Shown piece after piece: positions 1 to 64,000 of a stretch of 64,000 bases of DNA. Both the position numbers and the translations under genes were made by a program. Position 1 is the stretch's first letter, and each line of letters begins with the position of its first letter. Below the pieces are notes generated by a model. That model was given only the letters and a program-made list of their open reading frames with translations, was not told the DNA's origin and did not search any database. Origin of the DNA: Crossiella sp. SN42 (GTDB lineage Bacteria > Actinomycetota > Actinomycetes > Mycobacteriales > Pseudonocardiaceae). The stretch is taken from assembly GCF_023897065.1 (NCBI RefSeq), contig NZ_JAMHIV010000018.1:124001-188000 (forward strand), given 5' to 3'.

Positions 1-496
1 TGTGCAGGATCACCGGCCGCCACACGAACGCGACGAACTGCCCGCCGGGCCGCAGCACCCGGACCGCCTCGCGCACCGCGGCCAGCGGGTCGGGCACCTC
101 TTCCAGGCTGTAGGTGAAGAAGATGGTGTCCACGCTGTTGTCGGCGAAGGGCAGCTTGCAGCCGTCCCCCGCCACCAGCACCAGCTCCGCGCCCGGCGTG
201 CCCGCGTGCTTGTCGGCGAGCTTCTTCTGCGCGCCCGCGGCCGGGTCCAGCCCGATCAGCCGGGCCTCGCCGCCGAGGTGCTCGCGCAGCGCCTTGGTGA
301 AGAAGCCGCCGCCGCTGCCGATCTCCACGGTGGTGCTGCCCGGCCTGCTCGGCACCCACTTGCGCACGTCCCTGCTGGGCAGGTCCCAGCCCAGCACGAA
401 GCGCAGCACGGGGTGGCTGATCAGCCGGTACAGCACGGCCGGGGTGCGCCAGCCCTTGCGGACCTGGGGCTCGGACTCGGTAGCGGTGGGGGTCAC
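1..496 (-). CDS. SAM-dependent class I methyltransferase (3' part off the window)
   Basis: The minus-strand frame opens at a GTG at 496 behind a GAGAGAAG-type ribosome site and is still open at base 1, so about 165 N-terminal residues are visible and the C-terminus is missing. It shows the Rossmann methyltransferase signature: motif I VEIGSGGGFFTKAL near residue 50, an acidic turn LIGLDPA, motif II-like DTIFFTYSLEEVPDP and motif post-II VLRPGG. The fold transfers methyl from S-adenosylmethionine; the acceptor is unknown. It starts 10 bp after the stop of the DHA2 exporter, so the two are likely co-transcribed. No membrane segment is seen. Confidence 0.85.
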   Translation of the reverse strand, partial: MTPTATESEPQVRKGWRTPAVLYRLISHPVLRFVLGWDLPSRDVRKWVPSRPGSTTVEIGSGGGFFTKALREHLGGEARLIGLDPAAGAQKKLADKHAGTPGAELVLVAGDGCKLPFADNSVDTIFFTYSLEEVPDPLAAVREAVRVLRPGGQFVAFVWRPVILH

Positions 497-506
497 AGCT
501 TCTCTC

Positions 507-2039
507 TCAGTCGTGTCCTGCGGACTTGATGACCTGCCGGGGCAGGAGTCGGGAGGCGACGATCGCGGCCAGGGTGAGCACCACCGCGGCGATCACCAGG
601 GTGACGGTGAGCCCGTCCACGAAGGCCTGCCGGGCGGCGCCGAGCAGCGCCTCACCGGCCGGTCCGCCCAGCTCGCGCCCGGCCCGGTCGGCCTCGGACA
701 TGGACTGCCGCGCCAGGTCCAGGCTGCCCTGCGGCACCCCGGGCACGGCGGCCAGGTGCGCGGTGTAGACCGCGGACATCACGCTGCCCACGATCGCGGT
801 GCCCAGCCCGGTGCCCAGCTCGTAGCCGGTCTCCTCCACCGCGGCCGCGGCGCCTGCCTGCGCGGGCGGCGCGGAGGCCAGCAGCGCGTCGGAGGAGGCG
901 GTGAAGGCCGCGGACACCCCGAGGCCGACGCCGAGCAGGCAGGGCACCAGCAGCCACGGGTGGTCCTGGGTGTCCAGCCAGAACCCGGCGGGCACCAGCG
1001 CGATCGCGGTGATGGTGAAGCCGCCCGCGGTGACCACGCTGGTGGAGAAGCGCTGCAGCAGCGGCGCGGCGACCAGGCCACCGGCGATGGCCGCGAGCAT
1101 CGCGGGCATCAGCCGCACCCCGGCCTCGAGCGGGCCGAGTTGCAGCACGTACTGGAGGTACTGGGAGAACGTCAGGCCGAGACCGGCCAGCGAGCTCATC
1201 ACCAGCACCACGCAGGCGACCGCGGTGCTGAAGGTGGCGTTGCGGAACATCCGCATGTCCAGCAACGGTTTTTCCATGCTCAGCTGCCGCCGGACGAACC
1301 AGACCAGCATCAGCAGGCCGCCGAGGCCGGTGGCGATGGCGACCGGGTCGAGCACGCCGTGGTGCCCGGCCTGCTTGACGCCGTAGGCGATGCCGAGCAC
1401 GCCGAGCGCGGACAGCAGCGCGGAGAGGATGTCCCAGCGGCCCTTGGCCGGGTCGGCCGACTCGGGCACCAGCCACAGCGCCAGCGGGATGGCGACCACC
1501 ATGACCGGCACGTTGATCAGGAAGGCCGCGTGCCAGGAGAAGAACTCCACCAGCACGCCGCCCAGCAGCGGTCCGAGCGCCGCGCCGGAGGCGGCCACCG
1601 CGCTCCACACGCCGATGGCGAACTGGCGTTCCTTGCGGTCGGGGAAGATGTGCCGCAGCACCGACAGGGTGGCCGGCATGATCATCGCGCCGCCGATGCC
1701 CAGCCCGGCGCGCGCGGCGATCAGCATGCCGGTGCTGGTGGACAGCGCCGCCGCGATCGAGGCGGCGCCGAAGACCAGGTAGCCGTACATCAGGATGCGG
1801 CGGCGGCCGTACCGGTCGCCGAGGGTGCCGAAGGCGATCAGCAGCGGGGCGGCCAGCAGCGAGTAGACGTCGATGATCCAGAGCAGCCCGACCGGGCCCG
1901 GCTTGAGATCAGCGGCGAGCGAGGGGACCGCGGTGTGCAGCACGGTGGCGTCCACCGCGACCAGCAGCAGGCTCACCGACAACACGGTGAGCACGGCCCA
2001 GCGCCGACGCGAGACGACCGCGGTGGGTGCGGTGTCCAT
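507..2039 (-). CDS. MFS drug exporter, DHA2 (14-TM) family
   Basis: 510-residue integral membrane protein of the major facilitator superfamily, DHA2 type (SmvA/LfrA/QacA relatives), which exports lipophilic cations or drugs using the proton gradient. Motif A (GTLGDRYGRRRILMYG) follows TM2, and the antiporter motif C region (GAALGPLLGGVL) lies in TM5. Length and repeated hydrophobic blocks fit 14 helices. The ATG at 2039 is chosen over an in-frame start at 2066 because GGGAGGG sits about 8 nt upstream. A methyltransferase follows 10 bp downstream. The substrate cannot be told from sequence. Confidence 0.92.
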   Translation of the reverse strand: MDTAPTAVVSRRRWAVLTVLSVSLLLVAVDATVLHTAVPSLAADLKPGPVGLLWIIDVYSLLAAPLLIAFGTLGDRYGRRRILMYGYLVFGAASIAAALSTSTGMLIAARAGLGIGGAMIMPATLSVLRHIFPDRKERQFAIGVWSAVAASGAALGPLLGGVLVEFFSWHAAFLINVPVMVVAIPLALWLVPESADPAKGRWDILSALLSALGVLGIAYGVKQAGHHGVLDPVAIATGLGGLLMLVWFVRRQLSMEKPLLDMRMFRNATFSTAVACVVLVMSSLAGLGLTFSQYLQYVLQLGPLEAGVRLMPAMLAAIAGGLVAAPLLQRFSTSVVTAGGFTITAIALVPAGFWLDTQDHPWLLVPCLLGVGLGVSAAFTASSDALLASAPPAQAGAAAAVEETGYELGTGLGTAIVGSVMSAVYTAHLAAVPGVPQGSLDLARQSMSEADRAGRELGGPAGEALLGAARQAFVDGLTVTLVIAAVVLTLAAIVASRLLPRQVIKSAGHD

Positions 2040-2511
2040 CGGGTGATTCCCTCCCCTGCTCGCCACCAGGGACGTTCCCCTGGCGCGGCACCGACCCTAA
2101 CCGAGCTTCAGCTGGGCTTCAGGTCTGCCCCGTAGTTGAGAACTTACGATGAACCAACGCCGAACGCGGCAACTTGGTTCCAGAAGAGACAGTAGTGTTT
2201 CAACCAGGGCCGGTCAGTGGGCTTTCGTCGAGTGCCCCGCTGACGAAGGTCGGTGCCAGGGCCCATCGATTGCCCGGCGCGCACAAGTGGGCCGTAAATC
2301 CAGACGCGCGACCCGCGAACCGAGTTGCCCGAACTGAAAGTGACCTGGATCACCGTCCGATCGGCCCACGCCGATGGGCGGTCGAGCTCCCGTCGATCGT
2401 CTGATGTGGCCCCCTCTCACCTGCGCATAGCGTCGCGGGCACCCCATTTCCGATCTTCCGGGAACGGGGTCTGCACACCTTTCTGCCAGCGCAGAGACAA
2501 AAGGGGCACTC
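2040..2511. other. Intergenic region between divergent exporter and protease genes
   Basis: 472 bp with no convincing gene; the short ORFs here lack actinomycete third-position bias. It must hold the exporter promoter (leftward) and the protease promoter (rightward). Two GCTTCAG heptamers lie exactly 11 bp apart at 2105-2111 and 2116-2122, a spacing typical of OmpR-type response-regulator direct repeats. Confidence 0.5.
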
Positions 2512-3390
2512 ATGCTTGGCAAACGTCTCCTCATGGCCGTGTTGGCCGCGACCCTCGGCGTGGTGGCCACCGCCGGGGCAGCCGCGGCCGCGCCGCCGCA
2601 CAACCCCGGCGACCCGGGCGCGCTCGTGGTCGGCGGCACTCCGGTGCCGGACGGCAAGTACCCGTTCATGGTCACCTTGCAGGACGCCCGGTTCGGGCCG
2701 ACCGCCTACGACCGGCACAACTGCGGCGGCACCCTGGTGGGCCCGCGCGTGGTGCTGACCGCGGCGCACTGCGTCGTCGGCTACACGCCGGAAACCCTGC
2801 CCAGCCTGACCGTCATCGCCGGGCGCACCCAGCTCTCGATGAACCAGGGCGAGGAGCGCAAGGTCCGCTTCGTCACGGTGCACCCGAAGTACAAGGCCGA
2901 CCGCAGCTACGACATCGCGCTGCTGTCCCTCGACCAGCCGATCACCACGATCAAGCCGATCCAGCTGGTCACCCCGGGCACCGACGCGCTGGAGCGCCCG
3001 GGCCGCCTGGTCACCGGCATCGGCTGGGGCAACACCGAGGCGCAGCCCGGATTCCCGGGTGGCGGCGTGGTCAACTACCCGGACCGGATGCAGGAGGTCG
3101 ACGTCCCGCTGATCTCCAACGACGAGTGCGCGGTCTCCTACCCCGAGACCTCCGACCGCGACCTGTGCGCCGGCCGGACCGGCAAGGACACCTGCCAGGG
3201 CGACTCCGGCGGCCCGCTGTTCGTCTCCCTGCCCAGCCGCAACACCTTCATCCAGATCGGCGTGGTCAGCCGCGGTCGTGGCTGCGCCGCGCACGGCTTC
3301 CCCGGCGTGTACAGCAAGCTGTCGAACGAGGAGCTGGGCGGCTGGATCCAGGCCCCCACCACCCTGGCCACCCTGGGGGTCACCCAGTGA
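2512..3390 (+). CDS. Secreted trypsin-like serine protease, first of a tandem pair
   Basis: 292-residue S1-family serine endopeptidase. A Sec signal peptide (MLGKRLL, hydrophobic core, AAAAA cleavage region) spans about residues 1-27, followed by a short propeptide and the activation-like LVVGGTPV. The triad is clear: His in TAAHC, Asp in SYDIALL, Ser in CQGDSGGP; the primary pocket residue six before Ser is Asp in GKDTCQGDSGG, giving trypsin-like Lys/Arg specificity. Expected to be extracellular. The next gene is a close paralog whose GTG start overlaps this stop (GTGA), so they are translationally coupled. Confidence 0.93.
   Translation: MLGKRLLMAVLAATLGVVATAGAAAAAPPHNPGDPGALVVGGTPVPDGKYPFMVTLQDARFGPTAYDRHNCGGTLVGPRVVLTAAHCVVGYTPETLPSLTVIAGRTQLSMNQGEERKVRFVTVHPKYKADRSYDIALLSLDQPITTIKPIQLVTPGTDALERPGRLVTGIGWGNTEAQPGFPGGGVVNYPDRMQEVDVPLISNDECAVSYPETSDRDLCAGRTGKDTCQGDSGGPLFVSLPSRNTFIQIGVVSRGRGCAAHGFPGVYSKLSNEELGGWIQAPTTLATLGVTQ
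3109..3260 (+). repeat. 152-bp identical tract, copy 1 (protease paralogs)
   Basis: Bases 3109-3260 match 3987-4138 at every position, while flanking sequence of the two genes differs at many sites. The tract covers the catalytic Ser region. This fits recent gene conversion or a recent partial duplication. Confidence 0.9.
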
Positions 3391-4247
3391 ACCGTGGCAA
3401 GCGCGTGCTCTTCGCCGCCCTGACCGCCGCTCTCAGCCTCGGCCTGCTGACGGGGACCTCCGCCGCGTCCCCGTCCACCCCGCCGGGCGACCCGGGCGCG
3501 CTGGTCGTGGGCGGCACCCCGGTGCCCGACGGCAAGTACCCGTTCATGGCCACCCTGCAGGACTCCCGGCGCGGCCCGACCGCGTACAACCGGCACCGCT
3601 GCGGCGGTTCGCTGGTGGGCCCGCGGGTGGTGCTGACCGCGGCGCACTGCGTGGAGGGCTACGACGCGGAGACCATCAAGAACGTCTCCGTGCTCGTCGG
3701 CCGCACCGCGCTCTCGGCCACCCAGGGCGAGGAACGCCCGGTGGTCGGCTTCGAGATGCACGAGAAGTACCTCGCGGACGGCAGCTACGACGTGGCGCTG
3801 CTGTACTTGGCCACCCCCATCACCACCATCAAGCCCATCCAGCTGGTCACCCCCGGCACCGACGCGCTGGAGCGGCCGGGTCGTCTGGTCACCGGCATCG
3901 GCTGGGGCAACATGGAGGCCCAGCCGGGCTTCCCCGGCGGCGGCGTGGTGAACCGGCCGGACCGCCTGCAGGAGGTCGAGCTGCCACTGATCTCCAACGA
4001 CGAGTGCGCGGTCTCCTACCCCGAGACCTCCGACCGCGACCTGTGCGCCGGCCGGACCGGCAAGGACACCTGCCAGGGCGACTCCGGCGGCCCGCTGTTC
4101 GTCTCCCTGCCCAGCCGCAACACCTTCATCCAGATCGGTGTGGTCAGCCGGGGCCAGGGCTGCGCGGCCATCGGTTACCCCGGTGTCTACGCCAAGCTGT
4201 CCAATGTGGAGATCGGCGAGTACATCTCCCCAAAGGCAAAAGCCTGA
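3387..4247 (+). CDS. Secreted trypsin-like serine protease, second of a tandem pair
   Basis: 286-residue S1 protease started by the GTG at 3387, overlapping the upstream stop. It has its own signal peptide (NRGKRVLFAALTAALS then TSAAS) and an intact triad: TAAHC, SYDVALL, GDSGGP, with the trypsin-type Asp in the pocket. It differs from its neighbour mainly in the N-terminal half; the C-terminal catalytic part includes 152 bp of perfect nucleotide identity. A strong terminator follows, ending a two-gene operon. Different start and mid-sections suggest the pair differ in prosequence or substrate preference rather than chemistry. Confidence 0.93.
   Translation: MNRGKRVLFAALTAALSLGLLTGTSAASPSTPPGDPGALVVGGTPVPDGKYPFMATLQDSRRGPTAYNRHRCGGSLVGPRVVLTAAHCVEGYDAETIKNVSVLVGRTALSATQGEERPVVGFEMHEKYLADGSYDVALLYLATPITTIKPIQLVTPGTDALERPGRLVTGIGWGNMEAQPGFPGGGVVNRPDRLQEVELPLISNDECAVSYPETSDRDLCAGRTGKDTCQGDSGGPLFVSLPSRNTFIQIGVVSRGQGCAAIGYPGVYAKLSNVEIGEYISPKAKA
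3987..4138 (+). repeat. 152-bp identical tract, copy 2 (protease paralogs)
   Basis: Second copy of the perfect direct repeat, offset by 878 bp from copy 1. Recombination between the copies would fuse the two protease genes into one in-frame gene. Confidence 0.9.
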
Positions 4248-4257
4248 CCTATTGACC

Positions 4258-4303
4258 AAGTGACGCTCCGCCAGTCAATTGCACTGGCGGAGCGTCACTT
4301 TTT
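4258..4303 (+). terminator. Rho-independent terminator after the protease operon
   Basis: Perfect 18-bp stem (AAGTGACGCTCCGCCAGT at 4258-4275 paired with 4283-4300), 7-nt loop CAATTGC and a run of five T at the 3' side. One of the most canonical terminators in the window. Confidence 0.93.
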
Positions 4304-4443
4304 CCTGCGTAGTACTACTCCTTTTGAGGGATCCTGCCGTCGAGTGGATCCGCTGCCGTTCCCGATCCGTCCATGGTTACGATGCCTGGGGGATGGAAAT
4401 TGCCAACCGCGGTGGATAATCGCCGCGTTGCCAAGGGGGGACC

Positions 4444-4875
4444 ATGGCGGATCCAGACGAGCACCTGCTCACGCCCAGCCAGCGCCACCTGCTGGACCAG
4501 CAGAAACGCGCGAACCCGAGCCCAAGGCCGGTGGATGTGCAGGGGTCGCTGAGCCAGGCGGGCCGGTACCGGATAGACCCGGCGCACGCCAGCAAGGCCC
4601 TGGCCAAGCTGCAAGAAGCGCTGAAGGAGGTCCGGTCGATCGGCGAGGCAGCTCGCGAGCTTCAACGGCTTGACCCGCCGTACAACGATCCGTACAGCAA
4701 GGCGGCGGTCAAGTCGATCGTGCAGCGAGCCAGCGACGAGCAGGGCTGCCACGGCAAGGCCAACAAGGATCTGGAAACCACGATCCAGAACATGATCGAA
4801 AACATCAAGGCTATGGTGCGCGAGCACCAGAACACCGAGGACAAGAACGTCGGCATCGGAGGCAACCGGTCGTGA
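4444..4875 (+). CDS. PE-like small helical protein, putative type VII secretion substrate
   Basis: 143 residues, mostly charged and helical, no signal peptide and no membrane segment. A basic, Pro-containing N-terminus is followed by helical blocks around residues 45-75 and 95-135. ATG at 4444 has GGGGGG just upstream. Its stop overlaps the GTG of a DUF3558 lipoprotein gene, and a PPE-like gene follows. In Pseudonocardiales this gene order is common and the first product is treated as a PE/WXG100-like partner of the third. The sequence itself has no clear WXG motif, so the assignment rests on context. Confidence 0.6.
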   Translation: MADPDEHLLTPSQRHLLDQQKRANPSPRPVDVQGSLSQAGRYRIDPAHASKALAKLQEALKEVRSIGEAARELQRLDPPYNDPYSKAAVKSIVQRASDEQGCHGKANKDLETTIQNMIENIKAMVREHQNTEDKNVGIGGNRS

Positions 4876-5471
4876 CCCGCACAGTCCAGCTCGCCGCCAT
4901 CATCTCACTGAGCACGCTGATGCTGGCAGCTTGTGGCGGTGGTGCCCCCGAGCCGGCCCAGACGAGCGCGCCGGCCAGCACCAGCAAGCAGGGCGTGGCG
5001 CCACCGATCAACAACCCGCTCTCCGCCGACCGGTTCAAGGATCGGGTGTGCGACCTGCTCACCCCGCAACAGCGGGCGACCGTGGGGGCAACCGAGACAC
5101 CCGAGCCGCGAGAGTCCGTCCTCGGACCGGCCTGCACCTGGGACGCCAAGGACGTGAGCGAGGACACCAGGGTCTCCGCGACCCTCTACACCAAACCCGA
5201 GGCCATCAAGTGGGAGCGCTTCTTCGAGGAGCGTGACCGGAACCCGTTCTTCGAGCCCGTTGGTGAACTGGCGGGGACTCCGGCCGTGCACACCCATGAC
5301 GAGAAGGTGGCCGAACGCGGCGGTTGCACCACCAACCTGGGCCTGAGCAAGGAACTCATGATGCACGTGTCGGTGAACCTCCCGCTGAAGTCACCGGACT
5401 ACAAGACGCCGTGCAAGGTCTCCGACCGGATGGCGACCTTCGTGATCCAGAACCTGCGGGCAGGAGGCTGA
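4872..5471 (+). CDS. DUF3558-family lipoprotein
   Basis: 199 residues starting at a GTG that overlaps the previous stop (GTGA). The signal peptide ends in a lipobox, LMLAACGGG, so Cys near residue 21 is lipidated and the protein is anchored outside the membrane. A low-complexity Pro/Ser/Thr linker follows, then a domain with spaced Cys (VCDLLTP, ACTWD, GGCTTN, TPCKVS) matching the DUF3558 pattern, common in actinomycetes and usually found beside ESX substrates. Function is unknown. The next gene begins 1 nt after the stop. Confidence 0.85.
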   Translation: MTRTVQLAAIISLSTLMLAACGGGAPEPAQTSAPASTSKQGVAPPINNPLSADRFKDRVCDLLTPQQRATVGATETPEPRESVLGPACTWDAKDVSEDTRVSATLYTKPEAIKWERFFEERDRNPFFEPVGELAGTPAVHTHDEKVAERGGCTTNLGLSKELMMHVSVNLPLKSPDYKTPCKVSDRMATFVIQNLRAGG

Positions 5472-5472
5472 C

Positions 5473-6723
5473 ATGAGCGAGGTTGTCCGATACGCCGCGA
5501 TCAGCAAGGACGGCAGTCTCCCGCGTGCCCAGGCCTTCGACGGGCGCACGATCTACGAGTACTTCAACAACAACGTCAAGGGCACTGGACCGACCACTGA
5601 CGCGAACAAGGAAAAGTGGACCGAGTTCGGCAAGCGCTATGACAAGGTGGCGCGGCTGATCGAGGAGGCCATGGCCGTTGGCAAGATCGCCTTTGAGGGC
5701 AAGGGCGCCGACGCCATGCAGAACAAGATCGCGCCCGTGGTGGCCATCGCGACCCAGGCCAAGGGGGTCTGTGACAGCGTGGCGCTGCAGGTGGCCGCGC
5801 AGGGGGATCACGCGCGGGCGGCGCAGCAGGCCATGGAGAAGGTGCCGGATGTGCCGCCGGAGCCGTGGCTGAACGACTTCATCCCGATGGACACCGACTT
5901 CGACAAGGCGAAGCAGGCCGAGGGCGAGGCGGTCAAGCGCAACCAGGAGCGCTTCGAGTCCTACCGGGGCAACACCCAGGGCACCGTGGACTCCTTGCCG
6001 CAGTACCAGTTCCAGCCACAGCCCGAGCTGACCCTGGACACCGGCAACGGCAACCCCGGCGAGGTCGACCCCGGTCGCCGCGACCCCGGCCGCGTGGACC
6101 CGCCGCGCGGACTCCCGGGCCAGCCGGGCCGTTTCGACCCGCCCGGCGGCGTCACCGGTGGCGGTGGCGGCGGGGGTGGCGGTGGAGGCACCGGCAACGA
6201 CCAGGTGCGCAACGACTGGAACATCCCGGCTCCGCCGCCGGTGGGCGGTCCGCCGCTGCCGCAGCCGATTCCCGGGCCGGGTCCGCTCCCCGGACCGGGG
6301 CCGTCGCCGCTGCCGATGCCCGTGCCGCCGCCCGGTTTCCCGCCCGGTGGCGGGACGCCGCCCGGCGGTGGCAGTGGTCGTGGCGGTAGCGGTGGGTTCG
6401 GGCCGCGCGGCAGTGGCGGGGCGTTCGGGCCTGGCGGATCCGGTGGTCAGGGCGGGATCCGGGGCGGGTTCGGGCCGGGCGGATCGGCCGGGATCGGCGC
6501 GGACGCGCACGGTGCGGCCGGGCGCGGTGGCGCCGGGGGCGCGGGGGCCAGGGGTGCCGCGGGCGCGCCGGGCGGGCCGATGGGCGCCGGGGCCGGGAAC
6601 CGCGGCGAGGAGGACAAGGAGCACCGGCGGCCGGAGTACCTGATCGAGACCGAGGACATCTTCGGCGACATCAGGACGGTGGCGCCGCCGGTGATCGGCG
6701 AGTCCGGCGGCCCCTACGGCTGA
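5473..6723 (+). CDS. PPE-like protein with long Gly/Pro-rich tail
   Basis: 416 residues. About 1-170 form a helical PPE/WXG-like domain (EKWTEFGKRYDKV, EGKGADAMQNKI) resembling ESX-secreted proteins. From about 190 to 380 it is a low-complexity Gly/Pro/Arg region with poly-Gly runs. The last 35 residues regain ordinary composition (EYLIETEDIFGD). No signal peptide, as expected for type VII export. It ends the three-gene unit, and a terminator hairpin follows. No ESX core ATPase or membrane gene lies in the window, so export would use a system encoded elsewhere. Confidence 0.72.
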   Translation: MSEVVRYAAISKDGSLPRAQAFDGRTIYEYFNNNVKGTGPTTDANKEKWTEFGKRYDKVARLIEEAMAVGKIAFEGKGADAMQNKIAPVVAIATQAKGVCDSVALQVAAQGDHARAAQQAMEKVPDVPPEPWLNDFIPMDTDFDKAKQAEGEAVKRNQERFESYRGNTQGTVDSLPQYQFQPQPELTLDTGNGNPGEVDPGRRDPGRVDPPRGLPGQPGRFDPPGGVTGGGGGGGGGGGTGNDQVRNDWNIPAPPPVGGPPLPQPIPGPGPLPGPGPSPLPMPVPPPGFPPGGGTPPGGGSGRGGSGGFGPRGSGGAFGPGGSGGQGGIRGGFGPGGSAGIGADAHGAAGRGGAGGAGARGAAGAPGGPMGAGAGNRGEEDKEHRRPEYLIETEDIFGDIRTVAPPVIGESGGPYG

Positions 6724-6730
6724 GGCCGCG

Positions 6731-6761
6731 CTGCCGGTCCGCCACCACAGCGGACCGGCAG
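6731..6761. terminator. Bidirectional hairpin between convergent genes
   Basis: Perfect 12-bp stem (CTGCCGGTCCGC at 6731-6742 with 6750-6761) and 7-nt loop, placed between the convergent PPE-like and aminopropyltransferase genes. No T run, as is usual in high-GC actinomycetes. Confidence 0.75.
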
Positions 6762-6768
6762 GTGCGAC

Positions 6769-7650
6769 TCAGCGGTAGCTCTTGCGCACCAGGTACGGCG
6801 GCACGCTGTTGCCACGCAAGGCATCCGCGTCGATCGACTCCGGCACATAGCTGCTCGTCTTGAGCCGGTCGACCATCTTCTCCACCGGGTTGTCCACCTC
6901 GTCGGCGCGGCCGAACAGGTAGGCCCACTCGTGCTCGTCGGAGCCGTAGTAGACGACGGTGCCGAAGGTGTCGTTGAACCGCTGCCAGGAGCGGACCAGG
7001 GTGGTGTTGCGCCACATGGTCTGGCAGCCGGCCTGGGTGATCACCACGCCGCCGGGGGCCAGCACCGCCTTGCACATGCCGAGGAACTCCTCGCCGTACA
7101 GACGGTTGTGCTGGGCCTCCTCCTCGCGCTCGTCCGGCAGGTCGACCAGCACGATGTCGTAGCGCAGGTTCTCATCGGCCGCGGCGTCGAGCAGGTACTG
7201 CCAGCCGTCGGTGTAGTGCACCCGCACCGGGCCCTCGTGCCGCTCGGCCGCGGCCAGCTCGGCCGGGGTGTAGCCGTAGGGCAGCTGCTCGGCGCAGACC
7301 TTGACGCACTCGGCGTCGATGTCGACGTGGTCGACCACCTCCGCGCCGAAGGCCACCGACATCTGGCAGACCACGCCCTCGCTGGAGCCGACCACCAGCA
7401 CCCGCTTGACCTGATCGGCCAGCAGCAGGCCGGGCACCAGCAGCGCCTCGTGGTAGGTCACCTGGCTGAGCTCGGTGCTCTGCCGGTCGTTGTCGCAGAA
7501 CAGCGACACGCCCTGCTCGGTGCGGCCGATCACCACGTGCTGGAAGGCGGTGTCGCCCTCCCACAGCACCTCGTTCAGCTCCCAGACGCGGGTCAGGCCC
7601 GCGCCCACGGGCTCGCGGATGACCCGCGTGGACTCGATGACACTGGTCAT
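6769..7650 (-). CDS. Spermidine synthase-like aminopropyltransferase (speE-like)
   Basis: 293-residue PABS-domain enzyme expected to transfer the aminopropyl group of decarboxylated SAM to putrescine. Family landmarks are present: YHEALLVPGLL, an acidic loop VDIDAECV and DLPD standing for the catalytic DxxD region. The normally GGGDG SAM-binding loop reads VGSSEG, so two glycines are replaced; Glu for Asp is known in some aminopropyltransferases, the double Ser is not usual. It is last in a polyamine operon and its ATG overlaps the SpeD stop by 4 bp. Product could be spermidine or a related triamine. Confidence 0.8.
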   Translation of the reverse strand: MTSVIESTRVIREPVGAGLTRVWELNEVLWEGDTAFQHVVIGRTEQGVSLFCDNDRQSTELSQVTYHEALLVPGLLLADQVKRVLVVGSSEGVVCQMSVAFGAEVVDHVDIDAECVKVCAEQLPYGYTPAELAAAERHEGPVRVHYTDGWQYLLDAAADENLRYDIVLVDLPDEREEEAQHNRLYGEEFLGMCKAVLAPGGVVITQAGCQTMWRNTTLVRSWQRFNDTFGTVVYYGSDEHEWAYLFGRADEVDNPVEKMVDRLKTSSYVPESIDADALRGNSVPPYLVRKSYR

Positions 7651-8054
7651 GGGGTCACCTTCATCTCGTTCTCGTTCTCCAGGCCGCGCCGGATGGTGCG
7701 GCTCTGCGCGGACTTGGCGCCCATGGCCTCGGCCAGCAGCGCGACCGCCAGTTCCGGCTGCGCCTTGGTGCCGCAGGTGAACACGTCGACGAACACCGAC
7801 CCGTTCTCCGGATAGGTGTGCAGGGAGGCATGGGACTCCGACAGCAGGGCGAGCACCGTCACCCCCTGCGGGTCGAACTGCTTGGAGATGACTTGCAGCA
7901 CGGTGGCGCCTGCCCGCTTCAGGGCGTCATCCAGGATCTGGCAGAGGAACACCTCGTCATCCAGCAACGCGGTGTCGATCCCGTCGAATTCAGCGAGGAC
8001 ATGCTGTCCGCTGAACAAACCGACGGTCTGCACTGCTTCAGGAGCAATGGACAT
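7647..8054 (-). CDS. speD: S-adenosylmethionine decarboxylase proenzyme
   Basis: 135-residue class-1b-type proenzyme that self-cleaves to a pyruvoyl enzyme and makes decarboxylated SAM for polyamine synthesis. The processing site is visible: SESHASLHTYPE, with cleavage expected between Glu73 and Ser74, and the downstream VDVFTCG carries the active-site Cys. ATG at 8054 has GGGAGG 8 nt upstream. It lies between ornithine decarboxylase (104-bp gap containing a short GCGCGC hairpin) and the aminopropyltransferase, so substrate and product are made by neighbours. Confidence 0.93.
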   Translation of the reverse strand: MSIAPEAVQTVGLFSGQHVLAEFDGIDTALLDDEVFLCQILDDALKRAGATVLQVISKQFDPQGVTVLALLSESHASLHTYPENGSVFVDVFTCGTKAQPELAVALLAEAMGAKSAQSRTIRRGLENENEMKVTP

Positions 8055-8158
8055 CTATCAACCTCCCTACTGTCGAAGTAGCGCGCGGGGTTCGCGCGCA
8101 GGGAAGGCCCATCCCGCATGGGAATGGGGAGTTGGATGGGTGTGGGGTGGTGTCGTCC

Positions 8159-9376
8159 TCAGACGCAGTGCGTGGGCAGTGGCGCGAAGCCGTTGAACTC
8201 CACCGAGGCGTAGCTGGCCGTGTACGCGCCCGCGCTGAGGATGTCGAGGTGGTCCCCGGCGCGCAGCGCCAAGGGCAACTCGTACACCGTGCGCTGGTAC
8301 AACACGTCGTCGCCGTCGCAGGTGGGCCCGGCCAGCACCACCGGACCGCGTTCGCTGTCCTGCGCTCCCGCCGCGAGCCGGTAGGTGATCATCTCACCCT
8401 CGGTCTCGGCGAGTCCGTTGTAGCGGCCGATGTCCAGGTACACCCAGCGTCGGTCGTCCACATAGGACTTCCGCGCGACCAGCACCACCTCGGTGCGGAT
8501 GATCCCGGCGTCCGCGGCGATCGCGCGGCCGGGTTCGATCAGCACCCTGGGGCGGGCCGGGCCGAAGTGTTCGGTGAGCGCCTGCTCGATCGCCTCGGCG
8601 TACTCGGCCAGCGGCGGCGCGGCCTCGGTGTAGCGGGCCGGGAAGCCGCCGCCCAGGTTGACCAGGTCCGGCTCGATCCCGCGGGCGCGCAGGGTGGCGG
8701 TGATCCGGCCGGCCTGGGCGATGCCGTCGCGCCAGGCGTGCGGGTCGAGCTGCTGGGAGCCGACGTGGAAGGACACCCCGGCCGGGCGCAGGCCGAGCTC
8801 GCGCGCCTGCGCCAGCAGGTCCAGGGCCATGTCCTCGGCGCAGCCGAACTTCTTGCCGAAGGGCGTGCCCGCGCTCTCGTTGACCACCAGCACGCGGCAG
8901 AACACCGCCGAGCCCGGCGCGTGCTCGGCGAGCTTGGCCAGGTCCTCGGCGCTGTCGGTGACGTAGAGGCGGACCCCGGCGGCGTAGGCGTGCGCGATGT
9001 CGGCGGCCTTCTTGATGGTGTTGCCGTAGGAGATGGTCTCCGGGCGGGCGCCCTGGGCCAGGCACAGGTCGATCTCGGCCGGGCTGGCCACGTCGAAGCA
9101 GGCACCCAGCTCCACCAGCAGCGCCACCACTTCCGGCGCCGGGCAGGCCTTGACCGCGTAGAAGATCTCCGCGCCGGGCAGCGCCGCGCGCAGGTCGAGG
9201 TAGCGCTGCCGCACGATCTCGAGGTCGATCACCAGGCAAGGGGTGGCCGGCCGCTGGGTGTCCAGAAAACGCTGGACTCGGCCGGTATCGGCGGCTGTCG
9301 GCGGAAAAGTCGAAGCGACCGTGGGGCGGGTGCGTGAATCCGTGTGCACTCCGGCAACGGCGAGGCGCTCGACCAT
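8159..9376 (-). CDS. PLP-dependent ornithine (or diamino acid) decarboxylase, fold III
   Basis: 405 residues in the alanine-racemase-fold decarboxylase family. Lys76 in FYAVKACP is the PLP Schiff-base residue; FHVGSQ, GGGFPARY and EPGRAI bind the cofactor phosphate; GPTCDGDD carries the catalytic Cys; the C-terminal GAYTASYASVEFNGF is typical of ornithine decarboxylases. It should make putrescine. The ATG at 9376 is chosen because GGAGG lies 11 nt upstream; longer in-frame ORFs extend into sequence with poor codon bias. With speD and the aminopropyltransferase downstream it completes a eukaryote-like spermidine route. Lysine as substrate cannot be excluded. Confidence 0.9.
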   Translation of the reverse strand: MVERLAVAGVHTDSRTRPTVASTFPPTAADTGRVQRFLDTQRPATPCLVIDLEIVRQRYLDLRAALPGAEIFYAVKACPAPEVVALLVELGACFDVASPAEIDLCLAQGARPETISYGNTIKKAADIAHAYAAGVRLYVTDSAEDLAKLAEHAPGSAVFCRVLVVNESAGTPFGKKFGCAEDMALDLLAQARELGLRPAGVSFHVGSQQLDPHAWRDGIAQAGRITATLRARGIEPDLVNLGGGFPARYTEAAPPLAEYAEAIEQALTEHFGPARPRVLIEPGRAIAADAGIIRTEVVLVARKSYVDDRRWVYLDIGRYNGLAETEGEMITYRLAAGAQDSERGPVVLAGPTCDGDDVLYQRTVYELPLALRAGDHLDILSAGAYTASYASVEFNGFAPLPTHCV

Positions 9377-9533
9377 TCCGCTAACTACCTCCATCCCGCT
9401 ACGCACGACACGCAGCGCAGCCTGCAACTCTAGGCCACCGCCAGGGGTGATCCATACTCCGATCCGGTCCGACCCCGGGTCTGTCCGAAATAGACAGGCA
9501 TCAACGCAGGTCAGAGCGGGTACCCCAGCGAAC

Positions 9534-10199
9534 ATGGGCGCGAAACGAGACGGACGTCACTGGCTGTGGCTCAACGGCCTGTCGCTGGTCATGTTCGGCA
9601 GCTTCCTGATCTTCCTGGTGTTGCAGAGCGTTTTCGGCTGGCAGGCGAACAACAACGAGCTGGCCGACTTCGGCCGACCGGCCCTGGCGTACTGGGACTA
9701 CGTGCTCAGCGGCGACTTCGGCGAGCAGACCTTCGAGAACTGGGAGTCGGAGTTCCTGCAGATGGGCTCCTACGTGCTGCTGACCGCCTTCCTGGTGCAG
9801 AAGGGGTCGCCGGAGTCCAACCCGCTCGACGGCTACAAGGATCCGGAGTCTCGGCCGCACCCGGACGCGCCCGCGCCGGTCAAGCGCGGCGGCTGGGTGC
9901 TCAAGCTCTACGAGAACAGCCTCGGCCTGGCCCTGATCGGCATGTTCCTGCTCTCCTTCACCCTGCACCTGCTCACCGGCACCGCGGCCTACAACGACCA
10001 GCAGTCGCTGCACGGCAAGCCGCCGGTGGGCGTCGGGGAGTTCCTGGGCAGCAGCGAGTTCTGGTCGCAGTCGATGCAGAACTGGCAGTCGGAGTTCCTC
10101 GCGGTCGGGGTGCTGATCGTGTTCACCATCTTCCTGCGGCAGCGCAACTCCGCGCAGTCCAAGAACGTGGCGGAGCCGCACCACGAGACCGGCGCCTGA
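9534..10199 (+). CDS. Membrane protein with an internal duplication (DUF6766-like)
   Basis: 221 residues with four predicted membrane helices arranged as two similar halves. Each half ends in the same pattern: FENWESEFLQMG then a helix then VQKGS, and MQNWQSEFLAVG then a helix then RQRNS. The pattern recalls actinobacterial DUF6766 proteins, an assignment made from memory. Start ATG at 9534; upstream in-frame extension covers the divergent decarboxylase start and is not favoured. No function is known. It stands alone, with a regulator promoter downstream. Confidence 0.75.
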   Translation: MGAKRDGRHWLWLNGLSLVMFGSFLIFLVLQSVFGWQANNNELADFGRPALAYWDYVLSGDFGEQTFENWESEFLQMGSYVLLTAFLVQKGSPESNPLDGYKDPESRPHPDAPAPVKRGGWVLKLYENSLGLALIGMFLLSFTLHLLTGTAAYNDQQSLHGKPPVGVGEFLGSSEFWSQSMQNWQSEFLAVGVLIVFTIFLRQRNSAQSKNVAEPHHETGA

Positions 10200-10229
10200 C
10201 AGAGTTTTCGATGTTCAAGATTTAACGGG

Positions 10230-10256
10230 TTGACTAACTGTTGCAGGCTGTAACAT
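10230..10256 (+). promoter_or_regulatory. Sigma70-like promoter of the ArsR-type regulator
   Basis: TTGACT at 10230-10235 and TAACAT at 10251-10256 form -35 and -10 elements with a 15-nt gap; a slightly later ACATAT gives 17 nt. The region is unusually AT-rich for this genome and precedes the regulator start by about 60 nt. Confidence 0.55.
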
Positions 10257-10314
10257 ATAGGGGAGCGGTCCGCCAGCCGCGCCCCGTCCACCCGACTTGT
10301 GCTGGAAGTCGCCC

Positions 10315-11328
10315 GTGCTCCGCATCCACTTCACGCCAGCCGACCTGGCCAGGGTCCGGATCAACGACAGCGCTGACCCGCTGTGGGAGATCCTGCTCAG
10401 CCTGCACCTGTTGCAGGCGGCCACCGGATCGCAGACCTTCGGCCACTGGCGCAAGACCGCCCGCGCCGAGCTGGACGCCTCGGCCGGGCTGCTGACCATG
10501 CTCGCCCCGCCGCACGGCTACTCGGTGGACTTCCTGACCCCGCCGACGGATGGGCAGACCCTGCTCGGCGGGATCGAGCAGCTGTGCGGCACCGCGAAAC
10601 CGGTGCTGCACCGGGACCTGAGCAGGCTGGCCGTCGAGCGCAGGCTGCCCAGCTGGGCCGGGGAGCTGGCCAGGGGCGAGGCGACCATGATGAACCGCCT
10701 CGGCGCGGCGCTGCGGCAGTACCACCGGGTCGCGCTGGCCCCGTACTGGCCCGCGGTGACCGCCGCGGTGCGGCTGGACCGCCAGAGCAGGGGCGAGACC
10801 CTGCTGGGCGGGGGCCTGGACGCCCTGTTCGGCACGCTGCACTCCTCGGTGCGCTGGCGCGCCCCGGTGCTGGAGGTCGACTACCCGGTCGAGCAGGACC
10901 TGCACCTGGGCGGCCGTGGCCTGCGGCTGATCCCCTCGTTCTTCTGCTGGGGGCACGCGATCACGCTGGAGGACCCGGAGCAGCCGCCGGTGCTGGTCTA
11001 CCCGGTGACCAGGGTGGACAACTGGGCCTGGTCGCTGCGGGACCGCCCGGCCGGCAGCGCCTCGCTGGGCACGCTGCTGGGGCGGACCAGGGCGCAACTG
11101 CTGGACACCATCGCCACCACGCCGAGCCTGACCACCACCGAGCTGGCCAAGCTGCTGCACATCTCGCTGGCCGGGGCCAGCCAGCACGCCAGCGTGCTGC
11201 GCAACGCGGGGCTGATCACCACCGAGCGGCGGGCCGGGGCGGCCTACCACCGGCTCAGCGCGGGCGGTTCGGCGCTGCTGGACACCTCGCTGGCGCAGCC
11301 GCGCCTGGCTCCCCGCCAGCCGCGTTAG
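10315..11328 (+). CDS. ArsR/SmtB-type winged-helix regulator with DUF5937-like N-terminus
   Basis: 337 residues. The N-terminal 240 residues resemble the ligand- or dimer-forming region of actinobacterial ArsR-like repressors (opening LRIHFTPADLARVR). The C-terminus is a winged helix: PSLTTTELAKLLHISLAGASQHASVLRNAGLI with the recognition helix at ISLAGASQH, broken here by the wing RRAGAAYHR. GTG at 10315 has GGAAG 8 nt upstream and matches the usual start of the family; an ATG 18 nt earlier is possible. Its stop overlaps a convergent gene by 4 bp. Target unknown. Confidence 0.85.
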   Translation: MLRIHFTPADLARVRINDSADPLWEILLSLHLLQAATGSQTFGHWRKTARAELDASAGLLTMLAPPHGYSVDFLTPPTDGQTLLGGIEQLCGTAKPVLHRDLSRLAVERRLPSWAGELARGEATMMNRLGAALRQYHRVALAPYWPAVTAAVRLDRQSRGETLLGGGLDALFGTLHSSVRWRAPVLEVDYPVEQDLHLGGRGLRLIPSFFCWGHAITLEDPEQPPVLVYPVTRVDNWAWSLRDRPAGSASLGTLLGRTRAQLLDTIATTPSLTTTELAKLLHISLAGASQHASVLRNAGLITTERRAGAAYHRLSAGGSALLDTSLAQPRLAPRQPR

Positions 11329-12179
11329 CCACGCGCTCGCAAGTGGTCTACGGCGAGGCGGGCCGCCGCGCCGATCACCGCGTCGGCGGCGGGCAGGGCG
11401 AAGGCGGTGCTGGCGCTGCGGGTGAACACCGCGACCGCGTACCGGCCGCCGTCGGGGTACTCCACCACGCCGATCTCGTTGCGCACCGTGGGCAGCGTGC
11501 CGGTCTTGCCGGAGACCCGGACGTCGTCGAACGGGAAGCCGGAGGACAGCCGGTGCGGCCAGACCTGGAGTCCCATCAGCCGCCGGATCTGCGCCGCGCC
11601 GGGGGTCTCCTCCCGCCAGAGGATGCCGAGCATCCTGGTCATCTCGCGGGCGGTGGAGCGGTTGGTGCGCGCGGGATCGAGCACCCGCAGCCGGGCCAGC
11701 ACGGCCGGGTCGGCCAGCAGCGCGGGGTCTGGGCCGCCGGCGTCTTCGGCCATGGTGGCGGCGAAATCCCGGCCGCCGTGCCGGATGGTGGTGCCGGTCA
11801 GGCCCAGCTCGGCCATCGCGCGGTTCACCGCGGCCAGGCCGACCCGGTCCAGCAGGGCGTCCGCGGCGGCGTTGTCGCTGACCGCGATGGCCAGGTAGGC
11901 CAGGTCGCGCAGGGACATGGTGACCGGGTCGAGCATGGCGCCGATCCCGGTCGGCCCGCCGCTGCGCTCACCGGGGCGCAGGGTGACCTGTTCGGCCGGG
12001 TCCAGTCCGCTGCGGTGCCAGGCGATCAGCAGCGGCACCTTGAACACGCTGGCCAGGGTGACCGGGGTGTCCGCGCGCACGGCGACCTGGCCAGGGCCGT
12101 CGATGTGCGCGGCGTGCAGGCAGCCGGTGACCCCGGCCCCGGCGAAGGCGGCCTCGATCCGGTCGCGGATGCCGCTCAT
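11325..12179 (-). CDS. Serine hydrolase of the class A beta-lactamase fold
   Basis: 284 residues with the penicillin-recognising motifs: SxxK as SVFK (Ser44, Lys47), SDN as SDNAA, and KTG as SGKTGT. The Glu166-type ExxLN omega-loop motif of true class A enzymes is not evident, and no signal peptide precedes the domain at the ATG (12179). Hydrolysis of beta-lactams is therefore doubtful; an esterase or a cytoplasmic amidase-like role is possible. The ATG overlaps the stop of the upstream LysR gene (ATGA), so both are made from one message, an arrangement recalling regulator-bla pairs but with the regulator co-directional. Confidence 0.83.
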   Translation of the reverse strand: MSGIRDRIEAAFAGAGVTGCLHAAHIDGPGQVAVRADTPVTLASVFKVPLLIAWHRSGLDPAEQVTLRPGERSGGPTGIGAMLDPVTMSLRDLAYLAIAVSDNAAADALLDRVGLAAVNRAMAELGLTGTTIRHGGRDFAATMAEDAGGPDPALLADPAVLARLRVLDPARTNRSTAREMTRMLGILWREETPGAAQIRRLMGLQVWPHRLSSGFPFDDVRVSGKTGTLPTVRNEIGVVEYPDGGRYAVAVFTRSASTAFALPAADAVIGAAARLAVDHLRARG

Positions 12180-13129
12180 ACCCAGAACTCCGAGACCGGC
12201 CGCGGGTGCAGGGTGCCGCCCGCTCCCCCGGCCCGCCGCATCCCGGCCGCGCACAGCACTTCCGCCACCGCGGCCGCGAAGGCGGCGGTGGCCGCGGTGG
12301 GCCGGTCGGCTGGCCAGACCGGGGAGGTGCGCAGGGTCAGCGGGGCCCCGCGCAGCGGCCGGGTCACCAGATCGGGGTGCCTGCCCGCGAGGCTGCCGTC
12401 GTCCAGGGCGACCGCCGCGCCGCTGAGCACCAGCCCGGCCGCGAACTCCGGGTTGCTGGCCGGGTGCACCTCGGCCGGGGTGAACCCGTGCCGGGCGCAG
12501 CCGGTGAGCAGCTCATCGTGCAGGGCGGGCGCGGCCTGTCTGGGGAAGAGCACCAGTCCCCCGCTCAGCTCGGCCAATCCGATCTCCTCCCGCTCCGCCA
12601 GGGGATGTCGCGCGGGCAGCGCCACGCCCAGGTCCCGCACCAGCACCGGTCCGAGCGCCAGTCCACTGTGGACGTCAAAAGGATGCCGCAGGATGCCCAC
12701 GTCCAGCCGCCGCTCGGCCAGCCCGCGCTGCTGTTCGGCAGTGGTGATCTCGTGCAGCTCCAGCTCCACCCCGGCGCAGCGGGCCCGGAAGGCGGCCACC
12801 AGCGCCGCGATCACCCCGCCGCCGAGGTCGGGCAGGATGCCGGCCCGCACGGTGCCGATCTCCCCGCGCGCCACCTGCCCGGCCAGCGCGCGCAGCCGCT
12901 CGGCCCGCTCGACCAGCTCCCGCGCCTCGGCCAGCAGCAGCCGTCCGCCCTCGGTGAGCGCCACCGCGCGCGCCGAGCGGTCGAACAACCGCACGCCGAG
13001 CTCCCGTTCCAGCCGCTGGATGCGCTGGGACAGCGGCGGCTGCGCCATGCCCAGGCGCTGCGCGGCCCGGCCGAAGTGCAGCTCTTCGGCCACCGCGAGG
13101 AAGTAGCGGAGATGCCGAACCAGGTCCAC
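12176..13129 (-). CDS. LysR-family transcriptional regulator
   Basis: 317 residues. The N-terminal winged helix runs from RHLRYFLAVAEE through MAQPPLSQRIQRLE to LTEGG; the rest is a type 2 periplasmic-binding-like effector domain. GTG at 13129 is chosen because the family begins just before RHLRYF and because a palindromic operator (13154-13172) lies immediately upstream; an ATG at 13186 would place the operator inside the gene. Downstream it overlaps the serine hydrolase gene; upstream, divergently, is a Tat-exported metallo-beta-lactamase-fold gene. All three are likely regulated together. Confidence 0.87.
   Translation of the reverse strand: MDLVRHLRYFLAVAEELHFGRAAQRLGMAQPPLSQRIQRLERELGVRLFDRSARAVALTEGGRLLLAEARELVERAERLRALAGQVARGEIGTVRAGILPDLGGGVIAALVAAFRARCAGVELELHEITTAEQQRGLAERRLDVGILRHPFDVHSGLALGPVLVRDLGVALPARHPLAEREEIGLAELSGGLVLFPRQAAPALHDELLTGCARHGFTPAEVHPASNPEFAAGLVLSGAAVALDDGSLAGRHPDLVTRPLRGAPLTLRTSPVWPADRPTAATAAFAAAVAEVLCAAGMRRAGGAGGTLHPRPVSEFWV
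12661..12673. repeat. GTCCACNGTGGAC palindrome
   Basis: GTCCACTGTGGAC inside the LysR gene. One of about ten near-identical 13-mers spread through the window. Confidence 0.6.
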
Positions 13130-13153
13130 GACCAGGGATGATATCGGATCACT

Positions 13154-13172
13154 TATCGCAGTGGGTGCGATA
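13154..13172. promoter_or_regulatory. LysR operator in the divergent promoter
   Basis: Perfect inverted repeat TATCGCA - N5 - TGCGATA in the 87-bp gap between the LysR start and the Tat protein start. It contains the T-N11-A type core expected for LysR proteins and sits where one site can serve both directions. Confidence 0.7.
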
Positions 13173-13216
13173 CCGATGTTGGACATGCCGGTTCGGCGTC
13201 TGATCAACTCGCCGGC

Positions 13217-14221
13217 ATGTGCCTCGACTGCACCGACACCTCGACCCTGGGCCGCCGCTCCCTGCTGCGCGGCGCGCTGGCCGGCACCGCGGGCGCCGCG
13301 CTGACCGCCGCCGCCGTCACCACCCCGGCCGCGGCCGCCGACTCCGCACCCGCCTTCGGCCGCTGGCGGTCAGCCGGCGTGCGGTTCCGCTGGCTGGGCG
13401 TGGCCGGCTGGGAGCTGACCTTCGACAACCGCCGCGTCCTGCTCGACCCGTACCTGAGCCGCTTCCGGCACACCGGCCCGGACGGCAACGTGGACCTGAA
13501 CACCCCGCTGTCGAACAACCCGCGCAACCTGGCCGCGGTCGTCGACGACCCGGCCCCGGTCGAGCTGATCATGGTGACGCACAGCCACTGGGACCACATG
13601 GCCGATGTGCCGTACCTGATGAACGCCTTGCACCGCAAGGACAAGGGCACACCGAAGGCGGTCGGCACCGAGACCAACCGGCTCCTGCTCACCGCGATGG
13701 GCGCGGACCCCAAGCGGGTCGGCGGGCTGCACGGCGGCGAGTACCTGGACTTCGGCGGCTTCACCATGCGCGCCTTCCACAGCCTGCACAGCATCGGCGC
13801 CTCACACCAGTACTTCCTGCCCGGCACCCTGGTCAGCACCCCGCCCCGGCCCAAGACCGTCGGCGAACTGGTGGAGGGCGGCACGCTGGCCTACCGGATC
13901 GACATCGCCGACCGGCTCTCCGTGCTGTTCCTGGGCACCGGCAACTTCATCGAGACCGAACTGGCCGGTCAGCGCCCGGACGTGGTGGTGCTCAGCGCGG
14001 CGGGCAACGGCGGCACCTACCAGTTCGTCGAGCGCGCGCTGACCACGCTGGGCAAGCCGAGGTTCGTCATCCCCAGCCACCACGACAAGATGGACACCCC
14101 GCTGGGCCAGCCGGACATCGACCCCCGGCTGCTGCCGGAGTTCCGCGCCGCGGTGGCCAGGGTGAGCCCGCGCAGCACGGTGATCGAGCCGGCGGGCCAC
14201 CTGACCCCGTTCACGCTGTGA
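13217..14221 (+). CDS. Tat-exported metallo-beta-lactamase-fold hydrolase
   Basis: 334 residues. The N-terminus has a twin-arginine signal (LGRRSLLRG, then an Ala-rich core ending AAAADSA). The mature part has the metal motif THSHWDHMADV (HxHxDH) and later PSHHDKMD and a C-terminal GHLTPF, matching the ulaG-like lactonase branch of the fold rather than class B beta-lactamases. Substrate unknown; folding with metal in the cytoplasm before Tat export is consistent. It is divergent from the LysR gene, and its 3' end overlaps the alkD-like gene by 11 bp convergently. Confidence 0.82.
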   Translation: MCLDCTDTSTLGRRSLLRGALAGTAGAALTAAAVTTPAAAADSAPAFGRWRSAGVRFRWLGVAGWELTFDNRRVLLDPYLSRFRHTGPDGNVDLNTPLSNNPRNLAAVVDDPAPVELIMVTHSHWDHMADVPYLMNALHRKDKGTPKAVGTETNRLLLTAMGADPKRVGGLHGGEYLDFGGFTMRAFHSLHSIGASHQYFLPGTLVSTPPRPKTVGELVEGGTLAYRIDIADRLSVLFLGTGNFIETELAGQRPDVVVLSAAGNGGTYQFVERALTTLGKPRFVIPSHHDKMDTPLGQPDIDPRLLPEFRAAVARVSPRSTVIEPAGHLTPFTL

Positions 14222-14930
14222 CGCGCTTGAGCTCCCGGTAGTGGCGGCGGCGGTCCTCCGGCAGCCGCTCGATGGCGTAGCGGAGCATCACCCGGGGCAT
14301 CGCCGCCGCATGCCGGTCCAGGAACGCCAGCAGCCGTCCCTGGTCCCGGTTGCCGACCTCGCGCAGCCACCAGCCGACCGCCTTGTGCAGGAGGTCCTCC
14401 TTGTCGTGCAACAGGATCTCCGCCAGTGCCAGGGTGTCGCCGAACTCACCGGCGCGCACGAAGTAGGCGGTGGCCAGCACGGCGGTGCGCCGTGCCCACA
14501 GGTTCGGCGAGGCGGCCAGCTGGTACAGCGGGGCGCGGTCCCGCCGGTGCAGGTAGCCGCCGACCACGTACGGGGCGGCCATGTCCACCAGGTCCCAGTT
14601 GTTGATCCGGTCCAGTCGCCGCAGGTACAGCTCGTAGAGCTCCCGGCGACGGTCTTCCGGGGTGCGCTTGCGGCGGGCCTGTCTGTCCATGATGGACAGC
14701 GCGCCGGCCCGGACCTCGTGCAGCGGACTGCCCAGCAGGATGTCCAGCTCCGCCGGGGGCAGGTCGATGAACTCCTTGCACAGCACGGACAACCGGGCCA
14801 CCCGCACACCGAGGAAGACGTCGCCCTCGCCGTACTCGCCGGGCCCGGTCTTGAAGTAGCGCTGGAGCTTCTCCTTCTCCACCGGATCGGCCAGCGCGTG
14901 CACCCTGGCGGTGAAGGCGGCGGCGTCCAT
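14211..14930 (-). CDS. AlkD-like DNA alkylation repair protein
   Basis: 239 residues built of HEAT-like helical repeats. Family marks include YFKTGPGEYGEGD near the start, NNWDLVDMAAPYVVG in the middle, LWARRTAVLATAYFVR and VGWWLREVG. AlkD enzymes remove positively charged N3/N7-alkylated bases; the catalytic Asp in NNWDLVD and the aromatic/Arg residues are present. The upstream VOC gene ends 6 bp before the ATG, giving a two-gene unit. Confidence 0.9.
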   Translation of the reverse strand: MDAAAFTARVHALADPVEKEKLQRYFKTGPGEYGEGDVFLGVRVARLSVLCKEFIDLPPAELDILLGSPLHEVRAGALSIMDRQARRKRTPEDRRRELYELYLRRLDRINNWDLVDMAAPYVVGGYLHRRDRAPLYQLAASPNLWARRTAVLATAYFVRAGEFGDTLALAEILLHDKEDLLHKAVGWWLREVGNRDQGRLLAFLDRHAAAMPRVMLRYAIERLPEDRRRHYRELKRVTA

Positions 14931-14936
14931 GCGGCC

Positions 14937-15356
14937 TCAGCCGGTGCCGCGGCTGGTGATCTGCTGGACGGCCCAGCTGTTGCCGTCCGGGTCGTCGAAG
15001 AAGACGAAGCCGCTGTTGTTCAGGTCGTCCTCATCGGTGGCCGCCCGGAAGCCCTCGGGCCCGGCGAACTGGACCTCGGAGACCTCGACCCCGCGTGCGG
15101 CGAGCTCGGCGCGCGCGGCCCGCACGTCCCCGACCACCAGCTGCACGCCCTTGAGCGAACCGGGCTCCATCTGGGCCACGCCGCGGCCGATCACGATGGA
15201 GCAGCCGGAGCCGGGCGGGGTCAGCTGGATGATGTGCAGGTCCTCCCTGATCCGGGTGTCGTGGTCGACGGCGAAGCCGAGCTTGCCGGCGTAGAACTCG
15301 CGGGCACGGGCGAGGTCGGACACCGGGACCACGACCACTTCGAGGGTCCACTTCAT
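14937..15356 (-). CDS. VOC-family (glyoxalase/bleomycin-resistance fold) protein
   Basis: 139 residues with the paired beta-alpha-beta-beta-beta modules of the vicinal oxygen chelate fold (VPVSDLARAREFY, then VFFDDPDGNSWAVQ). ATG at 15356 follows GGAGGAGAACAGCG, a strong ribosome site. Such proteins can be dioxygenases, isomerases or antibiotic binders, and sequence does not decide. It is cotranscribed with the AlkD-like gene. Confidence 0.85.
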   Translation of the reverse strand: MKWTLEVVVVPVSDLARAREFYAGKLGFAVDHDTRIREDLHIIQLTPPGSGCSIVIGRGVAQMEPGSLKGVQLVVGDVRAARAELAARGVEVSEVQFAGPEGFRAATDEDDLNNSGFVFFDDPDGNSWAVQQITSRGTG

Positions 15357-15418
15357 CGCTGTTCTCCTCCTACGGCTGGCTGCCAGTACACCGGGTAGAC
15401 CAGCCGAGCGCACGGAAC

Positions 15419-15883
15419 TCATCGCCGCACCGGCGAAAAAGTTCCCCGAGCGCCCAGGAACACCCCGATGGTGGCAGCCAGGAACACGACCTGGATCGCG
15501 GTCCGCGGCCACAGCTCGTCCACCACGCCGGGCGAGAGACCGTTGAGCGCGGCGTAGACGTTGGCCGGGAACATCACCACCAGCAGCACGGTCAGCGCGC
15601 CCGCGGTCCAGCGCGCGGTCGGCGTCCACAGCAGCCCGGCCACCCCGATCAGCTCCAGCACCCCGGTGACCGTGACCAGCAGCTCCGGCGCGGGCAGCGC
15701 GGGCGGCACCATCGCGATCAGCTCCTGCCGTAGTCCGATGAAGTGCGCCAGCCCGGTCGCGGTGAACATCGCCGCCAGCCCGCCCCGCAACGGCACCGTC
15801 CACGGCCGCAGCGCCCGCACCCCGGCCCGCCCGGCCACCCACAACCCGGCCGTCACCACCACCAAGATCACCAACGGAGCCAT
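15419..15883 (-). CDS. DoxX-like membrane protein
   Basis: 154 residues with four hydrophobic helices and the DoxX-type pattern GLAHFIGL then LPAPELLVTVTGVLELIGVAGLL split across helices 2 and 3. DoxX-family proteins are often linked to redox or thiosulfate chemistry, but many members are uncharacterised. It is divergent from a TetR gene with palindromic operators in the 109-bp gap, so it is the likely target of that repressor. Confidence 0.82.
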   Translation of the reverse strand: MAPLVILVVVTAGLWVAGRAGVRALRPWTVPLRGGLAAMFTATGLAHFIGLRQELIAMVPPALPAPELLVTVTGVLELIGVAGLLWTPTARWTAGALTVLLVVMFPANVYAALNGLSPGVVDELWPRTAIQVVFLAATIGVFLGARGTFSPVRR

Positions 15884-15905
15884 CGCCCCACCCTTCCCCA
15901 GACCA

Positions 15906-15972
15906 ATCTTGTCACTGACAACTTGTCACCGACAAGATGCCCTGCCACCAGCCATCTTGTCAACGACAAGAT
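15906..15972. promoter_or_regulatory. TetR operators between doxX-like and tetR genes
   Basis: A perfect palindrome ATCTTGTC-AAC-GACAAGAT occupies 15954-15972. A second copy, CTTGTC-ACC-GACAAG, lies at 15922-15936 and an overlapping weaker one begins at 15906. The repeated CTTGTC/GACAAG half-site is far from background composition and is placed to block both promoters. Confidence 0.88.
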
Positions 15973-15992
15973 TCCGGCTAGGCTTGCTCCCC

Positions 15993-16556
15993 ATGAGCAC
16001 CAAGGGCTCCTACCACCACGGCGACCTGCGCCGAACGCTGCTGGACGCGGCCGTCACCGCGATCACCGACGCGGGCCCCGCCGGTTTCAGCCTGCGCGAG
16101 TTGGCCCGCCGCGCAGGCGTCTCCCACGCCGCGCCGGTCCACCACTTCGGCGACAAGGCAGGCGTGCTCACCGCCCTGGCCACCGAGGGTTTCGACAAGC
16201 TGGCCGAGACCCTGGCAGAGGCGGCCGAGCGCACGGGCAGCTTCGCCGAGGTCGGCGTGGCCTACGTGCGCTTCGCGATCGGCCACCGCGCCCACTTCGA
16301 GGTGATGTTCCGCCCCGAGCTGTACCGCACCGACGACCCCGCGCTGACCACCGCCCGCGAACGGGCCAACGAGGTCCTGGTCAGCGGCGTGCGCTCGGTC
16401 CGCCCCGAGGGCGTGGAACTGGGCGAGATCGCGGCCTGGTCCCTGGTGCACGGCTTCGCCACGCTGTGGCTGTCCGGGGCACTGCCGGCTGACCTGGGCC
16501 GCGACCCGGAGTCGGCGGCACGGACGATCACCGGCATGCTGACCAAGGGGCTCTGA
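15993..16556 (+). CDS. TetR-family repressor with WHG-type C-terminal domain
   Basis: 187 residues. The N-terminal helix-turn-helix runs YHHGDLRRTLLDAAV to FSLRELARRAGVSHAAPVHHF, typical of the GSYHHGDLR subfamily; the C-terminal part carries the WxLVHGFATLWLSGAL signature of that group. It should bind the CTTGTC-N3-GACAAG sites just upstream and repress itself and the divergent DoxX-like gene. Ligand unknown. Confidence 0.9.
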   Translation: MSTKGSYHHGDLRRTLLDAAVTAITDAGPAGFSLRELARRAGVSHAAPVHHFGDKAGVLTALATEGFDKLAETLAEAAERTGSFAEVGVAYVRFAIGHRAHFEVMFRPELYRTDDPALTTARERANEVLVSGVRSVRPEGVELGEIAAWSLVHGFATLWLSGALPADLGRDPESAARTITGMLTKGL

Positions 16557-16563
16557 CCGGCCG

Positions 16564-16617
16564 TCTCCCGGAATGCGGAAAGGGCCCTCCGCGGCAACGG
16601 AGGACCCCGATTCCCGG
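16564..16617 (+). terminator. Imperfect terminator hairpin after tetR
   Basis: GGGCCCTCCG at 16582-16591 pairs with CGGAGGACCC at 16598-16607 with one mismatch, and outer TCCCGGAAT/ATTCCCGG-like arms extend the stem. It follows the TetR stop closely. Confidence 0.55.
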
Positions 16618-16725
16618 TGCTCATCCGGATCAAGAGATCAGACCAGGCACCTGACAGGTTCGGGGTTCGGCCGCCCACGCGCAAAGCCGCTTGGTGGCAA
16701 CTGCCGTCTGACATAGTCTGACAGC

Positions 16726-17709
16726 GTGCGCGATGAGCCGGGCTCCCTCGCCGAGTTCGCCGACCGGCTGCGGCGGCTCCGGCTGGGCGCGGGCATGCCG
16801 AGCACCAGGGCCATCGCCGCCCGCACCGGTGTCAGCCACGACACCGTGCACCGAGTCTTCCAGTGCGACCGGACCAACCGCACCCCCCGCTGGGAGTCCC
16901 TGCACGAAATCCTCACCGCCCTCGAGGTCACCGACACCGGCCCGTGGCGCGAGGCCTGGATCGCCCTGCACGAGCGGCCGGCGCAGGCCGGCGGGCACAC
17001 CGGCCACCCCACGCGGCCGATCCACCCGACCGAGCTCACCTGGCCGCGGATGGCCCGGTCGACCTATGAGCGGCTCGCCAGGGTCGCGGTCCGACGGGTG
17101 TTCCCGGCGGACAGCGTGCTGGTCCGGCAGGGTGAGACCAGCGAGGTCGTGCACCTGCTGGAGTCGGGGGTCGCCAAGCAGTTCCTGAGCTCGGTCAACG
17201 GCGCCGAGCAGTTGCACGACGTCCTGGTCTCCGGCCGGTTCATCGGCTTGGAGGGCACCTCGCTCTACACCGTGCGCGCGGCCGCCGAGTGCCTGACGCT
17301 GTCCATCCCGGGCACCTCGTTCCGGCTGGCGGCCCGCGAGCCGGAGGTGGCCGACGCGGTGCACCACGAGCTGATGACCCAGTTGCGCTGGCAGGCGTTC
17401 CGGCTGCAGGAGCTGCGCGCGAACCCGGTGGAACAGGCGGTGGCCGGTGCGGTGTCCGCGCTGGCCGAGCGGGTGGGTGAGCAGGTCGCGGACGCTGTCC
17501 GGTTGCCGGGCAGTCTGACCCAGCGAGAGCTCGCCTCCCTGACCTTCGTGTCCAGGACCGCGATCGAACGTGCCCTGAAGAGCTTGAGCCGCAAAGGGCT
17601 CGTCTCCGTCAGATACCGCTCGCTCGAGGTCAAGGATCTCGCGGCACTCCGGCAGCTCGCCCTGGCCCCGGAGCACCCTTCCGCTGACGGCGGAGTTCCG
17701 ACACCATAG
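16726..17709 (+). CDS. Regulator fusing an XRE-like HTH to a Crp/cNMP-type module
   Basis: 327 residues with three parts. About 1-75 is an XRE-like helix-turn-helix (STRAIAARTGVSHDTVHRVFQ). About 110-220 is a cyclic-nucleotide-binding-like beta roll (VFPADSVLVRQGETSEVVHLLESG), and about 265-310 a Crp-type winged helix (LTQRELASLTFVSRTAIERAL). Two DNA-binding domains in one chain are unusual. The key cAMP-pocket Arg/Glu of Crp are not obvious, so the ligand may differ. The GTG start lies 6 nt after TAGTCT, a -10-like hexamer, so the message is probably leaderless. Confidence 0.85.
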   Translation: MRDEPGSLAEFADRLRRLRLGAGMPSTRAIAARTGVSHDTVHRVFQCDRTNRTPRWESLHEILTALEVTDTGPWREAWIALHERPAQAGGHTGHPTRPIHPTELTWPRMARSTYERLARVAVRRVFPADSVLVRQGETSEVVHLLESGVAKQFLSSVNGAEQLHDVLVSGRFIGLEGTSLYTVRAAAECLTLSIPGTSFRLAAREPEVADAVHHELMTQLRWQAFRLQELRANPVEQAVAGAVSALAERVGEQVADAVRLPGSLTQRELASLTFVSRTAIERALKSLSRKGLVSVRYRSLEVKDLAALRQLALAPEHPSADGGVPTP

Positions 17710-17818
17710 GCCCACCGGTCCCACGGGCGTTCGCTCCCCGATGGCGGCAACCATCCAGAGCGCTCCCGGGTCCGGACATCCCGCTCATCCGGATCGAGAT
17801 CGAAGGGACCCCACCCCC

Positions 17819-18019
17819 ATGTGGAGCTGGTTACTGGGCGCGTTCACCTGCGTCCTGGTCGTCATCGTCTGCTGCGCGGCCTACGTCGCGCTCTACCGCA
17901 CGGACGAGCGGCACCGCCGGGACGGCTACCGCGTCCTCGCACTGTGCTTCGGGCTGCTGACCGGGAGCACCGGTGTGCTGGCGGTGTTGCTGACACTGCA
18001 CGAGTCCGGGCTGTTCTGA
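17819..18019 (+). CDS. Small two-helix membrane protein, unknown function
   Basis: 66 residues from the ATG at 17819, preceded by GAAGGGA. Two hydrophobic helices (about 5-25 and 43-62) flank a basic loop YRTDERHRRDGYR. No family recognised. It follows the XRE-Crp regulator in the same direction with a 109-bp gap and ends just before a strong terminator. An in-frame start at 17741 would add 26 residues of less typical composition. Confidence 0.6.
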   Translation: MWSWLLGAFTCVLVVIVCCAAYVALYRTDERHRRDGYRVLALCFGLLTGSTGVLAVLLTLHESGLF

Positions 18020-18024
18020 GGGCA

Positions 18025-18052
18025 GCGGCGCACGGGCGAACCCGTGCGCCGC
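18025..18052. terminator. Bidirectional terminator hairpin
   Basis: Perfect 12-bp stem GCGGCGCACGGG (18025-18036) with 18041-18052 and a CGAA tetraloop, between convergent genes. Confidence 0.85.
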
Positions 18053-18060
18053 CCCCGGGG

Positions 18061-18993
18061 TCACGCGGTACAGGCGCCGATGTCCTGCCAGTACCACGGG
18101 CCCGCGCCCGGTTCCTGGGCCCTGTTCCACCAGGCCGAGCGCCACTTGCGCCCGTTGTGCGCGACCTCCGTTCCCGGTGGGTACAGCTCCTCGGCGGACC
18201 AGGCCGCGGTGCTGCCGCAGCCGGGGCCGGGGTCGCCGCCGGTCACCTGGTCGATCCACTGCTTGTGCGCGGGCACGTTCATGTAGATCGCCGGGGCCTG
18301 GCCGCAGGTGGGCTGGCCGCGGCCGGCGCGACTGGTCGCGCCGGTGAGCTCCCAGCGGCCGTTGGCCTGGCGGACCGAGGGGCCGCCGGAGTCGCCGTAG
18401 CAGGCGCCGGCGCTGGGCTGGCCGCCGAGGCAGAGCTCGGTCTGCGGGTTGAAGTTGTCGGTGCAGCCGCTGGCCTGCACCTGGACGTCGATCTCCTGGA
18501 GCTGGACCGGGGCGCCGCCGCAGCCCCGGGTGGGGCAGGTCTGGCCCCAGCCGATCAGCCGCGTGCCGGTGCCCGCGGGGCCGGCGTCGGCGGCGATCGG
18601 GATCGGGGTCTGGCTGACCGGGGCACTCAGGCGCACCAGGGCGATGTCGCCTTGGCCCGGCACGATCTGCGCGGTCTGGGCGAGCTCGCCGCCGGCGTTC
18701 CAGGTGGTGGTGCCGACCCGGACGCGGAAGCTGCCCGGGCTCTGGCCCTGGACGCAGTGTTTCGCGGTGACCACCCAGGTCGGGGTGATCAGCGAACCGC
18801 CGCAGAAATGTCCTTGGCCGCCTTGCAGGGAGGCCATGAACGAATACGTCTGACTGGCCGGGCGGCCACCGACGATCAGCGGACCGACATCGTCATTGTT
18901 GGTTGTCGCAGCATTTACCGACGAGGTGAACCCCGCCGTCAGGGCCAGGGCGGCGACCAGTGACGCGCCCCATCCCCTCCAGCTTGACCACAT
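18061..18993 (-). CDS. Secreted trypsin-like protease with chitin-binding-type tail
   Basis: 310 residues: signal peptide (about 1-29, ending SVNAA), short propeptide, LIVGGRPA activation-like site, S1 protease domain to about 255, then a CBM5/12-like module (WSAEELYPPGTEVAHNG, WWNRAQEPG, WQDIGAC). Triad: His in TAKHC (Lys replaces the usual Ala), Asp in GDIALV, Ser in CYGDSGGP. The tail should anchor the enzyme to chitin or a similar polymer. Extracellular. A LysR gene is divergent with a LysR-type box between them. Confidence 0.9.
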   Translation of the reverse strand: MWSSWRGWGASLVAALALTAGFTSSVNAATTNNDDVGPLIVGGRPASQTYSFMASLQGGQGHFCGGSLITPTWVVTAKHCVQGQSPGSFRVRVGTTTWNAGGELAQTAQIVPGQGDIALVRLSAPVSQTPIPIAADAGPAGTGTRLIGWGQTCPTRGCGGAPVQLQEIDVQVQASGCTDNFNPQTELCLGGQPSAGACYGDSGGPSVRQANGRWELTGATSRAGRGQPTCGQAPAIYMNVPAHKQWIDQVTGGDPGPGCGSTAAWSAEELYPPGTEVAHNGRKWRSAWWNRAQEPGAGPWYWQDIGACTA

Positions 18994-19083
18994 GAGTCGT
19001 CCTTTCCACAGGGCCGCCGGAATAGCAGGGCAGGGAGTCCGGCGGATGCACTGAAATATCGTCCGAACGTCGGGTGCCCGGTC

Positions 19084-19098
19084 ATCGGAATTGGCGAT
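19084..19098. promoter_or_regulatory. LysR-type box upstream of the LysR gene
   Basis: ATCGGAATTGGCGAT, an ATC-N9-GAT / T-N11-A site, ends 11 nt before the LysR ATG and lies in the 116-bp gap to the divergent protease. It probably serves autoregulation and may control the protease. Confidence 0.5.
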
Positions 19099-19109
19099 AA
19101 CTTCGGCTG

Positions 19110-20108
19110 ATGGCTGACCTGGAGTTACGGCATCTCCGTGCGGTCTGCGCCATCGTCGAGACCGGCAGCATGAGCAAAGCCGCCGTCCGGCTCGGCCTCA
19201 CCCAGCCCGCGCTCACCGCGCAGCTGCAACGGGTCGAGCGCCTGGTGGGTGGTCGGCTGTTCGACCGCAGCCCCACCGGCAGCACCCCCACCGAACTGGG
19301 CCGCTACGTGGTCAACACCGCGCGCCTGGTGCTCGACGACCTGGACCACCTGCTCGCCTCGGCGCAGGACCGAGCGCGCACCTTCACCCCGCAGCCGCTG
19401 CTGGCCGGGTGCATGCCGATGCTGTTCCTGGCGCGGCTGGTCGCCGAGCTGAGCAACCGGCTGCCCTGCTCGGAGGTGCGCACCGAGATCGAGCCGGTCG
19501 GCCACACCCTGGTGGAGATGCTCAACTCCGCGCGGCTGCACCTGGCCGTGTTCGAGCGCTTCGACGGGCTGGAGCGGCGCAAGCTCAGCGGGGTGGAGAT
19601 CCGCACCCTGGTGCTGGAGCCGCAGTTCGTCGCGGTCGCCGAGGACCACCCGCTGGCCATCCGCGAGGTGATCTCCCTCGACGAGCTGGCCGACTGCGAC
19701 TGGGTGGTGCCGCCGCCGGAGGCCAACAGCCTGCGCATGCAGCTGCACACCGCCTGCGCCACCGCGGGTTTCACGCCGCGGATCCGGCACCACACCTGGG
19801 AAGCGGGCATGGCGCGGGTGCTGGTGGAGAACGGCGCGGTGTCACTGGCCGCGCCCGCTTCGCGCAGTGGCAACGGGATCGCGGTGCGGCCGCTGCGCGG
19901 CGACCCGCTACAGGTGCCGATCATGGTCGGGGTGCGCACCGACGGCGCGCTGGCCGGGCGGGCGCACGAGGTCTTCGCCAGCGCCGCCTACGCCTATCGG
20001 TCCATTGTGGACAGAAACCCGACCTTCGCCCAGTGGTGGGCCGAACATCCCGAGGCGCACGCGGAACTGGACGCGGCGATGCTGGTGTGCCCGCCGCTGG
20101 CGGTCTAG
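19110..20108 (+). CDS. LysR-family transcriptional regulator
   Basis: 332 residues. The winged helix opens the protein (LELRHLRAVCAIVETGSMSKAAVRLGLTQ split over helices, then PALTAQLQRVERLVGGRLFDRS), followed by an effector-binding domain with several Cys. ATG at 19110 fits the family start exactly. It is divergent from the secreted protease, so this may be its target. The C-terminal 40 residues (NPTFAQWWAEHPEAHAELD) extend beyond the usual LysR domain. Confidence 0.9.
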   Translation: MADLELRHLRAVCAIVETGSMSKAAVRLGLTQPALTAQLQRVERLVGGRLFDRSPTGSTPTELGRYVVNTARLVLDDLDHLLASAQDRARTFTPQPLLAGCMPMLFLARLVAELSNRLPCSEVRTEIEPVGHTLVEMLNSARLHLAVFERFDGLERRKLSGVEIRTLVLEPQFVAVAEDHPLAIREVISLDELADCDWVVPPPEANSLRMQLHTACATAGFTPRIRHHTWEAGMARVLVENGAVSLAAPASRSGNGIAVRPLRGDPLQVPIMVGVRTDGALAGRAHEVFASAAYAYRSIVDRNPTFAQWWAEHPEAHAELDAAMLVCPPLAV

Positions 20109-20115
20109 TCCGGCG

Positions 20116-20850
20116 CTAGTTCTGGGCCACCAGCACGGATTCGGCGGCTGGCACCAGCCGGGCGGCCAGCTCGGCGGCCAGGTCGGCCATCCGGCCCTCC
20201 TCGGCGCCGGCCATGAACCGGACGGTGTGCGGATCGCGCCGGGGGTCCGGCCGCAGTTCCGCGCCCGGCACCAGGAACCGGACCAGCCCGGACCGGTGCG
20301 GCTTGGCGGGCACGAACTCCACGCCCTGGATCTCCCGCACCGCGATCTCCCGGCGCCGCGGCTTGCGCATGGTGGAGTTGAACTCGATGACCACCCGCTG
20401 CCCGTCCAAGCTGACCACACCGTCCAAAGTGGACACTCGCAGGTCCACCGGCCCGGTGACCCTGGGCAGGCCGGGCGCGTGCGCGTCCGGGGACAGCAGC
20501 CGGGGCTCCGGGGCCGGCTCTGCGGAGAGGCCGGCGCGCAGCGCGGCCACGAAGGCGTCGTTCTCGGCGCGGCGGGCGGGCTGGAGCACCAGCGCGTCCA
20601 CGTCCAGCTCGGGCAGCGGCGGCTCGTGCCCGGGCAGCTCACCGGCCAGCCGCAGCCGCAGGTACGGGTAGCGGCCCTCGGGCTCGTACTCCACGTCGGT
20701 GATCGCGGACAGCGGCACCCGCCGGGGGCTGCGCGCGCTCTTGACCTGCCTGGTGCTCAGGTGTCGCGGAAAGTGCAGCTCAACGGCGTCCTGGTGCAGG
20801 ACAGCCTCGCCGTCGTGGCCCTGGAGGGTGCTGGGTGGCCCGAAAATCAC
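20116..20850 (-). CDS. DUF4429-like two-domain protein
   Basis: 244 residues without signal or membrane segments. Two similar beta-rich halves can be seen: one around HQDAVELHFPR / RVPLSAITDVEYEP, another around LDGQRVVIEFNS / REIAVREIQGVEFVPA, each resembling a PH-like unit in which a field-effect pattern leads to a G-x-x-R-F-x-V strand. This matches the duplicated DUF4429 layout found in actinomycetes, a moderately confident assignment. Function unknown; it is convergent with the LysR gene. Confidence 0.7.
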   Translation of the reverse strand: MIFGPPSTLQGHDGEAVLHQDAVELHFPRHLSTRQVKSARSPRRVPLSAITDVEYEPEGRYPYLRLRLAGELPGHEPPLPELDVDALVLQPARRAENDAFVAALRAGLSAEPAPEPRLLSPDAHAPGLPRVTGPVDLRVSTLDGVVSLDGQRVVIEFNSTMRKPRRREIAVREIQGVEFVPAKPHRSGLVRFLVPGAELRPDPRRDPHTVRFMAGAEEGRMADLAAELAARLVPAAESVLVAQN

Positions 20851-20902
20851 CGGTCAATGGTAGTCAGCGTCGCGTGTGGACGGTGTGTGTGCGACCGATC
20901 TC

Positions 20903-21457
20903 TCACGTGCTGCCGAAGAACGCGTTGACCGGCAGGTCGAGGTCGGCGGTGGCTTCGGTGTAGTGGGTCTTGAAGGCGGTGAGCCACTCCTCCACGCTGA
21001 CCTTGCCGTCGCCGTTGGTGTCCAGCAGCGCGAACAGCCTCGGCGCCTTGGCCAGCGAGAAACCGGCCAGGTACATGAAGGCGACGAACTCCTCCACCCC
21101 GATGGCCCCGTCGTCGTTGGTGTCGGCCAGCGCGAACCCGGCGGCCAGCGCGGGCCGGAACACCCGGTCGAAACCGGCGTCCGGTTCGGCCAGGGCGGTG
21201 CCGACGGCCTCGATGAACTCGGCCCTGCTGATCCGGCCGTCGTTGTCGCTGTCGGTCAGCTCGACCAGCGCCTGCCAGTGCGCCCGCATGCCCTCCAGGG
21301 CCGCGTGGCCCTTGGGCGAGTCGGTTTCGTTGAACCGCACGCAGAAGCGCCTGCTGCGCTCCTCCAGGTCGCTGAGCTGGATGTAGCCGTCGTGGTCCTC
21401 GTCGAAGGCGGCGAAGGCGTGGTCGAGCTTGCGCTGAAGTTCCGGCGTCACGCGCAC
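20903..21457 (-). CDS. Four-EF-hand calcium-binding protein (calerythrin-like)
   Basis: About 184 residues with four EF-hand loops: DEDHDGYIQLSD, DSDNDGRISRAE, DTNDDGAIGVEE and DTNGDGKVSVEE. All four keep Asp at loop positions 1, 3 and 5 with Gly at 6 and Glu/Asp at 12, so all could bind calcium. The layout is that of bacterial calerythrins, intracellular calcium buffers or sensors. The start is uncertain: GTG at 21457, GTG at 21451 (6 nt after TACCAT, fitting a leaderless message) or TTG at 21484 are all in frame. A divergent NUDIX gene begins nearby. Confidence 0.9.
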   Translation of the reverse strand: MRVTPELQRKLDHAFAAFDEDHDGYIQLSDLEERSRRFCVRFNETDSPKGHAALEGMRAHWQALVELTDSDNDGRISRAEFIEAVGTALAEPDAGFDRVFRPALAAGFALADTNDDGAIGVEEFVAFMYLAGFSLAKAPRLFALLDTNGDGKVSVEEWLTAFKTHYTEATADLDLPVNAFFGST

Positions 21458-21492
21458 ATGGTAGGGCTTGACCGTCGCCGACAATGGGGAAC

Positions 21493-21891
21493 ATGCGCAT
21501 CATCGACAAGATCGCGTTGATCGACCTGGCCGACGGCCGGGTGCTGAGCACGCGCTCGCACGGCAAGGACGCCTACTACCTGCCCGGCGGCAAGCGCGAG
21601 CCCGGCGAGACCGACGTGCAGACCCTGGTGCGGGAGATCGCCGAGGAGCTGGGCGTGGCGGTCGCGCCGGAGACCGCGGTGCACGTGGGCACCTTCCAGG
21701 CGCAGGCGCACGGGCACGCCGAGGGCGTGCTGGTGCGGATGACCTGCTACTCGGCCGAGTACACCGGCACGCCGGTGGCCAGCAGCGAGATCGCCGAGGT
21801 GGTCTGGCTGGGCTACGCCGACCGGGAGCGGGTCGCGCCGGTGGACAAGATCATCTTCGACGAGCTGCACGCGGCCGGTTCGCTGCGCTGA
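21493..21891 (+). CDS. NUDIX hydrolase
   Basis: 132 residues with a complete Nudix box, GGKREPGETDVQTLVREIAE followed by ELGV, which binds the catalytic divalent metal. Such enzymes cleave nucleoside diphosphates linked to a moiety X. An ATG at 21484 is also in frame; both starts lie just downstream of the divergent EF-hand gene. Substrate unknown. A LuxR-type regulator ends 6 bp after it on the other strand. Confidence 0.9.
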   Translation: MRIIDKIALIDLADGRVLSTRSHGKDAYYLPGGKREPGETDVQTLVREIAEELGVAVAPETAVHVGTFQAQAHGHAEGVLVRMTCYSAEYTGTPVASSEIAEVVWLGYADRERVAPVDKIIFDELHAAGSLR

Positions 21892-21897
21892 CCCCGG

Positions 21898-24873
21898 TCA
21901 CAACAACGCTCTCTCGTGGGCCTTGGTGACCGCCTCGGTGCGGCTGGCCGCGCCCAGTTTGGCCATCACCCGGCTCAGGTGCACGCTCACCGTCTTCTCG
22001 CTGATGTAGAGCTCCGCGCCGACCTGCCGGTTGGTGTGGCCGAGGGCGACCAGGGCCAGCACCGCGCGTTCGCGCGGGGTGAACGGGTCGACGGTGTCGC
22101 GCTGCGGGGCCGGTCCGGTCAGGTTGAGTCGGGCCCGGCGGGCGAGCTTGGCCAGCGCGTCCAGCAGCGGGGCCGCGCCGAGCCGGGTGGCGTCCTCGGT
22201 GGCCTGGCACAGCGCGGTCTCGGCGGCGGGTTTGTCGCCTGCGGCCAGGCAGGCGGCGGCCAGGCGGTAGCGGGCCAGGGTCTGCTCGTAGGTGTGGCCG
22301 TAGCCGAAGGCCGCCAGCACCGCGCTCCAGTGCGCCGGGGTGTCCTCGCCGTGCACGCGGACGGCCTCGGCCTCGGCGCGGGCCAGCCAGGCCCTGGCCT
22401 CCGGGCCCAGCTCGCCGCTGCGCGGGGCGGCCACGGTGGACGCCCGGCGGATCTGGGCCAGCAGCCGCTCCGCCGCCTCCCGGTGCCGGGTCTGCGCTTC
22501 GATGTCCTTGCGCTGCCTGGCTTTGGCCGCCAGCTCGGCGTGCGCGGCCAGGCCGAGGGTGCCGATCCGGATCACCGCCAGCTCGCGGTAGCGCTGGGCC
22601 ACCGACAGGGCTTCCTCGATCCACTCCAGGGCCTTGTCCGGGCGGCCCTGCCACAGCTCGGCGTCGGCGGCGCAGGCCGCGGCGATCACCGCGATGTCCC
22701 AGTCCTTGTGCCACTCCGGGCGCAGCCGCCGCACCAGCTCCATCGCCGCGGCCGACTCACCCCGCCCGACCAGCGGGAACAGCGAGATCGCGGTGAGCCG
22801 GGCGCTGGCGATGTCCGGCACCGAGCAAGTCCCGAGGTCGGCGGTGGCCAGCGCGGCGTCCCAGTCGCCCGCCACGTAGTGCAGCAGGATGTGCAGTACT
22901 CGCAGTTCGGTGCCGTAAGGGCTCCAGTTGAGGCCGGTGTCCGCGGCCCGGCGGCCACCGCTGGCCGCGGCTTCCAGCGCCTCGGTGAGCAGGCCCTGTT
23001 CGTAGTGGGTGACGGCCAGATTGAACCAGGCGCGCAGCTCCACGCTGGGGATGTCGGCGGCGCGGGCCCGCTCCACCGCCTCGTGCAGCCGCCGCACCGC
23101 CTCGGTCACCTCGCCGCCGCGGACCAGGATCACCGACAGCGAGACCAGCGCGTCGGTCTCCGCGCCGACGGCGTCGCTGGCCCTGGCGTCGGCCAGCGCG
23201 CCCTCGGCGTACTCGCGGGCCGGGCCGTAGCTCTGCTCGTCCGCGCTCATCGCCACCCTGGCCCGCATGGCCTGCACCCAGGCGCGGGTGGGGCTGGCGG
23301 GCTGGTCGGCGACCAGCTGCCAGGCGCGTTCGATCACCTGGTGCGCCTTGTCCCGCTTGCCTTCCAGGGCCAGCAGGGTCTGCACGTACTTGCGCCGCAC
23401 CTCGGCCGCGCGCACCGGGTCGCCCAGCTCCTCGGCCATGTGCACCGCGGTGCGCCCGTAGGCCAGCGCGCGGTCGTCCTCCCCGGCCAGGCTGGCGGTG
23501 TACATCGCCTTGTGCACCAGCTTGAGCTCATCGCCGCCGCTGACCTGCTCCGGGTCGGGCACCGCGCCCCACAGCTTCATCGCCTGTTCCAGGTGCCGCA
23601 GCGCCTTGGCCGGGGCGCGGGCCTCCATGGCCTCGCGGGCGGCGACCACCGAGGCGGCCAGCGCCTGCGGCAGCGCGTGGCTCTCCAGGCTGTGGTGGGC
23701 CAGTTCGGCGGCCACCCCGCGCCTGCCGTCCTTGGCGGCCAGGAACCGGGCGTACCCGGCGTGCAGCCGGACCCGCTCGCCGGGCAGCAGGTCGGCGTAG
23801 ACGGCCTCGCGGAGCAGTGCGTGCCGGAAGACGTAGGCGTGGTTGTCGTCCTTGTACAGCAGCACGTGGTGGGTGACCGCCTCGCGCAGCGCGGCCTCGA
23901 TCTCGGCCTCGGGCAGGCCGCTGACCGTGCGCAGCCGGGCGTCGGTGACCCGGCGGCCGGAGACCGAGGCGACCCGGATGATCTGCTGGGTGGCCGGGGC
24001 GAGCCGTTCGATCCGGGCCAGCAGCACGTCGGCCAGGCCAATGGGCACCCGATCGTCCTGGTCGGCGCAGGCGGCGATGAGCTCCTCGGCGAAGAAGGCG
24101 TTGCCCTCGGAGCGCTCGGCGATCTGGGCGATCTTGTCCTCGGCCAGGGTGCCGTCGGACAGGCGCCGGACGAAGGTGCGCGCGTCGGTGTCGGTGAAGG
24201 GGGCCAGCTCAAGGCGTTCCACCGCGGGCAGCCGGACCAGCTCGGCCAGCAGCGGGCGCAGCGGGTGGCGGCGGTGCAGGTCGTCGCTGCGGTAGGTGGC
24301 CACCACCAGCAGCCTGCCCACGCGCAGCCGGGAGAGCAGGAAGGAGAGCAGGTGCCGGGTGGAGCCGTCGGCCCAGTGCAAGTCCTCCAGGGCCAGCAGC
24401 ACGGTGCGCCCGGCGGCCAGCTCGACCAGCAGCGAGTGCACCGCGTCGAACATCTGCAGCTGGCTCATGTCCTGCTCGCCCGCGCGCGGGTCGTAGGGCA
24501 CCACGTGCTCGGGCAGCAGCTCCGGCAGCAGCTTGGCCAGCGCGGGATGGGCGCGCAGCGCGTCCAGGTGGCCCTCGCGCAGCTGGCCGAGGGCCTCCAC
24601 GAACGGCAGGTAGGGCAGGCCGCCCTCGCCGACGTCCAGGCAGCGGCCGGTGAGCACCAGCGCGTCCTCGGCCACGGCCAGCTCGCTCAGCTCGGTGAGC
24701 AGCCGGGACTTGCCCACCCCGGCGTCCCCGGCCACCAGCACCGCGCCGGGCGTGCCGCGCCCCGCCTGCCGCAACGCCGCGCGGAGCTGGCGCAGCTGCG
24801 CGCCCCGCGCGACGAGCGGAATTCCTGAACCCAACCGTGCCACGTCCTGCATCGTGGCATACCCGGCCGACAT
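21898..24873 (-). CDS. Large ATP-binding LuxR-type (LAL) transcriptional regulator
   Basis: 991 residues. An N-terminal STAND/AAA ATPase has Walker A GDAGVGKSR near residue 49 and Walker B LLALEDLHWAD near 160. A long helical, TPR-like middle follows. The C-terminal LuxR helix-turn-helix reads LTPRERAVLALVALGHTNRQ then VGAELYISEKTVSVHLSRVM. Such proteins activate catabolic or secondary-metabolite genes in response to unknown ligands. ATG at 24852 is an alternative start. It follows a 64-residue hypothetical gene by 13 bp and may be cotranscribed with it. Confidence 0.92.
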   Translation of the reverse strand: MSAGYATMQDVARLGSGIPLVARGAQLRQLRAALRQAGRGTPGAVLVAGDAGVGKSRLLTELSELAVAEDALVLTGRCLDVGEGGLPYLPFVEALGQLREGHLDALRAHPALAKLLPELLPEHVVPYDPRAGEQDMSQLQMFDAVHSLLVELAAGRTVLLALEDLHWADGSTRHLLSFLLSRLRVGRLLVVATYRSDDLHRRHPLRPLLAELVRLPAVERLELAPFTDTDARTFVRRLSDGTLAEDKIAQIAERSEGNAFFAEELIAACADQDDRVPIGLADVLLARIERLAPATQQIIRVASVSGRRVTDARLRTVSGLPEAEIEAALREAVTHHVLLYKDDNHAYVFRHALLREAVYADLLPGERVRLHAGYARFLAAKDGRRGVAAELAHHSLESHALPQALAASVVAAREAMEARAPAKALRHLEQAMKLWGAVPDPEQVSGGDELKLVHKAMYTASLAGEDDRALAYGRTAVHMAEELGDPVRAAEVRRKYVQTLLALEGKRDKAHQVIERAWQLVADQPASPTRAWVQAMRARVAMSADEQSYGPAREYAEGALADARASDAVGAETDALVSLSVILVRGGEVTEAVRRLHEAVERARAADIPSVELRAWFNLAVTHYEQGLLTEALEAAASGGRRAADTGLNWSPYGTELRVLHILLHYVAGDWDAALATADLGTCSVPDIASARLTAISLFPLVGRGESAAAMELVRRLRPEWHKDWDIAVIAAACAADAELWQGRPDKALEWIEEALSVAQRYRELAVIRIGTLGLAAHAELAAKARQRKDIEAQTRHREAAERLLAQIRRASTVAAPRSGELGPEARAWLARAEAEAVRVHGEDTPAHWSAVLAAFGYGHTYEQTLARYRLAAACLAAGDKPAAETALCQATEDATRLGAAPLLDALAKLARRARLNLTGPAPQRDTVDPFTPRERAVLALVALGHTNRQVGAELYISEKTVSVHLSRVMAKLGAASRTEAVTKAHERALL

Positions 24874-24886
24874 TCCTGACCTGGTT

Positions 24887-25081
24887 TCAGGCGGCGTGGC
24901 GGTAGTGTTCCGAGGGCTCCTCGGGGTCGGGCTCGGGGTGGGTCTCCTCGTCCTTGCGGGCGATGCCCAGCCACCGGCGGGCAGCCCGGTCCTTGCCCTC
25001 GCCGTGCCCCATCGCGTGCTCGGCGCGCTCGGCCCGGTAGGCGATCTCGGCCCGCAGTGCCTGGTCAGTCCACGTGATCAT
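24887..25081 (-). CDS. Small acidic/basic soluble protein, unknown
   Basis: 64 residues (opening MITWTDQALRAEIAYRAER), highly charged and helical, no membrane segment. The ATG has a strong GAGGAG ribosome site 7 nt upstream and codon use matches neighbours, so it is likely real. It lies 13 bp before the LAL regulator on the same strand and just after a strong terminator, so its promoter probably drives both genes. Confidence 0.65.
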   Translation of the reverse strand: MITWTDQALRAEIAYRAERAEHAMGHGEGKDRAARRWLGIARKDEETHPEPDPEEPSEHYRHAA

Positions 25082-25196
25082 GGTGTTCTCCTCGTTCGGA
25101 CTTTCGTCGTTGTGAGGGGAACTGTCCTGCTGAGGGGTGGCCGCCCGCGTCCGACGATCACCTACCTTCCGGGCGTCGGACGCCTTACCCGAGACC

Positions 25197-25245
25197 CCTC
25201 AGGCCCCCTTACCCGGCCCGGTTGAGGGGGTAAGGGGGCCTGAGG
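25197..25245. terminator. Strong terminator downstream of gcl
   Basis: Perfect 18-bp stem CCTCAGGCCCCCTTACCC (25197-25214) with 25228-25245 and a 13-nt loop. It lies 25 bp after the gcl stop and ends the glyoxylate operon. Confidence 0.9.
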
Positions 25246-25269
25246 TCCCCGGTCACGCGCCCGAGGCGG

Positions 25270-26985
25270 TCAGTCCGCGGCCGGCGCCAGCTCGGGTGCG
25301 GGCTCGAACTCCTTGATCGCGTCCAGGGACTGCCCCATGGCCGCGTTGGCCTCGCGTTCGACCATGACCTCCACCAGCACCGGCTTGCGCTCGCGTTCGG
25401 CGGTCTCGGTGGCCCAGGCCAGCGCCTCGCGGATCTTGCCGGGTTCCTCCACCCGGACCGCGGCGCAGCCGAAGGCGTCCATCACCTTCACGTGGTCGAT
25501 GCCGCTGCTGCCGTAGTGCAGGTCGACCGCGTAGTTCATCTCGTAGGGGATCTCGGCCTGCCGGATCAGCCCGAGGTACTCGTTGTTGACCATGACGATG
25601 ACGAACGGGATCTCGTACTGGGCGGCGACCGCGACCTCCTCCATCAGGAACTGGAAGGAGTAGTCGCCGCAGACCGCGACCACGGTGCGCTCCGGGTAGG
25701 CGCACTTGACGCCGATCGCGGCCGGGATCTCCCAGCCCAGCGGCCCGGCCTGGCCGCAGACCAGGTAGCGGCGGGGCAGGTAGGTGCGCTGGAACTGGCC
25801 GGACCAGATCTGGTAGAGGCCGATCGCGGTGACGAAGGTGGTGTCCGGCGGGTAGAACTCGTTGAGCTCCCGGTAGACCCTGGGCGGTTTGATCGGCACG
25901 TCGTCGAAGTCGTCCCGCCTGGGCAGCGTCTCGCGCAGCTCGCCGATCCGCTTGGGCCACTCGCCAGGGGTGCGCGGCCTGGTCAGCTCCTTGGCGTGGT
26001 AGGCGAGCGCGGCCAGGGTGGGCCTGGCGTGCCCGACGATGCCCAGGTCCGGCTCGAAGACCTTGCCGAGCTGGGTGGGCTCGATGTCGACGTGGATGAA
26101 CTTGCGGCCCCTGGTGTAGGTCTCCAGGTCGCCGGTGTGCCGGTCGCCGAAGCGGGCGCCGACGGCGAGCACGCAGTCGCTTTCCAGGAAGGCCGCGTTG
26201 CCCCACCGGGTCTGGGTCTGCAACCCGGCCATGCCCGCGAACAGCTCGTGGTCCTCGGGGAAGGCGCCCTTGCCCATCAGGGTGACCTGCACCGGGATGC
26301 CCAGGTGCTCGGCGAGGCCGCGCAGCTCGTCGGCAGCGTCGGCCACGATCACCCCGCCGCCGGCCAGGATCAGCGGCCGTTCGGCGGCCAGGAGCATCTC
26401 GATGGCCGCGCGCACTGGCTCGGCCCTGGGTTGCGGCACCTCCACCGGCAGCGGGGCGTCCAGCGCCGGGTCGTAGCGGCACAGTCCTCTTTGCACGTCG
26501 ATGGGCAGGTCGACCAGCACCGGGCCGGGCCGCCCTGACCGGGCGATCCGGAACGCCTCGCGGAACACCCAGGCCGCCTGGGCCGGTTCCTTGAGCTGCA
26601 CCGCCCACTTGGTGACCGGTTTGGCGATCTCCACGATGTCCACGGCCTGGAAGGACTCCTGGTGCAGCTTGGCCTTGGCCGCCTGCCCGGTGATGCAGAT
26701 GATCGGGATCGAGTCCGCCAGCGCGGTGTACAACCCGGTGATCATGTTGGTGCCTGCCGGGCCGGAGGTGCCGATGCACACCCCGACGTTGCCGGTGACC
26801 CTGGCCCAGCCGTCCGCGGAGTGCGTGCCGCCTTCTTCGTGGCGCACGGTGATGTGGCGGATCGAGCTGTGCTGGAGTGCGGCGTAGAGCGGCAGGATCG
26901 CGGCGCCGGGAATGCCGAAGACGGTGTCCACGCCTTCGGACTCCAGCACCCTGACCACGGCCTCCATGCAGGGAATGCTGTTCAT
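25270..26985 (-). CDS. gcl: Glyoxylate carboligase (tartronate-semialdehyde synthase)
   Basis: 571-residue ThDP/FAD enzyme joining two glyoxylates to tartronate semialdehyde plus CO2. Strong family marks: FGIPGAAILPLY, CIGTSGPAGTNMITGLY, CGQAGPLGWEIPAAIG, CGDYSFQFLMEE and NNEYLGLIRQ, the GDG-NN ThDP motif. Notably RHEEGG places Glu at residue 50, where the Escherichia coli enzyme has Val51; Glu there is normal for other ThDP enzymes. Its ATG overlaps the glxR stop by 4 bp. Last gene of hyi-glxR-gcl; a terminator follows. Confidence 0.93.
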   Translation of the reverse strand: MNSIPCMEAVVRVLESEGVDTVFGIPGAAILPLYAALQHSSIRHITVRHEEGGTHSADGWARVTGNVGVCIGTSGPAGTNMITGLYTALADSIPIICITGQAAKAKLHQESFQAVDIVEIAKPVTKWAVQLKEPAQAAWVFREAFRIARSGRPGPVLVDLPIDVQRGLCRYDPALDAPLPVEVPQPRAEPVRAAIEMLLAAERPLILAGGGVIVADAADELRGLAEHLGIPVQVTLMGKGAFPEDHELFAGMAGLQTQTRWGNAAFLESDCVLAVGARFGDRHTGDLETYTRGRKFIHVDIEPTQLGKVFEPDLGIVGHARPTLAALAYHAKELTRPRTPGEWPKRIGELRETLPRRDDFDDVPIKPPRVYRELNEFYPPDTTFVTAIGLYQIWSGQFQRTYLPRRYLVCGQAGPLGWEIPAAIGVKCAYPERTVVAVCGDYSFQFLMEEVAVAAQYEIPFVIVMVNNEYLGLIRQAEIPYEMNYAVDLHYGSSGIDHVKVMDAFGCAAVRVEEPGKIREALAWATETAERERKPVLVEVMVEREANAAMGQSLDAIKEFEPAPELAPAAD

Positions 26986-27872
26986 CGCGGGTCGCTCCCT
27001 CGTCCGGAGAGGTTCTCGATCACTTTCAGCAGGGCCGAGTGGTCCAGGGCGCCGTAGCCCTGGCCACGAGCCGCCGCGATCAGCGCCGCGGTGACTCCGG
27101 TGACGGGAAGGGCGACCCCGGCCGAGCGGGCCTCGGCCAGCACGATGCCCATGTCCTTGTGGTGCAGGTCGATCCGGAAGCCGGGCGCGAACTCCCTGGC
27201 CACCATGGACTTGCGTTTGAGCTCCAGGATCCTGCTCCCGGCCAGGCCACCGGCCAGCACGTCCAGGCCGCGGTCGGCGTCCACCCCGGCGGCCTCCAGC
27301 AGCACGATCGCCTCGGCGAGGAGGGCGTAGGTGCCGCCGACCACCAGCTGGTTGGCCGCCTTCACCGTCTGGCCCGCGCCGGACTGTCCAACGTGGACGA
27401 TGGTGCCGCCGAGCACCTCGAACAGCGGCAGCGCGGCGGCGAAGTCCTCCTCGGTGCCGCCGACCATGATGGACAGCGAGCCGTCCACCGCGCCCTTCTC
27501 CCCGCCGCTGACCGGGGCGTCCAGCACCCTGATCCCGGCCGCCGCGCCGAGCTCGGCGAGTTTGCGGGAGGTCTCCGGGCGGATGGAGCTCATGTCGATG
27601 TGCAGCAGTCCGGGCTTGGCGTGCTCGAACAGCCCGCCGTCACCGAGGGCCACCTGCTCCACCTGCGGGGAGTCCGGCAGCATGGTGATCACCACCTCGG
27701 CCTGGCCCAGCACCTCGGCGATGCTGCCCGCGGTCTCGCCACCGGCCTCGGCCAGCCGGGCCGGGCCGGTGCCGAAGACGTCGTGGCCGATCACCCGGTG
27801 CCCGGCGCGCACCAGGTTGACGGCCATGGGCGCGCCCATGATGCCGAGGCCGATGAATCCGACAGCCGTCAT
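26982..27872 (-). CDS. glxR: Tartronate semialdehyde reductase (2-hydroxy-3-oxopropionate reductase)
   Basis: 296-residue beta-hydroxyacid dehydrogenase family enzyme reducing tartronate semialdehyde to glycerate with NAD(P)H. Dinucleotide motif VGFIGLGIMGAPMA at the N-terminus, substrate motif DAPVSGGEKGA, catalytic Lys in GQTVKAANQLVVGG, and the C-terminal helix KDMGIVLAEA. ATG at 27872 overlaps the hyi stop, and its own stop overlaps gcl, so three genes are tightly coupled. Confidence 0.92.
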   Translation of the reverse strand: MTAVGFIGLGIMGAPMAVNLVRAGHRVIGHDVFGTGPARLAEAGGETAGSIAEVLGQAEVVITMLPDSPQVEQVALGDGGLFEHAKPGLLHIDMSSIRPETSRKLAELGAAAGIRVLDAPVSGGEKGAVDGSLSIMVGGTEEDFAAALPLFEVLGGTIVHVGQSGAGQTVKAANQLVVGGTYALLAEAIVLLEAAGVDADRGLDVLAGGLAGSRILELKRKSMVAREFAPGFRIDLHHKDMGIVLAEARSAGVALPVTGVTAALIAAARGQGYGALDHSALLKVIENLSGRGSDPR

Positions 27873-28789
27873 GCCGATCCCTCCACAGTGGACTCCACCG
27901 CGGCCCTGAGCTTGGGCAGCCAGCCGAAGCTGTCCGCGCTGGGGCCGACGGGGCGGTACTCCAGGCCGATGTGGCCCTGGTAGCCCGCGAGCAGCAGGCG
28001 GGCGAGCACCTTCTCGTAGTCGATGCCGCCGGTGCCCGGCTGGCCGCGGCCGGGGGCGTCGGCGATCTGCACGTGGCCGAACTCCGCGGCCCGCCGGTCG
28101 ATCTGGGTGTCGAGGTCCTCGCCCATCCGGCTCAGGTGGTAGAGGTCGGCCAGGAAGGCCACGTTGCCCGGCCCGTTCGCGCGCACCAGCTCCAGCACGT
28201 GGTAGGCGGAGGCGAGCGAGATGATGGGGTAGACGGGGTTCTCGTGCGAGTTCAGCGCCTCCACCACCACGGTGGCGCCGATCCGGTCGGCGGCCTGGGC
28301 GGCGTAGGTCAGGTTGGCCACGGCCAGCTCGTCCTGCTCCTGCGGCCACAGCCCGGGTTCCCGGTTGCCGTAGAGGGCGTTGAGCGTTTTGCAGCCCAGC
28401 TGGCCGGCGAACTCGACGGCCACGTGCACGTTCTCCCGGAACAGGTGCACGTCGGCGGGCCGGGACAGCAGGCCCCGCTCCCCCGCCGCCATGTCGCCCG
28501 CGGCGAAGTTCAGCCCGGCCAGGCGCACTCCGGCGTCCTCGATCGCGTGCCGCACCGTGTCCAGTTCCCGTTGCAGCGGAACGGCTTCGGGCAGCGGCCA
28601 CCACAGCTCCACCGCGTCGAACCCGGCTGACTTGGCCGCGGCGAAGCGTTCGAGCAGCGGGAGCTCGGTGAACAGGATGGAGAGGTTGACGTCGAAACGC
28701 AGGATCGGACTGTTGACATGCCCTCCGCCCTGTTGCGCGGAGGTTCCCGTCTGGCTAGGCCGTGATCGGGGTGCTTCCTGCTTCTTCAC
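27869..28789 (-). CDS. hyi: Hydroxypyruvate isomerase, start rebuilt by an IS insertion
   Basis: Xylose-isomerase-like TIM barrel; conserved parts include LRFDVNLSILFTELPLLERF, VVVEALNSHENPVYP, DLYHLSRMGED and HIGLEYRP with metal-binding Glu/His/Asp. Native sequence seems to begin at CAG near 28712, exactly where the IS605-type right end stops. No normal start exists there; the frame stays open through the IS end, where GTG at 28789 lies 6 nt after GGGGAGG. From that GTG the product has 306 residues, about 28 of them IS-encoded. A CTG at 28703 is another possibility. It interconverts hydroxypyruvate and tartronate semialdehyde. Confidence 0.85.
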   Translation of the reverse strand: MKKQEAPRSRPSQTGTSAQQGGGHVNSPILRFDVNLSILFTELPLLERFAAAKSAGFDAVELWWPLPEAVPLQRELDTVRHAIEDAGVRLAGLNFAAGDMAAGERGLLSRPADVHLFRENVHVAVEFAGQLGCKTLNALYGNREPGLWPQEQDELAVANLTYAAQAADRIGATVVVEALNSHENPVYPIISLASAYHVLELVRANGPGNVAFLADLYHLSRMGEDLDTQIDRRAAEFGHVQIADAPGRGQPGTGGIDYEKVLARLLLAGYQGHIGLEYRPVGPSADSFGWLPKLRAAVESTVEGSA

Positions 28790-28900
28790 CGACTGCCTCC
28801 CCGGAGGAAGGACTGACACCGGCTCGACAGGCGTTTCGTCTCTCCGTCTGCCCGGCGGCGAGTATGTTCCGAGCCGCGTTGTGGTCCCGGTCGTGTGCGG
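28713..28900 (-). ncRNA. Putative omega/reRNA overlapping the tnpB 3' end
   Basis: TnpB proteins use an RNA made from the 3' end of their gene and the right end of the element, with the guide read from flanking DNA. The right-end hairpin and TCAA border are visible; the guide would begin at 28712, within the hyi 5' region. The 5' limit given is a guess. Confidence 0.4.
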
Positions 28901-29963
28901 CCCCGCAGCACGGGCACCTCCACGACCGGTCCTTCAGCAGCATGTCGCGCTTGACCCGCCCGCACACCGAGCACGTTTTCGAACTGGGTAGCCACCGGCT
29001 TACCCTGTGCACGGTGCGACCGTACCTCTCGGCCTTCTCCTCCAGCAGGCGCACGAACTGTGCCCACCCGGCATCGGAGATGGCCCTTGCGAGCCGCCGG
29101 TTCTTCACCATGCCGGCCACGTTCAGGTTCTCGACGTAGACCGCTTGGTTGTCGCGGACCAACATCAGAGCCTGCTTGTGGTGAAAGTCCCGCCGAGCAC
29201 GAACGACCTTGCTGTGCGCCAGGGCGACCTTCCGGCGGGTCTTGTCCCGGTTCGCACCGCCCTTGACCCGACGGACCTTCTCCCGCTCCAATCTGCGCAG
29301 CTTCCGGAGCTTGCGGGCCAGATGCCTGGGATTCGCCACGTCCAGCCGCTGGCCATCCGTGGTGGCGATCGTCGCCAGCCGGGCGAGTCCCACATCCACC
29401 CCGGCCTCCCGGTCGATCGGTGGCAGGGGGGACGGTTGGACGTCCACGACGAACGACGCGTAGTAGTGCCCATCCGGTTCCCGGATGATCGTGACCGACG
29501 ATGGCGGTGAGGGCAGTTCCCGCGACCAGCGGACCTTCACATCCCCGACTTTCGCCACATACAGTCGACCGTTCGGGCGCAGGACGAACCCGTTGCGGGT
29601 GAGCCGAAACGACTGTCGGCTGTCTTTGCGCGACTTGAACCTGGGATGCCCCACCTTGCGCCCCACTCGGCACTTGGCAATCGAGTCGAACCAGTTCTGG
29701 TACGCCCGGTGCGCGTCCCGAACCGACTGCACCAAAGCCACTGACGCCACCTCTGCCAGCCACACCCGAGCGTCGCAGGTCTTCGCCTCGGTGATGGTCC
29801 GGCGCTGCACTTCGGTTGAAGACAGCGTCTCCCCGGCCCGGTACGCCTTGTCCCGGCAGCGAAGTGCGTCGTTGAACACCACTCGGACACATCCGAAGGT
29901 ACGTGCCAGCATCGAGCGCTGAACCACGGTTGGTTCGAGCCGATAGCGGAAACGGGCCAGCAC
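28755..29963 (-). CDS. tnpB: TnpB, IS605-type RNA-guided nuclease
   Basis: 402 residues with all RuvC catalytic residues: Asp190 in GVDVGLARL, Glu278 in YVENLNVAG and Asp360 in HDRDHNAARNIL, numbering close to ISDra2 TnpB. A zinc ribbon is intact (CSVCG, CPCCG). The N-terminal wedge/REC-like part begins with FRYRLEPTVVQ. Start GTG at 29963. No frameshift or stop, so the nuclease is probably functional even though tnpA is broken. Orientation matches the sucCD and hyi-glxR-gcl genes. Confidence 0.93.
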   Translation of the reverse strand: MLARFRYRLEPTVVQRSMLARTFGCVRVVFNDALRCRDKAYRAGETLSSTEVQRRTITEAKTCDARVWLAEVASVALVQSVRDAHRAYQNWFDSIAKCRVGRKVGHPRFKSRKDSRQSFRLTRNGFVLRPNGRLYVAKVGDVKVRWSRELPSPPSSVTIIREPDGHYYASFVVDVQPSPLPPIDREAGVDVGLARLATIATTDGQRLDVANPRHLARKLRKLRRLEREKVRRVKGGANRDKTRRKVALAHSKVVRARRDFHHKQALMLVRDNQAVYVENLNVAGMVKNRRLARAISDAGWAQFVRLLEEKAERYGRTVHRVSRWLPSSKTCSVCGRVKRDMLLKDRSWRCPCCGAAHDRDHNAARNILAAGQTERRNACRAGVSPSSGEAVGEEAGSTPITA

Positions 29964-30009
29964 AACGACTATCCTGCCCTACAGGGCCAAGGGAACCGCA
30001 CAGAGCCCT

Positions 30010-30143
30010 GTGACCAGCGGGCACGGTGCCTTCAGAACGGTCGTCCAGGTGGTCTCGATGACGAGGCACCGGCCAAACATGTTGACGGGGAAACACCACG
30101 ACTTCCTCCGGGGCGTGTTCGAGAAGGCCTGCGCTGATTTCGG
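30010..30143 (+). pseudogene. Fragment of an IS200-type TnpA (Y1 transposase)
   Basis: The plus frame reads about 45 residues resembling the TnpA N-terminus: GAFRTVVQVVSMTRHRPNML then TGKHHDFLRGVFEKACADFG, to compare with the family pattern HLVFVTKYRR ... VCADFG. The HUH motif and catalytic Tyr, which follow in intact proteins, are absent because sucD-side sequence begins at about 30144. It lies head to head with tnpB as in IS605. Confidence 0.7.
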
Positions 30144-30151
30144 ACTTCTGC

Positions 30152-31045
30152 TTACACGGTCAGGGGTTTGAGGCACTCCCGCATCAGGCGAGCCGCTTCG
30201 CTGGGGGTCTTGCCGACCTTGACGCCCGCGGCTTCCAGCGCTTCCTGCTTGGCCGCGGCGGTGCCGGAGGAGCCGGAGACGATGGCGCCCGCGTGGCCCA
30301 TGGTCTTGCCCTCGGGGGCGGTGAAGCCCGCGACGTAGCCGACCACCGGCTTGGTGATGTGCTCGGCGATGTAGGCCGCCGCGCGCTCCTCGGCGTCGCC
30401 GCCGATCTCACCGATCATCACGATGGCCGCGGTCTCCGGGTCGTCCTGGAAGGCCTGCAGCGCGTCGATGTGCGTGGTGCCGATGATCGGGTCGCCGCCG
30501 ATGCCGACCGCGGTGGAGAAACCGAAGTCCCGCAGCTCGTACATCATCTGGTAGGTCAGGGTGCCCGACTTCGACACCAGACCGATCTTGCCAGGGCCGG
30601 AGATGTCGGCCGGGATGATGCCCGCGTTGGACTTGCCGGGCGAGATGATCCCCGGACAGTTCGGGCCGATGATCCGGGTCTTGTTGCCGGTGGCGCAGGC
30701 GTGCGCCCAGAACACCGCGGTGTCGTGCACCGGCACGCCCTCGGTGATCACCACCGCCAGGCCGATGCCCGCGTCGATGGCCTCGATCACCGCGCCTTTG
30801 GCGAAGCGCGGCGGCACGAAGACCACGGTGACGTCCGCGCCGGTCCCGGCCATAGCCTCGGCCACCGAGCCGAAGACCGGCACGCTGACCCCGTCGAAGT
30901 CGACGCGCTGGCCACCCTTCCCGGGCGTCACGCCGCCGACCACGTTGGTGCCAGCGGCAATCATTCGCCTGGTGTGCTTGGAGCCCTCGGCGCCGGTCAT
31001 GCCCTGCACGATGACCCTGCTGTGCTCGGTCAGGAAGATGGCCAT
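30152..31045 (-). CDS. sucD: Succinyl-CoA ligase alpha subunit
   Basis: 297 residues. CoA-binding Rossmann domain at the start ([18 protein letters not shown]), NPCP-type [14 protein letters not shown], and the phosphohistidine loop [14 protein letters not shown]. With SucC it interconverts succinyl-CoA and succinate with a nucleoside triphosphate. Its ATG lies 4 bp after the sucC stop. Location in an oxalate island and a regulator box before sucC suggest a dedicated copy supplying CoA thioesters, or a thiokinase with another dicarboxylate; sequence looks like ordinary SucD. Confidence 0.92.
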
Positions 31046-31049
31046 CGAG

Positions 31050-32222
31050 TCACACCCCCGCCGCTGCCAGTTGGGCGGCCTGGTCGGCCGCGTCGTCCAT
31101 CGTCTCCACCACGGTCACCAGCGGGTGGTCGGCCTCGGCCAGGATGCGGCGGCCCTCCTCGACGTTGTTGCCGTCCAGGCGCACCACCAGTGGCTTGGTG
31201 GCCTCCGCGCCCAGGATCTCCAGCGCGGCCACGATGCCGTTGGCCACCGCGTCGCAGGCGGTGATGCCGCCGAAGACGTTGACGAACACCGAGCGCACGT
31301 CGGCGTCACCCAGGATGATCTCCAGGCCGTTGGCCATCACCTCGGCCGAGGCGCCGCCGCCGATGTCCAGGAAGTTGGCCGGCTCCACCCCGCCGTGCCG
31401 CTCACCGGCGTAGGCGACAACGTCCAAAGTGGACATGACCAGGCCCGCGCCATTGCCGATGACGCCGACCTGGCCGTCCAGCTTGACGTAGTTGAGGCCC
31501 TTGTCCTTGGCCCGCTGCTCCAGCTCGTTCTCCGCGGCCCGGTCCACGAACTCGCCGTGTCCCGGATGCCGGAAACCGGCGTTCTCGTCCAGGGTCACCT
31601 TGCCGTCGAGGGCGAGAATGCTGCCCTGGGGGTCACGGACCAGCGGGTTGACCTCCACCAGGGTGGCGTCCTCGGCGACAAAGGTCTGCCACAGCTTCAC
31701 CAGCACCGCGGCGACGTCCTCGGCCACCTCGGCCGGGAAGTGCGCGGCGGTCACGATCTCCCTGGCCTTGGCCAGGTCGACGCCGCCGATGGCGTCCACG
31801 GGCACCTTGGCCAGGGCCGCCGGATTGGTGGCCGCGACCTCCTCGATGTCCATCCCGCCTTCGACCGAGGCCATCGCCAGGAACGTGCGATGGGTCCGGT
31901 CGAGCAAGAAGGAGACGTAGTACTCCTCGGCGATCTCCGAAGCGGGGGTCACCAGCACCCGGCGCACCACGTGCCCCTTGATGTCCAGCCCCAAGATGGC
32001 TCCGGCCTTGACTTCCGCGTCCTCCGGGTCGACGGCGAGCTTGACCCCGCCCGCCTTGCCACGGCCGCCGGTTTTCACCTGCGCCTTGACCACGACCCTG
32101 CCGCCCCACTCGGCCGCTGCCGCGCGGGCGTCGGCCGGATCCTCGACGACCCGCTGCGGCGGACCCACCGGGACCCCGTGCTGCGCGAAGAGATCCTTCG
32201 CCTGGTACTCGTACAGATCCAC
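31050..32222 (-). CDS. sucC: Succinyl-CoA ligase beta subunit
   Basis: 390 residues. ATP-grasp domain from the start ([39 protein letters not shown]) and the ligase domain with [13 protein letters not shown] and [15 protein letters not shown] at 32222 fits the family N-terminus. The start lies 7 nt after TACAGT, a -10-like hexamer inside the regulator palindrome, so the message may be leaderless. First gene of the sucCD unit, and probably of an ancestral sucCD-hyi-glxR-gcl operon. Confidence 0.92.
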
Positions 32223-32228
32223 GCCGCC

Positions 32229-32242
32229 TACTGTATACAGTA
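32229..32242. promoter_or_regulatory. GntR-type operator at the sucC promoter
   Basis: Perfect 14-bp palindrome TACTGTATACAGTA ending 7 nt before the sucC GTG, containing the FadR-family core TGTATACA. It overlaps the likely -10 hexamer. Confidence 0.85.
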
Positions 32243-32310
32243 TGTGAGACCCAGCACCAGTGCCTGCGCGCATGGATTTCAGCAGGTCCCCAACTCGGCC
32301 TCCTCGTGTA

Positions 32311-32324
32311 TACTGCATACAGTA
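32311..32324. promoter_or_regulatory. GntR-type operator at the OFA-carrier promoter
   Basis: TACTGCATACAGTA, one central mismatch from the sucC palindrome and 82 bp from it, about 18 nt before the carrier start. The two sites face divergent genes. Confidence 0.85.
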
Positions 32325-32342
32325 TCTAGTAGGGAGGCCATG

Positions 32343-33686
32343 ATGACCACTCCCCCACCCAGTGAGCTCCGCGACTGCTTCGGCCGCGACTACCACGTCG
32401 GCCCTGCCGCCGAGCTACTGACCGGACGTTCCCGGACCTGGCAGCTGCTCCTGCCGCTGGCCGCGATGGCCGCCGCGGGCGTGCTCCAGTACTCCTTCGG
32501 CGCGCTGGTGCCTGCCCTGTCCGCCCTGCACGGCTGGTCCACGACGCAGACCTTTTGGCTGCTCGCGCTGTGGATCGTGGCGCAGGCGGGCGTCGGCTTG
32601 CCAGTGGCCTACCTGCGGGAACGGGGAGTGGTCGGCCCGGTGGCCCTGGTGCTGGCGGGCGCGGCGCTCTGCCTGACCGGCCCGGTGGCGCTCGGGCACG
32701 CGCCCAGCTACCTGGGCGCGCTGCTGGGCTTCTCCCTGCTGGGCGGCGCGGGCGCGGGACTGGTCTACGCGGTCAGCGCCTCCACCGTGGCCAAGTGGTT
32801 CCCGGACCGGTCCGCGGTGCGGGTCAGCCTGGCCACCGGCGCGTTCGCCTGCGGCGCGGTTCCCTTCCTGCTCTTCGTCTTCCCCTCGGTGACCACCGCC
32901 AACCTGGTCCCGGTGCTCGACGGCACCGGCCTGGCGCTGGGCCTGGTGATCGCCGCGGCCGGACTGTTCTTCCGCGACCCGCCGTCGAACTGGTGGCCGC
33001 CGCACGTGGACCCGCGGGACTGGGCGCTCTCCCGCCGCCGCGGCCCCGGCTCGGCCAACCTGCCCGCGGTGCGCGAGTACTCCCCCGGCGAGGCGGTGCG
33101 CGACGGCGCGCTGCCCGCGCTCGCGGTGATCCTGTTCTGCGCCAGCGCGGTCACCCTGTTCACCGTGGCCGGCTTCGCCACCTTCGCCACCGGGATGGCG
33201 CTGTCCGCGCCGGTCATCGGCGCCGCCACCGCGCTGCTGGTGGCGGCCAACGGGGTGGCCAGGGCGGTGGTGCTGCGGGTCTCCGACCGGATCGGCCGGG
33301 CGCGCACGCTGGCCGGCGCACTCACCGTGCTCGCGCTGTCACAGCTCGCGCTGGCCGCCAGTGCCACCGACCGCTCACTGCCACTGCTGCTGACCGCGGC
33401 CGTGCTGGCCGGCGCGGGCGGGGCCTGCTACCCACTGGTGGCCAGCCTGGTCCGGGAGTACTTCGGGGACCGGCGGCACGGCGAGATACACGCGGTGGTC
33501 TACAGCGCGAAGGCCTTTGGCGGAATAGCCGGCGTGGGCCTGGCCGCACTGGCCGTCCCCACATCGGGGTACCCGGTACTTTTCCTCCTTGCGGGCGGGC
33601 TCGCACTGTGTTCGGCACTGCTCTGCCTGCGCCTGCGGCAACCTGGTCGTATCCCATTAGTCTGGACAACCCAGCGTGTCCGCTGA
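32343..33686 (+). CDS. OFA-family MFS carrier, probable oxalate/formate transporter
   Basis: 447 residues with 12 predicted helices. OFA-type features: opening [56 protein letters not shown] and the second-half repeat [17 protein letters not shown]. The family includes OxlT, the oxalate:formate antiporter, and L-lactate or pyruvate carriers. Context with frc and oxc favours oxalate in exchange for formate. ATG at 32343 is 5 nt after GGGAGG; an ATG directly before it is also in frame. An operator lies in its promoter. Confidence 0.85.
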
Positions 33687-33925
33687 GATGCGCGGCCATT
33701 TGGGGCATTATGGACATCTGGACCGTGGCAGAAGGTCACCTACAGCGGGCAGTCGGTGGGTTACTTTCCCAATTAGGTACTCGGTATGGGTGATCCAATG
33801 CTTGTGGTAGTCCTCACGCATTTCGGGCATATGGAACACTGTATGCTGTAGGCAGTCGACCGGGCACAATTAGATCAAGATCGGCACACCGGGCGAAAGC
33901 GCCCACCTCACCTCTGGAGCACACG
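33687..33925. other. Intergenic region upstream of gntR
   Basis: 239 bp, unusually AT-rich, without a gene. It contains the gntR promoter and operator and a looser GTACTCGGTATG element near 33779 that may be a second, weaker site. Confidence 0.5.
33837..33850. promoter_or_regulatory. GntR-type operator upstream of gntR (autoregulation)
   Basis: CACTGTATGCTGTA, close to the TACTGTATACAGTA consensus, with the possible -10 TATGCT inside it, about 75 nt before the gntR start. Confidence 0.65.
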
Positions 33926-34690
33926 ATGTCGGAGCTTGCGCAGGGCACGGCCGCACGCCGGATCGATCGGCCGGTTCCCCTGCGGGAGCGGGTCTTCGAA
34001 GCCCTGCTCGACCTCATCATCACCGGCAGCCTCGCCCCCGGCCAGCACCTGGTCGAAGGCGAGCTGGCCGAGATGCTCGGCGTGTCCCGCCAGCCGGTCC
34101 GTGAGGCGCTGCAGTGGCTGAACAACGAGGGCTGGGTGGACCTGGTACCCGGTTACGGCGCGTTCGTGCACGTGCCGACCGAGCAGGAAGCCGACCAGTT
34201 GCTCGCGGTGCGCACCCTGCTGGAGACCGAGTCGGCGCGGCTGGCCGCGCTGAACACGGACAAGGAAGGGGTGGCCCGCCTGCGGGAGATCTGCCAGCAG
34301 GGCGAGGCCGCGGTGCTGGCCGACGACGTGGACGGCGCGGTGGCGGCCAACGCCGCCCTGCACCGCCTGGTCACCGAGCTGTCCGGGAACAAGGTGCTGC
34401 TGGAGCTGGCCGCCCAGGTCGACCGCAGGGTCCGCTGGTTCTACACCCCGGTCGCCCGCCAGCGCGGCAAGCAGTCCTGGCGGGAGCACCGCAAGCTGAT
34501 CAGCGCGATCTCCACCGGCGACGCCGAGCGGGCCGCGGAGATCATGCGCGAGCACACCGACCGCACCCGGCAGTCCTACCTGGAGGCCCGGCAGAGCACG
34601 CAGGCCGCCACCCCCGCCCCCGAGGTGCCGCTGCGGCGCCGCAGGCGGACCGTGGCGCGCACCTCGCCCGCCGTGAAGCCCCAGGTCTAG
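33926..34690 (+). CDS. GntR-family (FadR/FCD type) regulator of the oxalate island
   Basis: 254 residues. Winged helix at about 18-85 (LRERVFEALLDLIITGSLAP, ELAEMLGVSRQPVREALQWL), followed by an all-helical FCD effector domain with the metal/ligand His residues (AALHRLVTEL, REHRKLISAI, MREHTDRTRQ). A basic Arg-rich tail (RRRRRTVAR) is unusual. ATG preceded by GGAG at 6 nt. Operator-like boxes lie before this gene and before sucC, the OFA carrier, oxc, panE/selB and perhaps moaA, so it probably senses an oxalate-derived acid or CoA ester. Confidence 0.88.
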   Translation: MSELAQGTAARRIDRPVPLRERVFEALLDLIITGSLAPGQHLVEGELAEMLGVSRQPVREALQWLNNEGWVDLVPGYGAFVHVPTEQEADQLLAVRTLLETESARLAALNTDKEGVARLREICQQGEAAVLADDVDGAVAANAALHRLVTELSGNKVLLELAAQVDRRVRWFYTPVARQRGKQSWREHRKLISAISTGDAERAAEIMREHTDRTRQSYLEARQSTQAATPAPEVPLRRRRRTVARTSPAVKPQV

Positions 34691-34798
34691 GTTCCGTCGG
34701 CCGCGATCCCAGCAGGCGGACCGCGAGAAGAGTTTCCCAACACAGTCCCGAATGGCATCGACGCCCTCGGGTATCCCTTGAGGTGAGGAGGTGTATCG

Positions 34799-35002
34799 AT
34801 GATGCGCAAGTTCAAGCAGCTGCTGCGCTCGCTGACCCAGGAGCCCGCGGGCTACCGCGGCAGCCGCCCGATGGGTCTGGGCATGGCCACGGCGATGGCC
34901 GAGGCCAAGAAGAACCCGACCGCGGACGTGGAGAACTACCTGCGAGGCCAACGTGCCACCGCGACGCGGCGGGACCAGGGCCAGGAGGTTGCCTCCTCCT
35001 GA
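34799..35002 (+). CDS. Small basic protein of unknown function
   Basis: 67 residues opening MMRKFKQLLRSLTQEP, basic and helical at the start, polar at the end, no membrane segment. GAGGTGAGGAGG upstream of the doubled ATG is a very strong ribosome site, so expression is likely. It lies 108 bp after gntR in the same direction and is convergent with terC. No family recognised. Confidence 0.6.
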   Translation: MMRKFKQLLRSLTQEPAGYRGSRPMGLGMATAMAEAKKNPTADVENYLRGQRATATRRDQGQEVASS

Positions 35003-35075
35003 CCCCGGCCACCCCTTGCTCGCCGAAACCGCACTACCGTCCACTGGATCCAGGGATAGCTCCAGTGGACGGAGG

Positions 35076-36110
35076 TCATCCGGTCCCGGTCTCGTCCAGC
35101 GCCGCTGAGCTGGACGAGGCCTGAGCCGACGGAACGGGCTCCGGTGCCGCGGTCGCGGCAGCGGCCCGCTCGGTCCGCCGGGATTTGATCACACTAGCAA
35201 TGATCGTCACCGCCAGTGTCCCCACAATGAACGACAGCGACAGCTGGATCGAGACCGTTGGCGCCCACGGCACGCCGGAGGTGTGCATGGCCTCCAGCAC
35301 CAGCTTCACGCCGATGAACGCCAGGATCACGGCCAGGCCGATGGACAGGTAGACCAGCCGGTCGAGCAGGCCGCCGATGAGGAAGAACAGCTGGCGCAAC
35401 CCCATCAGCGCGAACGCGTTGGCGGTGAAGACCAGGTACGGCTCCTTGGTCAGCCCGAAGATCGCCGGGATCGAGTCCAGGGCGAACAACAGGTCGGTGG
35501 TGCCGATCGCGACCATCACGATGAGCATCGGCGTGACCATCCGCCGCCCGTCGATCCTGGTCACCATCTTCGCGCCCACGTAGTCATCCGTGGTGGGAGC
35601 GAACCGTTTCACCGTGCGCAGCACCACGTTCTCGGAGAACTCCTCCTCCGCGTTCGGGTCCTGCCGGAGCAGCTTCCACGCCGTGTAGATCAGGAAGGCG
35701 CCGAAGACGTAGAACAGCCAGTTGAACCGGGACACCGCTTCCGCGCCCACCGCGATGAACACCGCGCGCATCAGCAGCGCGATCACGATGCCCACCAGCA
35801 AGACCTTCTGCCGGTACGGCTTGGGCACCGCGAACCGGCTCATGATCAGCATGAACACGAACAGGTTGTCCACCGACAGCGAGTACTCGGTGATCCAGCC
35901 GGCGAAGAACTCCCCGCCGTAGCGCGGACCGGCCAGCCACAGCACCCCGAGTCCAAAAAGGACGGCCAGGCTGACGTAGGCGACGGTCCAGCCAACACAT
36001 TCTCTGAACGAGGGATCCCTCGGGTTGCGGGCGGCCAGGTAGAAGTCGAACGCGAGGATCGCGCCCAGGCCACCCACCGTGGCGATCCAGACCCACATGG
36101 AGAAGGTCAT
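35076..36110 (-). CDS. TerC-family membrane protein (probable manganese exporter)
   Basis: 344 residues with about nine helices. Conserved acidic helix motifs are present: YSLSVDNLFVFMLIM and GTTDLLFALDSIPAIFG, matching the Alx/MeeY/TerC group, known or inferred to export Mn(II). ATG at 36110 has GAGGAG 5 nt upstream and shares its A with the stop of the previous gene (TGATG). The final 40 residues are low-complexity Ala/Ser/Pro. It is the last gene of an Nramp-like, membrane protein, TerC unit. Confidence 0.88.
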   Translation of the reverse strand: MTFSMWVWIATVGGLGAILAFDFYLAARNPRDPSFRECVGWTVAYVSLAVLFGLGVLWLAGPRYGGEFFAGWITEYSLSVDNLFVFMLIMSRFAVPKPYRQKVLLVGIVIALLMRAVFIAVGAEAVSRFNWLFYVFGAFLIYTAWKLLRQDPNAEEEFSENVVLRTVKRFAPTTDDYVGAKMVTRIDGRRMVTPMLIVMVAIGTTDLLFALDSIPAIFGLTKEPYLVFTANAFALMGLRQLFFLIGGLLDRLVYLSIGLAVILAFIGVKLVLEAMHTSGVPWAPTVSIQLSLSFIVGTLAVTIIASVIKSRRTERAAAATAAPEPVPSAQASSSSAALDETGTG

Positions 36111-36664
36111 CAGGCTCCTCTGGCGGCCGCGCGGTTGGCGCGGGCACGGGTCTTGGCTGCCCACACCGTCTCCGCGTGGGTCGCGTAGCGGGTGAATGCC
36201 TGGGCGGCCAACGGGTTCGTCGCGGCGAACCGCCGGAACATCTGCGGTGCAAGGCGTTCGTGCAGCCAGATGAAGCCGATCGCGAACCCGGCGCTCACGA
36301 TCCCTTGGTAGGCGAGGAACCCGAGCAGGTCCGCGGGCACCCGCAGCTCGCCGGCCACCACCAGTGGCAGCGCGACCTCCTGGATGAGCCTGCTCAGCGG
36401 GAACCCGATGAGCCAGAACACCGCGGCCGGGGCGAACACGCCGAGCCGGATGCGGCCGGTGGCCGCGCCCAGCCCGTAGAGCCCGCCGAGCAGGGCCAGC
36501 GGCAGGCCGAGACCGAGTGCGGTGACCAGCGCCCAGCCAGGGGGCTGGCCGACGAGCAGGGCCAGCAGGCCGGCGATCGAGCCGGCCAGCGCACCCACCA
36601 GCGCGCCGGGGGCGGCCAGCTGAGCGAAGGCGCTGATGCGTGGTGGTTGCCGCGATTCACTCAT
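36110..36664 (-). CDS. Integral membrane protein of unknown function
   Basis: 184 residues, about five hydrophobic helices (LVGALAGSIAGLLALLVG, ALVTALGLGLPLALLGG, GVFAPAAVFWLIGFPLS, then two more) and a charged, Arg/Ala-rich C-terminus. Starts 4 bp after the Nramp-like gene and is coupled to terC by TGATG. No family recognised; the tight linkage suggests a partner of one of the two transporters. Confidence 0.75.
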   Translation of the reverse strand: MSESRQPPRISAFAQLAAPGALVGALAGSIAGLLALLVGQPPGWALVTALGLGLPLALLGGLYGLGAATGRIRLGVFAPAAVFWLIGFPLSRLIQEVALPLVVAGELRVPADLLGFLAYQGIVSAGFAIGFIWLHERLAPQMFRRFAATNPLAAQAFTRYATHAETVWAAKTRARANRAAARGA

Positions 36665-36668
36665 GATG

Positions 36669-38186
36669 TCAGTCCAATACCACGCCGTAGGCGAACAGGG
36701 AGTAGAACAACCCGCTCAGGTAGAACACCGCGCCGAAGCCGATGATGACGTTGGTCCACCACTTCGGCCGGATCGGTTTGGGCAGCATCTTGTTGTTCAC
36801 CAACAGCAACACGATGCAGTAGGCGCCCATGGCGAAGGCGGACAGGAACGCCAGGATGTCCAGGATCGCCGCCGGGCCCTTGGCCGGGCCCCACAGCAGG
36901 ATGATGATGCCGAAGAGGATCAGGCCCCACAGGAAGCCCGCGTAGAGCCGGGACATGCCGATCTTCTTGGCGCCGGGCACGAAGAAGTAGGTCATGTCGG
37001 CCTGGCCGCGGGAGAAGGAGTCGAACAGGCCCAGGGTGGCGTTCAGCCCGATCAGCGCGATGAACCCGAAGAACACCGTGCCCAGCGCGGGACCGCCGAG
37101 TGAGGAGAAGGCGTCGGCCATCGCGTTGAACGCGGCGCCGCGGTCGCCTGCCGCGATCAGCTCCTTGACGTTGGGGTTCTGCCGGGCCGCGGTCTGCGCC
37201 AGCACGGTGAAGGAGACCGTGACCAACATGGTCACGCCCCAGAACAGCAGCAGCGCGTCGAAGGTGACCCAGCGCCGCCAGCCCTTCCACTTGGCCATCT
37301 CCTCCGGGTCCTCGGTGTCGAACATGAAGCCACGGGCGGGCATCTGTTCGTCGGCGCCGGACTCCGAGCTGCGCAGGCCCTTGATCTTCGGGATGTGCGC
37401 GCCCATGCCGGCCCCGGAGTCCCGCAGGTGCAGCGTGTACCACATCTGCTGCATACCGGAGGGCCCGGCGAAGGCGATGGACCCCACCACGATCGGGAAC
37501 CACGTGGAGGTGAACATCTCGCTCGGGAAGTACCCGAAGGTGAACATGCCGCTGATCGTGCTGGCCAGATCGCCCCAGGTGCCGACCAGTGCCGCCACCA
37601 CCGCGGTACTGACCACCAGGATCCCGATGAGCACCGAGAGCACGTTCTCCAGCAGGTTGTAGATCACCTTGGCCAGGCTGAAGATCACGCCGACCAGGAT
37701 CAGGCCGACGATTGCGCTGAGCTGCCAAGGTATTCCGGTGATGTTCTCCAGTGCCGACATGCCCGCGGAGAGGTGGCCCGGCCAGATGTAGACCGCGATC
37801 GCGACCACGAAGAAGAACCACATGATCGGTTTGAACACGCGGGCCGCGCCGGCGAAGATGCTCTCGCCGGTGGCCATGGCGTAGCGGGCCATCTCCAGCA
37901 TCACCACGGCCTGCAGGGTGACGCCGATCAGGAACAGCCAGCGGATCTCCGGTCCGAAGATCAGGACCAGCCTGGGCCACATGTAGGACTCGCCCATGCC
38001 GACCCCGAGTGCCACCAGGAACACCGTGGGGCCGATCAGGTGCACCGACGGTGGCGCGTCGGGCAGCTTCCGGATGGGCATCGGATCGAGCCGACCGGCC
38101 CGCCACACGCGTTCCTGGCCGCCACCGGCGAGGTCGCTACCCCCGCTGGTGGCCGGTCCCGCGCTCGGGGTGTTCGAAGGATCCAT
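36669..38186 (-). CDS. Nramp-fold transporter without the canonical metal motif
   Basis: 505 residues, about 11 helices, Nramp-like (LeuT fold) overall. In true Nramps helix 1 has DPGN and helix 6 has MPHN to bind Mn/Fe. Here helix 1 reads GVGMGESYMWP (residues 61-71) and helix 6 reads AFAGPSGMQQMW (near 238-249), so the metal ligands are absent. Databases usually label such proteins Nramp, but the substrate must differ or the site be rebuilt. Neighbours are the oxalate enzymes upstream and TerC downstream, so an oxalate- or metal-oxalate-related role is possible. ATG at 38186 has GAGG 9 nt upstream. Confidence 0.8.
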   Translation of the reverse strand: MDPSNTPSAGPATSGGSDLAGGGQERVWRAGRLDPMPIRKLPDAPPSVHLIGPTVFLVALGVGMGESYMWPRLVLIFGPEIRWLFLIGVTLQAVVMLEMARYAMATGESIFAGAARVFKPIMWFFFVVAIAVYIWPGHLSAGMSALENITGIPWQLSAIVGLILVGVIFSLAKVIYNLLENVLSVLIGILVVSTAVVAALVGTWGDLASTISGMFTFGYFPSEMFTSTWFPIVVGSIAFAGPSGMQQMWYTLHLRDSGAGMGAHIPKIKGLRSSESGADEQMPARGFMFDTEDPEEMAKWKGWRRWVTFDALLLFWGVTMLVTVSFTVLAQTAARQNPNVKELIAAGDRGAAFNAMADAFSSLGGPALGTVFFGFIALIGLNATLGLFDSFSRGQADMTYFFVPGAKKIGMSRLYAGFLWGLILFGIIILLWGPAKGPAAILDILAFLSAFAMGAYCIVLLLVNNKMLPKPIRPKWWTNVIIGFGAVFYLSGLFYSLFAYGVVLD

Positions 38187-38244
38187 GATGAGAAACCTCT
38201 TTCACGAGAACTCTCGGACTCCGCCCGTTGAACCTCCCTGGCCT

Positions 38245-38285
38245 GGTAGCAGGGGTCCCGCCTGGCCGACGGGACCCCTGCTACC
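38245..38285. terminator. Hairpin between the acyl-CoA synthetase and Nramp-like genes
   Basis: Perfect 16-bp stem GGTAGCAGGGGTCCCG (38245-38260) with 38270-38285 and a 9-nt loop. It should end the oxc-frc-synthetase message before the Nramp-like unit. Confidence 0.85.
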
Positions 38286-38299
38286 GGTCAGCCGTCGGC

Positions 38300-40438
38300 C
38301 TACTTGTCGATCAGTCCCGCCGCGCGTGCCCAGCGGTACTTCGCGCCCAGCACCGCGACCGGGAGCTCCGTGGTGTAGGGATAGGCGACAATACGATGGT
38401 CGAACAGGTATTCACTAGCCCGCTCCACCTCGGTGTCACCCGCCAGTGAGGCCACCACCGGCTTGTCGATGCCCTTGGCCCTGGCCTCGTTCACCACCCG
38501 CGCGGTGACCTCGGCGAAGACCATCGGCGGGGTGACGATGGTGTGCCAGTAGCCGAGGATGAGCGCGTGGATCCGCGGGTCCTCAAGGCCGAGCCGGATG
38601 GTGGCCTCGTAGGTCGAGGGCGGTTCGCCGCCGGTGATGTCGATCGGGTTGCCCGCCGCGCCGAAGGGCGGGATGAACTTGCGGAACGCCTCGTCCAGGT
38701 CCGGCGGAATCTCCATCATGGACAGTCCATTGTCGACACACGCGTCCGAGAGCAGCACCCCGGAGCCACCGGCCCCGGTGATGATGACGACGTTCTCGCC
38801 CTTGGGTGTGGGCAGCAGCGGCAGCCCGCGGGCATATTCCAGCATCTCGTTCAGCCCGGGAGCCCTGACCACACCCGCCTGGCGCAGGATGTCGTCGTAG
38901 ACCTTGTCGTCACCGGCCAGCGCGCCGGTGTGCGAGCTGGCCGCCTTGGCCCCGGCCGAGGTGCGCCCGGCCTTGAGCACCACCACCGGCTTCTTCTTGG
39001 TCATCCGCTTGGCCGCGTGCACGAAGGCCCGGCCGTTCTTCAGGTCCTCCAGGTGCATGGCCACGCACTGGGTGTTCTCGTCCTGCTCGAAGAAGGTGAG
39101 CAGGTCGTCTTCGTCCACATCGGACTTGTTGCCGAGGCCGACGATGGCCGAGACACCCATCTTGGTGGTGCGGGAGAAACCCAGGATGGCCATGCCGATG
39201 CCGCCGGACTGGGAGGTCAGCGCCACCCCGCCCTTGACGTCATACGGCGTGCAGAAGGTCGCGCACAGGTTCTCCGGCGTGTAGTAGTACCCGTAGATGT
39301 TCGGGCCGAGCAGCCGGATCTTGTACTGGTGCGCGATCGCCACGACCTCGTCCTGCAGCTCGTGGTTGCCGGTCTCGGCGAAGCCGGAGGGGATGAGCAC
39401 GGCGGCCGGGATGCCCTTCTTGCCGCACTCGGTCAGCGCCCCGGCCACGAACTTGGCCGGGATGGCGAAGACCGCCACGTCCACCTCGGCCGGCACGTCG
39501 CCGATGGCCTGGTACGCCTTGCGGCCCAGGATCTCCTCGGCCTTGGGGTTGATCGGGAAGATGCCGCCCTGGTAGCCGCCGTTGACCAGGTTCTTCATCA
39601 CCGAGTTGCCGATCTTGCCGTCCTCGGCGGAGGCGCCGATCACCGCGATGTTCTTCGGCTTCATCAGCCGGTTCATCGCGGTGATGATCTCCTCGTCGGA
39701 GTAGACGTGCTTCTCGGTGATCTCCCCGGTCTCCACCAGCACCCGGACGTCCGCGGCGATCGCGGAGTCCTTGGCCGCGAACACCGGGTTGAGGTCCAGC
39801 TCGCGGATCTCCGGGAAGTCGGTGACCAGGTCGGAGAGCCGTTTGACCACCTCGGCCAGCGCGTCCAGGTCCACCGGGTCGGCGCCGCGGACCCCGTGCA
39901 GGATCTCCACCGCCTTGATGTCGGTGACCATGGCCCGCGCCTCGGCCTGCTCCAGCGGCGCCAGCCGGAAGGTGACGTCCTTGAGGACCTCCACCAGCAC
40001 CCCGCCCAGGCCGAAGACCACGATCTTGCCGAAGGTGTCGTCGGTGGTCGCGCCGATGATCACCTCCTGGCCCTCGGCGAGCAGCTGCTGCACCTGGACA
40101 CCGGTGATGTCGGCATCGGCCTTGTACGCCTTGGCGTTGGCGATGATCTTCTCGTAGGAGGCGCGGGCGCCCGCCTCGTCGGTGACGCCGACGATGACGC
40201 CGCCGGCCTCGGTCTTGTGCAGGATGTCCGGTGAGACGATCTTCATGACCACCGGGAAGCCGATCCCGGCCGCCAGGCTCACCGCCTCGTCCGCGCTGTT
40301 GGCGAGTCCTTCGCCCGGCGTCGGGATGCCGTAGGCGTCACAGAGTCGTTTGCCCTCGGGGGCGGTCAGCGACTCGCGGCCCTCGGCGCGCGCCTTGTCC
40401 AGGACTTCGCGCACCGCGGCCCTGTCGTAAGCCACCAT
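38300..40438 (-). CDS. ADP-forming acyl-CoA synthetase (acetate-CoA ligase family)
   Basis: 712 residues in the order ATP-grasp (beta-like, about 1-240) then CoA-binding/ligase (alpha-like, about 260-712). Landmarks: GFPVVMKIVSPDILHKTEAGG, NIAVIGASAEDGKIG, TSQSGGIGMAIL and SSHTGALAGDD with the phosphorylated His. It makes an acyl-CoA from acid, CoA and ATP, releasing ADP. Starts 3 bp after frc, so it belongs to the oxalate operon; formate, oxalate or acetate are candidate substrates, oxalate being attractive as a primer for the CoA-transferase cycle. Confidence 0.85.
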   Translation of the reverse strand: MVAYDRAAVREVLDKARAEGRESLTAPEGKRLCDAYGIPTPGEGLANSADEAVSLAAGIGFPVVMKIVSPDILHKTEAGGVIVGVTDEAGARASYEKIIANAKAYKADADITGVQVQQLLAEGQEVIIGATTDDTFGKIVVFGLGGVLVEVLKDVTFRLAPLEQAEARAMVTDIKAVEILHGVRGADPVDLDALAEVVKRLSDLVTDFPEIRELDLNPVFAAKDSAIAADVRVLVETGEITEKHVYSDEEIITAMNRLMKPKNIAVIGASAEDGKIGNSVMKNLVNGGYQGGIFPINPKAEEILGRKAYQAIGDVPAEVDVAVFAIPAKFVAGALTECGKKGIPAAVLIPSGFAETGNHELQDEVVAIAHQYKIRLLGPNIYGYYYTPENLCATFCTPYDVKGGVALTSQSGGIGMAILGFSRTTKMGVSAIVGLGNKSDVDEDDLLTFFEQDENTQCVAMHLEDLKNGRAFVHAAKRMTKKKPVVVLKAGRTSAGAKAASSHTGALAGDDKVYDDILRQAGVVRAPGLNEMLEYARGLPLLPTPKGENVVIITGAGGSGVLLSDACVDNGLSMMEIPPDLDEAFRKFIPPFGAAGNPIDITGGEPPSTYEATIRLGLEDPRIHALILGYWHTIVTPPMVFAEVTARVVNEARAKGIDKPVVASLAGDTEVERASEYLFDHRIVAYPYTTELPVAVLGAKYRWARAAGLIDK

Positions 40439-40441
40439 GGC

Positions 40442-41671
40442 TCAGATCACTCCGTTCGCCTTGAGCTGGGCCAGTTCCGGGACGGAAACCCCTAGCTCCT
40501 TCACGTACACGTCCTCGTTGTGCTCGCCGAGCAGCGGGGACCGCTCGACCTTGGCCGGCGAGTCGGACAGCTTGAGCGGCATGCCCACGGTCTTGAACGC
40601 CCCGCGCTCGGGGTGCTCCACCGTCACCACCATCTCGTTGGCCACCAACGACTCGTCCTCGATCAGCTCCTTGGTGGACAGGATCGGTCCACAAGGGACG
40701 TTCTTGGCGTTGAGCAGGGCCAGCACTTCGCGCTTGGTGTGGTTGACCGTCCACTCCTCGATCAGCTGAAACATCTTGTCCAGCTTGGGCAACCGGGCTT
40801 CCGGGGTGGCCCACTCGGGGTCCTCGGCCAGCTCCGGCCGGCCGATCAGCTCGGCGATGGGCTGCCAGCCGACGGGCTGCACGATCACGTAGACGTAGTC
40901 GTTGGGCCCACCCGGCTTGCACCGCACCGCCCAGCCCGGCTGGCCACCGCCGGAGGCGTTGCCCGAGCGCGGCACCTCGTCGCTGAACTCCTTGTTGGGG
41001 TACTCCGCCAGCGGCCCGTGCGCCAGCCGCTGCTGGTCGCGCAGCTTGACCCGGCACAGGTTGAGCACCGCGTGCTGCATGGCCACGGTGACCCGCTGGC
41101 CGCGCCCGGTGGACTCCCGCTGGTACAGCGCGGCCAGGATGCCTGCCACGGTGTGGATGCCGGTGCCGGAGTCGCCGATCTGCGCGCCGGTGGCCAGCGG
41201 CGGGCCGTCCTCGAAGCCGGTGGTGGTCATCGAGCCGCCCATGGCCTGGGCGACCACCTCGTAGGCCTTGTAGTGGGTGTAGGGCCCGTCGCCGAAACCC
41301 TTGATGGAGGCGTAGATCAGCCTGGGGTTGAGCTCCTGGAGCTTGTCCCAGGTGAAGCCCATCCGGTCCACCGCGCCCGGACCGAAGTTCTCCACCAGGA
41401 TGTCCACATCGGACACGAGCTTGGTGAACAGCTCCTTGCCCTTGTCGCTCTTCATGTTCAGCGTGATGCTGCGCTTGTTGCAGTTGAGCATGGTGAAGTA
41501 GAGGCTGTCGACATCGGGGATGTCGCGCAGCTGCTTGCGGGTGATGTCCCCGCTGGGCGCCTCCAGCTTGACCACGTCCGCGCCCAGCCAGGCCAGGATC
41601 TGGGTGGCCGACGGCCCGGACTGGACGTGGGTCATGTCCAGGACTCGAACACCCTCAAGTGCTTGTCCCAT
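40442..41671 (-). CDS. frc: Formyl-CoA:oxalate CoA-transferase
   Basis: 409-residue class III CoA-transferase converting formyl-CoA plus oxalate to oxalyl-CoA plus formate. Very close to Oxalobacter formigenes Frc in [45 protein letters not shown] and the glycine loop [11 protein letters not shown]. The catalytic Asp is Asp167 in AQIGDSGTG (Asp169 in Oxalobacter). It lies between the decarboxylase (21-bp gap) and the acyl-CoA synthetase (3 bp). Confidence 0.94.
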
Positions 41672-41692
41672 AACCGAACTCCCCCTCCGGGC

Positions 41693-43420
41693 CTACTTGT
41701 ACATGGTCTGGTTCATGGTTCCCGGCGCGTAGACGTCCGGGTCCACCCACACGTTGATCAGCGACGGCAGCCCCGACTCGCGGGCGCGCTGGAGCGCGGG
41801 CGCGATGTCGGCGGGGTCGCGGACCTCCTCGCCGTAGCCGCCGAGGATCTTGGCGAACTGGTCGTAGGGCACATCACCGAGGGTGTTGCCGACCCGGCCG
41901 CGGTCCTCGCCGTACTTGACCGCCTGGCCGTAGCGGATCTGGTTCATCGAGGAGTTGTTGCCCACGATGCCCACGAACGGCAGGTTGTACCGGACCAGGG
42001 TCTCGAAGTCCCAGCCGGTCAGGGAGAAGGCGCCGTCCCCGAAGAGCGCGACGACCTCCTTGTCCGGGCGGGCGTACTTGGCCGCCAGCACGAACGGGAT
42101 GCCCACGCCGAGGGTGCCCAGCGGGCCCGGGTCCATCCAGTGGCCGGGCGACTTGGGCTGGACCACCTGGCCGGAGAAGGTGACGATGTCGCCGCCGTCG
42201 CCGATGTAGATGGAGTCCTCGGTGAGGAACTCGTTGATTTCGTGCACCAGGCGGTAGGGGTCGATCGGGTTGGCGTTGGACAGTTGCCGGGCCATCCGCT
42301 TGCCCAGCGACTGCTCCTCCACCGCGCGCAGCTCCTCCAGCCAGGCCTTGCGCCCGGTGGCGCCGTTGCCGACCCGGCCGGTGGTGGCCTGGAAGACCTG
42401 GGAGAGCACCATGCCGGCGTCGCCGACGATGCCCAGGTCGATGTCGCGGTTCTTGCCGACCGTGCGGTAGTCCAGGTCGATCTGCACCACGGTGGCCTCG
42501 GCGGAAAGCCGCTTGCCGTAACCCATCCGGAAGTCGAACGGGGTGCCCACGATGATGATCAGGTCGGCGTTGGTGAAGGCGTAGCGGCGGGAGAGCTGGA
42601 AGTGGTGCGGGTCGCCGGGCGGCAGCGTGCCGCGGCCGGCGCCGTTCATGTAGGCGGGGATGTTGAGCCCGCGGACCAGGTCGATGGCCGACTCGGTGCC
42701 CCGGGTGGTCCAGACCTGGCTGCCGAGCAGGATGCACGGCTTCTCCGCCTTGGTCAGCAGGTCGGCCAGCTTCTCGATGTCGGCGGGGTCGCCCGCGGAA
42801 CGGGTGGAGGCGCGGTAGTGGCCCGCCTTGGGGATGCGGGCCTTCTCGATGGGGACCGAGGCGTCCAGCACGTCCCTGGGGATCTCCAGGAAGGACGGGC
42901 CGGGCGCGCCGTGGTAGCACTCGCGGAAGGCCATCGAGACCAGGTCCGCCGCGCGGGCGGTGTCCGGCACGGTGGCGGCGAACTTGGTGATCGGGGCCAT
43001 CATGTCCACGTGTGGCAGGTCCTGCAGTGAGCCCATCTTGTGCTGGCTCAGCGCGCCCTGGCCGCCGATGAGCAGCATCGGGCTCTCCGCGCGCAGCGCG
43101 TTGGCGACCCCGGTGACCGCGTCGGTGGTGCCCGGTCCCGCGGTGACCACCGCGCAGCCCGGTTTGCCGGTGATCCGGGCGTAGCCGTCGGCCGCGTGCG
43201 CGGCCACCTGCTCGTGCCGGACGTCGATGACCTCGATGCCTTCGTCTACACAGCCGTCGTAGATGTCGATGATGTGGCCGCCACACAGAGTGAACACCAC
43301 GTCGACGCCTTCGGCCTTGAGAGCCTTCGCCACCAGATGGCCGCCCGAGATGAGACCTTCTCCGGTCTCCTTCACCTCGACCTGGCTGGCGCTGGGCAGA
43401 GCCTCGGCAGTCTGCGCCAT
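41693..43420 (-). CDS. oxc: ThDP-dependent oxalyl-CoA decarboxylase / 2-hydroxyacyl-CoA lyase family
   Basis: 575 residues, ThDP family. Catalytic Glu70 in VRHEQVAAHAADGYAR; ThDP motif GDGAFSLTGWDFETLVRYNL ... NNSSMNQ; the C-terminal lid ends APGTMNQTMYK. With frc next door the expected reaction is oxalyl-CoA to formyl-CoA plus CO2. Overall similarity to the Oxalobacter enzyme is modest and resembles 2-hydroxyacyl-CoA lyases, so carboligation of formyl-CoA with aldehydes is a real alternative. First gene of the operon; an operator lies 115 bp upstream. Confidence 0.78.
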   Translation of the reverse strand: MAQTAEALPSASQVEVKETGEGLISGGHLVAKALKAEGVDVVFTLCGGHIIDIYDGCVDEGIEVIDVRHEQVAAHAADGYARITGKPGCAVVTAGPGTTDAVTGVANALRAESPMLLIGGQGALSQHKMGSLQDLPHVDMMAPITKFAATVPDTARAADLVSMAFRECYHGAPGPSFLEIPRDVLDASVPIEKARIPKAGHYRASTRSAGDPADIEKLADLLTKAEKPCILLGSQVWTTRGTESAIDLVRGLNIPAYMNGAGRGTLPPGDPHHFQLSRRYAFTNADLIIIVGTPFDFRMGYGKRLSAEATVVQIDLDYRTVGKNRDIDLGIVGDAGMVLSQVFQATTGRVGNGATGRKAWLEELRAVEEQSLGKRMARQLSNANPIDPYRLVHEINEFLTEDSIYIGDGGDIVTFSGQVVQPKSPGHWMDPGPLGTLGVGIPFVLAAKYARPDKEVVALFGDGAFSLTGWDFETLVRYNLPFVGIVGNNSSMNQIRYGQAVKYGEDRGRVGNTLGDVPYDQFAKILGGYGEEVRDPADIAPALQRARESGLPSLINVWVDPDVYAPGTMNQTMYK

Positions 43421-43534
43421 AGGTGCGTCATCTCCTCACGTCGCTGCCCGGTCGCCTGCTCTGGGTCGACTCGGGCTGTGTTTGGTGGTGACTGGTGAAG
43501 GCCGACGTTGCGCGGACCGCACACCACTCGATCC

Positions 43535-43554
43535 CCATACTGCATACCGTATGG
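43535..43554. promoter_or_regulatory. GntR-type operator upstream of oxc
   Basis: CCATAC - N8 - GTATGG with interior TGCATACC, aligning with the sucC palindrome. It sits between the selB-like stop and the oxc start, with possible -10 TACGGT on the minus strand inside it. Confidence 0.8.
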
Positions 43555-43640
43555 TGGTTTAGTGATACTCCGTCGCAGTAACGTTGTCCAGAGTCCGCAC
43601 GTGGGCCGCTCGACGGAATTCACCCGTCGAGGTCCCTTCA

Positions 43641-45416
43641 TCAGTCGTGTTCCGGGCGAATCCGACGTCTGCTGTCGGGTAGCCGGACGGTGATCCGCCG
43701 GGTGTCCAGCAGTTCCAGCAGGGGCACCGCGACCCGGCGGGAGGTGCCCAGCGCGGTGCGGGCCGCGGCCACGGTGAAGGGCTGCGGGAGCGCGCACAAC
43801 ACCGCGACCGCCCGTTCCACCGCATCCGGTCCGAGGTACACGCCGTCGGCCAGCCGGAGCAGCAGACCGGTGCGCACGGCGGCCGCGAGCGACTTGGGGG
43901 TCAGTCGCAACGCGGCCAGCCGGTCGGCCTCCGGCGCGCTGAAGGGGCTGCTCACCAGCTCGGCGCGCAGCTTCTCCACCGCCTGCCGCACCGGCAACGG
44001 GAGCTCGGTCCCGCCTTCGGTGAGCACCAGCCGGCCCTGGTTGATCCGCACACCGAGGTCACGAGCCGCTCTGGCCACCGGTTCGAGCAGTCTTCGGTGT
44101 GGCAAAGCCAGCAGTGCCACCGCTTCCGCCTTGGGCACGCCGGGGTCATGGGGTTGTTCGCGCGCGCGGGCACGCACCAGGGCGGCCAGTCGCCGGCACA
44201 GCTCGTCCAGCTTGGCCGGGTCGATCAGCCAGTCCCCCGCCCTGGGCGCGACCGGCAGGGCACAGCCCATGGCCAGCAGGTCGCCGGCCTTGACCAGGCC
44301 ACGTCGGCGCAGCTCATCGCCGCCGTTGGGGATCGCTGACCGACTCATCAGTTCAAGGCCGCGGGCGGCCAGCTGCGCCTCGGTGGCCAGCTCGGGCGGC
44401 AGGATGTCCAGCACGGTGCACCCGGCCAGCACCTCCGCGCCGCTGCGCAGCGGCGCCTGGTCACAGCCGCGCAACAGCGCCTTGTCGCCGATGCGCAGCG
44501 GCAACGGCTCGCTCAGCCGCAGCCGCGCGATGTCGCCGTCGAGCACCCGCAGGAACACCGGCTGCCGGGCCGAGCCCAGCCCCAGTTCCAGGTGCCCGTG
44601 CACCCCGCCCAGCTTGCGGCCGGGCAGCGGGCGCAGCCGCACGTCCACCACGTCCACGTGCCGCCACCGGCCAGGGGTCACCAGCGCGGCGCCGGTGAAG
44701 GACTCATCCGGTTGCGCCTCGGGCAGGTGGACCGTGATCCGGGCCGGAGCGGACATCGCGGACACCTGACGCCCCAACGACTCCAGCCCGCCCACCCGCA
44801 GCCGCCGGTCCTGCGCGCCCACGGCCAGCTCGGCCTCCCGCTCGATCGACCCGGCCAGCAGGGTGCCGGTGACCAGCACGCCCTTGTCCTCCGCGCCGGC
44901 CTCGGCGCAGCCGTCGGCCCACAGCCGCACCGGGACCTCCGGTGGCGGCGGCAGCGTGGCGGCCAGCCGGTCCAGCACCAGGCGCAGCCGGTCGATGCCC
45001 GCGCCGGTGCGCGCGCTGACCACCGCGGACTCGATCCGGCCGAGCGCGCCGGTGGCCATGGCGCGGCGGGTCCGCCGCAGCACCGGGCCGGGATCGGCCA
45101 GGTCGGCCCGGGTCACCACCAGCAACCCGTGCCGGATGTCCAAGGCGTGCAACGCGTCCAGCTGCACGGCCAGTTGTGCCGACCACTCCTGGTCGGCCGC
45201 CACCACGAACACCACCGCCTCCGCGGTGGCCACGCTCGTCAGGACCGCCTCAGCCGCGCGGTCCACCAATGCCAGCACCCGCCCCGAGGGCAACCGAGCC
45301 CACGGATCCCGTCCGGTGAGCGCGCGCACCAAGGTGGATTTGCCTGCTCCGGCGCCTCCGGCGGTGGCGACCACGCGCATCGGCGGGGGCGAGTGGAACC
45401 CGAACCCTTCAGGCAC
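43641..45416 (-). CDS. SelB-like protein with degenerate GTPase domain
   Basis: 591 residues aligning end to end with selenocysteine elongation factor SelB: P-loop at the start, EF-Tu-like domains with VLVTGTLLAGSIE and the TRAD form of the NKxD motif, RVLDGDIARLRLSEPLPLRIGD split over strands, then C-terminal winged helices. The G domain is altered: the P-loop reads GGAGAGKST, the switch I block is missing and the DxPGHE switch II is absent, leaving ALVDRAAEAV. GTP-driven translation function is therefore doubtful. GTG at 45416 follows GGAGG by 7 nt. Divergent from the panE-type gene and sharing an operator. Confidence 0.78.
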   Translation of the reverse strand: MPEGFGFHSPPPMRVVATAGGAGAGKSTLVRALTGRDPWARLPSGRVLALVDRAAEAVLTSVATAEAVVFVVAADQEWSAQLAVQLDALHALDIRHGLLVVTRADLADPGPVLRRTRRAMATGALGRIESAVVSARTGAGIDRLRLVLDRLAATLPPPPEVPVRLWADGCAEAGAEDKGVLVTGTLLAGSIEREAELAVGAQDRRLRVGGLESLGRQVSAMSAPARITVHLPEAQPDESFTGAALVTPGRWRHVDVVDVRLRPLPGRKLGGVHGHLELGLGSARQPVFLRVLDGDIARLRLSEPLPLRIGDKALLRGCDQAPLRSGAEVLAGCTVLDILPPELATEAQLAARGLELMSRSAIPNGGDELRRRGLVKAGDLLAMGCALPVAPRAGDWLIDPAKLDELCRRLAALVRARAREQPHDPGVPKAEAVALLALPHRRLLEPVARAARDLGVRINQGRLVLTEGGTELPLPVRQAVEKLRAELVSSPFSAPEADRLAALRLTPKSLAAAVRTGLLLRLADGVYLGPDAVERAVAVLCALPQPFTVAAARTALGTSRRVAVPLLELLDTRRITVRLPDSRRRIRPEHD

Positions 45417-45459
45417 CGCAACGCCTCCTCACCCACGCGGTCGTGCCGCGTGCGGCCCG

Positions 45460-45492
45460 TTGACCGGGCTACTCCATACTGTATGCTGAATG
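45460..45492 (+). promoter_or_regulatory. Promoter and GntR-type operator of the panE-type gene
   Basis: TTGACC (45460-45465), 16-nt gap, TATGCT (45482-45487) form a good sigma70-like promoter. CATACTGTATGCTGAATG (45475-45492) covers the -10 and matches the island operator. It lies between divergent selB-like and panE-type genes. Confidence 0.8.
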
Positions 45493-45521
45493 AGTTGTCG
45501 ACACAAGAACAGGAGAGTGAT

Positions 45522-46514
45522 GTGCGAATCGCTGTTCTTGGTGCCGGCGCCATCGGCGCGTACGTGGGTGCAGCCCTGCACCGCGCCGGAGCGCAGGTTC
45601 ATCTCATCGCCCGCGGTGCGCACCTTTCGGCCATCCGCGAAGCCGGGGTCCGGGTGCTCTCCGACCGCGGCGACTTCCACGCCACCCCACACGCGACCGA
45701 TGACCCGGCCGAGGTCGGCCCGGTGGACCACATCTTCCTAGGCCTGAAGGCGAACTCGTACGCCGCCGCGGGCCGGATGATCGAGCCGCTGTTGCACGAG
45801 CGCACCACCATCATCGCCGCGCAGAACGGGATTCCGTGGTGGTACTTCCACGGTCTGCCCGGCCCCTTCGAGAACCACCGCATCAACAGCGTGGACCCCG
45901 GCGGCGCGGTCAGCGCCGCTCTCCCGGTCCAGCGGGCCATCGGCTGCGTGGTCTACGCGGCCACCGAGATCGAGGCTCCCGGCGTGATCCGCCACCTGGA
46001 GGGCACCCGCTTCTCCATCGGCGAGCCGGACCGGTCGATCTCCGCGCGCTGCCTGGAGTTCTCCACCGCGATGATCGAAGGCGGGCTCAAGTGCCCGGTG
46101 GAGGCCGACCTCCGCCGGGACATCTGGCTCAAGCTGATGGGCAACATCGCGTTCAACCCGATCTCCGCGCTGACCCGCTCCACCATGGCCGCCATCTGCC
46201 GGCACCACGACGCCAGGCGACTGGTGGTGTCGATGATGCGGGAGACCCTGGAGGTCGCGCGACGGCTGGGTTCCCACCCCGAGATCTCCATCGAACGACG
46301 GCTGGCCGGGGCCGAGAAAGCCGGCGAGCACAAGACCTCCACGCTCCAGGACCTGGAGAAGGGCAAACCCCTGGAGCTGGACGTCATCCTCGCGGCGGTC
46401 GTCGAGCTCGCGGAGCTGACCGGCGCGGAAGTTCCCACGCTCAGGGCGATCCACGCGATGGCCGACCTGCTCAACGCATCGGTGACCAGGCAGCCTGCCG
46501 CCGTCGCTTCCTGA
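45522..46514 (+). CDS. PanE-family reductase, candidate oxalyl-CoA reductase
   Basis: 330 residues of the 2-dehydropantoate 2-reductase family: NADP-binding RIAVLGAGAIGAYVG, AQNGIPWWYFHG, and the catalytic Lys in WLKLMGNIAFNPISALT. GTG at 45522 follows AGGAGAG. In Methylorubrum/Methylobacterium extorquens AM1 a PanE homolog (PanE2) reduces oxalyl-CoA to glyoxylate for oxalate assimilation. Position among frc, oxc and gcl and an operator on its promoter support the same role here. Plain ketopantoate reductase activity is the alternative. Confidence 0.82.
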   Translation: MRIAVLGAGAIGAYVGAALHRAGAQVHLIARGAHLSAIREAGVRVLSDRGDFHATPHATDDPAEVGPVDHIFLGLKANSYAAAGRMIEPLLHERTTIIAAQNGIPWWYFHGLPGPFENHRINSVDPGGAVSAALPVQRAIGCVVYAATEIEAPGVIRHLEGTRFSIGEPDRSISARCLEFSTAMIEGGLKCPVEADLRRDIWLKLMGNIAFNPISALTRSTMAAICRHHDARRLVVSMMRETLEVARRLGSHPEISIERRLAGAEKAGEHKTSTLQDLEKGKPLELDVILAAVVELAELTGAEVPTLRAIHAMADLLNASVTRQPAAVAS

Positions 46515-46557
46515 CCGTCTCTCCCCTCCCACCTGCCTGACCTCCCGGGGGCAGCTC

Positions 46558-48003
46558 ATGGATTCCCGTTTTCGTGACGCCGCACCCTCCGCTGAGGAAC
46601 GCGCGGCCATCGATGTCGTGCTGGACCCGTCGTCCTCCGGTCGGAGTGACGGCGGGCCCATCGCCAACCCGCACGACGCGCTGTTGCCCGCCCTGCACTC
46701 CCTCAACGACCGGGTGGGCTGGATCAGCGAGGCGGCACTGGACTACCTGTCCCGCCGCCTGACCCTCTCCGCTGCCGAGGTCTTCGGCGTGGCCACCTCG
46801 TGCGCCCTGTTCTCGCTGCGGCCCCGGCCGCGCCGGGTGCTGCACGTCTGCGCCGGACCCGCTTGCCGCGCAACGGGTTCCACTCCCCTGTGCCGGACCC
46901 TGGAACGTCGCCTGGGTCCGGCCGACCGCCCGGCGGGCGGGGTGCTCTGGCAGCCCTCGCCCTGCCTCGGCCTGTGCGAGCGCGCACCGGCCGCCCTGGT
47001 CTTCGAGGCCGGTGACCCGCCGCGCACCGCGGTCACCGCACCATCCACTGTGGACAGCACCATCAGCATCGCGCTGGACCTGCGGCACGCCCAGCCGGAA
47101 CCCCCGGCCGAGGCCGCCGTGCCGCAGGCGGGCGCGGAGCAGCTGGTGCTGCTGCGCCGGATCGGCCGGGTCGACCCGGCCAGCCTGTCCGACTACCTGA
47201 ACACCGGCGGCTACACCGCGCTGCACCACGCACTGCGGATGGGTCCGGCCGAGATCATCCGCCTGGTGCTGGAATCCGGCCTGCCCAGCAGGGACGGGGC
47301 CGGGGTGCCGGTGGCCACGAGCTGGGAAGTCCTTGCCGGGCAACGGAACCGGCCGCACTACCTGGTGTGCGACGCCGATGAGAGCCATCCCGGCTCCTTC
47401 GCCGACCGGGTGCTGCTGGAGGGCGACCCGTTCGCGGTGGTGGAGGCGATGACCATCGCGGGCATCGCCACCGGCAGCCGCCACGGCTACCTGCACCTGC
47501 GCGGGGAGTATCCGCGGGCCCATCGCGTTCTCACCGAGGCGGTGGCCCAGGCCAGGGAGAAAGGCTTGCTGGGCCGTAACATCCTGGGCTCGGGCCGCAG
47601 CTTCGACCTGGAGGTCCGGCGCGGCGGCGGCACCTATCCCGGCCGGCGCGGCGAGCCGAGGGGCACCCCGCCGTTCCCGGCCGAGCCGGTGCTGCTGGGC
47701 AAACCCACCGTGGTGCACTCGGTGGAGACCCTGGTCGCGGTGCCCCCGGTCATCACCGGCACACCGGTGCCGAACCGGCTGTACTGCGTCTCCGGCATCG
47801 TCCGCAGGCCGGGGGTGTACGAGCTGCCCCGCGGCAGCACCCTGCACCGCCTGGTCGCCGCGGCCGGTGGCGTGCGCACCGGCCGCACCCTGCGCGCCGC
47901 ACTGGTCAACGGCGCGCTCAGCCTCCCGGCCGCACTGGACCGGCAGCTGCCCGCCGCCGGTCCCGGTTCGGTGGTGCTGCTGGATGAGGAGAGGGAGCAC
48001 TGA
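46558..48003 (+). CDS. Formate dehydrogenase beta-like subunit (NuoE-NuoF fusion, shortened)
   Basis: 481 residues. About 1-170 is a NuoE thioredoxin-like domain with four [2Fe-2S] Cys (Cys98, 103, 136, 140). About 185-481 is NuoF-like: [36 protein letters not shown] and an SLBB domain ([14 protein letters not shown]). Three parts are changed: the FMN-loop GRGGAGFP reads SRDGAGVP, about 15 residues of the flavin segment before RGEPR are missing, and the protein stops before the C-terminal [4Fe-4S] domain. Electron transfer to NAD may be impaired or changed. fdhD follows 1 nt later. Confidence 0.8.
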
Positions 48004-48004
48004 C

Positions 48005-48838
48005 ATGGGCCGCCGCATCGCCCGCCGCATGATCACCCGCCTGCGCGCGGACACCCGCACCCGTCGCCTGGACGACCTGGTGGTGGAGGAGCCGCTGGAG
48101 ATCCGGCTCAACGGCGCGCCGCTGTCGATCACCATGCGCACTCCCGGCCACGACTTCGAGCTGGCCGCGGGCTTCCTGGTCAGCGAGGGCGTGGTCGGCG
48201 CGGCCGGTGACGTCGCGGGCATCGCCTACTGCCCCGGCGCGACCACCGACGGCGGCAACACCTACAACGTCCTGGACGTCACCCTGGCCGCGCACGTTCC
48301 GGTCGGCGAGTTCTCCTTGGCGCGCAACGTCTACACCACCTCCTCCTGCGGGGTGTGCGGCAAGGCCAGCCTGGACGCGGTGCGCACGGTGGCCCGCTGG
48401 AGCATCCGCGAGGACCCGATCCGGCTCGACCCCTCGGTGCTGCGCGCCCTGCCCGACCGGCTGCGCGCCTCCCAGCTCCTGTTCGAGCGCACCGGCGGCC
48501 TGCACGCCGCCGCACTGTGCACAGTGGACGGTGACCTGCTGGCGGTCCGGGAGGACGTGGGAAGGCACAACGCGGTGGACAAGCTGCTGGGCTGGGCACT
48601 GTTGCAGGATCGCTTGCCGCTGCGCGAGACGATCCTGCTGGTCTCCGGCCGGGCCAGCTTCGAGCTGGCGCAGAAGGCGGTGATGGGCGGTATCCCCGCC
48701 CTGGCCGCGGTGTCCGCCCCGTCCTCGCTCGCGGTCGAGCTGGCCGAGGAGACCGGCCTGACCGTGATCGGCTTCCTGCGCGGCGCGTCGATGAACGTCT
48801 ACACCGGAGCCGACCGGCTGCTCGAACCGGTCGGCTAA
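48005..48838 (+). CDS. fdhD: Formate dehydrogenase accessory sulfurtransferase
   Basis: 277 residues. FdhD passes sulfur to the molybdenum cofactor of formate dehydrogenases. The CxxC is present in [13 protein letters not shown], with family motifs [36 protein letters not shown] and [15 protein letters not shown] at 48005 follows the beta-like gene by one base. Its 3' end overlaps moaA convergently by 4 bp. Presence implies a Mo/W formate dehydrogenase alpha subunit elsewhere in the genome. Confidence 0.93.
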
Positions 48839-49833
48839 CCGCCGATCGCGCTCATCGGCCGGTCCGGCTGGGCGAACTCCGGCCGGTCGATGCCGTGCCC
48901 GGCAGGCTTGGCCCACATGGCTTTCCGCCACAGCTCGGCCAGCTCGGTGTCCTCGGCCCCGCCGCGCAGCGCGGCGCGCAGGTCGGTCTCGGTGTGCGCG
49001 AACAGGCAGGACCGGACCTGGCCGTCGGCGGTGAGCCGGGTGCGCGCGCAGTCGGCGCAGAACGGCCGGGTCACCGAGCCGATCACGCCCACGGTGTCCG
49101 GTCCGCCGTTGACCAGCCAGCGTTCCGCCGGCGCCGAGCCCCGCTCCCCCGGCTCCGGGGTCAGCTCGAACTCCTGGCGCAGCAGGCCAAGGATCTCCTC
49201 GGCGGTCACCATCGCCGACCGGTCCCAGCCGTGCTGCGGGTCAAGGGGCATCTGCTCGATGAAGCGCAGCTGGTAACCGGCGGCCAGGCAGAACCGCAGC
49301 AGCGGCGCGGCCTCGTCCTCGTTGATCCCGCGCAGCAGCACCGAGTTCACCTTCACCGGCCCCAGTCCGGCCTGCTGGGCCGCGCGCAGTCCGGCCAGCA
49401 CCTCGGGCAGCCGGTCCCGCCGGGTGATCCGGGCGAAACGCTCCGCCCGCAAGGTGTCCAGCGAGACGTTCACCCGGTCCAGCCCCGCCGCCGCGAGCGC
49501 GTCCGCGGTCTTGGCCAGGCCCACGCCGTTGGTGGTCAGCGCGATCCGCGGCCGGGGCGTCAACGCGGCCGCCCCGGCCACGATCTCCGGCAAGTCCCGG
49601 CGCAGCAACGGTTCCCCGCCGGTGAACCGGACATCGGTGACGCCGAGCTCACGCACCGCGATGCCGATGAGCCGGACGAACTCCGCGCCGGTCAACAACT
49701 CCGGCTTCGCCAGCCAGTCCAGGCCCTCGGCCGGCATGCAGTAGGTGCAGCGCAGGTTGCACTTGTCGATGAGGGAAACTCGCAGGTCCGTCGCGACTCG
49801 ACCAAACGAGTCCAGCAACCCAAGCCCGGTCAT
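48835..49833 (-). CDS. moaA: GTP 3',8-cyclase (molybdenum cofactor step 1)
   Basis: 332 residues, radical SAM enzyme. N-terminal cluster [21 protein letters not shown], and the C-terminal cluster [21 protein letters not shown] spread over three Cys; the GG end (SAIGG) is typical. ATG at 49833 is chosen because TACGAT lies 6 nt upstream, fitting a leaderless message; ATG at 49839 is in frame. The upstream palindrome suggests coregulation with the oxalate island, supplying cofactor for formate dehydrogenase. Confidence 0.93.
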
Positions 49834-49835
49834 CT

Positions 49836-49848
49836 GCATATCGTATGC
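49836..49848. promoter_or_regulatory. Palindrome at the moaA promoter, possible GntR site
   Basis: GCATA-TCG-TATGC, similar in half-site to the island operators but with an odd centre. It covers the proposed -10 TACGAT on the minus strand. Confidence 0.5.
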
Positions 49849-49875
49849 CGAAAAGTCGGCGAGCAGTACGTGACC

Positions 49876-50301
49876 TCAGTCCCCCGTCGCGCGCCGGTCC
49901 CGCTTCAGCGCCCCGCGCTGATGCTTGGCGGCCAGCCGCCGTTCCCTGGCGCCCCGGCTGGGCTTGGTCGCCCGCCGCGGCGGCGCGGGCGGCAGCACCG
50001 CGTCCCGCAGCAGGCTGGCCAGCCGTTCCCTGGCCGCCTTGCGGTTGGCCAGCTGGGTCCGGTACTCCGAGGCCGCGATGGTGACCACGCCGTCCACCAG
50101 CCGGTCGGCCAGCCGGGCCAGCGCGCGCCGCCGGAGGTGCTCGGGCAGCGCCCGCGACTCCGCCACGTCGAAGGACAGCTCAACCCGGCTGTCGGCGGTG
50201 TTGACGCCCTGTCCGCCAGGCCCGGAGGACCTGGAGAACCGTTCACTCAGCTCCGCGCCGGGGATCACCAGCGCGGCGTTAACCCGCAGGTCCTCGGCCA
50301 T
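49876..50301 (-). CDS. arfB: Peptidyl-tRNA hydrolase ArfB (ribosome rescue)
   Basis: 141 residues with the release-factor GGQ motif in SSGPGGQGVNTADSRVEL and a basic C-terminal tail (KHQRGALKRDRRA) that enters the empty mRNA channel. It frees stalled ribosomes. The ATG at 50301 fits the family start. Confidence 0.92.
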   Translation of the reverse strand: MAEDLRVNAALVIPGAELSERFSRSSGPGGQGVNTADSRVELSFDVAESRALPEHLRRRALARLADRLVDGVVTIAASEYRTQLANRKAARERLASLLRDAVLPPAPPRRATKPSRGARERRLAAKHQRGALKRDRRATGD

Positions 50302-50341
50302 ACCTCAAGGATGCCTCACGGTCCGCGGGCTCACCAACCGA

Positions 50342-50923
50342 TTAGGCCTCGTCGGCGATCGCCGGTCCCTCGTAGAGCAGCGCGCCGGAGCCGTCGAACA
50401 CCCGGACCGTGCACCCGCGCAGCCGCTCGGTCGCCTCGGCGGAGCCCGCCCAGATCGCGTCCAGCCGCTCCTCCACCGGCGCGGTGCCGGCCACCCTGGT
50501 CCGGCTCAGGTCGAGGTCCACCGCGAAGGTGCCTGCCGCGACGTGCGCCGGGTGGACCGTGCCGTCCTCACTGACCAGCTCCAGCCTGGCCGCCTCCGGG
50601 GCGAGGGTCCCGGTCACCGCGGGCGCCCTGCTCATGATCGCGTACGGGCGCTCGGTGAAGTCCCCGCCGAACCCGGTGGACAGGACGGTGAACAGGGTGT
50701 CCTGCTCGCCGCGGAAGACGCAGGTGCCGTCCACGCCGGAGTCGTTGCGGATCATCACCTCGCCCCGGTCGGTACCGGCCCCGAACCGTGCCCCCGCGCG
50801 CCAACCCGCGTGGGAGACCTCCTCCACCGGCGTGCCCGCGATCTCGGCGGCCCGGTAGGCCGCGGCGAAGATCCGCATCTCCACCAGTTCCCGCTGGACC
50901 TGCTCATCAGACATGGGTGGCAT
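50342..50923 (-). CDS. Hypothetical soluble protein
   Basis: 193 residues, acidic, no signal or membrane segment. Middle part EVMIRNDSGVDGTCVFRGEQ and a C-terminal beta-rich half (TVRVFDGSGALLYEGP). ATG at 50923 follows GAGG by 7 nt; ATG at 50914 is an alternative. Codon use matches neighbours. No family recognised. It lies 40 bp before arfB on the same strand. Confidence 0.7.
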   Translation of the reverse strand: MPPMSDEQVQRELVEMRIFAAAYRAAEIAGTPVEEVSHAGWRAGARFGAGTDRGEVMIRNDSGVDGTCVFRGEQDTLFTVLSTGFGGDFTERPYAIMSRAPAVTGTLAPEAARLELVSEDGTVHPAHVAAGTFAVDLDLSRTRVAGTAPVEERLDAIWAGSAEATERLRGCTVRVFDGSGALLYEGPAIADEA

Positions 50924-51206
50924 CAGCACGCCTCGACTTTCCTGTGTCCACAACGAATAGCCCGAATGGCCTACCAGTGCAGCATCACCCGCCCGGCCGG
51001 GCCTCCACCTCGGGGTTTGCCCCTGAACTCCCCCGGAGCCGCGAGTCACGCCGATCCGGTGAAACCTCGGCTGTCCAGATCCCTCCGATCGCACTATATC
51101 GATACACAACCCGCGCCGTCCGGTCTAGACCTCCGATGACCTCTTGCCTACTCGCCGCGCCCGCCGGTACCCCTGAACCGCACCCGCCGCGCCGAGGAGG
51201 CAGCTG
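50924..51206. other. Intergenic region between divergent genes
   Basis: 283 bp without a gene. It holds the promoters of the hypothetical protein and the fucosidase; CACTATATCGATAC near 51093 is AT-rich and may be a promoter. No repeat was seen. Confidence 0.4.
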
Positions 51207-52988
51207 ATGTCGACACCCGTCCGGCGACGTTCCGCCATCGTCGTCCTGTTCTCCGTGCTCGCCCTGCTCGGCCTCGGGGTGACCCCGGCCGCCGCCGAGG
51301 TGGTGCACCCGCGCCAGGACTGGCTGCGCGCCGCCACCGCCGGGCTGTTCCTGCACTGGGGGATGCGCACCTCGCCCGGCTACACCAGTTGTTCCGCCTG
51401 GGAGAACGCGATCACCGCCGGTGGCTGGAGCCCGGACTACTGGATCACCGAGGCGCGGAAGCTGCACGCGCAGTACCTGGTGCTGGCCTCCTTCCACAGC
51501 AGGCTGGGCTACGGCAAGGCGTGGCCGTCCAAGGTGCCCGGCAGCTGCGCCACCAAGCGGGACTTCGTCCGCGAGCTGCTGGACGCGGCGGACAAGCGGG
51601 ACATGAAGGTCATCATGTACATGACCGACGATCCGCAGTGGCACCAGGAAGGCAGGCCCTCGGGCAGCTGGCTGGACTCGGCCGCCTACTCCCGCTACAA
51701 GGGCCGCAACGTGGACATCACCACCAGGGACGGCTTCGGCGAGTACAGCTACGACAGCATCGTCGAGGTGGCGCAACGGTATCCGGAGCTGGCCGGGTTC
51801 TGGATCGACAACGACAACGCCTTCTGGGAGCGCAACGGCCTGTATGAGCGGGTGCGCAAGGAACGGCCGCACTTCCTGCTCAGCAACAACAACGAGGACA
51901 CGCCGATCATGGACACGATCAGCAACGAGCAGAAGACCGGCATGTCCCCGGACTACGACTACCCGCAGGCGGTCTACACCGCGGCGCCCCGACTGATCGA
52001 GGCCTGTTTCAAACTGCCCTCCACCGGCCCCTGGTGGCACAACGGCTCCGACTCGGCGGTGGACTACCAGCTGACCATCGGCCGCTACGTGACCAACCTC
52101 GGCTCCGACGTCAAGGCGCTGATGGCCGAGACCGCCATGGTGAACGGCAAGTTCCCGGCCAAGCAGGCGGCGTTCAACAACTTCCTCAAGGGCTACTTCG
52201 ACCAGATCCGCGAGTCCATCCACGGCATGCACGGCGGCGGTTACGGCCACGGCGGCCTGAAGCCGGGGTTCTGGAACGACGGCGCGCACGGCGTCACCAC
52301 GGTGGCCAAGGACAACCCGGACCGGCACTACATCCACACGCTCACCCGCCCCTCCGGCAGCACGCTCCGGTTGCGGGACAACGGCTACCGGGTGCTCAAG
52401 GTGACCAACCTGCGCACCGGGGCCCCGGTGAAGTTCAGTCAGGCCAACGGTTCTCTCACCCTGACCGGCGTCACCGACTGGGACCAGTACGACACGGTCT
52501 TCCGGGTGGACACCGGCGGCCGCACCGGCGTGTACCCGGCCAACGCGGTCACGGTGACCGCCTCCGCCTCAGCCGCCGGGCACGGCCCCGCGCTGCTCAA
52601 CGACGGCGACCACGCGACCTACTGGGACAGCGACAAGACCACCCCGGTGTCCCTGCGCTTCGACCTGGGCGCGCGCAAGCCGGTGCGCTACCTGGCGCTG
52701 AACCAGCGGGAGGACTCGGTCAGCTACGCCCGCTCGGCCACCGAGCAGTCCGCCCGGATCAAGGACTACCGGGTCCACGTCAGTGAGGACGGCGCCAACT
52801 GGGGCTCCCCGGTCGCCTCCGGCCAGCTGCCCAGCCACCGCGGCGTGTCCTTTGTGGACATCCCGCAGACCACGGCCCGGCACGTCCGCCTGGAGGTGGT
52901 CAGCACCTGGGCCGCGGCCAGCGACGGCAAGCGGCACAAGCAGCTGCGGGTGGACGAGGCCTGGCTGGGCTCGGCGCACGTGAGCTGA
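51207..52988 (+). CDS. Secreted GH29-like alpha-L-fucosidase with discoidin domain
   Basis: 593 residues. Sec signal peptide to about 30 (VTPAAAE). GH29-type catalytic barrel: AGLFLHWGM near the start, KYLVL-like AQYLVLASFHS, and ELAGFWIDNDNAFW with the candidate nucleophile Asp near 196. About 440-593 is an F5/8 type C (discoidin) domain (ALLNDGDHATYWDS, SLRFDLGARKPVRYLALNQ). Expected to remove fucose from extracellular glycans. Other GH29-like specificities are possible because the HWG block is followed by atypical residues. Confidence 0.82.
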   Translation: MSTPVRRRSAIVVLFSVLALLGLGVTPAAAEVVHPRQDWLRAATAGLFLHWGMRTSPGYTSCSAWENAITAGGWSPDYWITEARKLHAQYLVLASFHSRLGYGKAWPSKVPGSCATKRDFVRELLDAADKRDMKVIMYMTDDPQWHQEGRPSGSWLDSAAYSRYKGRNVDITTRDGFGEYSYDSIVEVAQRYPELAGFWIDNDNAFWERNGLYERVRKERPHFLLSNNNEDTPIMDTISNEQKTGMSPDYDYPQAVYTAAPRLIEACFKLPSTGPWWHNGSDSAVDYQLTIGRYVTNLGSDVKALMAETAMVNGKFPAKQAAFNNFLKGYFDQIRESIHGMHGGGYGHGGLKPGFWNDGAHGVTTVAKDNPDRHYIHTLTRPSGSTLRLRDNGYRVLKVTNLRTGAPVKFSQANGSLTLTGVTDWDQYDTVFRVDTGGRTGVYPANAVTVTASASAAGHGPALLNDGDHATYWDSDKTTPVSLRFDLGARKPVRYLALNQREDSVSYARSATEQSARIKDYRVHVSEDGANWGSPVASGQLPSHRGVSFVDIPQTTARHVRLEVVSTWAAASDGKRHKQLRVDEAWLGSAHVS

Positions 52989-53088
52989 CCCAGCGCGACC
53001 GGCCGGCCACCGACGGTGCGCCCGGCTCTGGCCAGTCGGCCGAGTGACCTTGGCCAAAAGTCCGAGCCGGACGCGCCGCCGCTGCCGC

Positions 53089-53475
53089 ATGGTGGAGGTC
53101 GTGGGGAAACGAACTCGGGACATCCTGCTGCTGACCTGCTGCTTGGCCGCCATCGGCGCGGCTGGCTACTTCATCCGCGGCATCATGACCGACCTGAGCG
53201 GCGCGCCGGTCCGCCAGGGTGAGGCCACGGCGGAACGCACCGGCAAGAGCACCGACGGCAAGGTGGAGATCCGGCTCACCCAGACGCTGCGGGTCGGTGA
53301 GGGCCCGCACGCCCAGGTGGTGCCGGACGGCACAGTGCTCCAGGTGGAGGCCAAGCTGCTGCCGGCAGCCGAGGGCGCGCTGCGCTGCAAGCTCGGCGTG
53401 CAGGCGGGCAAGGACACGCCCAGGGTCACCGTGAACAGCTGCGCGCCGGGGACGGTCAGCCAGCGGATCGACTAG
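53089..53475 (+). CDS. Single-pass membrane protein, unknown
   Basis: 128 residues: short basic start, one hydrophobic helix (DILLLTCCLAAIGAAGYFI) and an extracellular beta-rich part with two Cys (LRCKLGV, NSCAPG) that may form a disulfide. Starts at ATG 53089 or GTG 53101. No family recognised. It overlaps the convergent P450 by 20 bp. Confidence 0.65.
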   Translation: MVEVVGKRTRDILLLTCCLAAIGAAGYFIRGIMTDLSGAPVRQGEATAERTGKSTDGKVEIRLTQTLRVGEGPHAQVVPDGTVLQVEAKLLPAAEGALRCKLGVQAGKDTPRVTVNSCAPGTVSQRID

Positions 53476-54817
53476 ACCAGCGGATCGGCAGCCGCTTCAC
53501 GCCGTGCTGGAAGTTCGAGCGCAACCGCACCGGTTCGCCCGCGAGCTCGACCTCGCCCAGCTGGTCGAACACCGCGGTGAACATCGCCCGCAGCTGCACC
53601 CGCGCCAGGTGCGCGCCGAGGCAGAAGTGCGGCCCGTGACCGAAACTCAGCTGGTCGTTCGGCTGCCGGGCCGGGTCGAACCGGTCCGGATCGGCGAAGA
53701 CCCGCTCGTCCCGGTTGGCCGAGCTGAACCACACCACCGCCTTCTCCCCCGCCGCGATGTCCACCCCGCCCAGCCGGGTGTCCACAGTGGCCGTCCGGCG
53801 GAAGTGCATCACCGGTGTCCACCAGCGCAGCATCTCCTCCACCAGCCCCGGCAGCAGCGACCGGTCGGCCAGCACCCGGCGGTATTCGTCCACATTGGAC
53901 ATCAGCGCGATCAACCCACCGGGGATGCCGTTGCGCAGGGTCTCGTTGCCCGCAACCGAGAACAGCCAGAACAGGTTCTCGAACTCCTCGATGCTCACCG
54001 TCTCGCCGTGCCGCATCAGGTTGCTCATCACGTCCTCGCCCGGGTTGCGCCGCTTGTGCTCGCCGAGGGCCCGCGCGTAGGCGTACAGGTCCGGCATCCC
54101 GGCGCGGGTGCGCGGGTCCGGCACCCGGCCGTGCTCATCCGGCACCGGGCGCAGCGCCAGGGCTTGCCGGGCCATCGGGCTGGAGCCGCTGCCGTCGACC
54201 CTGGCGCTGACCGCGTACTCGGGGTCCTGGTAGCCGATGGCGCGGTTGCTCCAGTCGAACATCAGCCAGCGGTCCTCCCTGGGCACGCCGAAGACCTCGG
54301 CCAGGGTGAGCAGCGGCAGGTCGGCGGCCACCTCCTTGGCGAAGTCGCACTCCCCCCGCCCGGCCACCGCCGCGACCAGCTCGTGCGCCCAGCCCTGGAT
54401 GCGGTGCTCCAGCCGGGCGATGGTCCTGGGCGTGAACGCCTTGGCCAGCAGGGTGCGCAGCCGGGCGTGCTCCGGCGGGTCCAGGTTGAGCATCATCCGC
54501 CGCACGTAGGCCAGGTCCGCGGGCGTGGCCGGGTCCCGGATCTGGGTGGCGCCCAGCTGAGAGGAGAACACCCTGGGATCGCGCAGCACCTGCTTGACCT
54601 CGGCGTGCCGCAGCACCGCCCAGAACCCCGGCCCGGCCGGCCAGCGGTCCACCGCGGGCTCGGGCACCCACACCACCGCCGACCGCGCCCGCAGCTCGGC
54701 CAGCTCGGCGTGCGGCACCCCGGTCAGGTAGGTGTCCGGGTTGAAGATCACCTCGGTCGCATCGGCCACGGATGGATTCTTACCGGCGCGGGCAGTTTCC
54801 GGCAGGATCTCGGCCAT
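53456..54817 (-). CDS. Cytochrome P450
   Basis: About 453 residues. Heme-binding loop FGHGPHFCLGAHLAR, I-helix SVAGNETLRN (Asn replaces the usual Gly/Asp of AGxxT), K-helix EEMLRW, and DPPEHARLR in the B-C region: a soluble class I bacterial P450 needing ferredoxin partners. Substrate unknown; a CYP125/142-like oxidation of lipids or steroids cannot be excluded. ATG at 54817 overlaps the ATG of the divergent hydrolase in CCATGG; GTG at 54768 is a plausible internal start. Confidence 0.92.
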   Translation of the reverse strand: MAEILPETARAGKNPSVADATEVIFNPDTYLTGVPHAELAELRARSAVVWVPEPAVDRWPAGPGFWAVLRHAEVKQVLRDPRVFSSQLGATQIRDPATPADLAYVRRMMLNLDPPEHARLRTLLAKAFTPRTIARLEHRIQGWAHELVAAVAGRGECDFAKEVAADLPLLTLAEVFGVPREDRWLMFDWSNRAIGYQDPEYAVSARVDGSGSSPMARQALALRPVPDEHGRVPDPRTRAGMPDLYAYARALGEHKRRNPGEDVMSNLMRHGETVSIEEFENLFWLFSVAGNETLRNGIPGGLIALMSNVDEYRRVLADRSLLPGLVEEMLRWWTPVMHFRRTATVDTRLGGVDIAAGEKAVVWFSSANRDERVFADPDRFDPARQPNDQLSFGHGPHFCLGAHLARVQLRAMFTAVFDQLGEVELAGEPVRLRSNFQHGVKRLPIRWSSRSAG

Positions 54818-55610
54818 GGGAGACACGCACGACGTCGGCCCGCTGCTGGTCCTGCTGCACGGACTCGGCGCGACCGGCGCGGTATGGGACGGCCTGGACG
54901 AGCTGCTGCCCGAGCACTGGCCGGGCGACTGGATGGCCCCTGACCTGCCAGGACACGGGGCCGCCGAGCACCTGCCCCGCTACACCTTCGGCGGCATGGC
55001 CGCGGCGCTCGCCGAGCGGCTGCCCGTCGACCGGCCGGTGGTCCTGCTCGGCCACTCCCTGGGCGGGGTGCTGGCGCTGACCCTGGCCTCCGGCTGGTTC
55101 GGCGTGCCGGTGGCCGCCGCGATCGGGCTGGGCGTCAAGGTGCGCTGGAAGCCGGAGGAGCTGGCCAAGGCGGCCGCGCTGGCCGCGAAACCGGCCAAGG
55201 AGTTCGACAACCGCGCCGAGGCCGCGGACCGGCACCTGAAGGTCTCCGGCCTGCTCGGCCTGGTCGCCGAGGACTCCCGCGCGGTGCGCACCGGCCTGGT
55301 CGCCACCAACGGCGGCGGCCTGGTCGCCACCGACTACGTGCACGCCGACGGTGGCTGGCGACTGGCCTTCGACCAGCGGGCCTTCGCCGTCGGCGCGCCG
55401 GACCTGCCCGGTCTGCTGGCCACCGCGAAGTGCCGCACGGTCCTGGCCGCCGGCGAGCACGACCCGATGAGCCCGGTCGAGCACCTCAGGGCACTGGTCG
55501 ACGATCCGGTGATCCTGCCGGGCCGGGGCCACAACGCGCACGTGGAAGCCCCGGCCGACCTGCTGCCGCTGTTGTCAGACGTGCATGCGGAAGTCGTAGC
55601 GCGCGGGTAG
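54816..55610 (+). CDS. Alpha/beta hydrolase
   Basis: 264 residues with the canonical fold: oxyanion HGLGATGAVWDG, nucleophile elbow GHSLGG, acid in AAGEHDPMSP and His in GRGHNAHVE. Likely an esterase or lactonase; substrate unknown. ATG at 54816 has AGGA about 9 nt upstream. Its last 36 bp overlap the convergent DUF5107 gene. Confidence 0.9.
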   Translation: MGDTHDVGPLLVLLHGLGATGAVWDGLDELLPEHWPGDWMAPDLPGHGAAEHLPRYTFGGMAAALAERLPVDRPVVLLGHSLGGVLALTLASGWFGVPVAAAIGLGVKVRWKPEELAKAAALAAKPAKEFDNRAEAADRHLKVSGLLGLVAEDSRAVRTGLVATNGGGLVATDYVHADGGWRLAFDQRAFAVGAPDLPGLLATAKCRTVLAAGEHDPMSPVEHLRALVDDPVILPGRGHNAHVEAPADLLPLLSDVHAEVVARG

Positions 55611-57518
55611 CGGGGTCTCCGGACAGGCCTGGGCCCACAGGTGGTCCAGGCTGATCTCGCCCTCGCGCAGGTCCGGCACCTCGATGCCGGCCCGCAGCAG
55701 CTCGGCCGCCCGGTCCCGCTCACCGGCCGCGAGGTGCGCCTGCACCCGCAGCAGCTGCACCCGCCCGTGCCCGGCGACCTCCGGCGCGAGCGCGTCCAGC
55801 ACCGTCAGCGCCGCGGCGGGGTCATCCGCCTTGAGCAGCGCGGACACCGTCTCCACCGCCAGCTGCCACACCAGCGGCGCCCCGCCGAGGGCCTGCCGGA
55901 GCAGGTCCGCGGCGGTGCTCAGTTCGCCCTGCTCGGCCGCGACCAGGGCCAGCGCCCGCGCCGCCCAGGGCGAGGGGCGCAGCTCCAGGGAGCGGCGGTA
56001 GTCCTCGGCCGCCTCGTCCAGCGCGCCCGCGCCGTGTGCCAGCACGCCGCGGTGGTAGGCGGTGGCCCAGTGCTCCGGCGCGGCGGCCAGCCTGGCCGCC
56101 CAGTCCGGTCCGTCCACATAGGACAGAGGTGGGCTGGCGGGTTCCGGTTCGGGCAGCTCGCCGGTGCGCAGCAGCGCCAGCCACGGGGCCTGGTCCGGGC
56201 CGAGGGTGTCCTCGGCGAAGGGCGTGGCCTCCGGCGGCAGCGGGTTCTCCCCCGCCGCGGCCCTGCGGTGCCGTTCCAGCGCGCCCCAGCCACTTCCGGT
56301 GTGCAGCACGGCCACCGGCGGCAGCTTCGCGGTCACCTCGGCGTACTCGTGCAGCGCGGCGCGCAGGCAGTCCGCCGGGCTGGTCCCGGCCAGCGCGCGC
56401 TCGACCTCGGCCACCGCGCCGGGCCAGTCGCCGTGCACCAGCGCCGGGTCCGTCCGCAGTGGACCGTAGGTCTCCACCCAGGTCCAGTCCACGCCCGCGG
56501 GCATCGGCAGGTGCTCGTACTGGGTGCGGGACAGGCCGGCCTGGATCTCGCAGTAGGGCTGGGTGTCCTGACCGCCAAGCCACTCCTGCCAGTGCCGCCC
56601 GCCGACCGAACCGCCCCAGCAGAACAGCTTCCGGCCGCGCAGCCGCCCGGTGGAGGCCTGCGCCAGGCCGTAGCCGTGCTCGTCCAGCGCGGCGATCCAC
56701 GGCCTGCCGTCCAGGTCCTCCGGCAGGTCGTGGAAGAAGTCGGCGGCATCCGGGATCCCGGCCGGGTAGGTGGTCTCCAGCCCCTCGTGCACCGGAACGT
56801 CCACTCTGGACAGTTTGCCGCTGTAGTGCGTGCGGAAGGCGCTGGTGGAGGGGGCGAGCACCCTGGTGCGCGGGGTCTCGGTGACCGCGGTGTTGGACCA
56901 CCAGTACATCGGCACCTCGTGCGCCTGCGGGTTGTGCACCCGCACCCCGACGTGCAGCACCGGCGAGCCCTCGGCCAGCCAGGCGTCGACCTGGAACACC
57001 AGCCCGCGCAGCCGCTCGAACTCCCACATCCGCAGCGCCGGCACCCCGCCGGGGCCGCGCACCCTGGCCGCGTGCAGCGGCGCGCAGGTGAACGGGCTGT
57101 GCCCCCTGGTGCCGATGTTCCACTCCACCCCGCCGGCGAACCAGGCGTTGCGCAGCGCCAGGTTCGCCGGTTGCAGCAGCCTGGGCACGTGCAGCAGCTC
57201 GCGGTCCTGCGCCAGGTCCACCAGCGACCACAGCCTGCCGCCGAGCGCGGGCACGAAGGTGGCGCGCAGCAGGCCGTTGTCCAGCACCACGGTGTCCACA
57301 GTGGACTCTTCAGGGGCGCGCTGATACGAGTCCTGGGTCAGGTAGGGCAGCATGCCGCGCACGTGCCCGTAGGCCGCGGCCGCCGCCAGGTCGGCAGGCA
57401 CCTCGGAGAGGTCTACCGCGCCGGCGCCGTCGGGCAGCCCGGCCAAGGGCGGCAACGGGTTCTCCGGCCCGACCGCCGACACCGGCAGGGTGAGACGACC
57501 CTGTTCGATCGTGGTCAC
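55575..57518 (-). CDS. DUF5107 protein with TPR-like C-terminus
   Basis: 647 residues. The N-terminal about 380 residues match the DUF5107 beta-sandwich seen in carbohydrate operons (ALGGRLWSLVDLAQDRELL, WFAGGVEWNIGTRGHSPFT, MYWWSNTAVTETP). The C-terminal part is helical with TPR-like units (ATAYHRGVLAHGAGALDEAA, YRRSLELRP). No signal peptide. GTG at 57518 overlaps the permease stop. Probably acts on or senses the imported sugar; similar proteins are thought to be glycoside-active. Confidence 0.82.
   Translation of the reverse strand: MTTIEQGRLTLPVSAVGPENPLPPLAGLPDGAGAVDLSEVPADLAAAAAYGHVRGMLPYLTQDSYQRAPEESTVDTVVLDNGLLRATFVPALGGRLWSLVDLAQDRELLHVPRLLQPANLALRNAWFAGGVEWNIGTRGHSPFTCAPLHAARVRGPGGVPALRMWEFERLRGLVFQVDAWLAEGSPVLHVGVRVHNPQAHEVPMYWWSNTAVTETPRTRVLAPSTSAFRTHYSGKLSRVDVPVHEGLETTYPAGIPDAADFFHDLPEDLDGRPWIAALDEHGYGLAQASTGRLRGRKLFCWGGSVGGRHWQEWLGGQDTQPYCEIQAGLSRTQYEHLPMPAGVDWTWVETYGPLRTDPALVHGDWPGAVAEVERALAGTSPADCLRAALHEYAEVTAKLPPVAVLHTGSGWGALERHRRAAAGENPLPPEATPFAEDTLGPDQAPWLALLRTGELPEPEPASPPLSYVDGPDWAARLAAAPEHWATAYHRGVLAHGAGALDEAAEDYRRSLELRPSPWAARALALVAAEQGELSTAADLLRQALGGAPLVWQLAVETVSALLKADDPAAALTVLDALAPEVAGHGRVQLLRVQAHLAAGERDRAAELLRAGIEVPDLREGEISLDHLWAQACPETPLPARYDFRMHV
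57294..57306. repeat. GTCCACNGTGGAC palindrome
   Basis: GTCCACAGTGGAC inside the DUF5107 gene, read as Ser-Thr-Val-Asp using the rare codon ACA. Confidence 0.6.
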
Positions 57519-58381
57519 TTGACCGCCCCCACGGTGAGTCCCTCGATGATCCGCCTGCCCAGCCACACGTAGATCGCCACCATCGGCAGCACCAGGATGC
57601 TGACCCCGGCGAACAGCGTGCCGTAGTCCAGGCCCGCGTACTGCTGGGTCTGCAGGAAGCCCAGCAGCGACAGCGACAACGTGTTCTTGTCCGTGTTCTG
57701 GATGAACACCAGCGCGATGAAGGTCTCGTTCCACAGCCCGATCACGTTGAGCATCAACGCGGTCAGCAACCCGTTGCGCGCCAAGGGCAGCACGATCTGC
57801 ACGAACGTGCGCACCGACCCGGCGCCGTCGATGGCCGCGGCCTCCTCGATCTCATCCGGCAGCGAGCCGAAGAACCCGGTCAGCAGGAACACGGTGAACG
57901 GCACCGACAGCGCCACGTACAGCACGAACAGCCCGAACAGGTTGTTGATCAGGCCCAGTTCCTGCATCAGCACGTACAGCGGGATCACGATGACCTGCAC
58001 CGGGATTCCGATGCCCATGGCGAAGAACACCGCGGTCGCGCCGGAGAGCCGGGTGCGGGTCTTGGACAGCACGTAGGAGGCGGGCGCGCACACCAGCACC
58101 ACCACGATGGAGGCGGCGGCCACCACCACCACGGTGTTGATCGCGGCCTGCCCGAAGTTGCTGTCCACCCAGGCACGCACGAAGTTGCCGAACTCGCCGA
58201 AGCTGTCCAGCCCCCACGGCTGCCGGAAGATCGCGGTGTGCTCGCGCAGCGCGGCGATCAGCATCCAGCCCAGCACGCCGATGTTGAAGGCCACCAGCAG
58301 CCAGACCAGCCCGAGCCCGGCCGCGCGCAGCGGCTGCCGCTCCTGGCGGGCCTTCGGCGCGGCCTCCGTGGTCGCAGTCAT
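57515..58381 (-). CDS. Carbohydrate ABC transporter permease (MalG type)
   Basis: 288 residues, six helices, with the EAA loop EEAAAIDGAG that docks the ATPase. It pairs with the upstream MalF-type permease and the lipoprotein binding protein. The ATPase is not encoded here; in actinomycetes a shared MsiK-type ATPase often serves. Confidence 0.92.
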   Translation of the reverse strand: MTATTEAAPKARQERQPLRAAGLGLVWLLVAFNIGVLGWMLIAALREHTAIFRQPWGLDSFGEFGNFVRAWVDSNFGQAAINTVVVVAAASIVVVLVCAPASYVLSKTRTRLSGATAVFFAMGIGIPVQVIVIPLYVLMQELGLINNLFGLFVLYVALSVPFTVFLLTGFFGSLPDEIEEAAAIDGAGSVRTFVQIVLPLARNGLLTALMLNVIGLWNETFIALVFIQNTDKNTLSLSLLGFLQTQQYAGLDYGTLFAGVSILVLPMVAIYVWLGRRIIEGLTVGAVK

Positions 58382-58397
58382 GAGAAGACCTTCCCGC

Positions 58398-59357
58398 TCA
58401 GAACTGGACGGCCTCGCGCCGCATCAACCGGCGCAGCAGCACGACCAGCACGATGATCACCGCCAGCGTGGCCACCGCCGCGGCGGAGGCGTAGCCGAAC
58501 TGGTATTGCGGCACCCGGTTGCCGAAGGTGTTGCCGTAGACGAACAACGCGCTGTTCCAGATGCCCGGGGTGGGCATGTCGTTGGTGGTGCCGCCGAAGG
58601 CGTAGATGAACTCGAAGATCTTCAGCGAGGAGATCGTCCAGATCACCGCCGCGGTGGCCACCACGTCCCAGGACAGCGGCAGTGTCACGTAGCGGAACCG
58701 CTGCCAGGCGTTGGCCCCGGCCAGCGAGCAGTCCTCGTACAGCTCGGGCGGGATCCGGTCCACGCCAGCCATGATCACCGTGGTGTAGAAGCCGGTGTTG
58801 ATCCACACCAGGCCGATCGCCACGATCAGGAACAGGTGGTCGGCGATCCAGTTCGGCCCGGTGCCGCCGGCGATCGCCTGCCAGGCCTTGTTCACCAAGC
58901 CGTCACTGGAGAACAGGAAGCCCCACAGGATGGACAGCACCAGCGGCGCCACGATGTAGGGGAAGAACAGCACCGCGCGCACGATCTTCTTGCCGCGCAT
59001 CTCGCGCAGCACCATGGTGAGGGCGAAGCTGACCGCGAAGGTGGCCAGCCCGACCCCGACCAGGATGATCATGGTGTTGGCGAAGGAGGTCAGGAAGATC
59101 GAGTCGTTCAGCAGCAGCAGGTAGTTCTGCACGCCGCGGGGCTCCATCTCGCCGATGCCGTTCCAGCGGTGGAAGGAGATCCACACCGAGGCGGCGGTCG
59201 GGCCGATGAAGAAGACCAGGTACAGCAGCAGCGCGGGCAGCAGGAACGGCCAGAAGATCTGGCGGCGACGGCGGGCCAGCGGTCCGGACGCGGCCGCGCC
59301 GGCGCTGACCCGCCGTGCCGGTGCGGCCACGGCCACCGGCACGGCGGGGGCGGCCAT
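58398..59357 (-). CDS. Carbohydrate ABC transporter permease (MalF type)
   Basis: 319 residues, six helices after an Ala/Arg-rich cytoplasmic leader of about 40 residues. EAA-type loop LYEDCSLAGANAWQRF. ATG shares bases with the stop of the binding-protein gene (TGATG). Works with the MalG-type subunit. Confidence 0.92.
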   Translation of the reverse strand: MAAPAVPVAVAAPARRVSAGAAASGPLARRRRQIFWPFLLPALLLYLVFFIGPTAASVWISFHRWNGIGEMEPRGVQNYLLLLNDSIFLTSFANTMIILVGVGLATFAVSFALTMVLREMRGKKIVRAVLFFPYIVAPLVLSILWGFLFSSDGLVNKAWQAIAGGTGPNWIADHLFLIVAIGLVWINTGFYTTVIMAGVDRIPPELYEDCSLAGANAWQRFRYVTLPLSWDVVATAAVIWTISSLKIFEFIYAFGGTTNDMPTPGIWNSALFVYGNTFGNRVPQYQFGYASAAAVATLAVIIVLVVLLRRLMRREAVQF

Positions 59358-60652
59358 CAGCCGTTCTTCTTCCAGTAGTTGGCCTGCGCGGCGGCCAGCT
59401 GGGTGAGGAACTGGTCCACGTCGATCTTGCCCTTGATCAGCTGGTCGTTGACCGGGTTGAAGACCTCGTTGTTGTAGCCGGGGTAGTCGGCGTCGACCCC
59501 GTCGAGCGGACGGCTCAACTCGTGCTCCGCCAGCGCCTTGCCCACGTCGGCCAGCTCCGGCGGCGCGGTCAGCTTGGCGTTCGGGGTGAGGTTCTTGGCC
59601 ACCGAGGAGATCTTGCCCAGGTGCTCGTCACCGAGGAAGAACGCGACGAACTTCTCCGCGTTCTCCGCCTGCTTGGCGCGCTGCGGGATGGCGAAACCGA
59701 CGGTGGAGGACGGCACGTTCACCTTGCCGCTGATCGCCGGGAACGGCATGAACTTGAACTGGAAGCCGGGTACGGCCTTCTTGCCGACCTCGCTGGGCAC
59801 CCAGCTGCCCACGTTGACGAAGTCCGCCTCGCCCTGCGCCCACTTCTCCTGCACGGCCGGGAACTTGCTGCCGTCGTAACCGGGGATGAAGTAGCCGTTC
59901 TGCACCAGCTTGCGCACCTCGCCGAGCGCGTTCTTGACCGCCTCGGTGTTCCACGCGGTGCCCGCGTGGTCCTTGGCCAGCTCGGAGACCTTGCCGACGC
60001 CGAGCGCGCCCTGCAGCACCGCGATGGTCCAGTAGGAGTTGTAGTCACCGACATCGCCGTCCAGCGCGAGCGGGGTCTTGCCCTCGCTCTTGCGCTTGGC
60101 CAGCAACTGGGTGAAGTCGGCCCACCGCGCCGGCGGCTTGCTCGCCACCTCCGGCAGCGCCGCGCCGTTGTAGAACAGGCCGAAGCCGAGCAGGGTGTAC
60201 GGCAGCATGAAGAGCTTGCCGTCCTTCTTGGCGTTGGTCAGGTACCGGTCCGGCACGACCTCGGAGACCTTCGCGCCACTGGGCGTCGTCGAGCCGTACA
60301 GCCCGCTCAGATCACGCTGGGCGTTGTTGGCGACCAGGGTGGCCCGGATCTGGTTCTCTTCCTGGTCCACCAGGTCCGGCAGATCACCGCCGCGCAGTGC
60401 GGGGGCGACCTTCTTGAGCACGTCCCGGCCCTGCCACTCGATCTTGACCTCGATGCCGGTGCTCTTCTTGAACGCCTCCGCGCTCTCCTTGAGCACCTGC
60501 GCCTGCGGTTCGTTCTCCCGCCACATCGACCAGTAGGTCAGCGCCTTGTCGCCGCTGCCTCCCGCACCTCCGCACGCCGCGACCGTCAGGCCAAGGCCCG
60601 CGGCCAGCAGCACGGACAGTGTCCGCCTGGCTGTCCTGGACGACTGGATCAT
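59357..60652 (-). CDS. Extracellular sugar-binding lipoprotein
   Basis: 431 residues; twin-basic signal peptide with lipobox LTVAACGG, then a family 1 solute-binding fold (ALTYWSMWRENEPQAQVLKE split by loops, PYTLLGFGLFYNG, VGFAIPQRA). It delivers a sugar to the permeases. ATG at 60652. Its promoter region holds a 10-bp-arm palindrome, probably the DeoR operator. Confidence 0.92.
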   Translation of the reverse strand: MIQSSRTARRTLSVLLAAGLGLTVAACGGAGGSGDKALTYWSMWRENEPQAQVLKESAEAFKKSTGIEVKIEWQGRDVLKKVAPALRGGDLPDLVDQEENQIRATLVANNAQRDLSGLYGSTTPSGAKVSEVVPDRYLTNAKKDGKLFMLPYTLLGFGLFYNGAALPEVASKPPARWADFTQLLAKRKSEGKTPLALDGDVGDYNSYWTIAVLQGALGVGKVSELAKDHAGTAWNTEAVKNALGEVRKLVQNGYFIPGYDGSKFPAVQEKWAQGEADFVNVGSWVPSEVGKKAVPGFQFKFMPFPAISGKVNVPSSTVGFAIPQRAKQAENAEKFVAFFLGDEHLGKISSVAKNLTPNAKLTAPPELADVGKALAEHELSRPLDGVDADYPGYNNEVFNPVNDQLIKGKIDVDQFLTQLAAAQANYWKKNG

Positions 60653-60728
60653 GACTTCTCCCCTAGTCTCGCCGATGAGCGAAGAGTGGTCACAACTTGC
60701 GTGATTTCGCTCATGCTCGCCGTGAAAT

Positions 60729-60752
60729 GCGCAGTAGTCAACACTACTGCGC
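60729..60752. promoter_or_regulatory. Perfect palindrome upstream of the sugar-binding gene
   Basis: GCGCAGTAGT - CAAC - ACTACTGCGC between the binding-protein start and the deoR stop. Placed as an operator for the DeoR-family repressor. Confidence 0.7.
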
Positions 60753-60798
60753 GAACCGTAACCGCATGCCCGCCCTGCGTGACACCCGGCTCAGGACA

Positions 60799-61584
60799 CT
60801 AGACCCGAACCACGTCCACCCCCCGTTCGGTGAACCGGCGGACGTCCTCCTCACTCGCGTCGATGTCGGTGACCAACACGTCCACGTCCTCGATACCGCA
60901 GATGCGGGCGAAGGCACTACCGCCGATCTTCGAGGAGTCGGCGACCACGACCACTTTCCGCGCCCTGGCCGCGAGCAGCCGGTTGATGCTGGCCTCGCCC
61001 TCGTGGTGGGCGGCGGCCCCGCTGACCGGGTCGATGGCGTCCACGCCGAGGAAGGTGATGTCCAGGGTCAGCTCGTCCAGGATCTTGGTGCCCAGCGGGC
61101 CGATCAGCTCATAGGACTGCGGGCGGGCCACCCCGCCGGTGAGCACCAGTTTCACCTGCGGGCGCACCGCGAGCTCGTTGCCGATGTTGAGCGCGTTGGT
61201 GACCACGGTGATCGCGGTCTCGCCCTCCACGTGCGGCAGGTCGCCGCGGGTGGCCAGCGCGCGGGCCACCTCGGTGGTGGTGGTGCCGCCGTTGAGGCCG
61301 ACCACCGAGCCGCGCGCGACCAGTGCCGCGGCCTCCTTGCCGATGCGCTGCTTCTCATCGGCGTGCCGCACCGACTTGTAGCGCAACGGCAGGTCGTAGG
61401 AGACCGCGTGCGCCACCGCGCCGCCCCTGGTCCTGGTCAGCAGCTGCTGACCGGCCAGGTGGTCGAGGTCCCTGCGGATGGTCGCGGCCGAGGCGTCCAG
61501 CTCGGCGGCGATCTCGTCGACCTCCACCCGCCCGCGCTCGGCCAGGATCTCCAACAGGGTGTTCAGCCGCTCGTACCGGTTCAC
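60799..61584 (-). CDS. DeoR-family sugar-phosphate-responsive repressor
   Basis: 261 residues. N-terminal DeoR winged helix (RYERLNTLLEILAERGRVEV, ASAATIRRDLDHL), C-terminal sugar-phosphate sensor (GLNGGTTTTEVARAL, FLGVDAIDP). GTG at 61584 has GGAGG 5 nt upstream, better than earlier ATGs. Divergent from the agaS-like gene and upstream of the importer, so it likely represses both and is released by a phosphorylated sugar. Confidence 0.9.
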   Translation of the reverse strand: MNRYERLNTLLEILAERGRVEVDEIAAELDASAATIRRDLDHLAGQQLLTRTRGGAVAHAVSYDLPLRYKSVRHADEKQRIGKEAAALVARGSVVGLNGGTTTTEVARALATRGDLPHVEGETAITVVTNALNIGNELAVRPQVKLVLTGGVARPQSYELIGPLGTKILDELTLDITFLGVDAIDPVSGAAAHHEGEASINRLLAARARKVVVVADSSKIGGSAFARICGIEDVDVLVTDIDASEEDVRRFTERGVDVVRV

Positions 61585-61733
61585 ACACACCTCCGCGACC
61601 ATGATCGCGCATGCCACACTCGACTGTGAATGGTCGATCGTGCACTATTGTTGCTTATTGTGCGCACTTACACGCAGCAACGCGCATACTTCAGCGCATC
61701 TGGGGACATACAGGGGACAAAGGGAGGCGCGCC

Positions 61734-62621
61734 ATGACCGTGCAGCCGTTCGTGGTGACCGAGCTGAGCAGCCAGCCGGAATGCTGGCGCAGGGCCGCCG
61801 CGCTGGCCAGTGGACACGCCGGGGTCCTGCCGCGCGACGGGGAACGGGTCGCGGTGGTCGGCTGCGGCACCTCGTGGTTCATCGCGCAGGCCTACGCGGC
61901 GCTGCGCGAGTCGGCGGGGCGCGGGCACACCGACGCCTTCGCCGCCTCGGAGTATCCGGCAGGCCGCCGCTACGACCGGATCGTGCTGATCACCCGCTCC
62001 GGCACCACCACCGAGGTGCTGGACCTGGCCCGCCGGGTCAGCGACCCGACCGTGGCGATCACCGGCGACGCGGACACACCGATCCGCACCGCGGCCGACG
62101 CCCTGGTGCTGCTGGACTTCGCCGACGAGCGCTCGGTGGTGCAGACCCGGTTCGCCACCACCGCGCTGGCGTTGCTGCGGGCCAGCCTCGGCGAGTCCCT
62201 GGACGCCGCGATCGCCGACGCCGAGGCCGCGCTGACCGAGGAGCTGGCGCCGGAGCTGGTGGGCGCGGAGCAGTTCACCTTCCTCGGCCGGGGCTGGACC
62301 TACGGGATCGCGCAGGAGGCCGGGCTGAAGATGCGCGAGGCCGCCTGCGCGTGGACGGAGTCCTACCCGGCGATGGAGTACCGGCACGGCCCGATCAGCA
62401 TCACCGGCCCGAACCGGGTGGCCTGGATGTTCGGCCAGGCGCCGGAGGGCCTGGCCGAGGACGTGGCCGCCACCGGCGGCGCGTTCCGGCAGCGCGCGGC
62501 CGACCCGATGGCCGAGCTGGTGGTGGTGCAGCGCCTCGCGGTGGCCATCGCGGCGGCCAAGGGCCTTGACCCCGACCAGCCGAGGCACCTGACCCGCTCG
62601 GTCATCCTCGACCACTCCTGA
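61734..62621 (+). CDS. SIS-domain sugar isomerase/deaminase (AgaS-like)
   Basis: 295 residues with two SIS modules: VAVVGCGTSWFIAQAYAAL and LITRSGTTTEVLDLARR, then FLGRGWTYGIAQEAGLKMRE and YRHGPISIT. It resembles AgaS-type deaminase/isomerases and the isomerase half of GlmS. Likely acts on galactosamine-6-phosphate or tagatose-type phosphate. ATG at 61734 has AGGGAGG. First gene of an operon with aldolase and kinase. Confidence 0.85.
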   Translation: MTVQPFVVTELSSQPECWRRAAALASGHAGVLPRDGERVAVVGCGTSWFIAQAYAALRESAGRGHTDAFAASEYPAGRRYDRIVLITRSGTTTEVLDLARRVSDPTVAITGDADTPIRTAADALVLLDFADERSVVQTRFATTALALLRASLGESLDAAIADAEAALTEELAPELVGAEQFTFLGRGWTYGIAQEAGLKMREAACAWTESYPAMEYRHGPISITGPNRVAWMFGQAPEGLAEDVAATGGAFRQRAADPMAELVVVQRLAVAIAAAKGLDPDQPRHLTRSVILDHS

Positions 62622-62656
62622 AACCACCGCCACCGCTTGAGGAAAGGGCCAGCGCC

Positions 62657-63496
62657 GTGCCGTTGAGAGCAACCGGAGAGATCGTCGCCGCGGCCGCGCG
62701 GGAGGGCCGCGGTGTGGCCGCCTTCAACGTCATCCAGCTCGAACACGCCGAGGCCCTGGTCACCGGGGCCGAACGGGCAGGCGCGCCGGTGGTGCTGCAG
62801 ATCAGCCAGAACTGCGTGAAGTACCACGGCGCGCTGGCCCCGATCGGCCTGGCCACCCTGGCGGTGGCCCGCGCGGCCGCGGTGCCGGTCGCGGTGCACC
62901 TGGACCACGCCGAGGACCCGGAGCTGGTGCGCGAGGCGGTGGCGCTGGGCTTCACCAGCGTCATGTTCGACGCGTCCACAATGGACTACGAGGACAACGT
63001 CAAGGCCACCAAGGAGATCGCCGAGCACTGCCACGCGCACGGGGTCTTCGTGGAGGCCGAGCTCGGCGAGGTCGGCGGCAAGGACGGGGTGCACGCACCG
63101 GGTGTGCGCACCGACCCCGACGAGGCGGCTGCTTTCGTCGCGGCCACCACGGTGGACGCCCTCGCGGTCGCGGTGGGCAGCTCGCACGCCATGCTCACCC
63201 GCGACGCCGCACTGGACTTCGACCTGATCGCCCGCCTGCACGCCAAGGTCCCGGTTCCGTTGGTGCTGCACGGTTCCTCGGGCGTGCCGGACGAGGACCT
63301 CACCACCGCCGTCGAGTCCGGCATGACCAAAATCAACATCGCCACCCACCTGAACAAGACCTTCACCGCCGCGGTGCGCGAGTTCCTGACCGCCAATCCG
63401 TCCACAGTGGACACCCGCAAGTACTTCGCCGCCGGCCGGGAAGCCGTGGCCGTGGAGGCCGAGCGCCTGCTCGGCGTGCTGCGAGCCGCCCCGTGA
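62657..63496 (+). CDS. Class II ketose-bisphosphate aldolase (tagatose/fructose type)
   Basis: 279 residues, zinc aldolase of the GatY/KbaY/Fba group. Metal and phosphate residues: HLDHAEDPELV, FDASTMDYEDN, AELGEVGGKDG, LHGSSGVPDED and KINIATHLNKTF. It would split tagatose- or fructose-1,6-bisphosphate made by the adjacent kinase. GTG at 62657. Overlaps the kinase gene by GTGA. Confidence 0.9.
   Translation: MPLRATGEIVAAAAREGRGVAAFNVIQLEHAEALVTGAERAGAPVVLQISQNCVKYHGALAPIGLATLAVARAAAVPVAVHLDHAEDPELVREAVALGFTSVMFDASTMDYEDNVKATKEIAEHCHAHGVFVEAELGEVGGKDGVHAPGVRTDPDEAAAFVAATTVDALAVAVGSSHAMLTRDAALDFDLIARLHAKVPVPLVLHGSSGVPDEDLTTAVESGMTKINIATHLNKTFTAAVREFLTANPSTVDTRKYFAAGREAVAVEAERLLGVLRAAP
63400..63412. 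repeat. GTCCACNGTGGAC palindrome
   Basis: GTCCACAGTGGAC inside the aldolase gene, identical to the copy at 57294, again read as Ser-Thr-Val-Asp with ACA. Confidence 0.6.
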
Positions 63497-64000
63497 TCCT
63501 GACCGTCTCGCTGAACGCGGCCCTGGACGTCACCTACACCGTCGACGACCTGCAACCGCACACCACACACCGGGTGCGCACGGTGCGCACCCGCGCGGGC
63601 GGCAAGGGCGTCAACGTCTCCAGGGTGCTCCACGCCCTCGGCCACAGCACCGTGGTCACCGGCCTGACCGGCGGCGACACCGGCCGGGCCATCCGCGCCG
63701 AACTGGCCGAGTCGGACCTGCCCTCGGCCCTGGTGGAGATCGCCGCGGAGTCCCGGCGCACGGTGGCCGTGGTCAGCGGCGGCGACGCCACCCTGTTCAA
63801 CGAACCCGGCCCGGAGGTCACCGAGGCGGAGTGGGCCAGCTTCCGCGAGCACTTCGCCGGCCTGGCCCCCACTGCTTCAGTGGTGGTCCTCTCCGGCAGC
63901 CTGCCCCCCGGCTTACCCACCACGGCTTACCGAGAACTGCTGGAGATCGTGGACGGCCGCGCCCCCACCGTCCTGGACGCCGACGGCGACGCCCTGCGCC
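63493..64000 (+). CDS. PfkB-family 1-phosphofructokinase / tagatose-6-phosphate kinase (cut by window end)
   Basis: The first about 169 residues are present. LTVSLNAALDVTYTV, RAGGKGVNVSRVLHALGH and VVLSGSLPPGL identify the hexose-phosphate kinase branch of PfkB. The C-terminal GAGD catalytic motif lies beyond the window. GTG start overlaps the aldolase stop. It supplies the bisphosphate for the aldolase. Confidence 0.9.
   Translation, partial: MILTVSLNAALDVTYTVDDLQPHTTHRVRTVRTRAGGKGVNVSRVLHALGHSTVVTGLTGGDTGRAIRAELAESDLPSALVEIAAESRRTVAVVSGGDATLFNEPGPEVTEAEWASFREHFAGLAPTASVVVLSGSLPPGLPTTAYRELLEIVDGRAPTVLDADGDALR

Follow-up and report, generated by a model that had tools for sequence, protein, structure and literature searches.

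A probable oxalate-growth island in Crossiella sp. SN42 with a non-canonical candidate oxalyl-CoA decarboxylase

Gene content of the island

The features below lie in a window of 64,000 nucleotides, the whole stretch of DNA that was analyzed from Crossiella sp. SN42, an actinomycete from soil. Bit scores in brackets are followed by the cut-off of the model.

25270-26985, minus strand: gcl, glyoxylate carboligase (PRK11269, 878 bits; 791)
26982-27872, minus: glxR, tartronate semialdehyde reductase (TIGR01505, 354 bits; 341)
27869-~28705, minus: hyi-like hydroxypyruvate isomerase (TIGR03234, 288 bits, below 353)
28755-29963, minus: tnpB, IS200/IS605-type, between sucD and hyi (NF040570, 324 bits; 100)
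30152-31045, minus: sucD paralog (440 bits; 336)
31050-32222, minus: sucC paralog (507 bits; 370)
32228-32243, no strand: operator copy, sucC promoter, 1 mismatch
32310-32325, no strand: operator copy, carrier promoter, 0 mismatches
32340-33686, plus: OFA-like MFS carrier, 448 aa, candidate for oxalate uptake, below OFA model cut-offs
33836-33851, no strand: operator copy, gntR promoter, 2 mismatches
33926-34690, plus: GntR/FCD regulator, candidate for acting at the operator sites
35076-36110, minus: TerC/Alx-family metal homeostasis protein (TIGR03718, 375 bits; 246)
36110-36664, minus: 184-aa membrane protein matching no family and conserved next to the Nramp-like gene
36669-38186, minus: Nramp-like transporter (NF037982, 448 bits; 50)
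38300-40438, minus: ADP-forming acyl-CoA synthetase, fused beta-alpha (Pfam domains; relatives in PDB)
40442-41671, minus: frc, formyl-CoA:oxalate CoA-transferase (TIGR03253, 668 bits; 504.2)
41693-43420, minus: ThDP enzyme, non-canonical oxalyl-CoA decarboxylase candidate
43537-43552, no strand: operator copy, oxc promoter, 0 mismatches
43641-45416, minus: degenerate SelB-like protein, role unassigned (TIGR00475, 75 bits; 242)
45476-45491, no strand: operator copy, panE promoter, 1 mismatch
45522-46514, plus: panE2/apbA2-type reductase, oxalyl-CoA reductase candidate (NF005089, 442 bits; 223)
46558-48003, plus: shortened NuoE-NuoF-like formate dehydrogenase beta subunit, no longer accompanied here by its catalytic partner
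48005-48838, plus: fdhD (380 bits; 269)
48835-49839, minus: moaA (TIGR02666, 365 bits; 284)

All genes named in a preliminary description of this DNA were found at or near their coordinates, and the island is more coherent than was claimed there. The description of a complete set in about 25 kb holds for frc, panE, gcl, glxR, hyi, sucCD, the synthetase, and fdhD, but not for the catalytic formate dehydrogenase, which lies on another contig. Specifically, FdhD, MoaA, and a beta-like subunit are encoded in the island, whereas no match to TIGR01591, the model for the molybdenum catalytic subunit, was found in the window, the only match above the cut-off being located on contig C32. The beta subunit matches PF01257 and part of PF01512 but not PF10589, and its C-terminal 4Fe-4S domain is absent; its dN/dS is 0.28 to 0.35 against two genus-mates and 0.20 against genome G055. 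The Nramp-like/184-aa membrane protein/TerC trio, the GntR regulator, the degenerate SelB-like protein, and the TnpB insertion had gone unmentioned.

The postulated assimilation of glyoxylate via Gcl and GlxR is supported, with Gcl scoring slightly below the cut-off of TIGR01504 (709 versus 711 bits) and two glycerate kinases encoded elsewhere in the genome. GlxR forms part of the open frame 26982-28604. The TTG start of hyi in genus-mates is absent here, at the TnpB insertion, which is missing in three genus-mates and splits sucCD from hyi-glxR-gcl in this strain. An OFA carrier had been proposed, and an OFA-like carrier is indeed present, although in frame 32340-33686 and not 32555-33793; it is termed OFA-like only, because it scores below the cut-offs of the OFA models (TIGR00890, 123.3 bits versus 374.85; TIGR04259, 107.5 versus 335) and of the L-lactate carrier model (133 versus 320). 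The Nramp-like protein reaches 16.3 bits on PF01566, below the cut-off of 29.8. Its assignment as an Nramp metal transporter was rejected by motif: compared with E. coli MntH, DPGN in TM1 is replaced by GMGE and MPH in TM6 by MWY, with D, N, and H changed and M kept, at what we take to be the Nramp metal site.

Shared operator and distribution

Gene content, conservation, complementary distributions, and operator positions were computed. A palindromic operator of the pattern ATACTGYATRCNGTAT precedes sucC, the carrier gene, gntR, oxc (as we label the ThDP enzyme gene), and panE. In the 9.7-Mb genome, 10 of 11 matches with at most two mismatches fall in the island, and the sole off-island copy is carried by the distant NAD-formate dehydrogenase (fds) operon; the reversed-pattern control gave 0 matches in the same genome. 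Within the window no operator directly precedes hyi-glxR-gcl, and the scan gave no match near moaA. In related loci, at the same tolerance, the operator was found before oxc in 59/64, before panE in 97/108, and before sucC in 6/9 cases, as well as before sucC in all 16 newly fetched sucC-bearing loci; before operon-internal genes it was seen in 0/72 (AcsADP), 1/71 (Frc), and 0/59 cases (Nramp-like). It is sparser before gntR (only 12 of 56 loci) and before the L064-type carrier (7 of 25), and at up to two mismatches the scans of the Cupriavidus metallidurans locus and of two Caballeronia loci found no copy. The GntR/FCD protein, which exceeds the cut-offs of both PF00392 (66.7 bits) and PF07729 (96.4 bits), likely regulates these sites. 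The co-regulation asserted earlier now has a shared operator beneath it.

Of 200 genomes of the family, 60 have a PanE ortholog and 71 have the ThDP enzyme; both are present in 59, only the ThDP enzyme in 12, only PanE in 1, and neither in 128 (Fisher p = 2e-37, only indicative because the genomes are related); within each of our samples genomes are related and counts are not independent. All 40 loci fetched around panE, each of at most 20 kb, contain Oxc; Frc is present in 39 and an unbroken panE in 39. Among the 80 named loci, each of Oxc, Frc, and AcsADP went unseen in 35 to 38; none of the three was in view in 31, of which just 10 are shorter than 15 kb. The gene set occurs in Nonomuraea, Pseudonocardia, Prauserella, Kibdelosporangium, and others, and this wide spread across actinomycete genera counts in part against the earlier label of little described. 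The Streptomyces loci fetched mostly have the panE operon plus a GntR gene in view, and sucCD, the ThDP enzyme gene, and frc are near panE also in C. metallidurans, a Caballeronia, and a Phyllobacterium. Robertson and Meyers reportedly described one actinobacterial genus as broadly oxalotrophic in 2022.

The ThDP enzyme and the PanE-type reductase

The ThDP enzyme, previously called an Oxc-like decarboxylase, is indeed encoded beside frc, but neither family models nor active-site residues identify it as Oxc. Canonical Oxc identity was rejected with 236.8 bits on TIGR03254 (cut-off 739.4) and 251 on PRK09259 (cut-off 557), and for none of the 25 families listed, out of 51 matched, does the protein reach the cut-off. 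Homologs from C. metallidurans and genome G155 reach 226 and 254 bits on TIGR03254 (cut-off 739.4), and the Phyllobacterium homolog 219 bits on PRK09259 (cut-off 557). Identity to E. coli Oxc is 26%; PDB entry 7ayg, presumably Methylorubrum extorquens Oxc (MeOXC), matches E. coli Oxc with 746 bits. By alignment, Y120, E121, Y483, and S553 of classical Oxc (Oxalobacter formigenes numbering) are replaced by L132, Q133, I495, and N570. In Oxc, E56 activates ThDP, and this residue is retained as E70, within RHEQ. In an excerpt of a sequence survey, E56 is conserved in 100% of Oxc sequences, the four replaced residues in 93 to 98%, and R555 in only 50% (PMC10192776).

The best PDB match is AcHACL (274 bits), and the enzyme carries the HACL pair L132 and Q133 where Oxc has tyrosine-glutamate, in line with a 2-hydroxyacyl-CoA lyase or carboligase (e.g., joining formyl-CoA and glyoxylate to tartronyl-CoA) that would not act as a decarboxylase. 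However, the catalytic E493 of AcHACL corresponds to I495, invariant in 12 of 12 aligned sequences (the AcHACL chain in the PDB alignment has A at 493). According to an excerpt of PMC8760513, the E493A mutant retains about one-tenth of its activity, so that loss of the glutamate need not abolish lyase activity, but proton transfer by E493 is lyase-specific and has no part in Oxc catalysis. A lyase was also rejected by model (NF058623, 354 bits; cut-off 600). The occurrence of the ThDP enzyme and of canonical Oxc in Frc genomes, moreover, is complementary. In the family sample, all 68 Frc genomes have the ThDP enzyme, and canonical Oxc (E up to 1e-150) is found in 1 of 200 genomes, leaving 67 of the 68 without it at this threshold. 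In the phylum sample (n = 386), 14 genomes carry Frc; it is accompanied by the ThDP enzyme in 6 and by canonical Oxc in 8 (in two cases at 730 to 732 bits, slightly below the cut-off of 739), with an overlap of 0. We therefore consider a lyase or carboligase unlikely; because of this complementarity, the ThDP enzyme is probably a second oxalyl-CoA decarboxylase outside the known family.

The proposal that PanE is an oxalyl-CoA reductase candidate gains from its linkage to frc or oxlT in two phyla. The window PanE is 22% identical to E. coli PanE versus 41 to 46% to eight proteins from Proteobacteria, five of them sharing a 20-kb locus with frc or an oxlT gene; in this comparison the PanE tree left deep branches unresolved, and PanE2 and ApbA2 themselves were outside it. 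The stretch NG[ILV]P[WY]WY is common to the window PanE and these relatives and missing from E. coli PanE and from the second, distinct PanE-family protein of the genome, encoded on contig C27. By identity and common motif, the window PanE is closer to the oxalate-linked proteins. An ordinary ketopantoate reductase located here by chance would fit the family name in NCBIfam and Pfam (2-dehydropantoate 2-reductase) and the N, K, S, and E positions, which align with E. coli PanE and which we take to be the ketopantoate reductase catalytic set. Given the other PanE-family protein in the genome, the far greater nearness to oxalate-linked proteins, and the ThDP enzyme in 59 of 60 family genomes bearing a window-type PanE, such a coincidence is highly improbable. 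Judged from sequence, the window PanE resembles oxalate-linked rather than biosynthetic PanE proteins and is a candidate for NADPH-dependent reduction of oxalyl-CoA.

Proposed pathway and comparison with known systems

We read the island as a regulon for growth on oxalate in which oxalyl-CoA is split between decarboxylation and PanE reduction, with a probability of roughly 0.78; what we infer for it comprises all enzyme activities, the pairing of regulator and operator, and the parts played by SucCD, the synthetase, and the Nramp-like protein. The oxalate role proposed before is borne out, with Frc exceeding its curated cut-off. Probably, this is a jointly controlled gene set with which part of the oxalate is burned and the rest built into cell material. 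Oxalate would enter, probably via the OFA-like carrier, and be converted by Frc to oxalyl-CoA, part of which the ThDP enzyme would decarboxylate to formyl-CoA. Frc would hand the CoA of formyl-CoA to the next oxalate, releasing formate, which the distant FdsGBAD-type formate dehydrogenase, whose operon carries another copy of the operator, would oxidize to CO2 for NADH. The other part of oxalyl-CoA would be reduced by the PanE2/ApbA2-type enzyme to glyoxylate, to be converted to glycerate via Gcl and GlxR.

Each reduction of oxalyl-CoA would free CoA, and the reductive branch would therefore need one ATP-paid activation per oxalate. The second SucCD could supply succinyl-CoA to an Frc-type transferase, and the ADP-forming acyl-CoA synthetase may prime or repair the formyl-/oxalyl-CoA pool. 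The genome has two sucC copies, the other on contig C78. Clustered sucCD tracks panE (17/20 panE-positive versus 0/11 panE-negative genomes), which suggests that SucCD recharges the CoA lost through reduction; in three panE-positive genomes (G175, G025, and G196) sucCD was not found near oxc. Counting against this proposal, succinyl-CoA is no donor for YfdE and UctC, two related class III transferases, in an excerpt of PMC3720670. In genome G016, panE, sucCD, and gcl-glxR-hyi are decayed and oxc-frc-acs is kept; terC and the fdhB-fdhD-moaA side are also missing, and its losses are therefore not confined to the assimilation branch.

Alternatively, glyoxylate or glycolate could be the substrate, with PanE run toward oxalyl-CoA. 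In excerpts of PMC7486775, the PanE2/ApbA2 enzyme is taken to work in both directions, and an oxalyl-CoA decarboxylation route has a part in Cupriavidus necator glycolate metabolism; an excerpt of PMC2752808 has an NADP-dependent acylating glyoxylate dehydrogenase, oxalate CoA-transferase, and succinyl-CoA synthetase working this way in Pseudomonas fluorescens. Against this direction stand the OFA-type carrier with an operator ahead of it and the competition for glyoxylate expected from Gcl-GlxR. Furthermore, oxc-frc is retained in ten genomes that lack panE, and eight of these also keep the genes for the acyl-CoA synthetase and the Nramp-like protein; oxalate is therefore the likelier substrate, and we regard the reverse direction as quite improbable.

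A wider reading, tentative and as a whole rather doubtful, is that in many actinomycetes and some Proteobacteria classical Oxc is replaced by a second, independently evolved family of oxalyl-CoA decarboxylases that binds the oxalyl group through residues of its own. On this reading, a dedicated SucCD would pay for the reductive branch by recharging the CoA transferase, and an Nramp-fold protein whose metal site is lost would, together with the 184-aa protein, transport oxalate or its complex with a metal across the membrane. Surveys that search genomes for oxalate use by canonical oxc would overlook the ThDP-enzyme lineage, which standard gene models miss. If the second enzyme performs the Oxc step, it would represent a clear-cut non-orthologous replacement and would offer a new scaffold for one-carbon carboligases, whose engineering at present starts from Oxc and HACL. 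Through the sucCD-panE linkage it becomes possible to test how an oxalyl-CoA-reducing cell pays for new thioesters, and the operator offers a ready readout of oxalate sensing in actinomycetes.

With canonical Oxc (TIGR03254; E. coli, O. formigenes), the ThDP enzyme shares the superfamily, the frc neighbor, and E56, but differs in its low identity to the E. coli enzyme and four replaced key residues; of AcHACL it keeps the L127/Q128 equivalents and lacks E493. The Nramp-like protein resembles metal transporters such as MntH in exceeding the NF037982 cut-off and differs in its replaced metal motifs and sub-threshold Pfam Nramp score. The C. metallidurans locus has a window-type ThDP enzyme, Frc, SucCD, and an acyl-CoA synthetase near panE, and the operator was not found there. 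M. extorquens AM1, in which, as Schneider (cited in PMC7486775, PMC8411744, and PMC3720670) is said to have reported in 2012, oxalate is assimilated and PanE2 reduces oxalyl-CoA to glyoxylate, shares this type of reduction but has the classical MeOXC; downstream of glyoxylate it uses the serine cycle. The label of little described is only half right: the excerpt of PMC7486775 describes for C. necator H16 the same division of oxalyl-CoA, one part being decarboxylated by Oxc and the other reduced by ApbA2, together with the glycerate pathway Gcl-Hyi-Tsr. There, growth on oxalate is slower without apbA2 (doubling time up from 6.5 to 10 h) and is abolished without frc-oxc (PMC7486775, excerpt). 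Its apbA2 likewise lies near frc-oxc, and it differs in having the Calvin cycle in addition.

Gene layout and conservation of the set

The window belongs to contig C10 of a 9.72-Mb actinomycete genome, and its genes were called from codon composition together with family models. By these means every gene named in the preliminary description, which had proposed an island for oxalate assimilation and respiration, was found. The features are arranged as follows.

Minus strand: gcl, glxR, hyi, a tnpB insertion, sucD and sucC
32340-33686, plus strand: OFA-like MFS carrier
33926-34690, plus strand: GntR/FCD regulator (gntR)
Minus strand: terC and a gene for a 184-aa membrane protein
36669-38186, minus strand: Nramp-like gene
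38300-40438, minus strand: ADP-forming acyl-CoA synthetase (acs)
40442-41671, minus strand: CoA-transferase (frc)
41693-43420, minus strand: ThDP enzyme, candidate decarboxylase ("oxc")
43641-45416, minus strand: degenerate selB-like gene
45522-46514, plus strand: panE, candidate oxalyl-CoA reductase
Plus strand: shortened NuoEF-like gene and fdhD, with moaA next

The tnpB element of SN42 (28713-30153) lies between sucD and hyi; it is absent at this site from the same-species genome G055 and from two genus-mates, which have the five genes in an unbroken row. Those genomes start hyi with a TTG that is missing in SN42, where an in-frame GTG overlapping the end of tnpB is still there. The GTPase part of the SelB-like protein mostly matched poorly; three of four genus-mates, Kibdelosporangium, and a few others keep its gene at this place, between oxc and panE. 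Beside gntR is a gene for a 67-aa protein (34799-35002) that matches no family and recurs with 48 to 54% identity in several Prauserella-like loci and with 67% in the genus-mate G016.

PanE, the ThDP enzyme, and Frc form a unit. Among 200 family genomes, 60 have a PanE ortholog (64 to 100% identity) and 71 the ThDP enzyme. The two occur together in 59; the ThDP enzyme is alone in 12, PanE in one, the fragmented G028, and 128 genomes lack both. Below the PanE orthologs, the next full-length matches reach 35%, partial matches up to ~53%, and fragments in G016 82 to 85% identity. Around panE, 40 loci of up to 20 kb each were retrieved: all 40 have Oxc, and Frc and an unbroken panE are in 39 each. 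A scan of genome contigs gave at least 80 named loci, including Nonomuraea, Streptomyces, Pseudonocardia, and Kribbella; among the 80 listed, Oxc occurs in 43, the acyl-CoA synthetase in 45, GntR in 49, and FdhD in 45, while 31 have none of Oxc, Frc, and the synthetase in the fetched span, which is under 15 kb in 10 of these. Reduced clusters of oxc, frc, and carrier occur in G010 and G040 (L196 and L198), with no acyl-CoA synthetase, panE, or sucCD within ~60 kb.

A noncanonical ThDP enzyme beside Frc

On TIGR03254, whose cut-off is 739 bits, the ThDP enzyme reaches 237. It remains under the cut-off for all 25 families listed of the 51 matched, and shares 26% identity with E. coli Oxc. According to one survey, the key residues of Oxc are E56, Y120, E121, Y483, S553, and R555, the first five being 93 to 100% conserved and R555 50% (PMC10192776). 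The alignment places E70 at E56, whereas Y120, E121, Y483, and S553 are replaced by L132, Q133, I495, and N570. As described in PMC8760513, Y120, Y483, and S553 make the contacts to the oxalyl group, Q replaces E121 in lyases, and the lyase AcHACL uses E493, at the position of Oxc Y483, as its acid/base, with about one-tenth of the activity left in an E493A mutant. The ThDP enzyme carries the lyase-type L-Q pair, yet isoleucine where AcHACL has E493; with these replacements it fails the family tests for both Oxc and lyases. Judged by family model and residues, the decarboxylase candidate is not a classical Oxc. Its kin are annotated by NCBI as "thiamine pyrophosphate-binding protein" in plasmid records with gene names, and kin of 65 to 67% identity adjoin frc in C. 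metallidurans, Phyllobacterium, and a Caballeronia. The AlphaFold model of the enzyme (pLDDT 56) was too poor for use. No description of this lineage as an oxalate enzyme was found in full-text searches of an open-licence library.

Among the family genomes, 68 of 200 have Frc (TIGR03253), and all 68 have the ThDP enzyme; three more genomes with the enzyme (G049, G081, and G103) gave no Frc match, the enzyme being cut at a contig end in G049 and G103. Canonical Oxc occurs in one of the 200, G193, which carries two Frc genes and the ThDP enzyme as well. Across the phylum, Frc is present in 14 of 386 sampled genomes. The ThDP enzyme is found in six of the 14, our own genome among them, and canonical Oxc in the remaining eight (two of these, G211 and G500, at 730 to 732 bits, slightly below the cut-off), with no overlap. 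The non-Frc genomes of this sample hold three distant ThDP relatives (46% identity) and four canonical Oxc genes. Because of this complementary distribution among Frc genomes, the ThDP enzyme has probably replaced Oxc for the same step. G193 (L207) is the sole genome of the family sample (n = 200) that carries a canonical oxc-frc pair plus the noncanonical cluster.

A shared operator, the candidate reductase, and the formate branch

The palindrome ATACTGYATRCNGTAT precedes sucC, the carrier gene, gntR, oxc, and panE. With up to three mismatches it has 14 matches in the window (both strands, overlaps counted), whereas shuffles predict 0.24; one of them, at 39242 and with three mismatches, lies inside the acyl-CoA synthetase gene. 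Across 110 distinct loci, where some sites between two divergent genes were counted for both, the operator stands upstream of oxc in 59/64, panE in 97/108, sucC in 6/9, gntR in 12/56, and the carrier gene in 7/25 cases, and almost never before operon-internal genes (synthetase 0/72, Frc 1/71, Nramp-like 0/59, TerC 0/43); other matches number 24 in 2.08 Mb. All 16 newly fetched sucC loci have it within ~150 bases upstream; in four, it separates sucC from a divergent oxc. At up to two mismatches, 10 of 11 matches in our whole genome fall in the island, and the reversed pattern, as a control, gave none; the operator is not among the 20 largest repeat families listed in the repeat search. Its putative binder is the GntR protein.

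The window PanE shows 22% identity to E. coli PanE versus 41 to 46% to eight proteobacterial proteins. Of 57 plasmid records that matched PanE, the comparison covered 8, plus one record reached through the ThDP-enzyme search. Five of the eight proteins have frc or oxlT in their neighbourhood (Phyllobacterium, C. metallidurans, two Caballeronia, and Azospirillum), the Skermanella homolog is encoded near GntR and transhydrogenase genes, and the Methylobacterium homolog near an OFA-like MFS gene; the eighth, on a Rhodobacteraceae plasmid, and a ninth of 38% identity have unrelated surroundings. All nine and the aligned actinobacterial PanE proteins share an NG[ILV]P[WY]WY stretch, which is absent from E. 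coli PanE and from the second PanE-family protein of our genome (contig C27). The deep branches of the PanE tree were unresolved. In Azospirillum and Skermanella (L175 and L176), a CBS-domain gene and genes for NAD(P) transhydrogenase subunits come after the panE homolog, an arrangement fitting a need for NADPH.

In relatives, a formate dehydrogenase operon follows panE: of 43 named loci with fdhB, 41 have fdhA between panE and fdhB (9 of 14 family loci), and 37 have the Fe-S subunit and fdhD as well, the domains having been checked by Pfam in one locus, L057. The window has lost fdhA and the Fe-S subunit, and its fdhB lacks the 4Fe-4S domain. This fdhB is under weak purifying selection (dN/dS 0.28 to 0.35 against two genus-mates); in that comparison, which leaves out the ThDP enzyme, fdhB and the SelB-like gene (0.28 to 0.29 for the latter) are the least constrained. 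The sole off-island operator match at up to two mismatches is on contig C32, where it heads an fdsGBAD-like NAD-formate dehydrogenase operon. This operon holds catalytic and electron-transfer subunits and, in its formate dehydrogenase match, no in-frame stop. The missing catalytic and Fe-S subunits, together with this operator-bearing operon, rule out the island genes as the working formate dehydrogenase, which is likely the C32 operon.

Transport, the cost of reduction, and known systems

The Nramp-like protein matches NF037982, with GMGE in place of DPGN and MWY in place of MPH, and scores 16 on Pfam Nramp against a cut-off of 29.8; its AlphaFold model (pLDDT 40) was too poor for use. Directly after the acyl-CoA synthetase gene, 66 de-duplicated loci have the Nramp-like gene (51), an OFA-like carrier (14), or, in L052, a diverged Nramp-family protein (73 bits, cut-off 50). 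That the protein merely substitutes for the carrier was ruled out, since in a wider view 18 of 20 clusters with the Nramp-like gene also hold an OFA-like carrier, as does the window.

If oxalyl-CoA is split between decarboxylation for energy and reduction for carbon, as the preliminary description proposed, Frc would recycle CoA only during decarboxylation, and each reduction would free CoA. Our genome has two sucCD copies, the second in the island and the other on contig C78. Within ~20 kb of oxc, sucCD was found in 17 of 20 panE-positive genomes, picked for contigs allowing a wider view, versus 0 of 11 panE-negative ones, ten read over ~60 kb and G016 over ~34 kb (Fisher p 4e-6); by genus the linkage is 8/9 versus 0/6 (p 0.0014), with one genus on both sides. 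A twelfth panE-negative genome, G173, read over 20 kb, was left out of the count; no sucCD was seen in it. G016 (L073 and L195) offers a natural test of the split. Its panE, sucCD, and gcl-glxR-hyi have decayed or disappeared, and it also lacks terC and the fdhB-fdhD-moaA side, but it retains oxc-frc-acs, the carrier, gntR, and the Nramp-like gene. We lean towards a role for SucCD in paying for the CoA freed by reduction. Counting against it, succinyl-CoA is not accepted by YfdE and UctC (PMC3720670).

In P. fluorescens, an oxalate CoA-transferase, succinyl-CoA synthetase, and an acylating glyoxylate dehydrogenase are linked in the opposite direction (PMC2752808). C. necator needs ApbA2 for full growth on oxalate; this protein, encoded close to frc-oxc, has 51% identity to M. 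extorquens PanE2 (PMC7486775). The pathway logic, with its split, reduction, and glycerate route, is already established for Cupriavidus.
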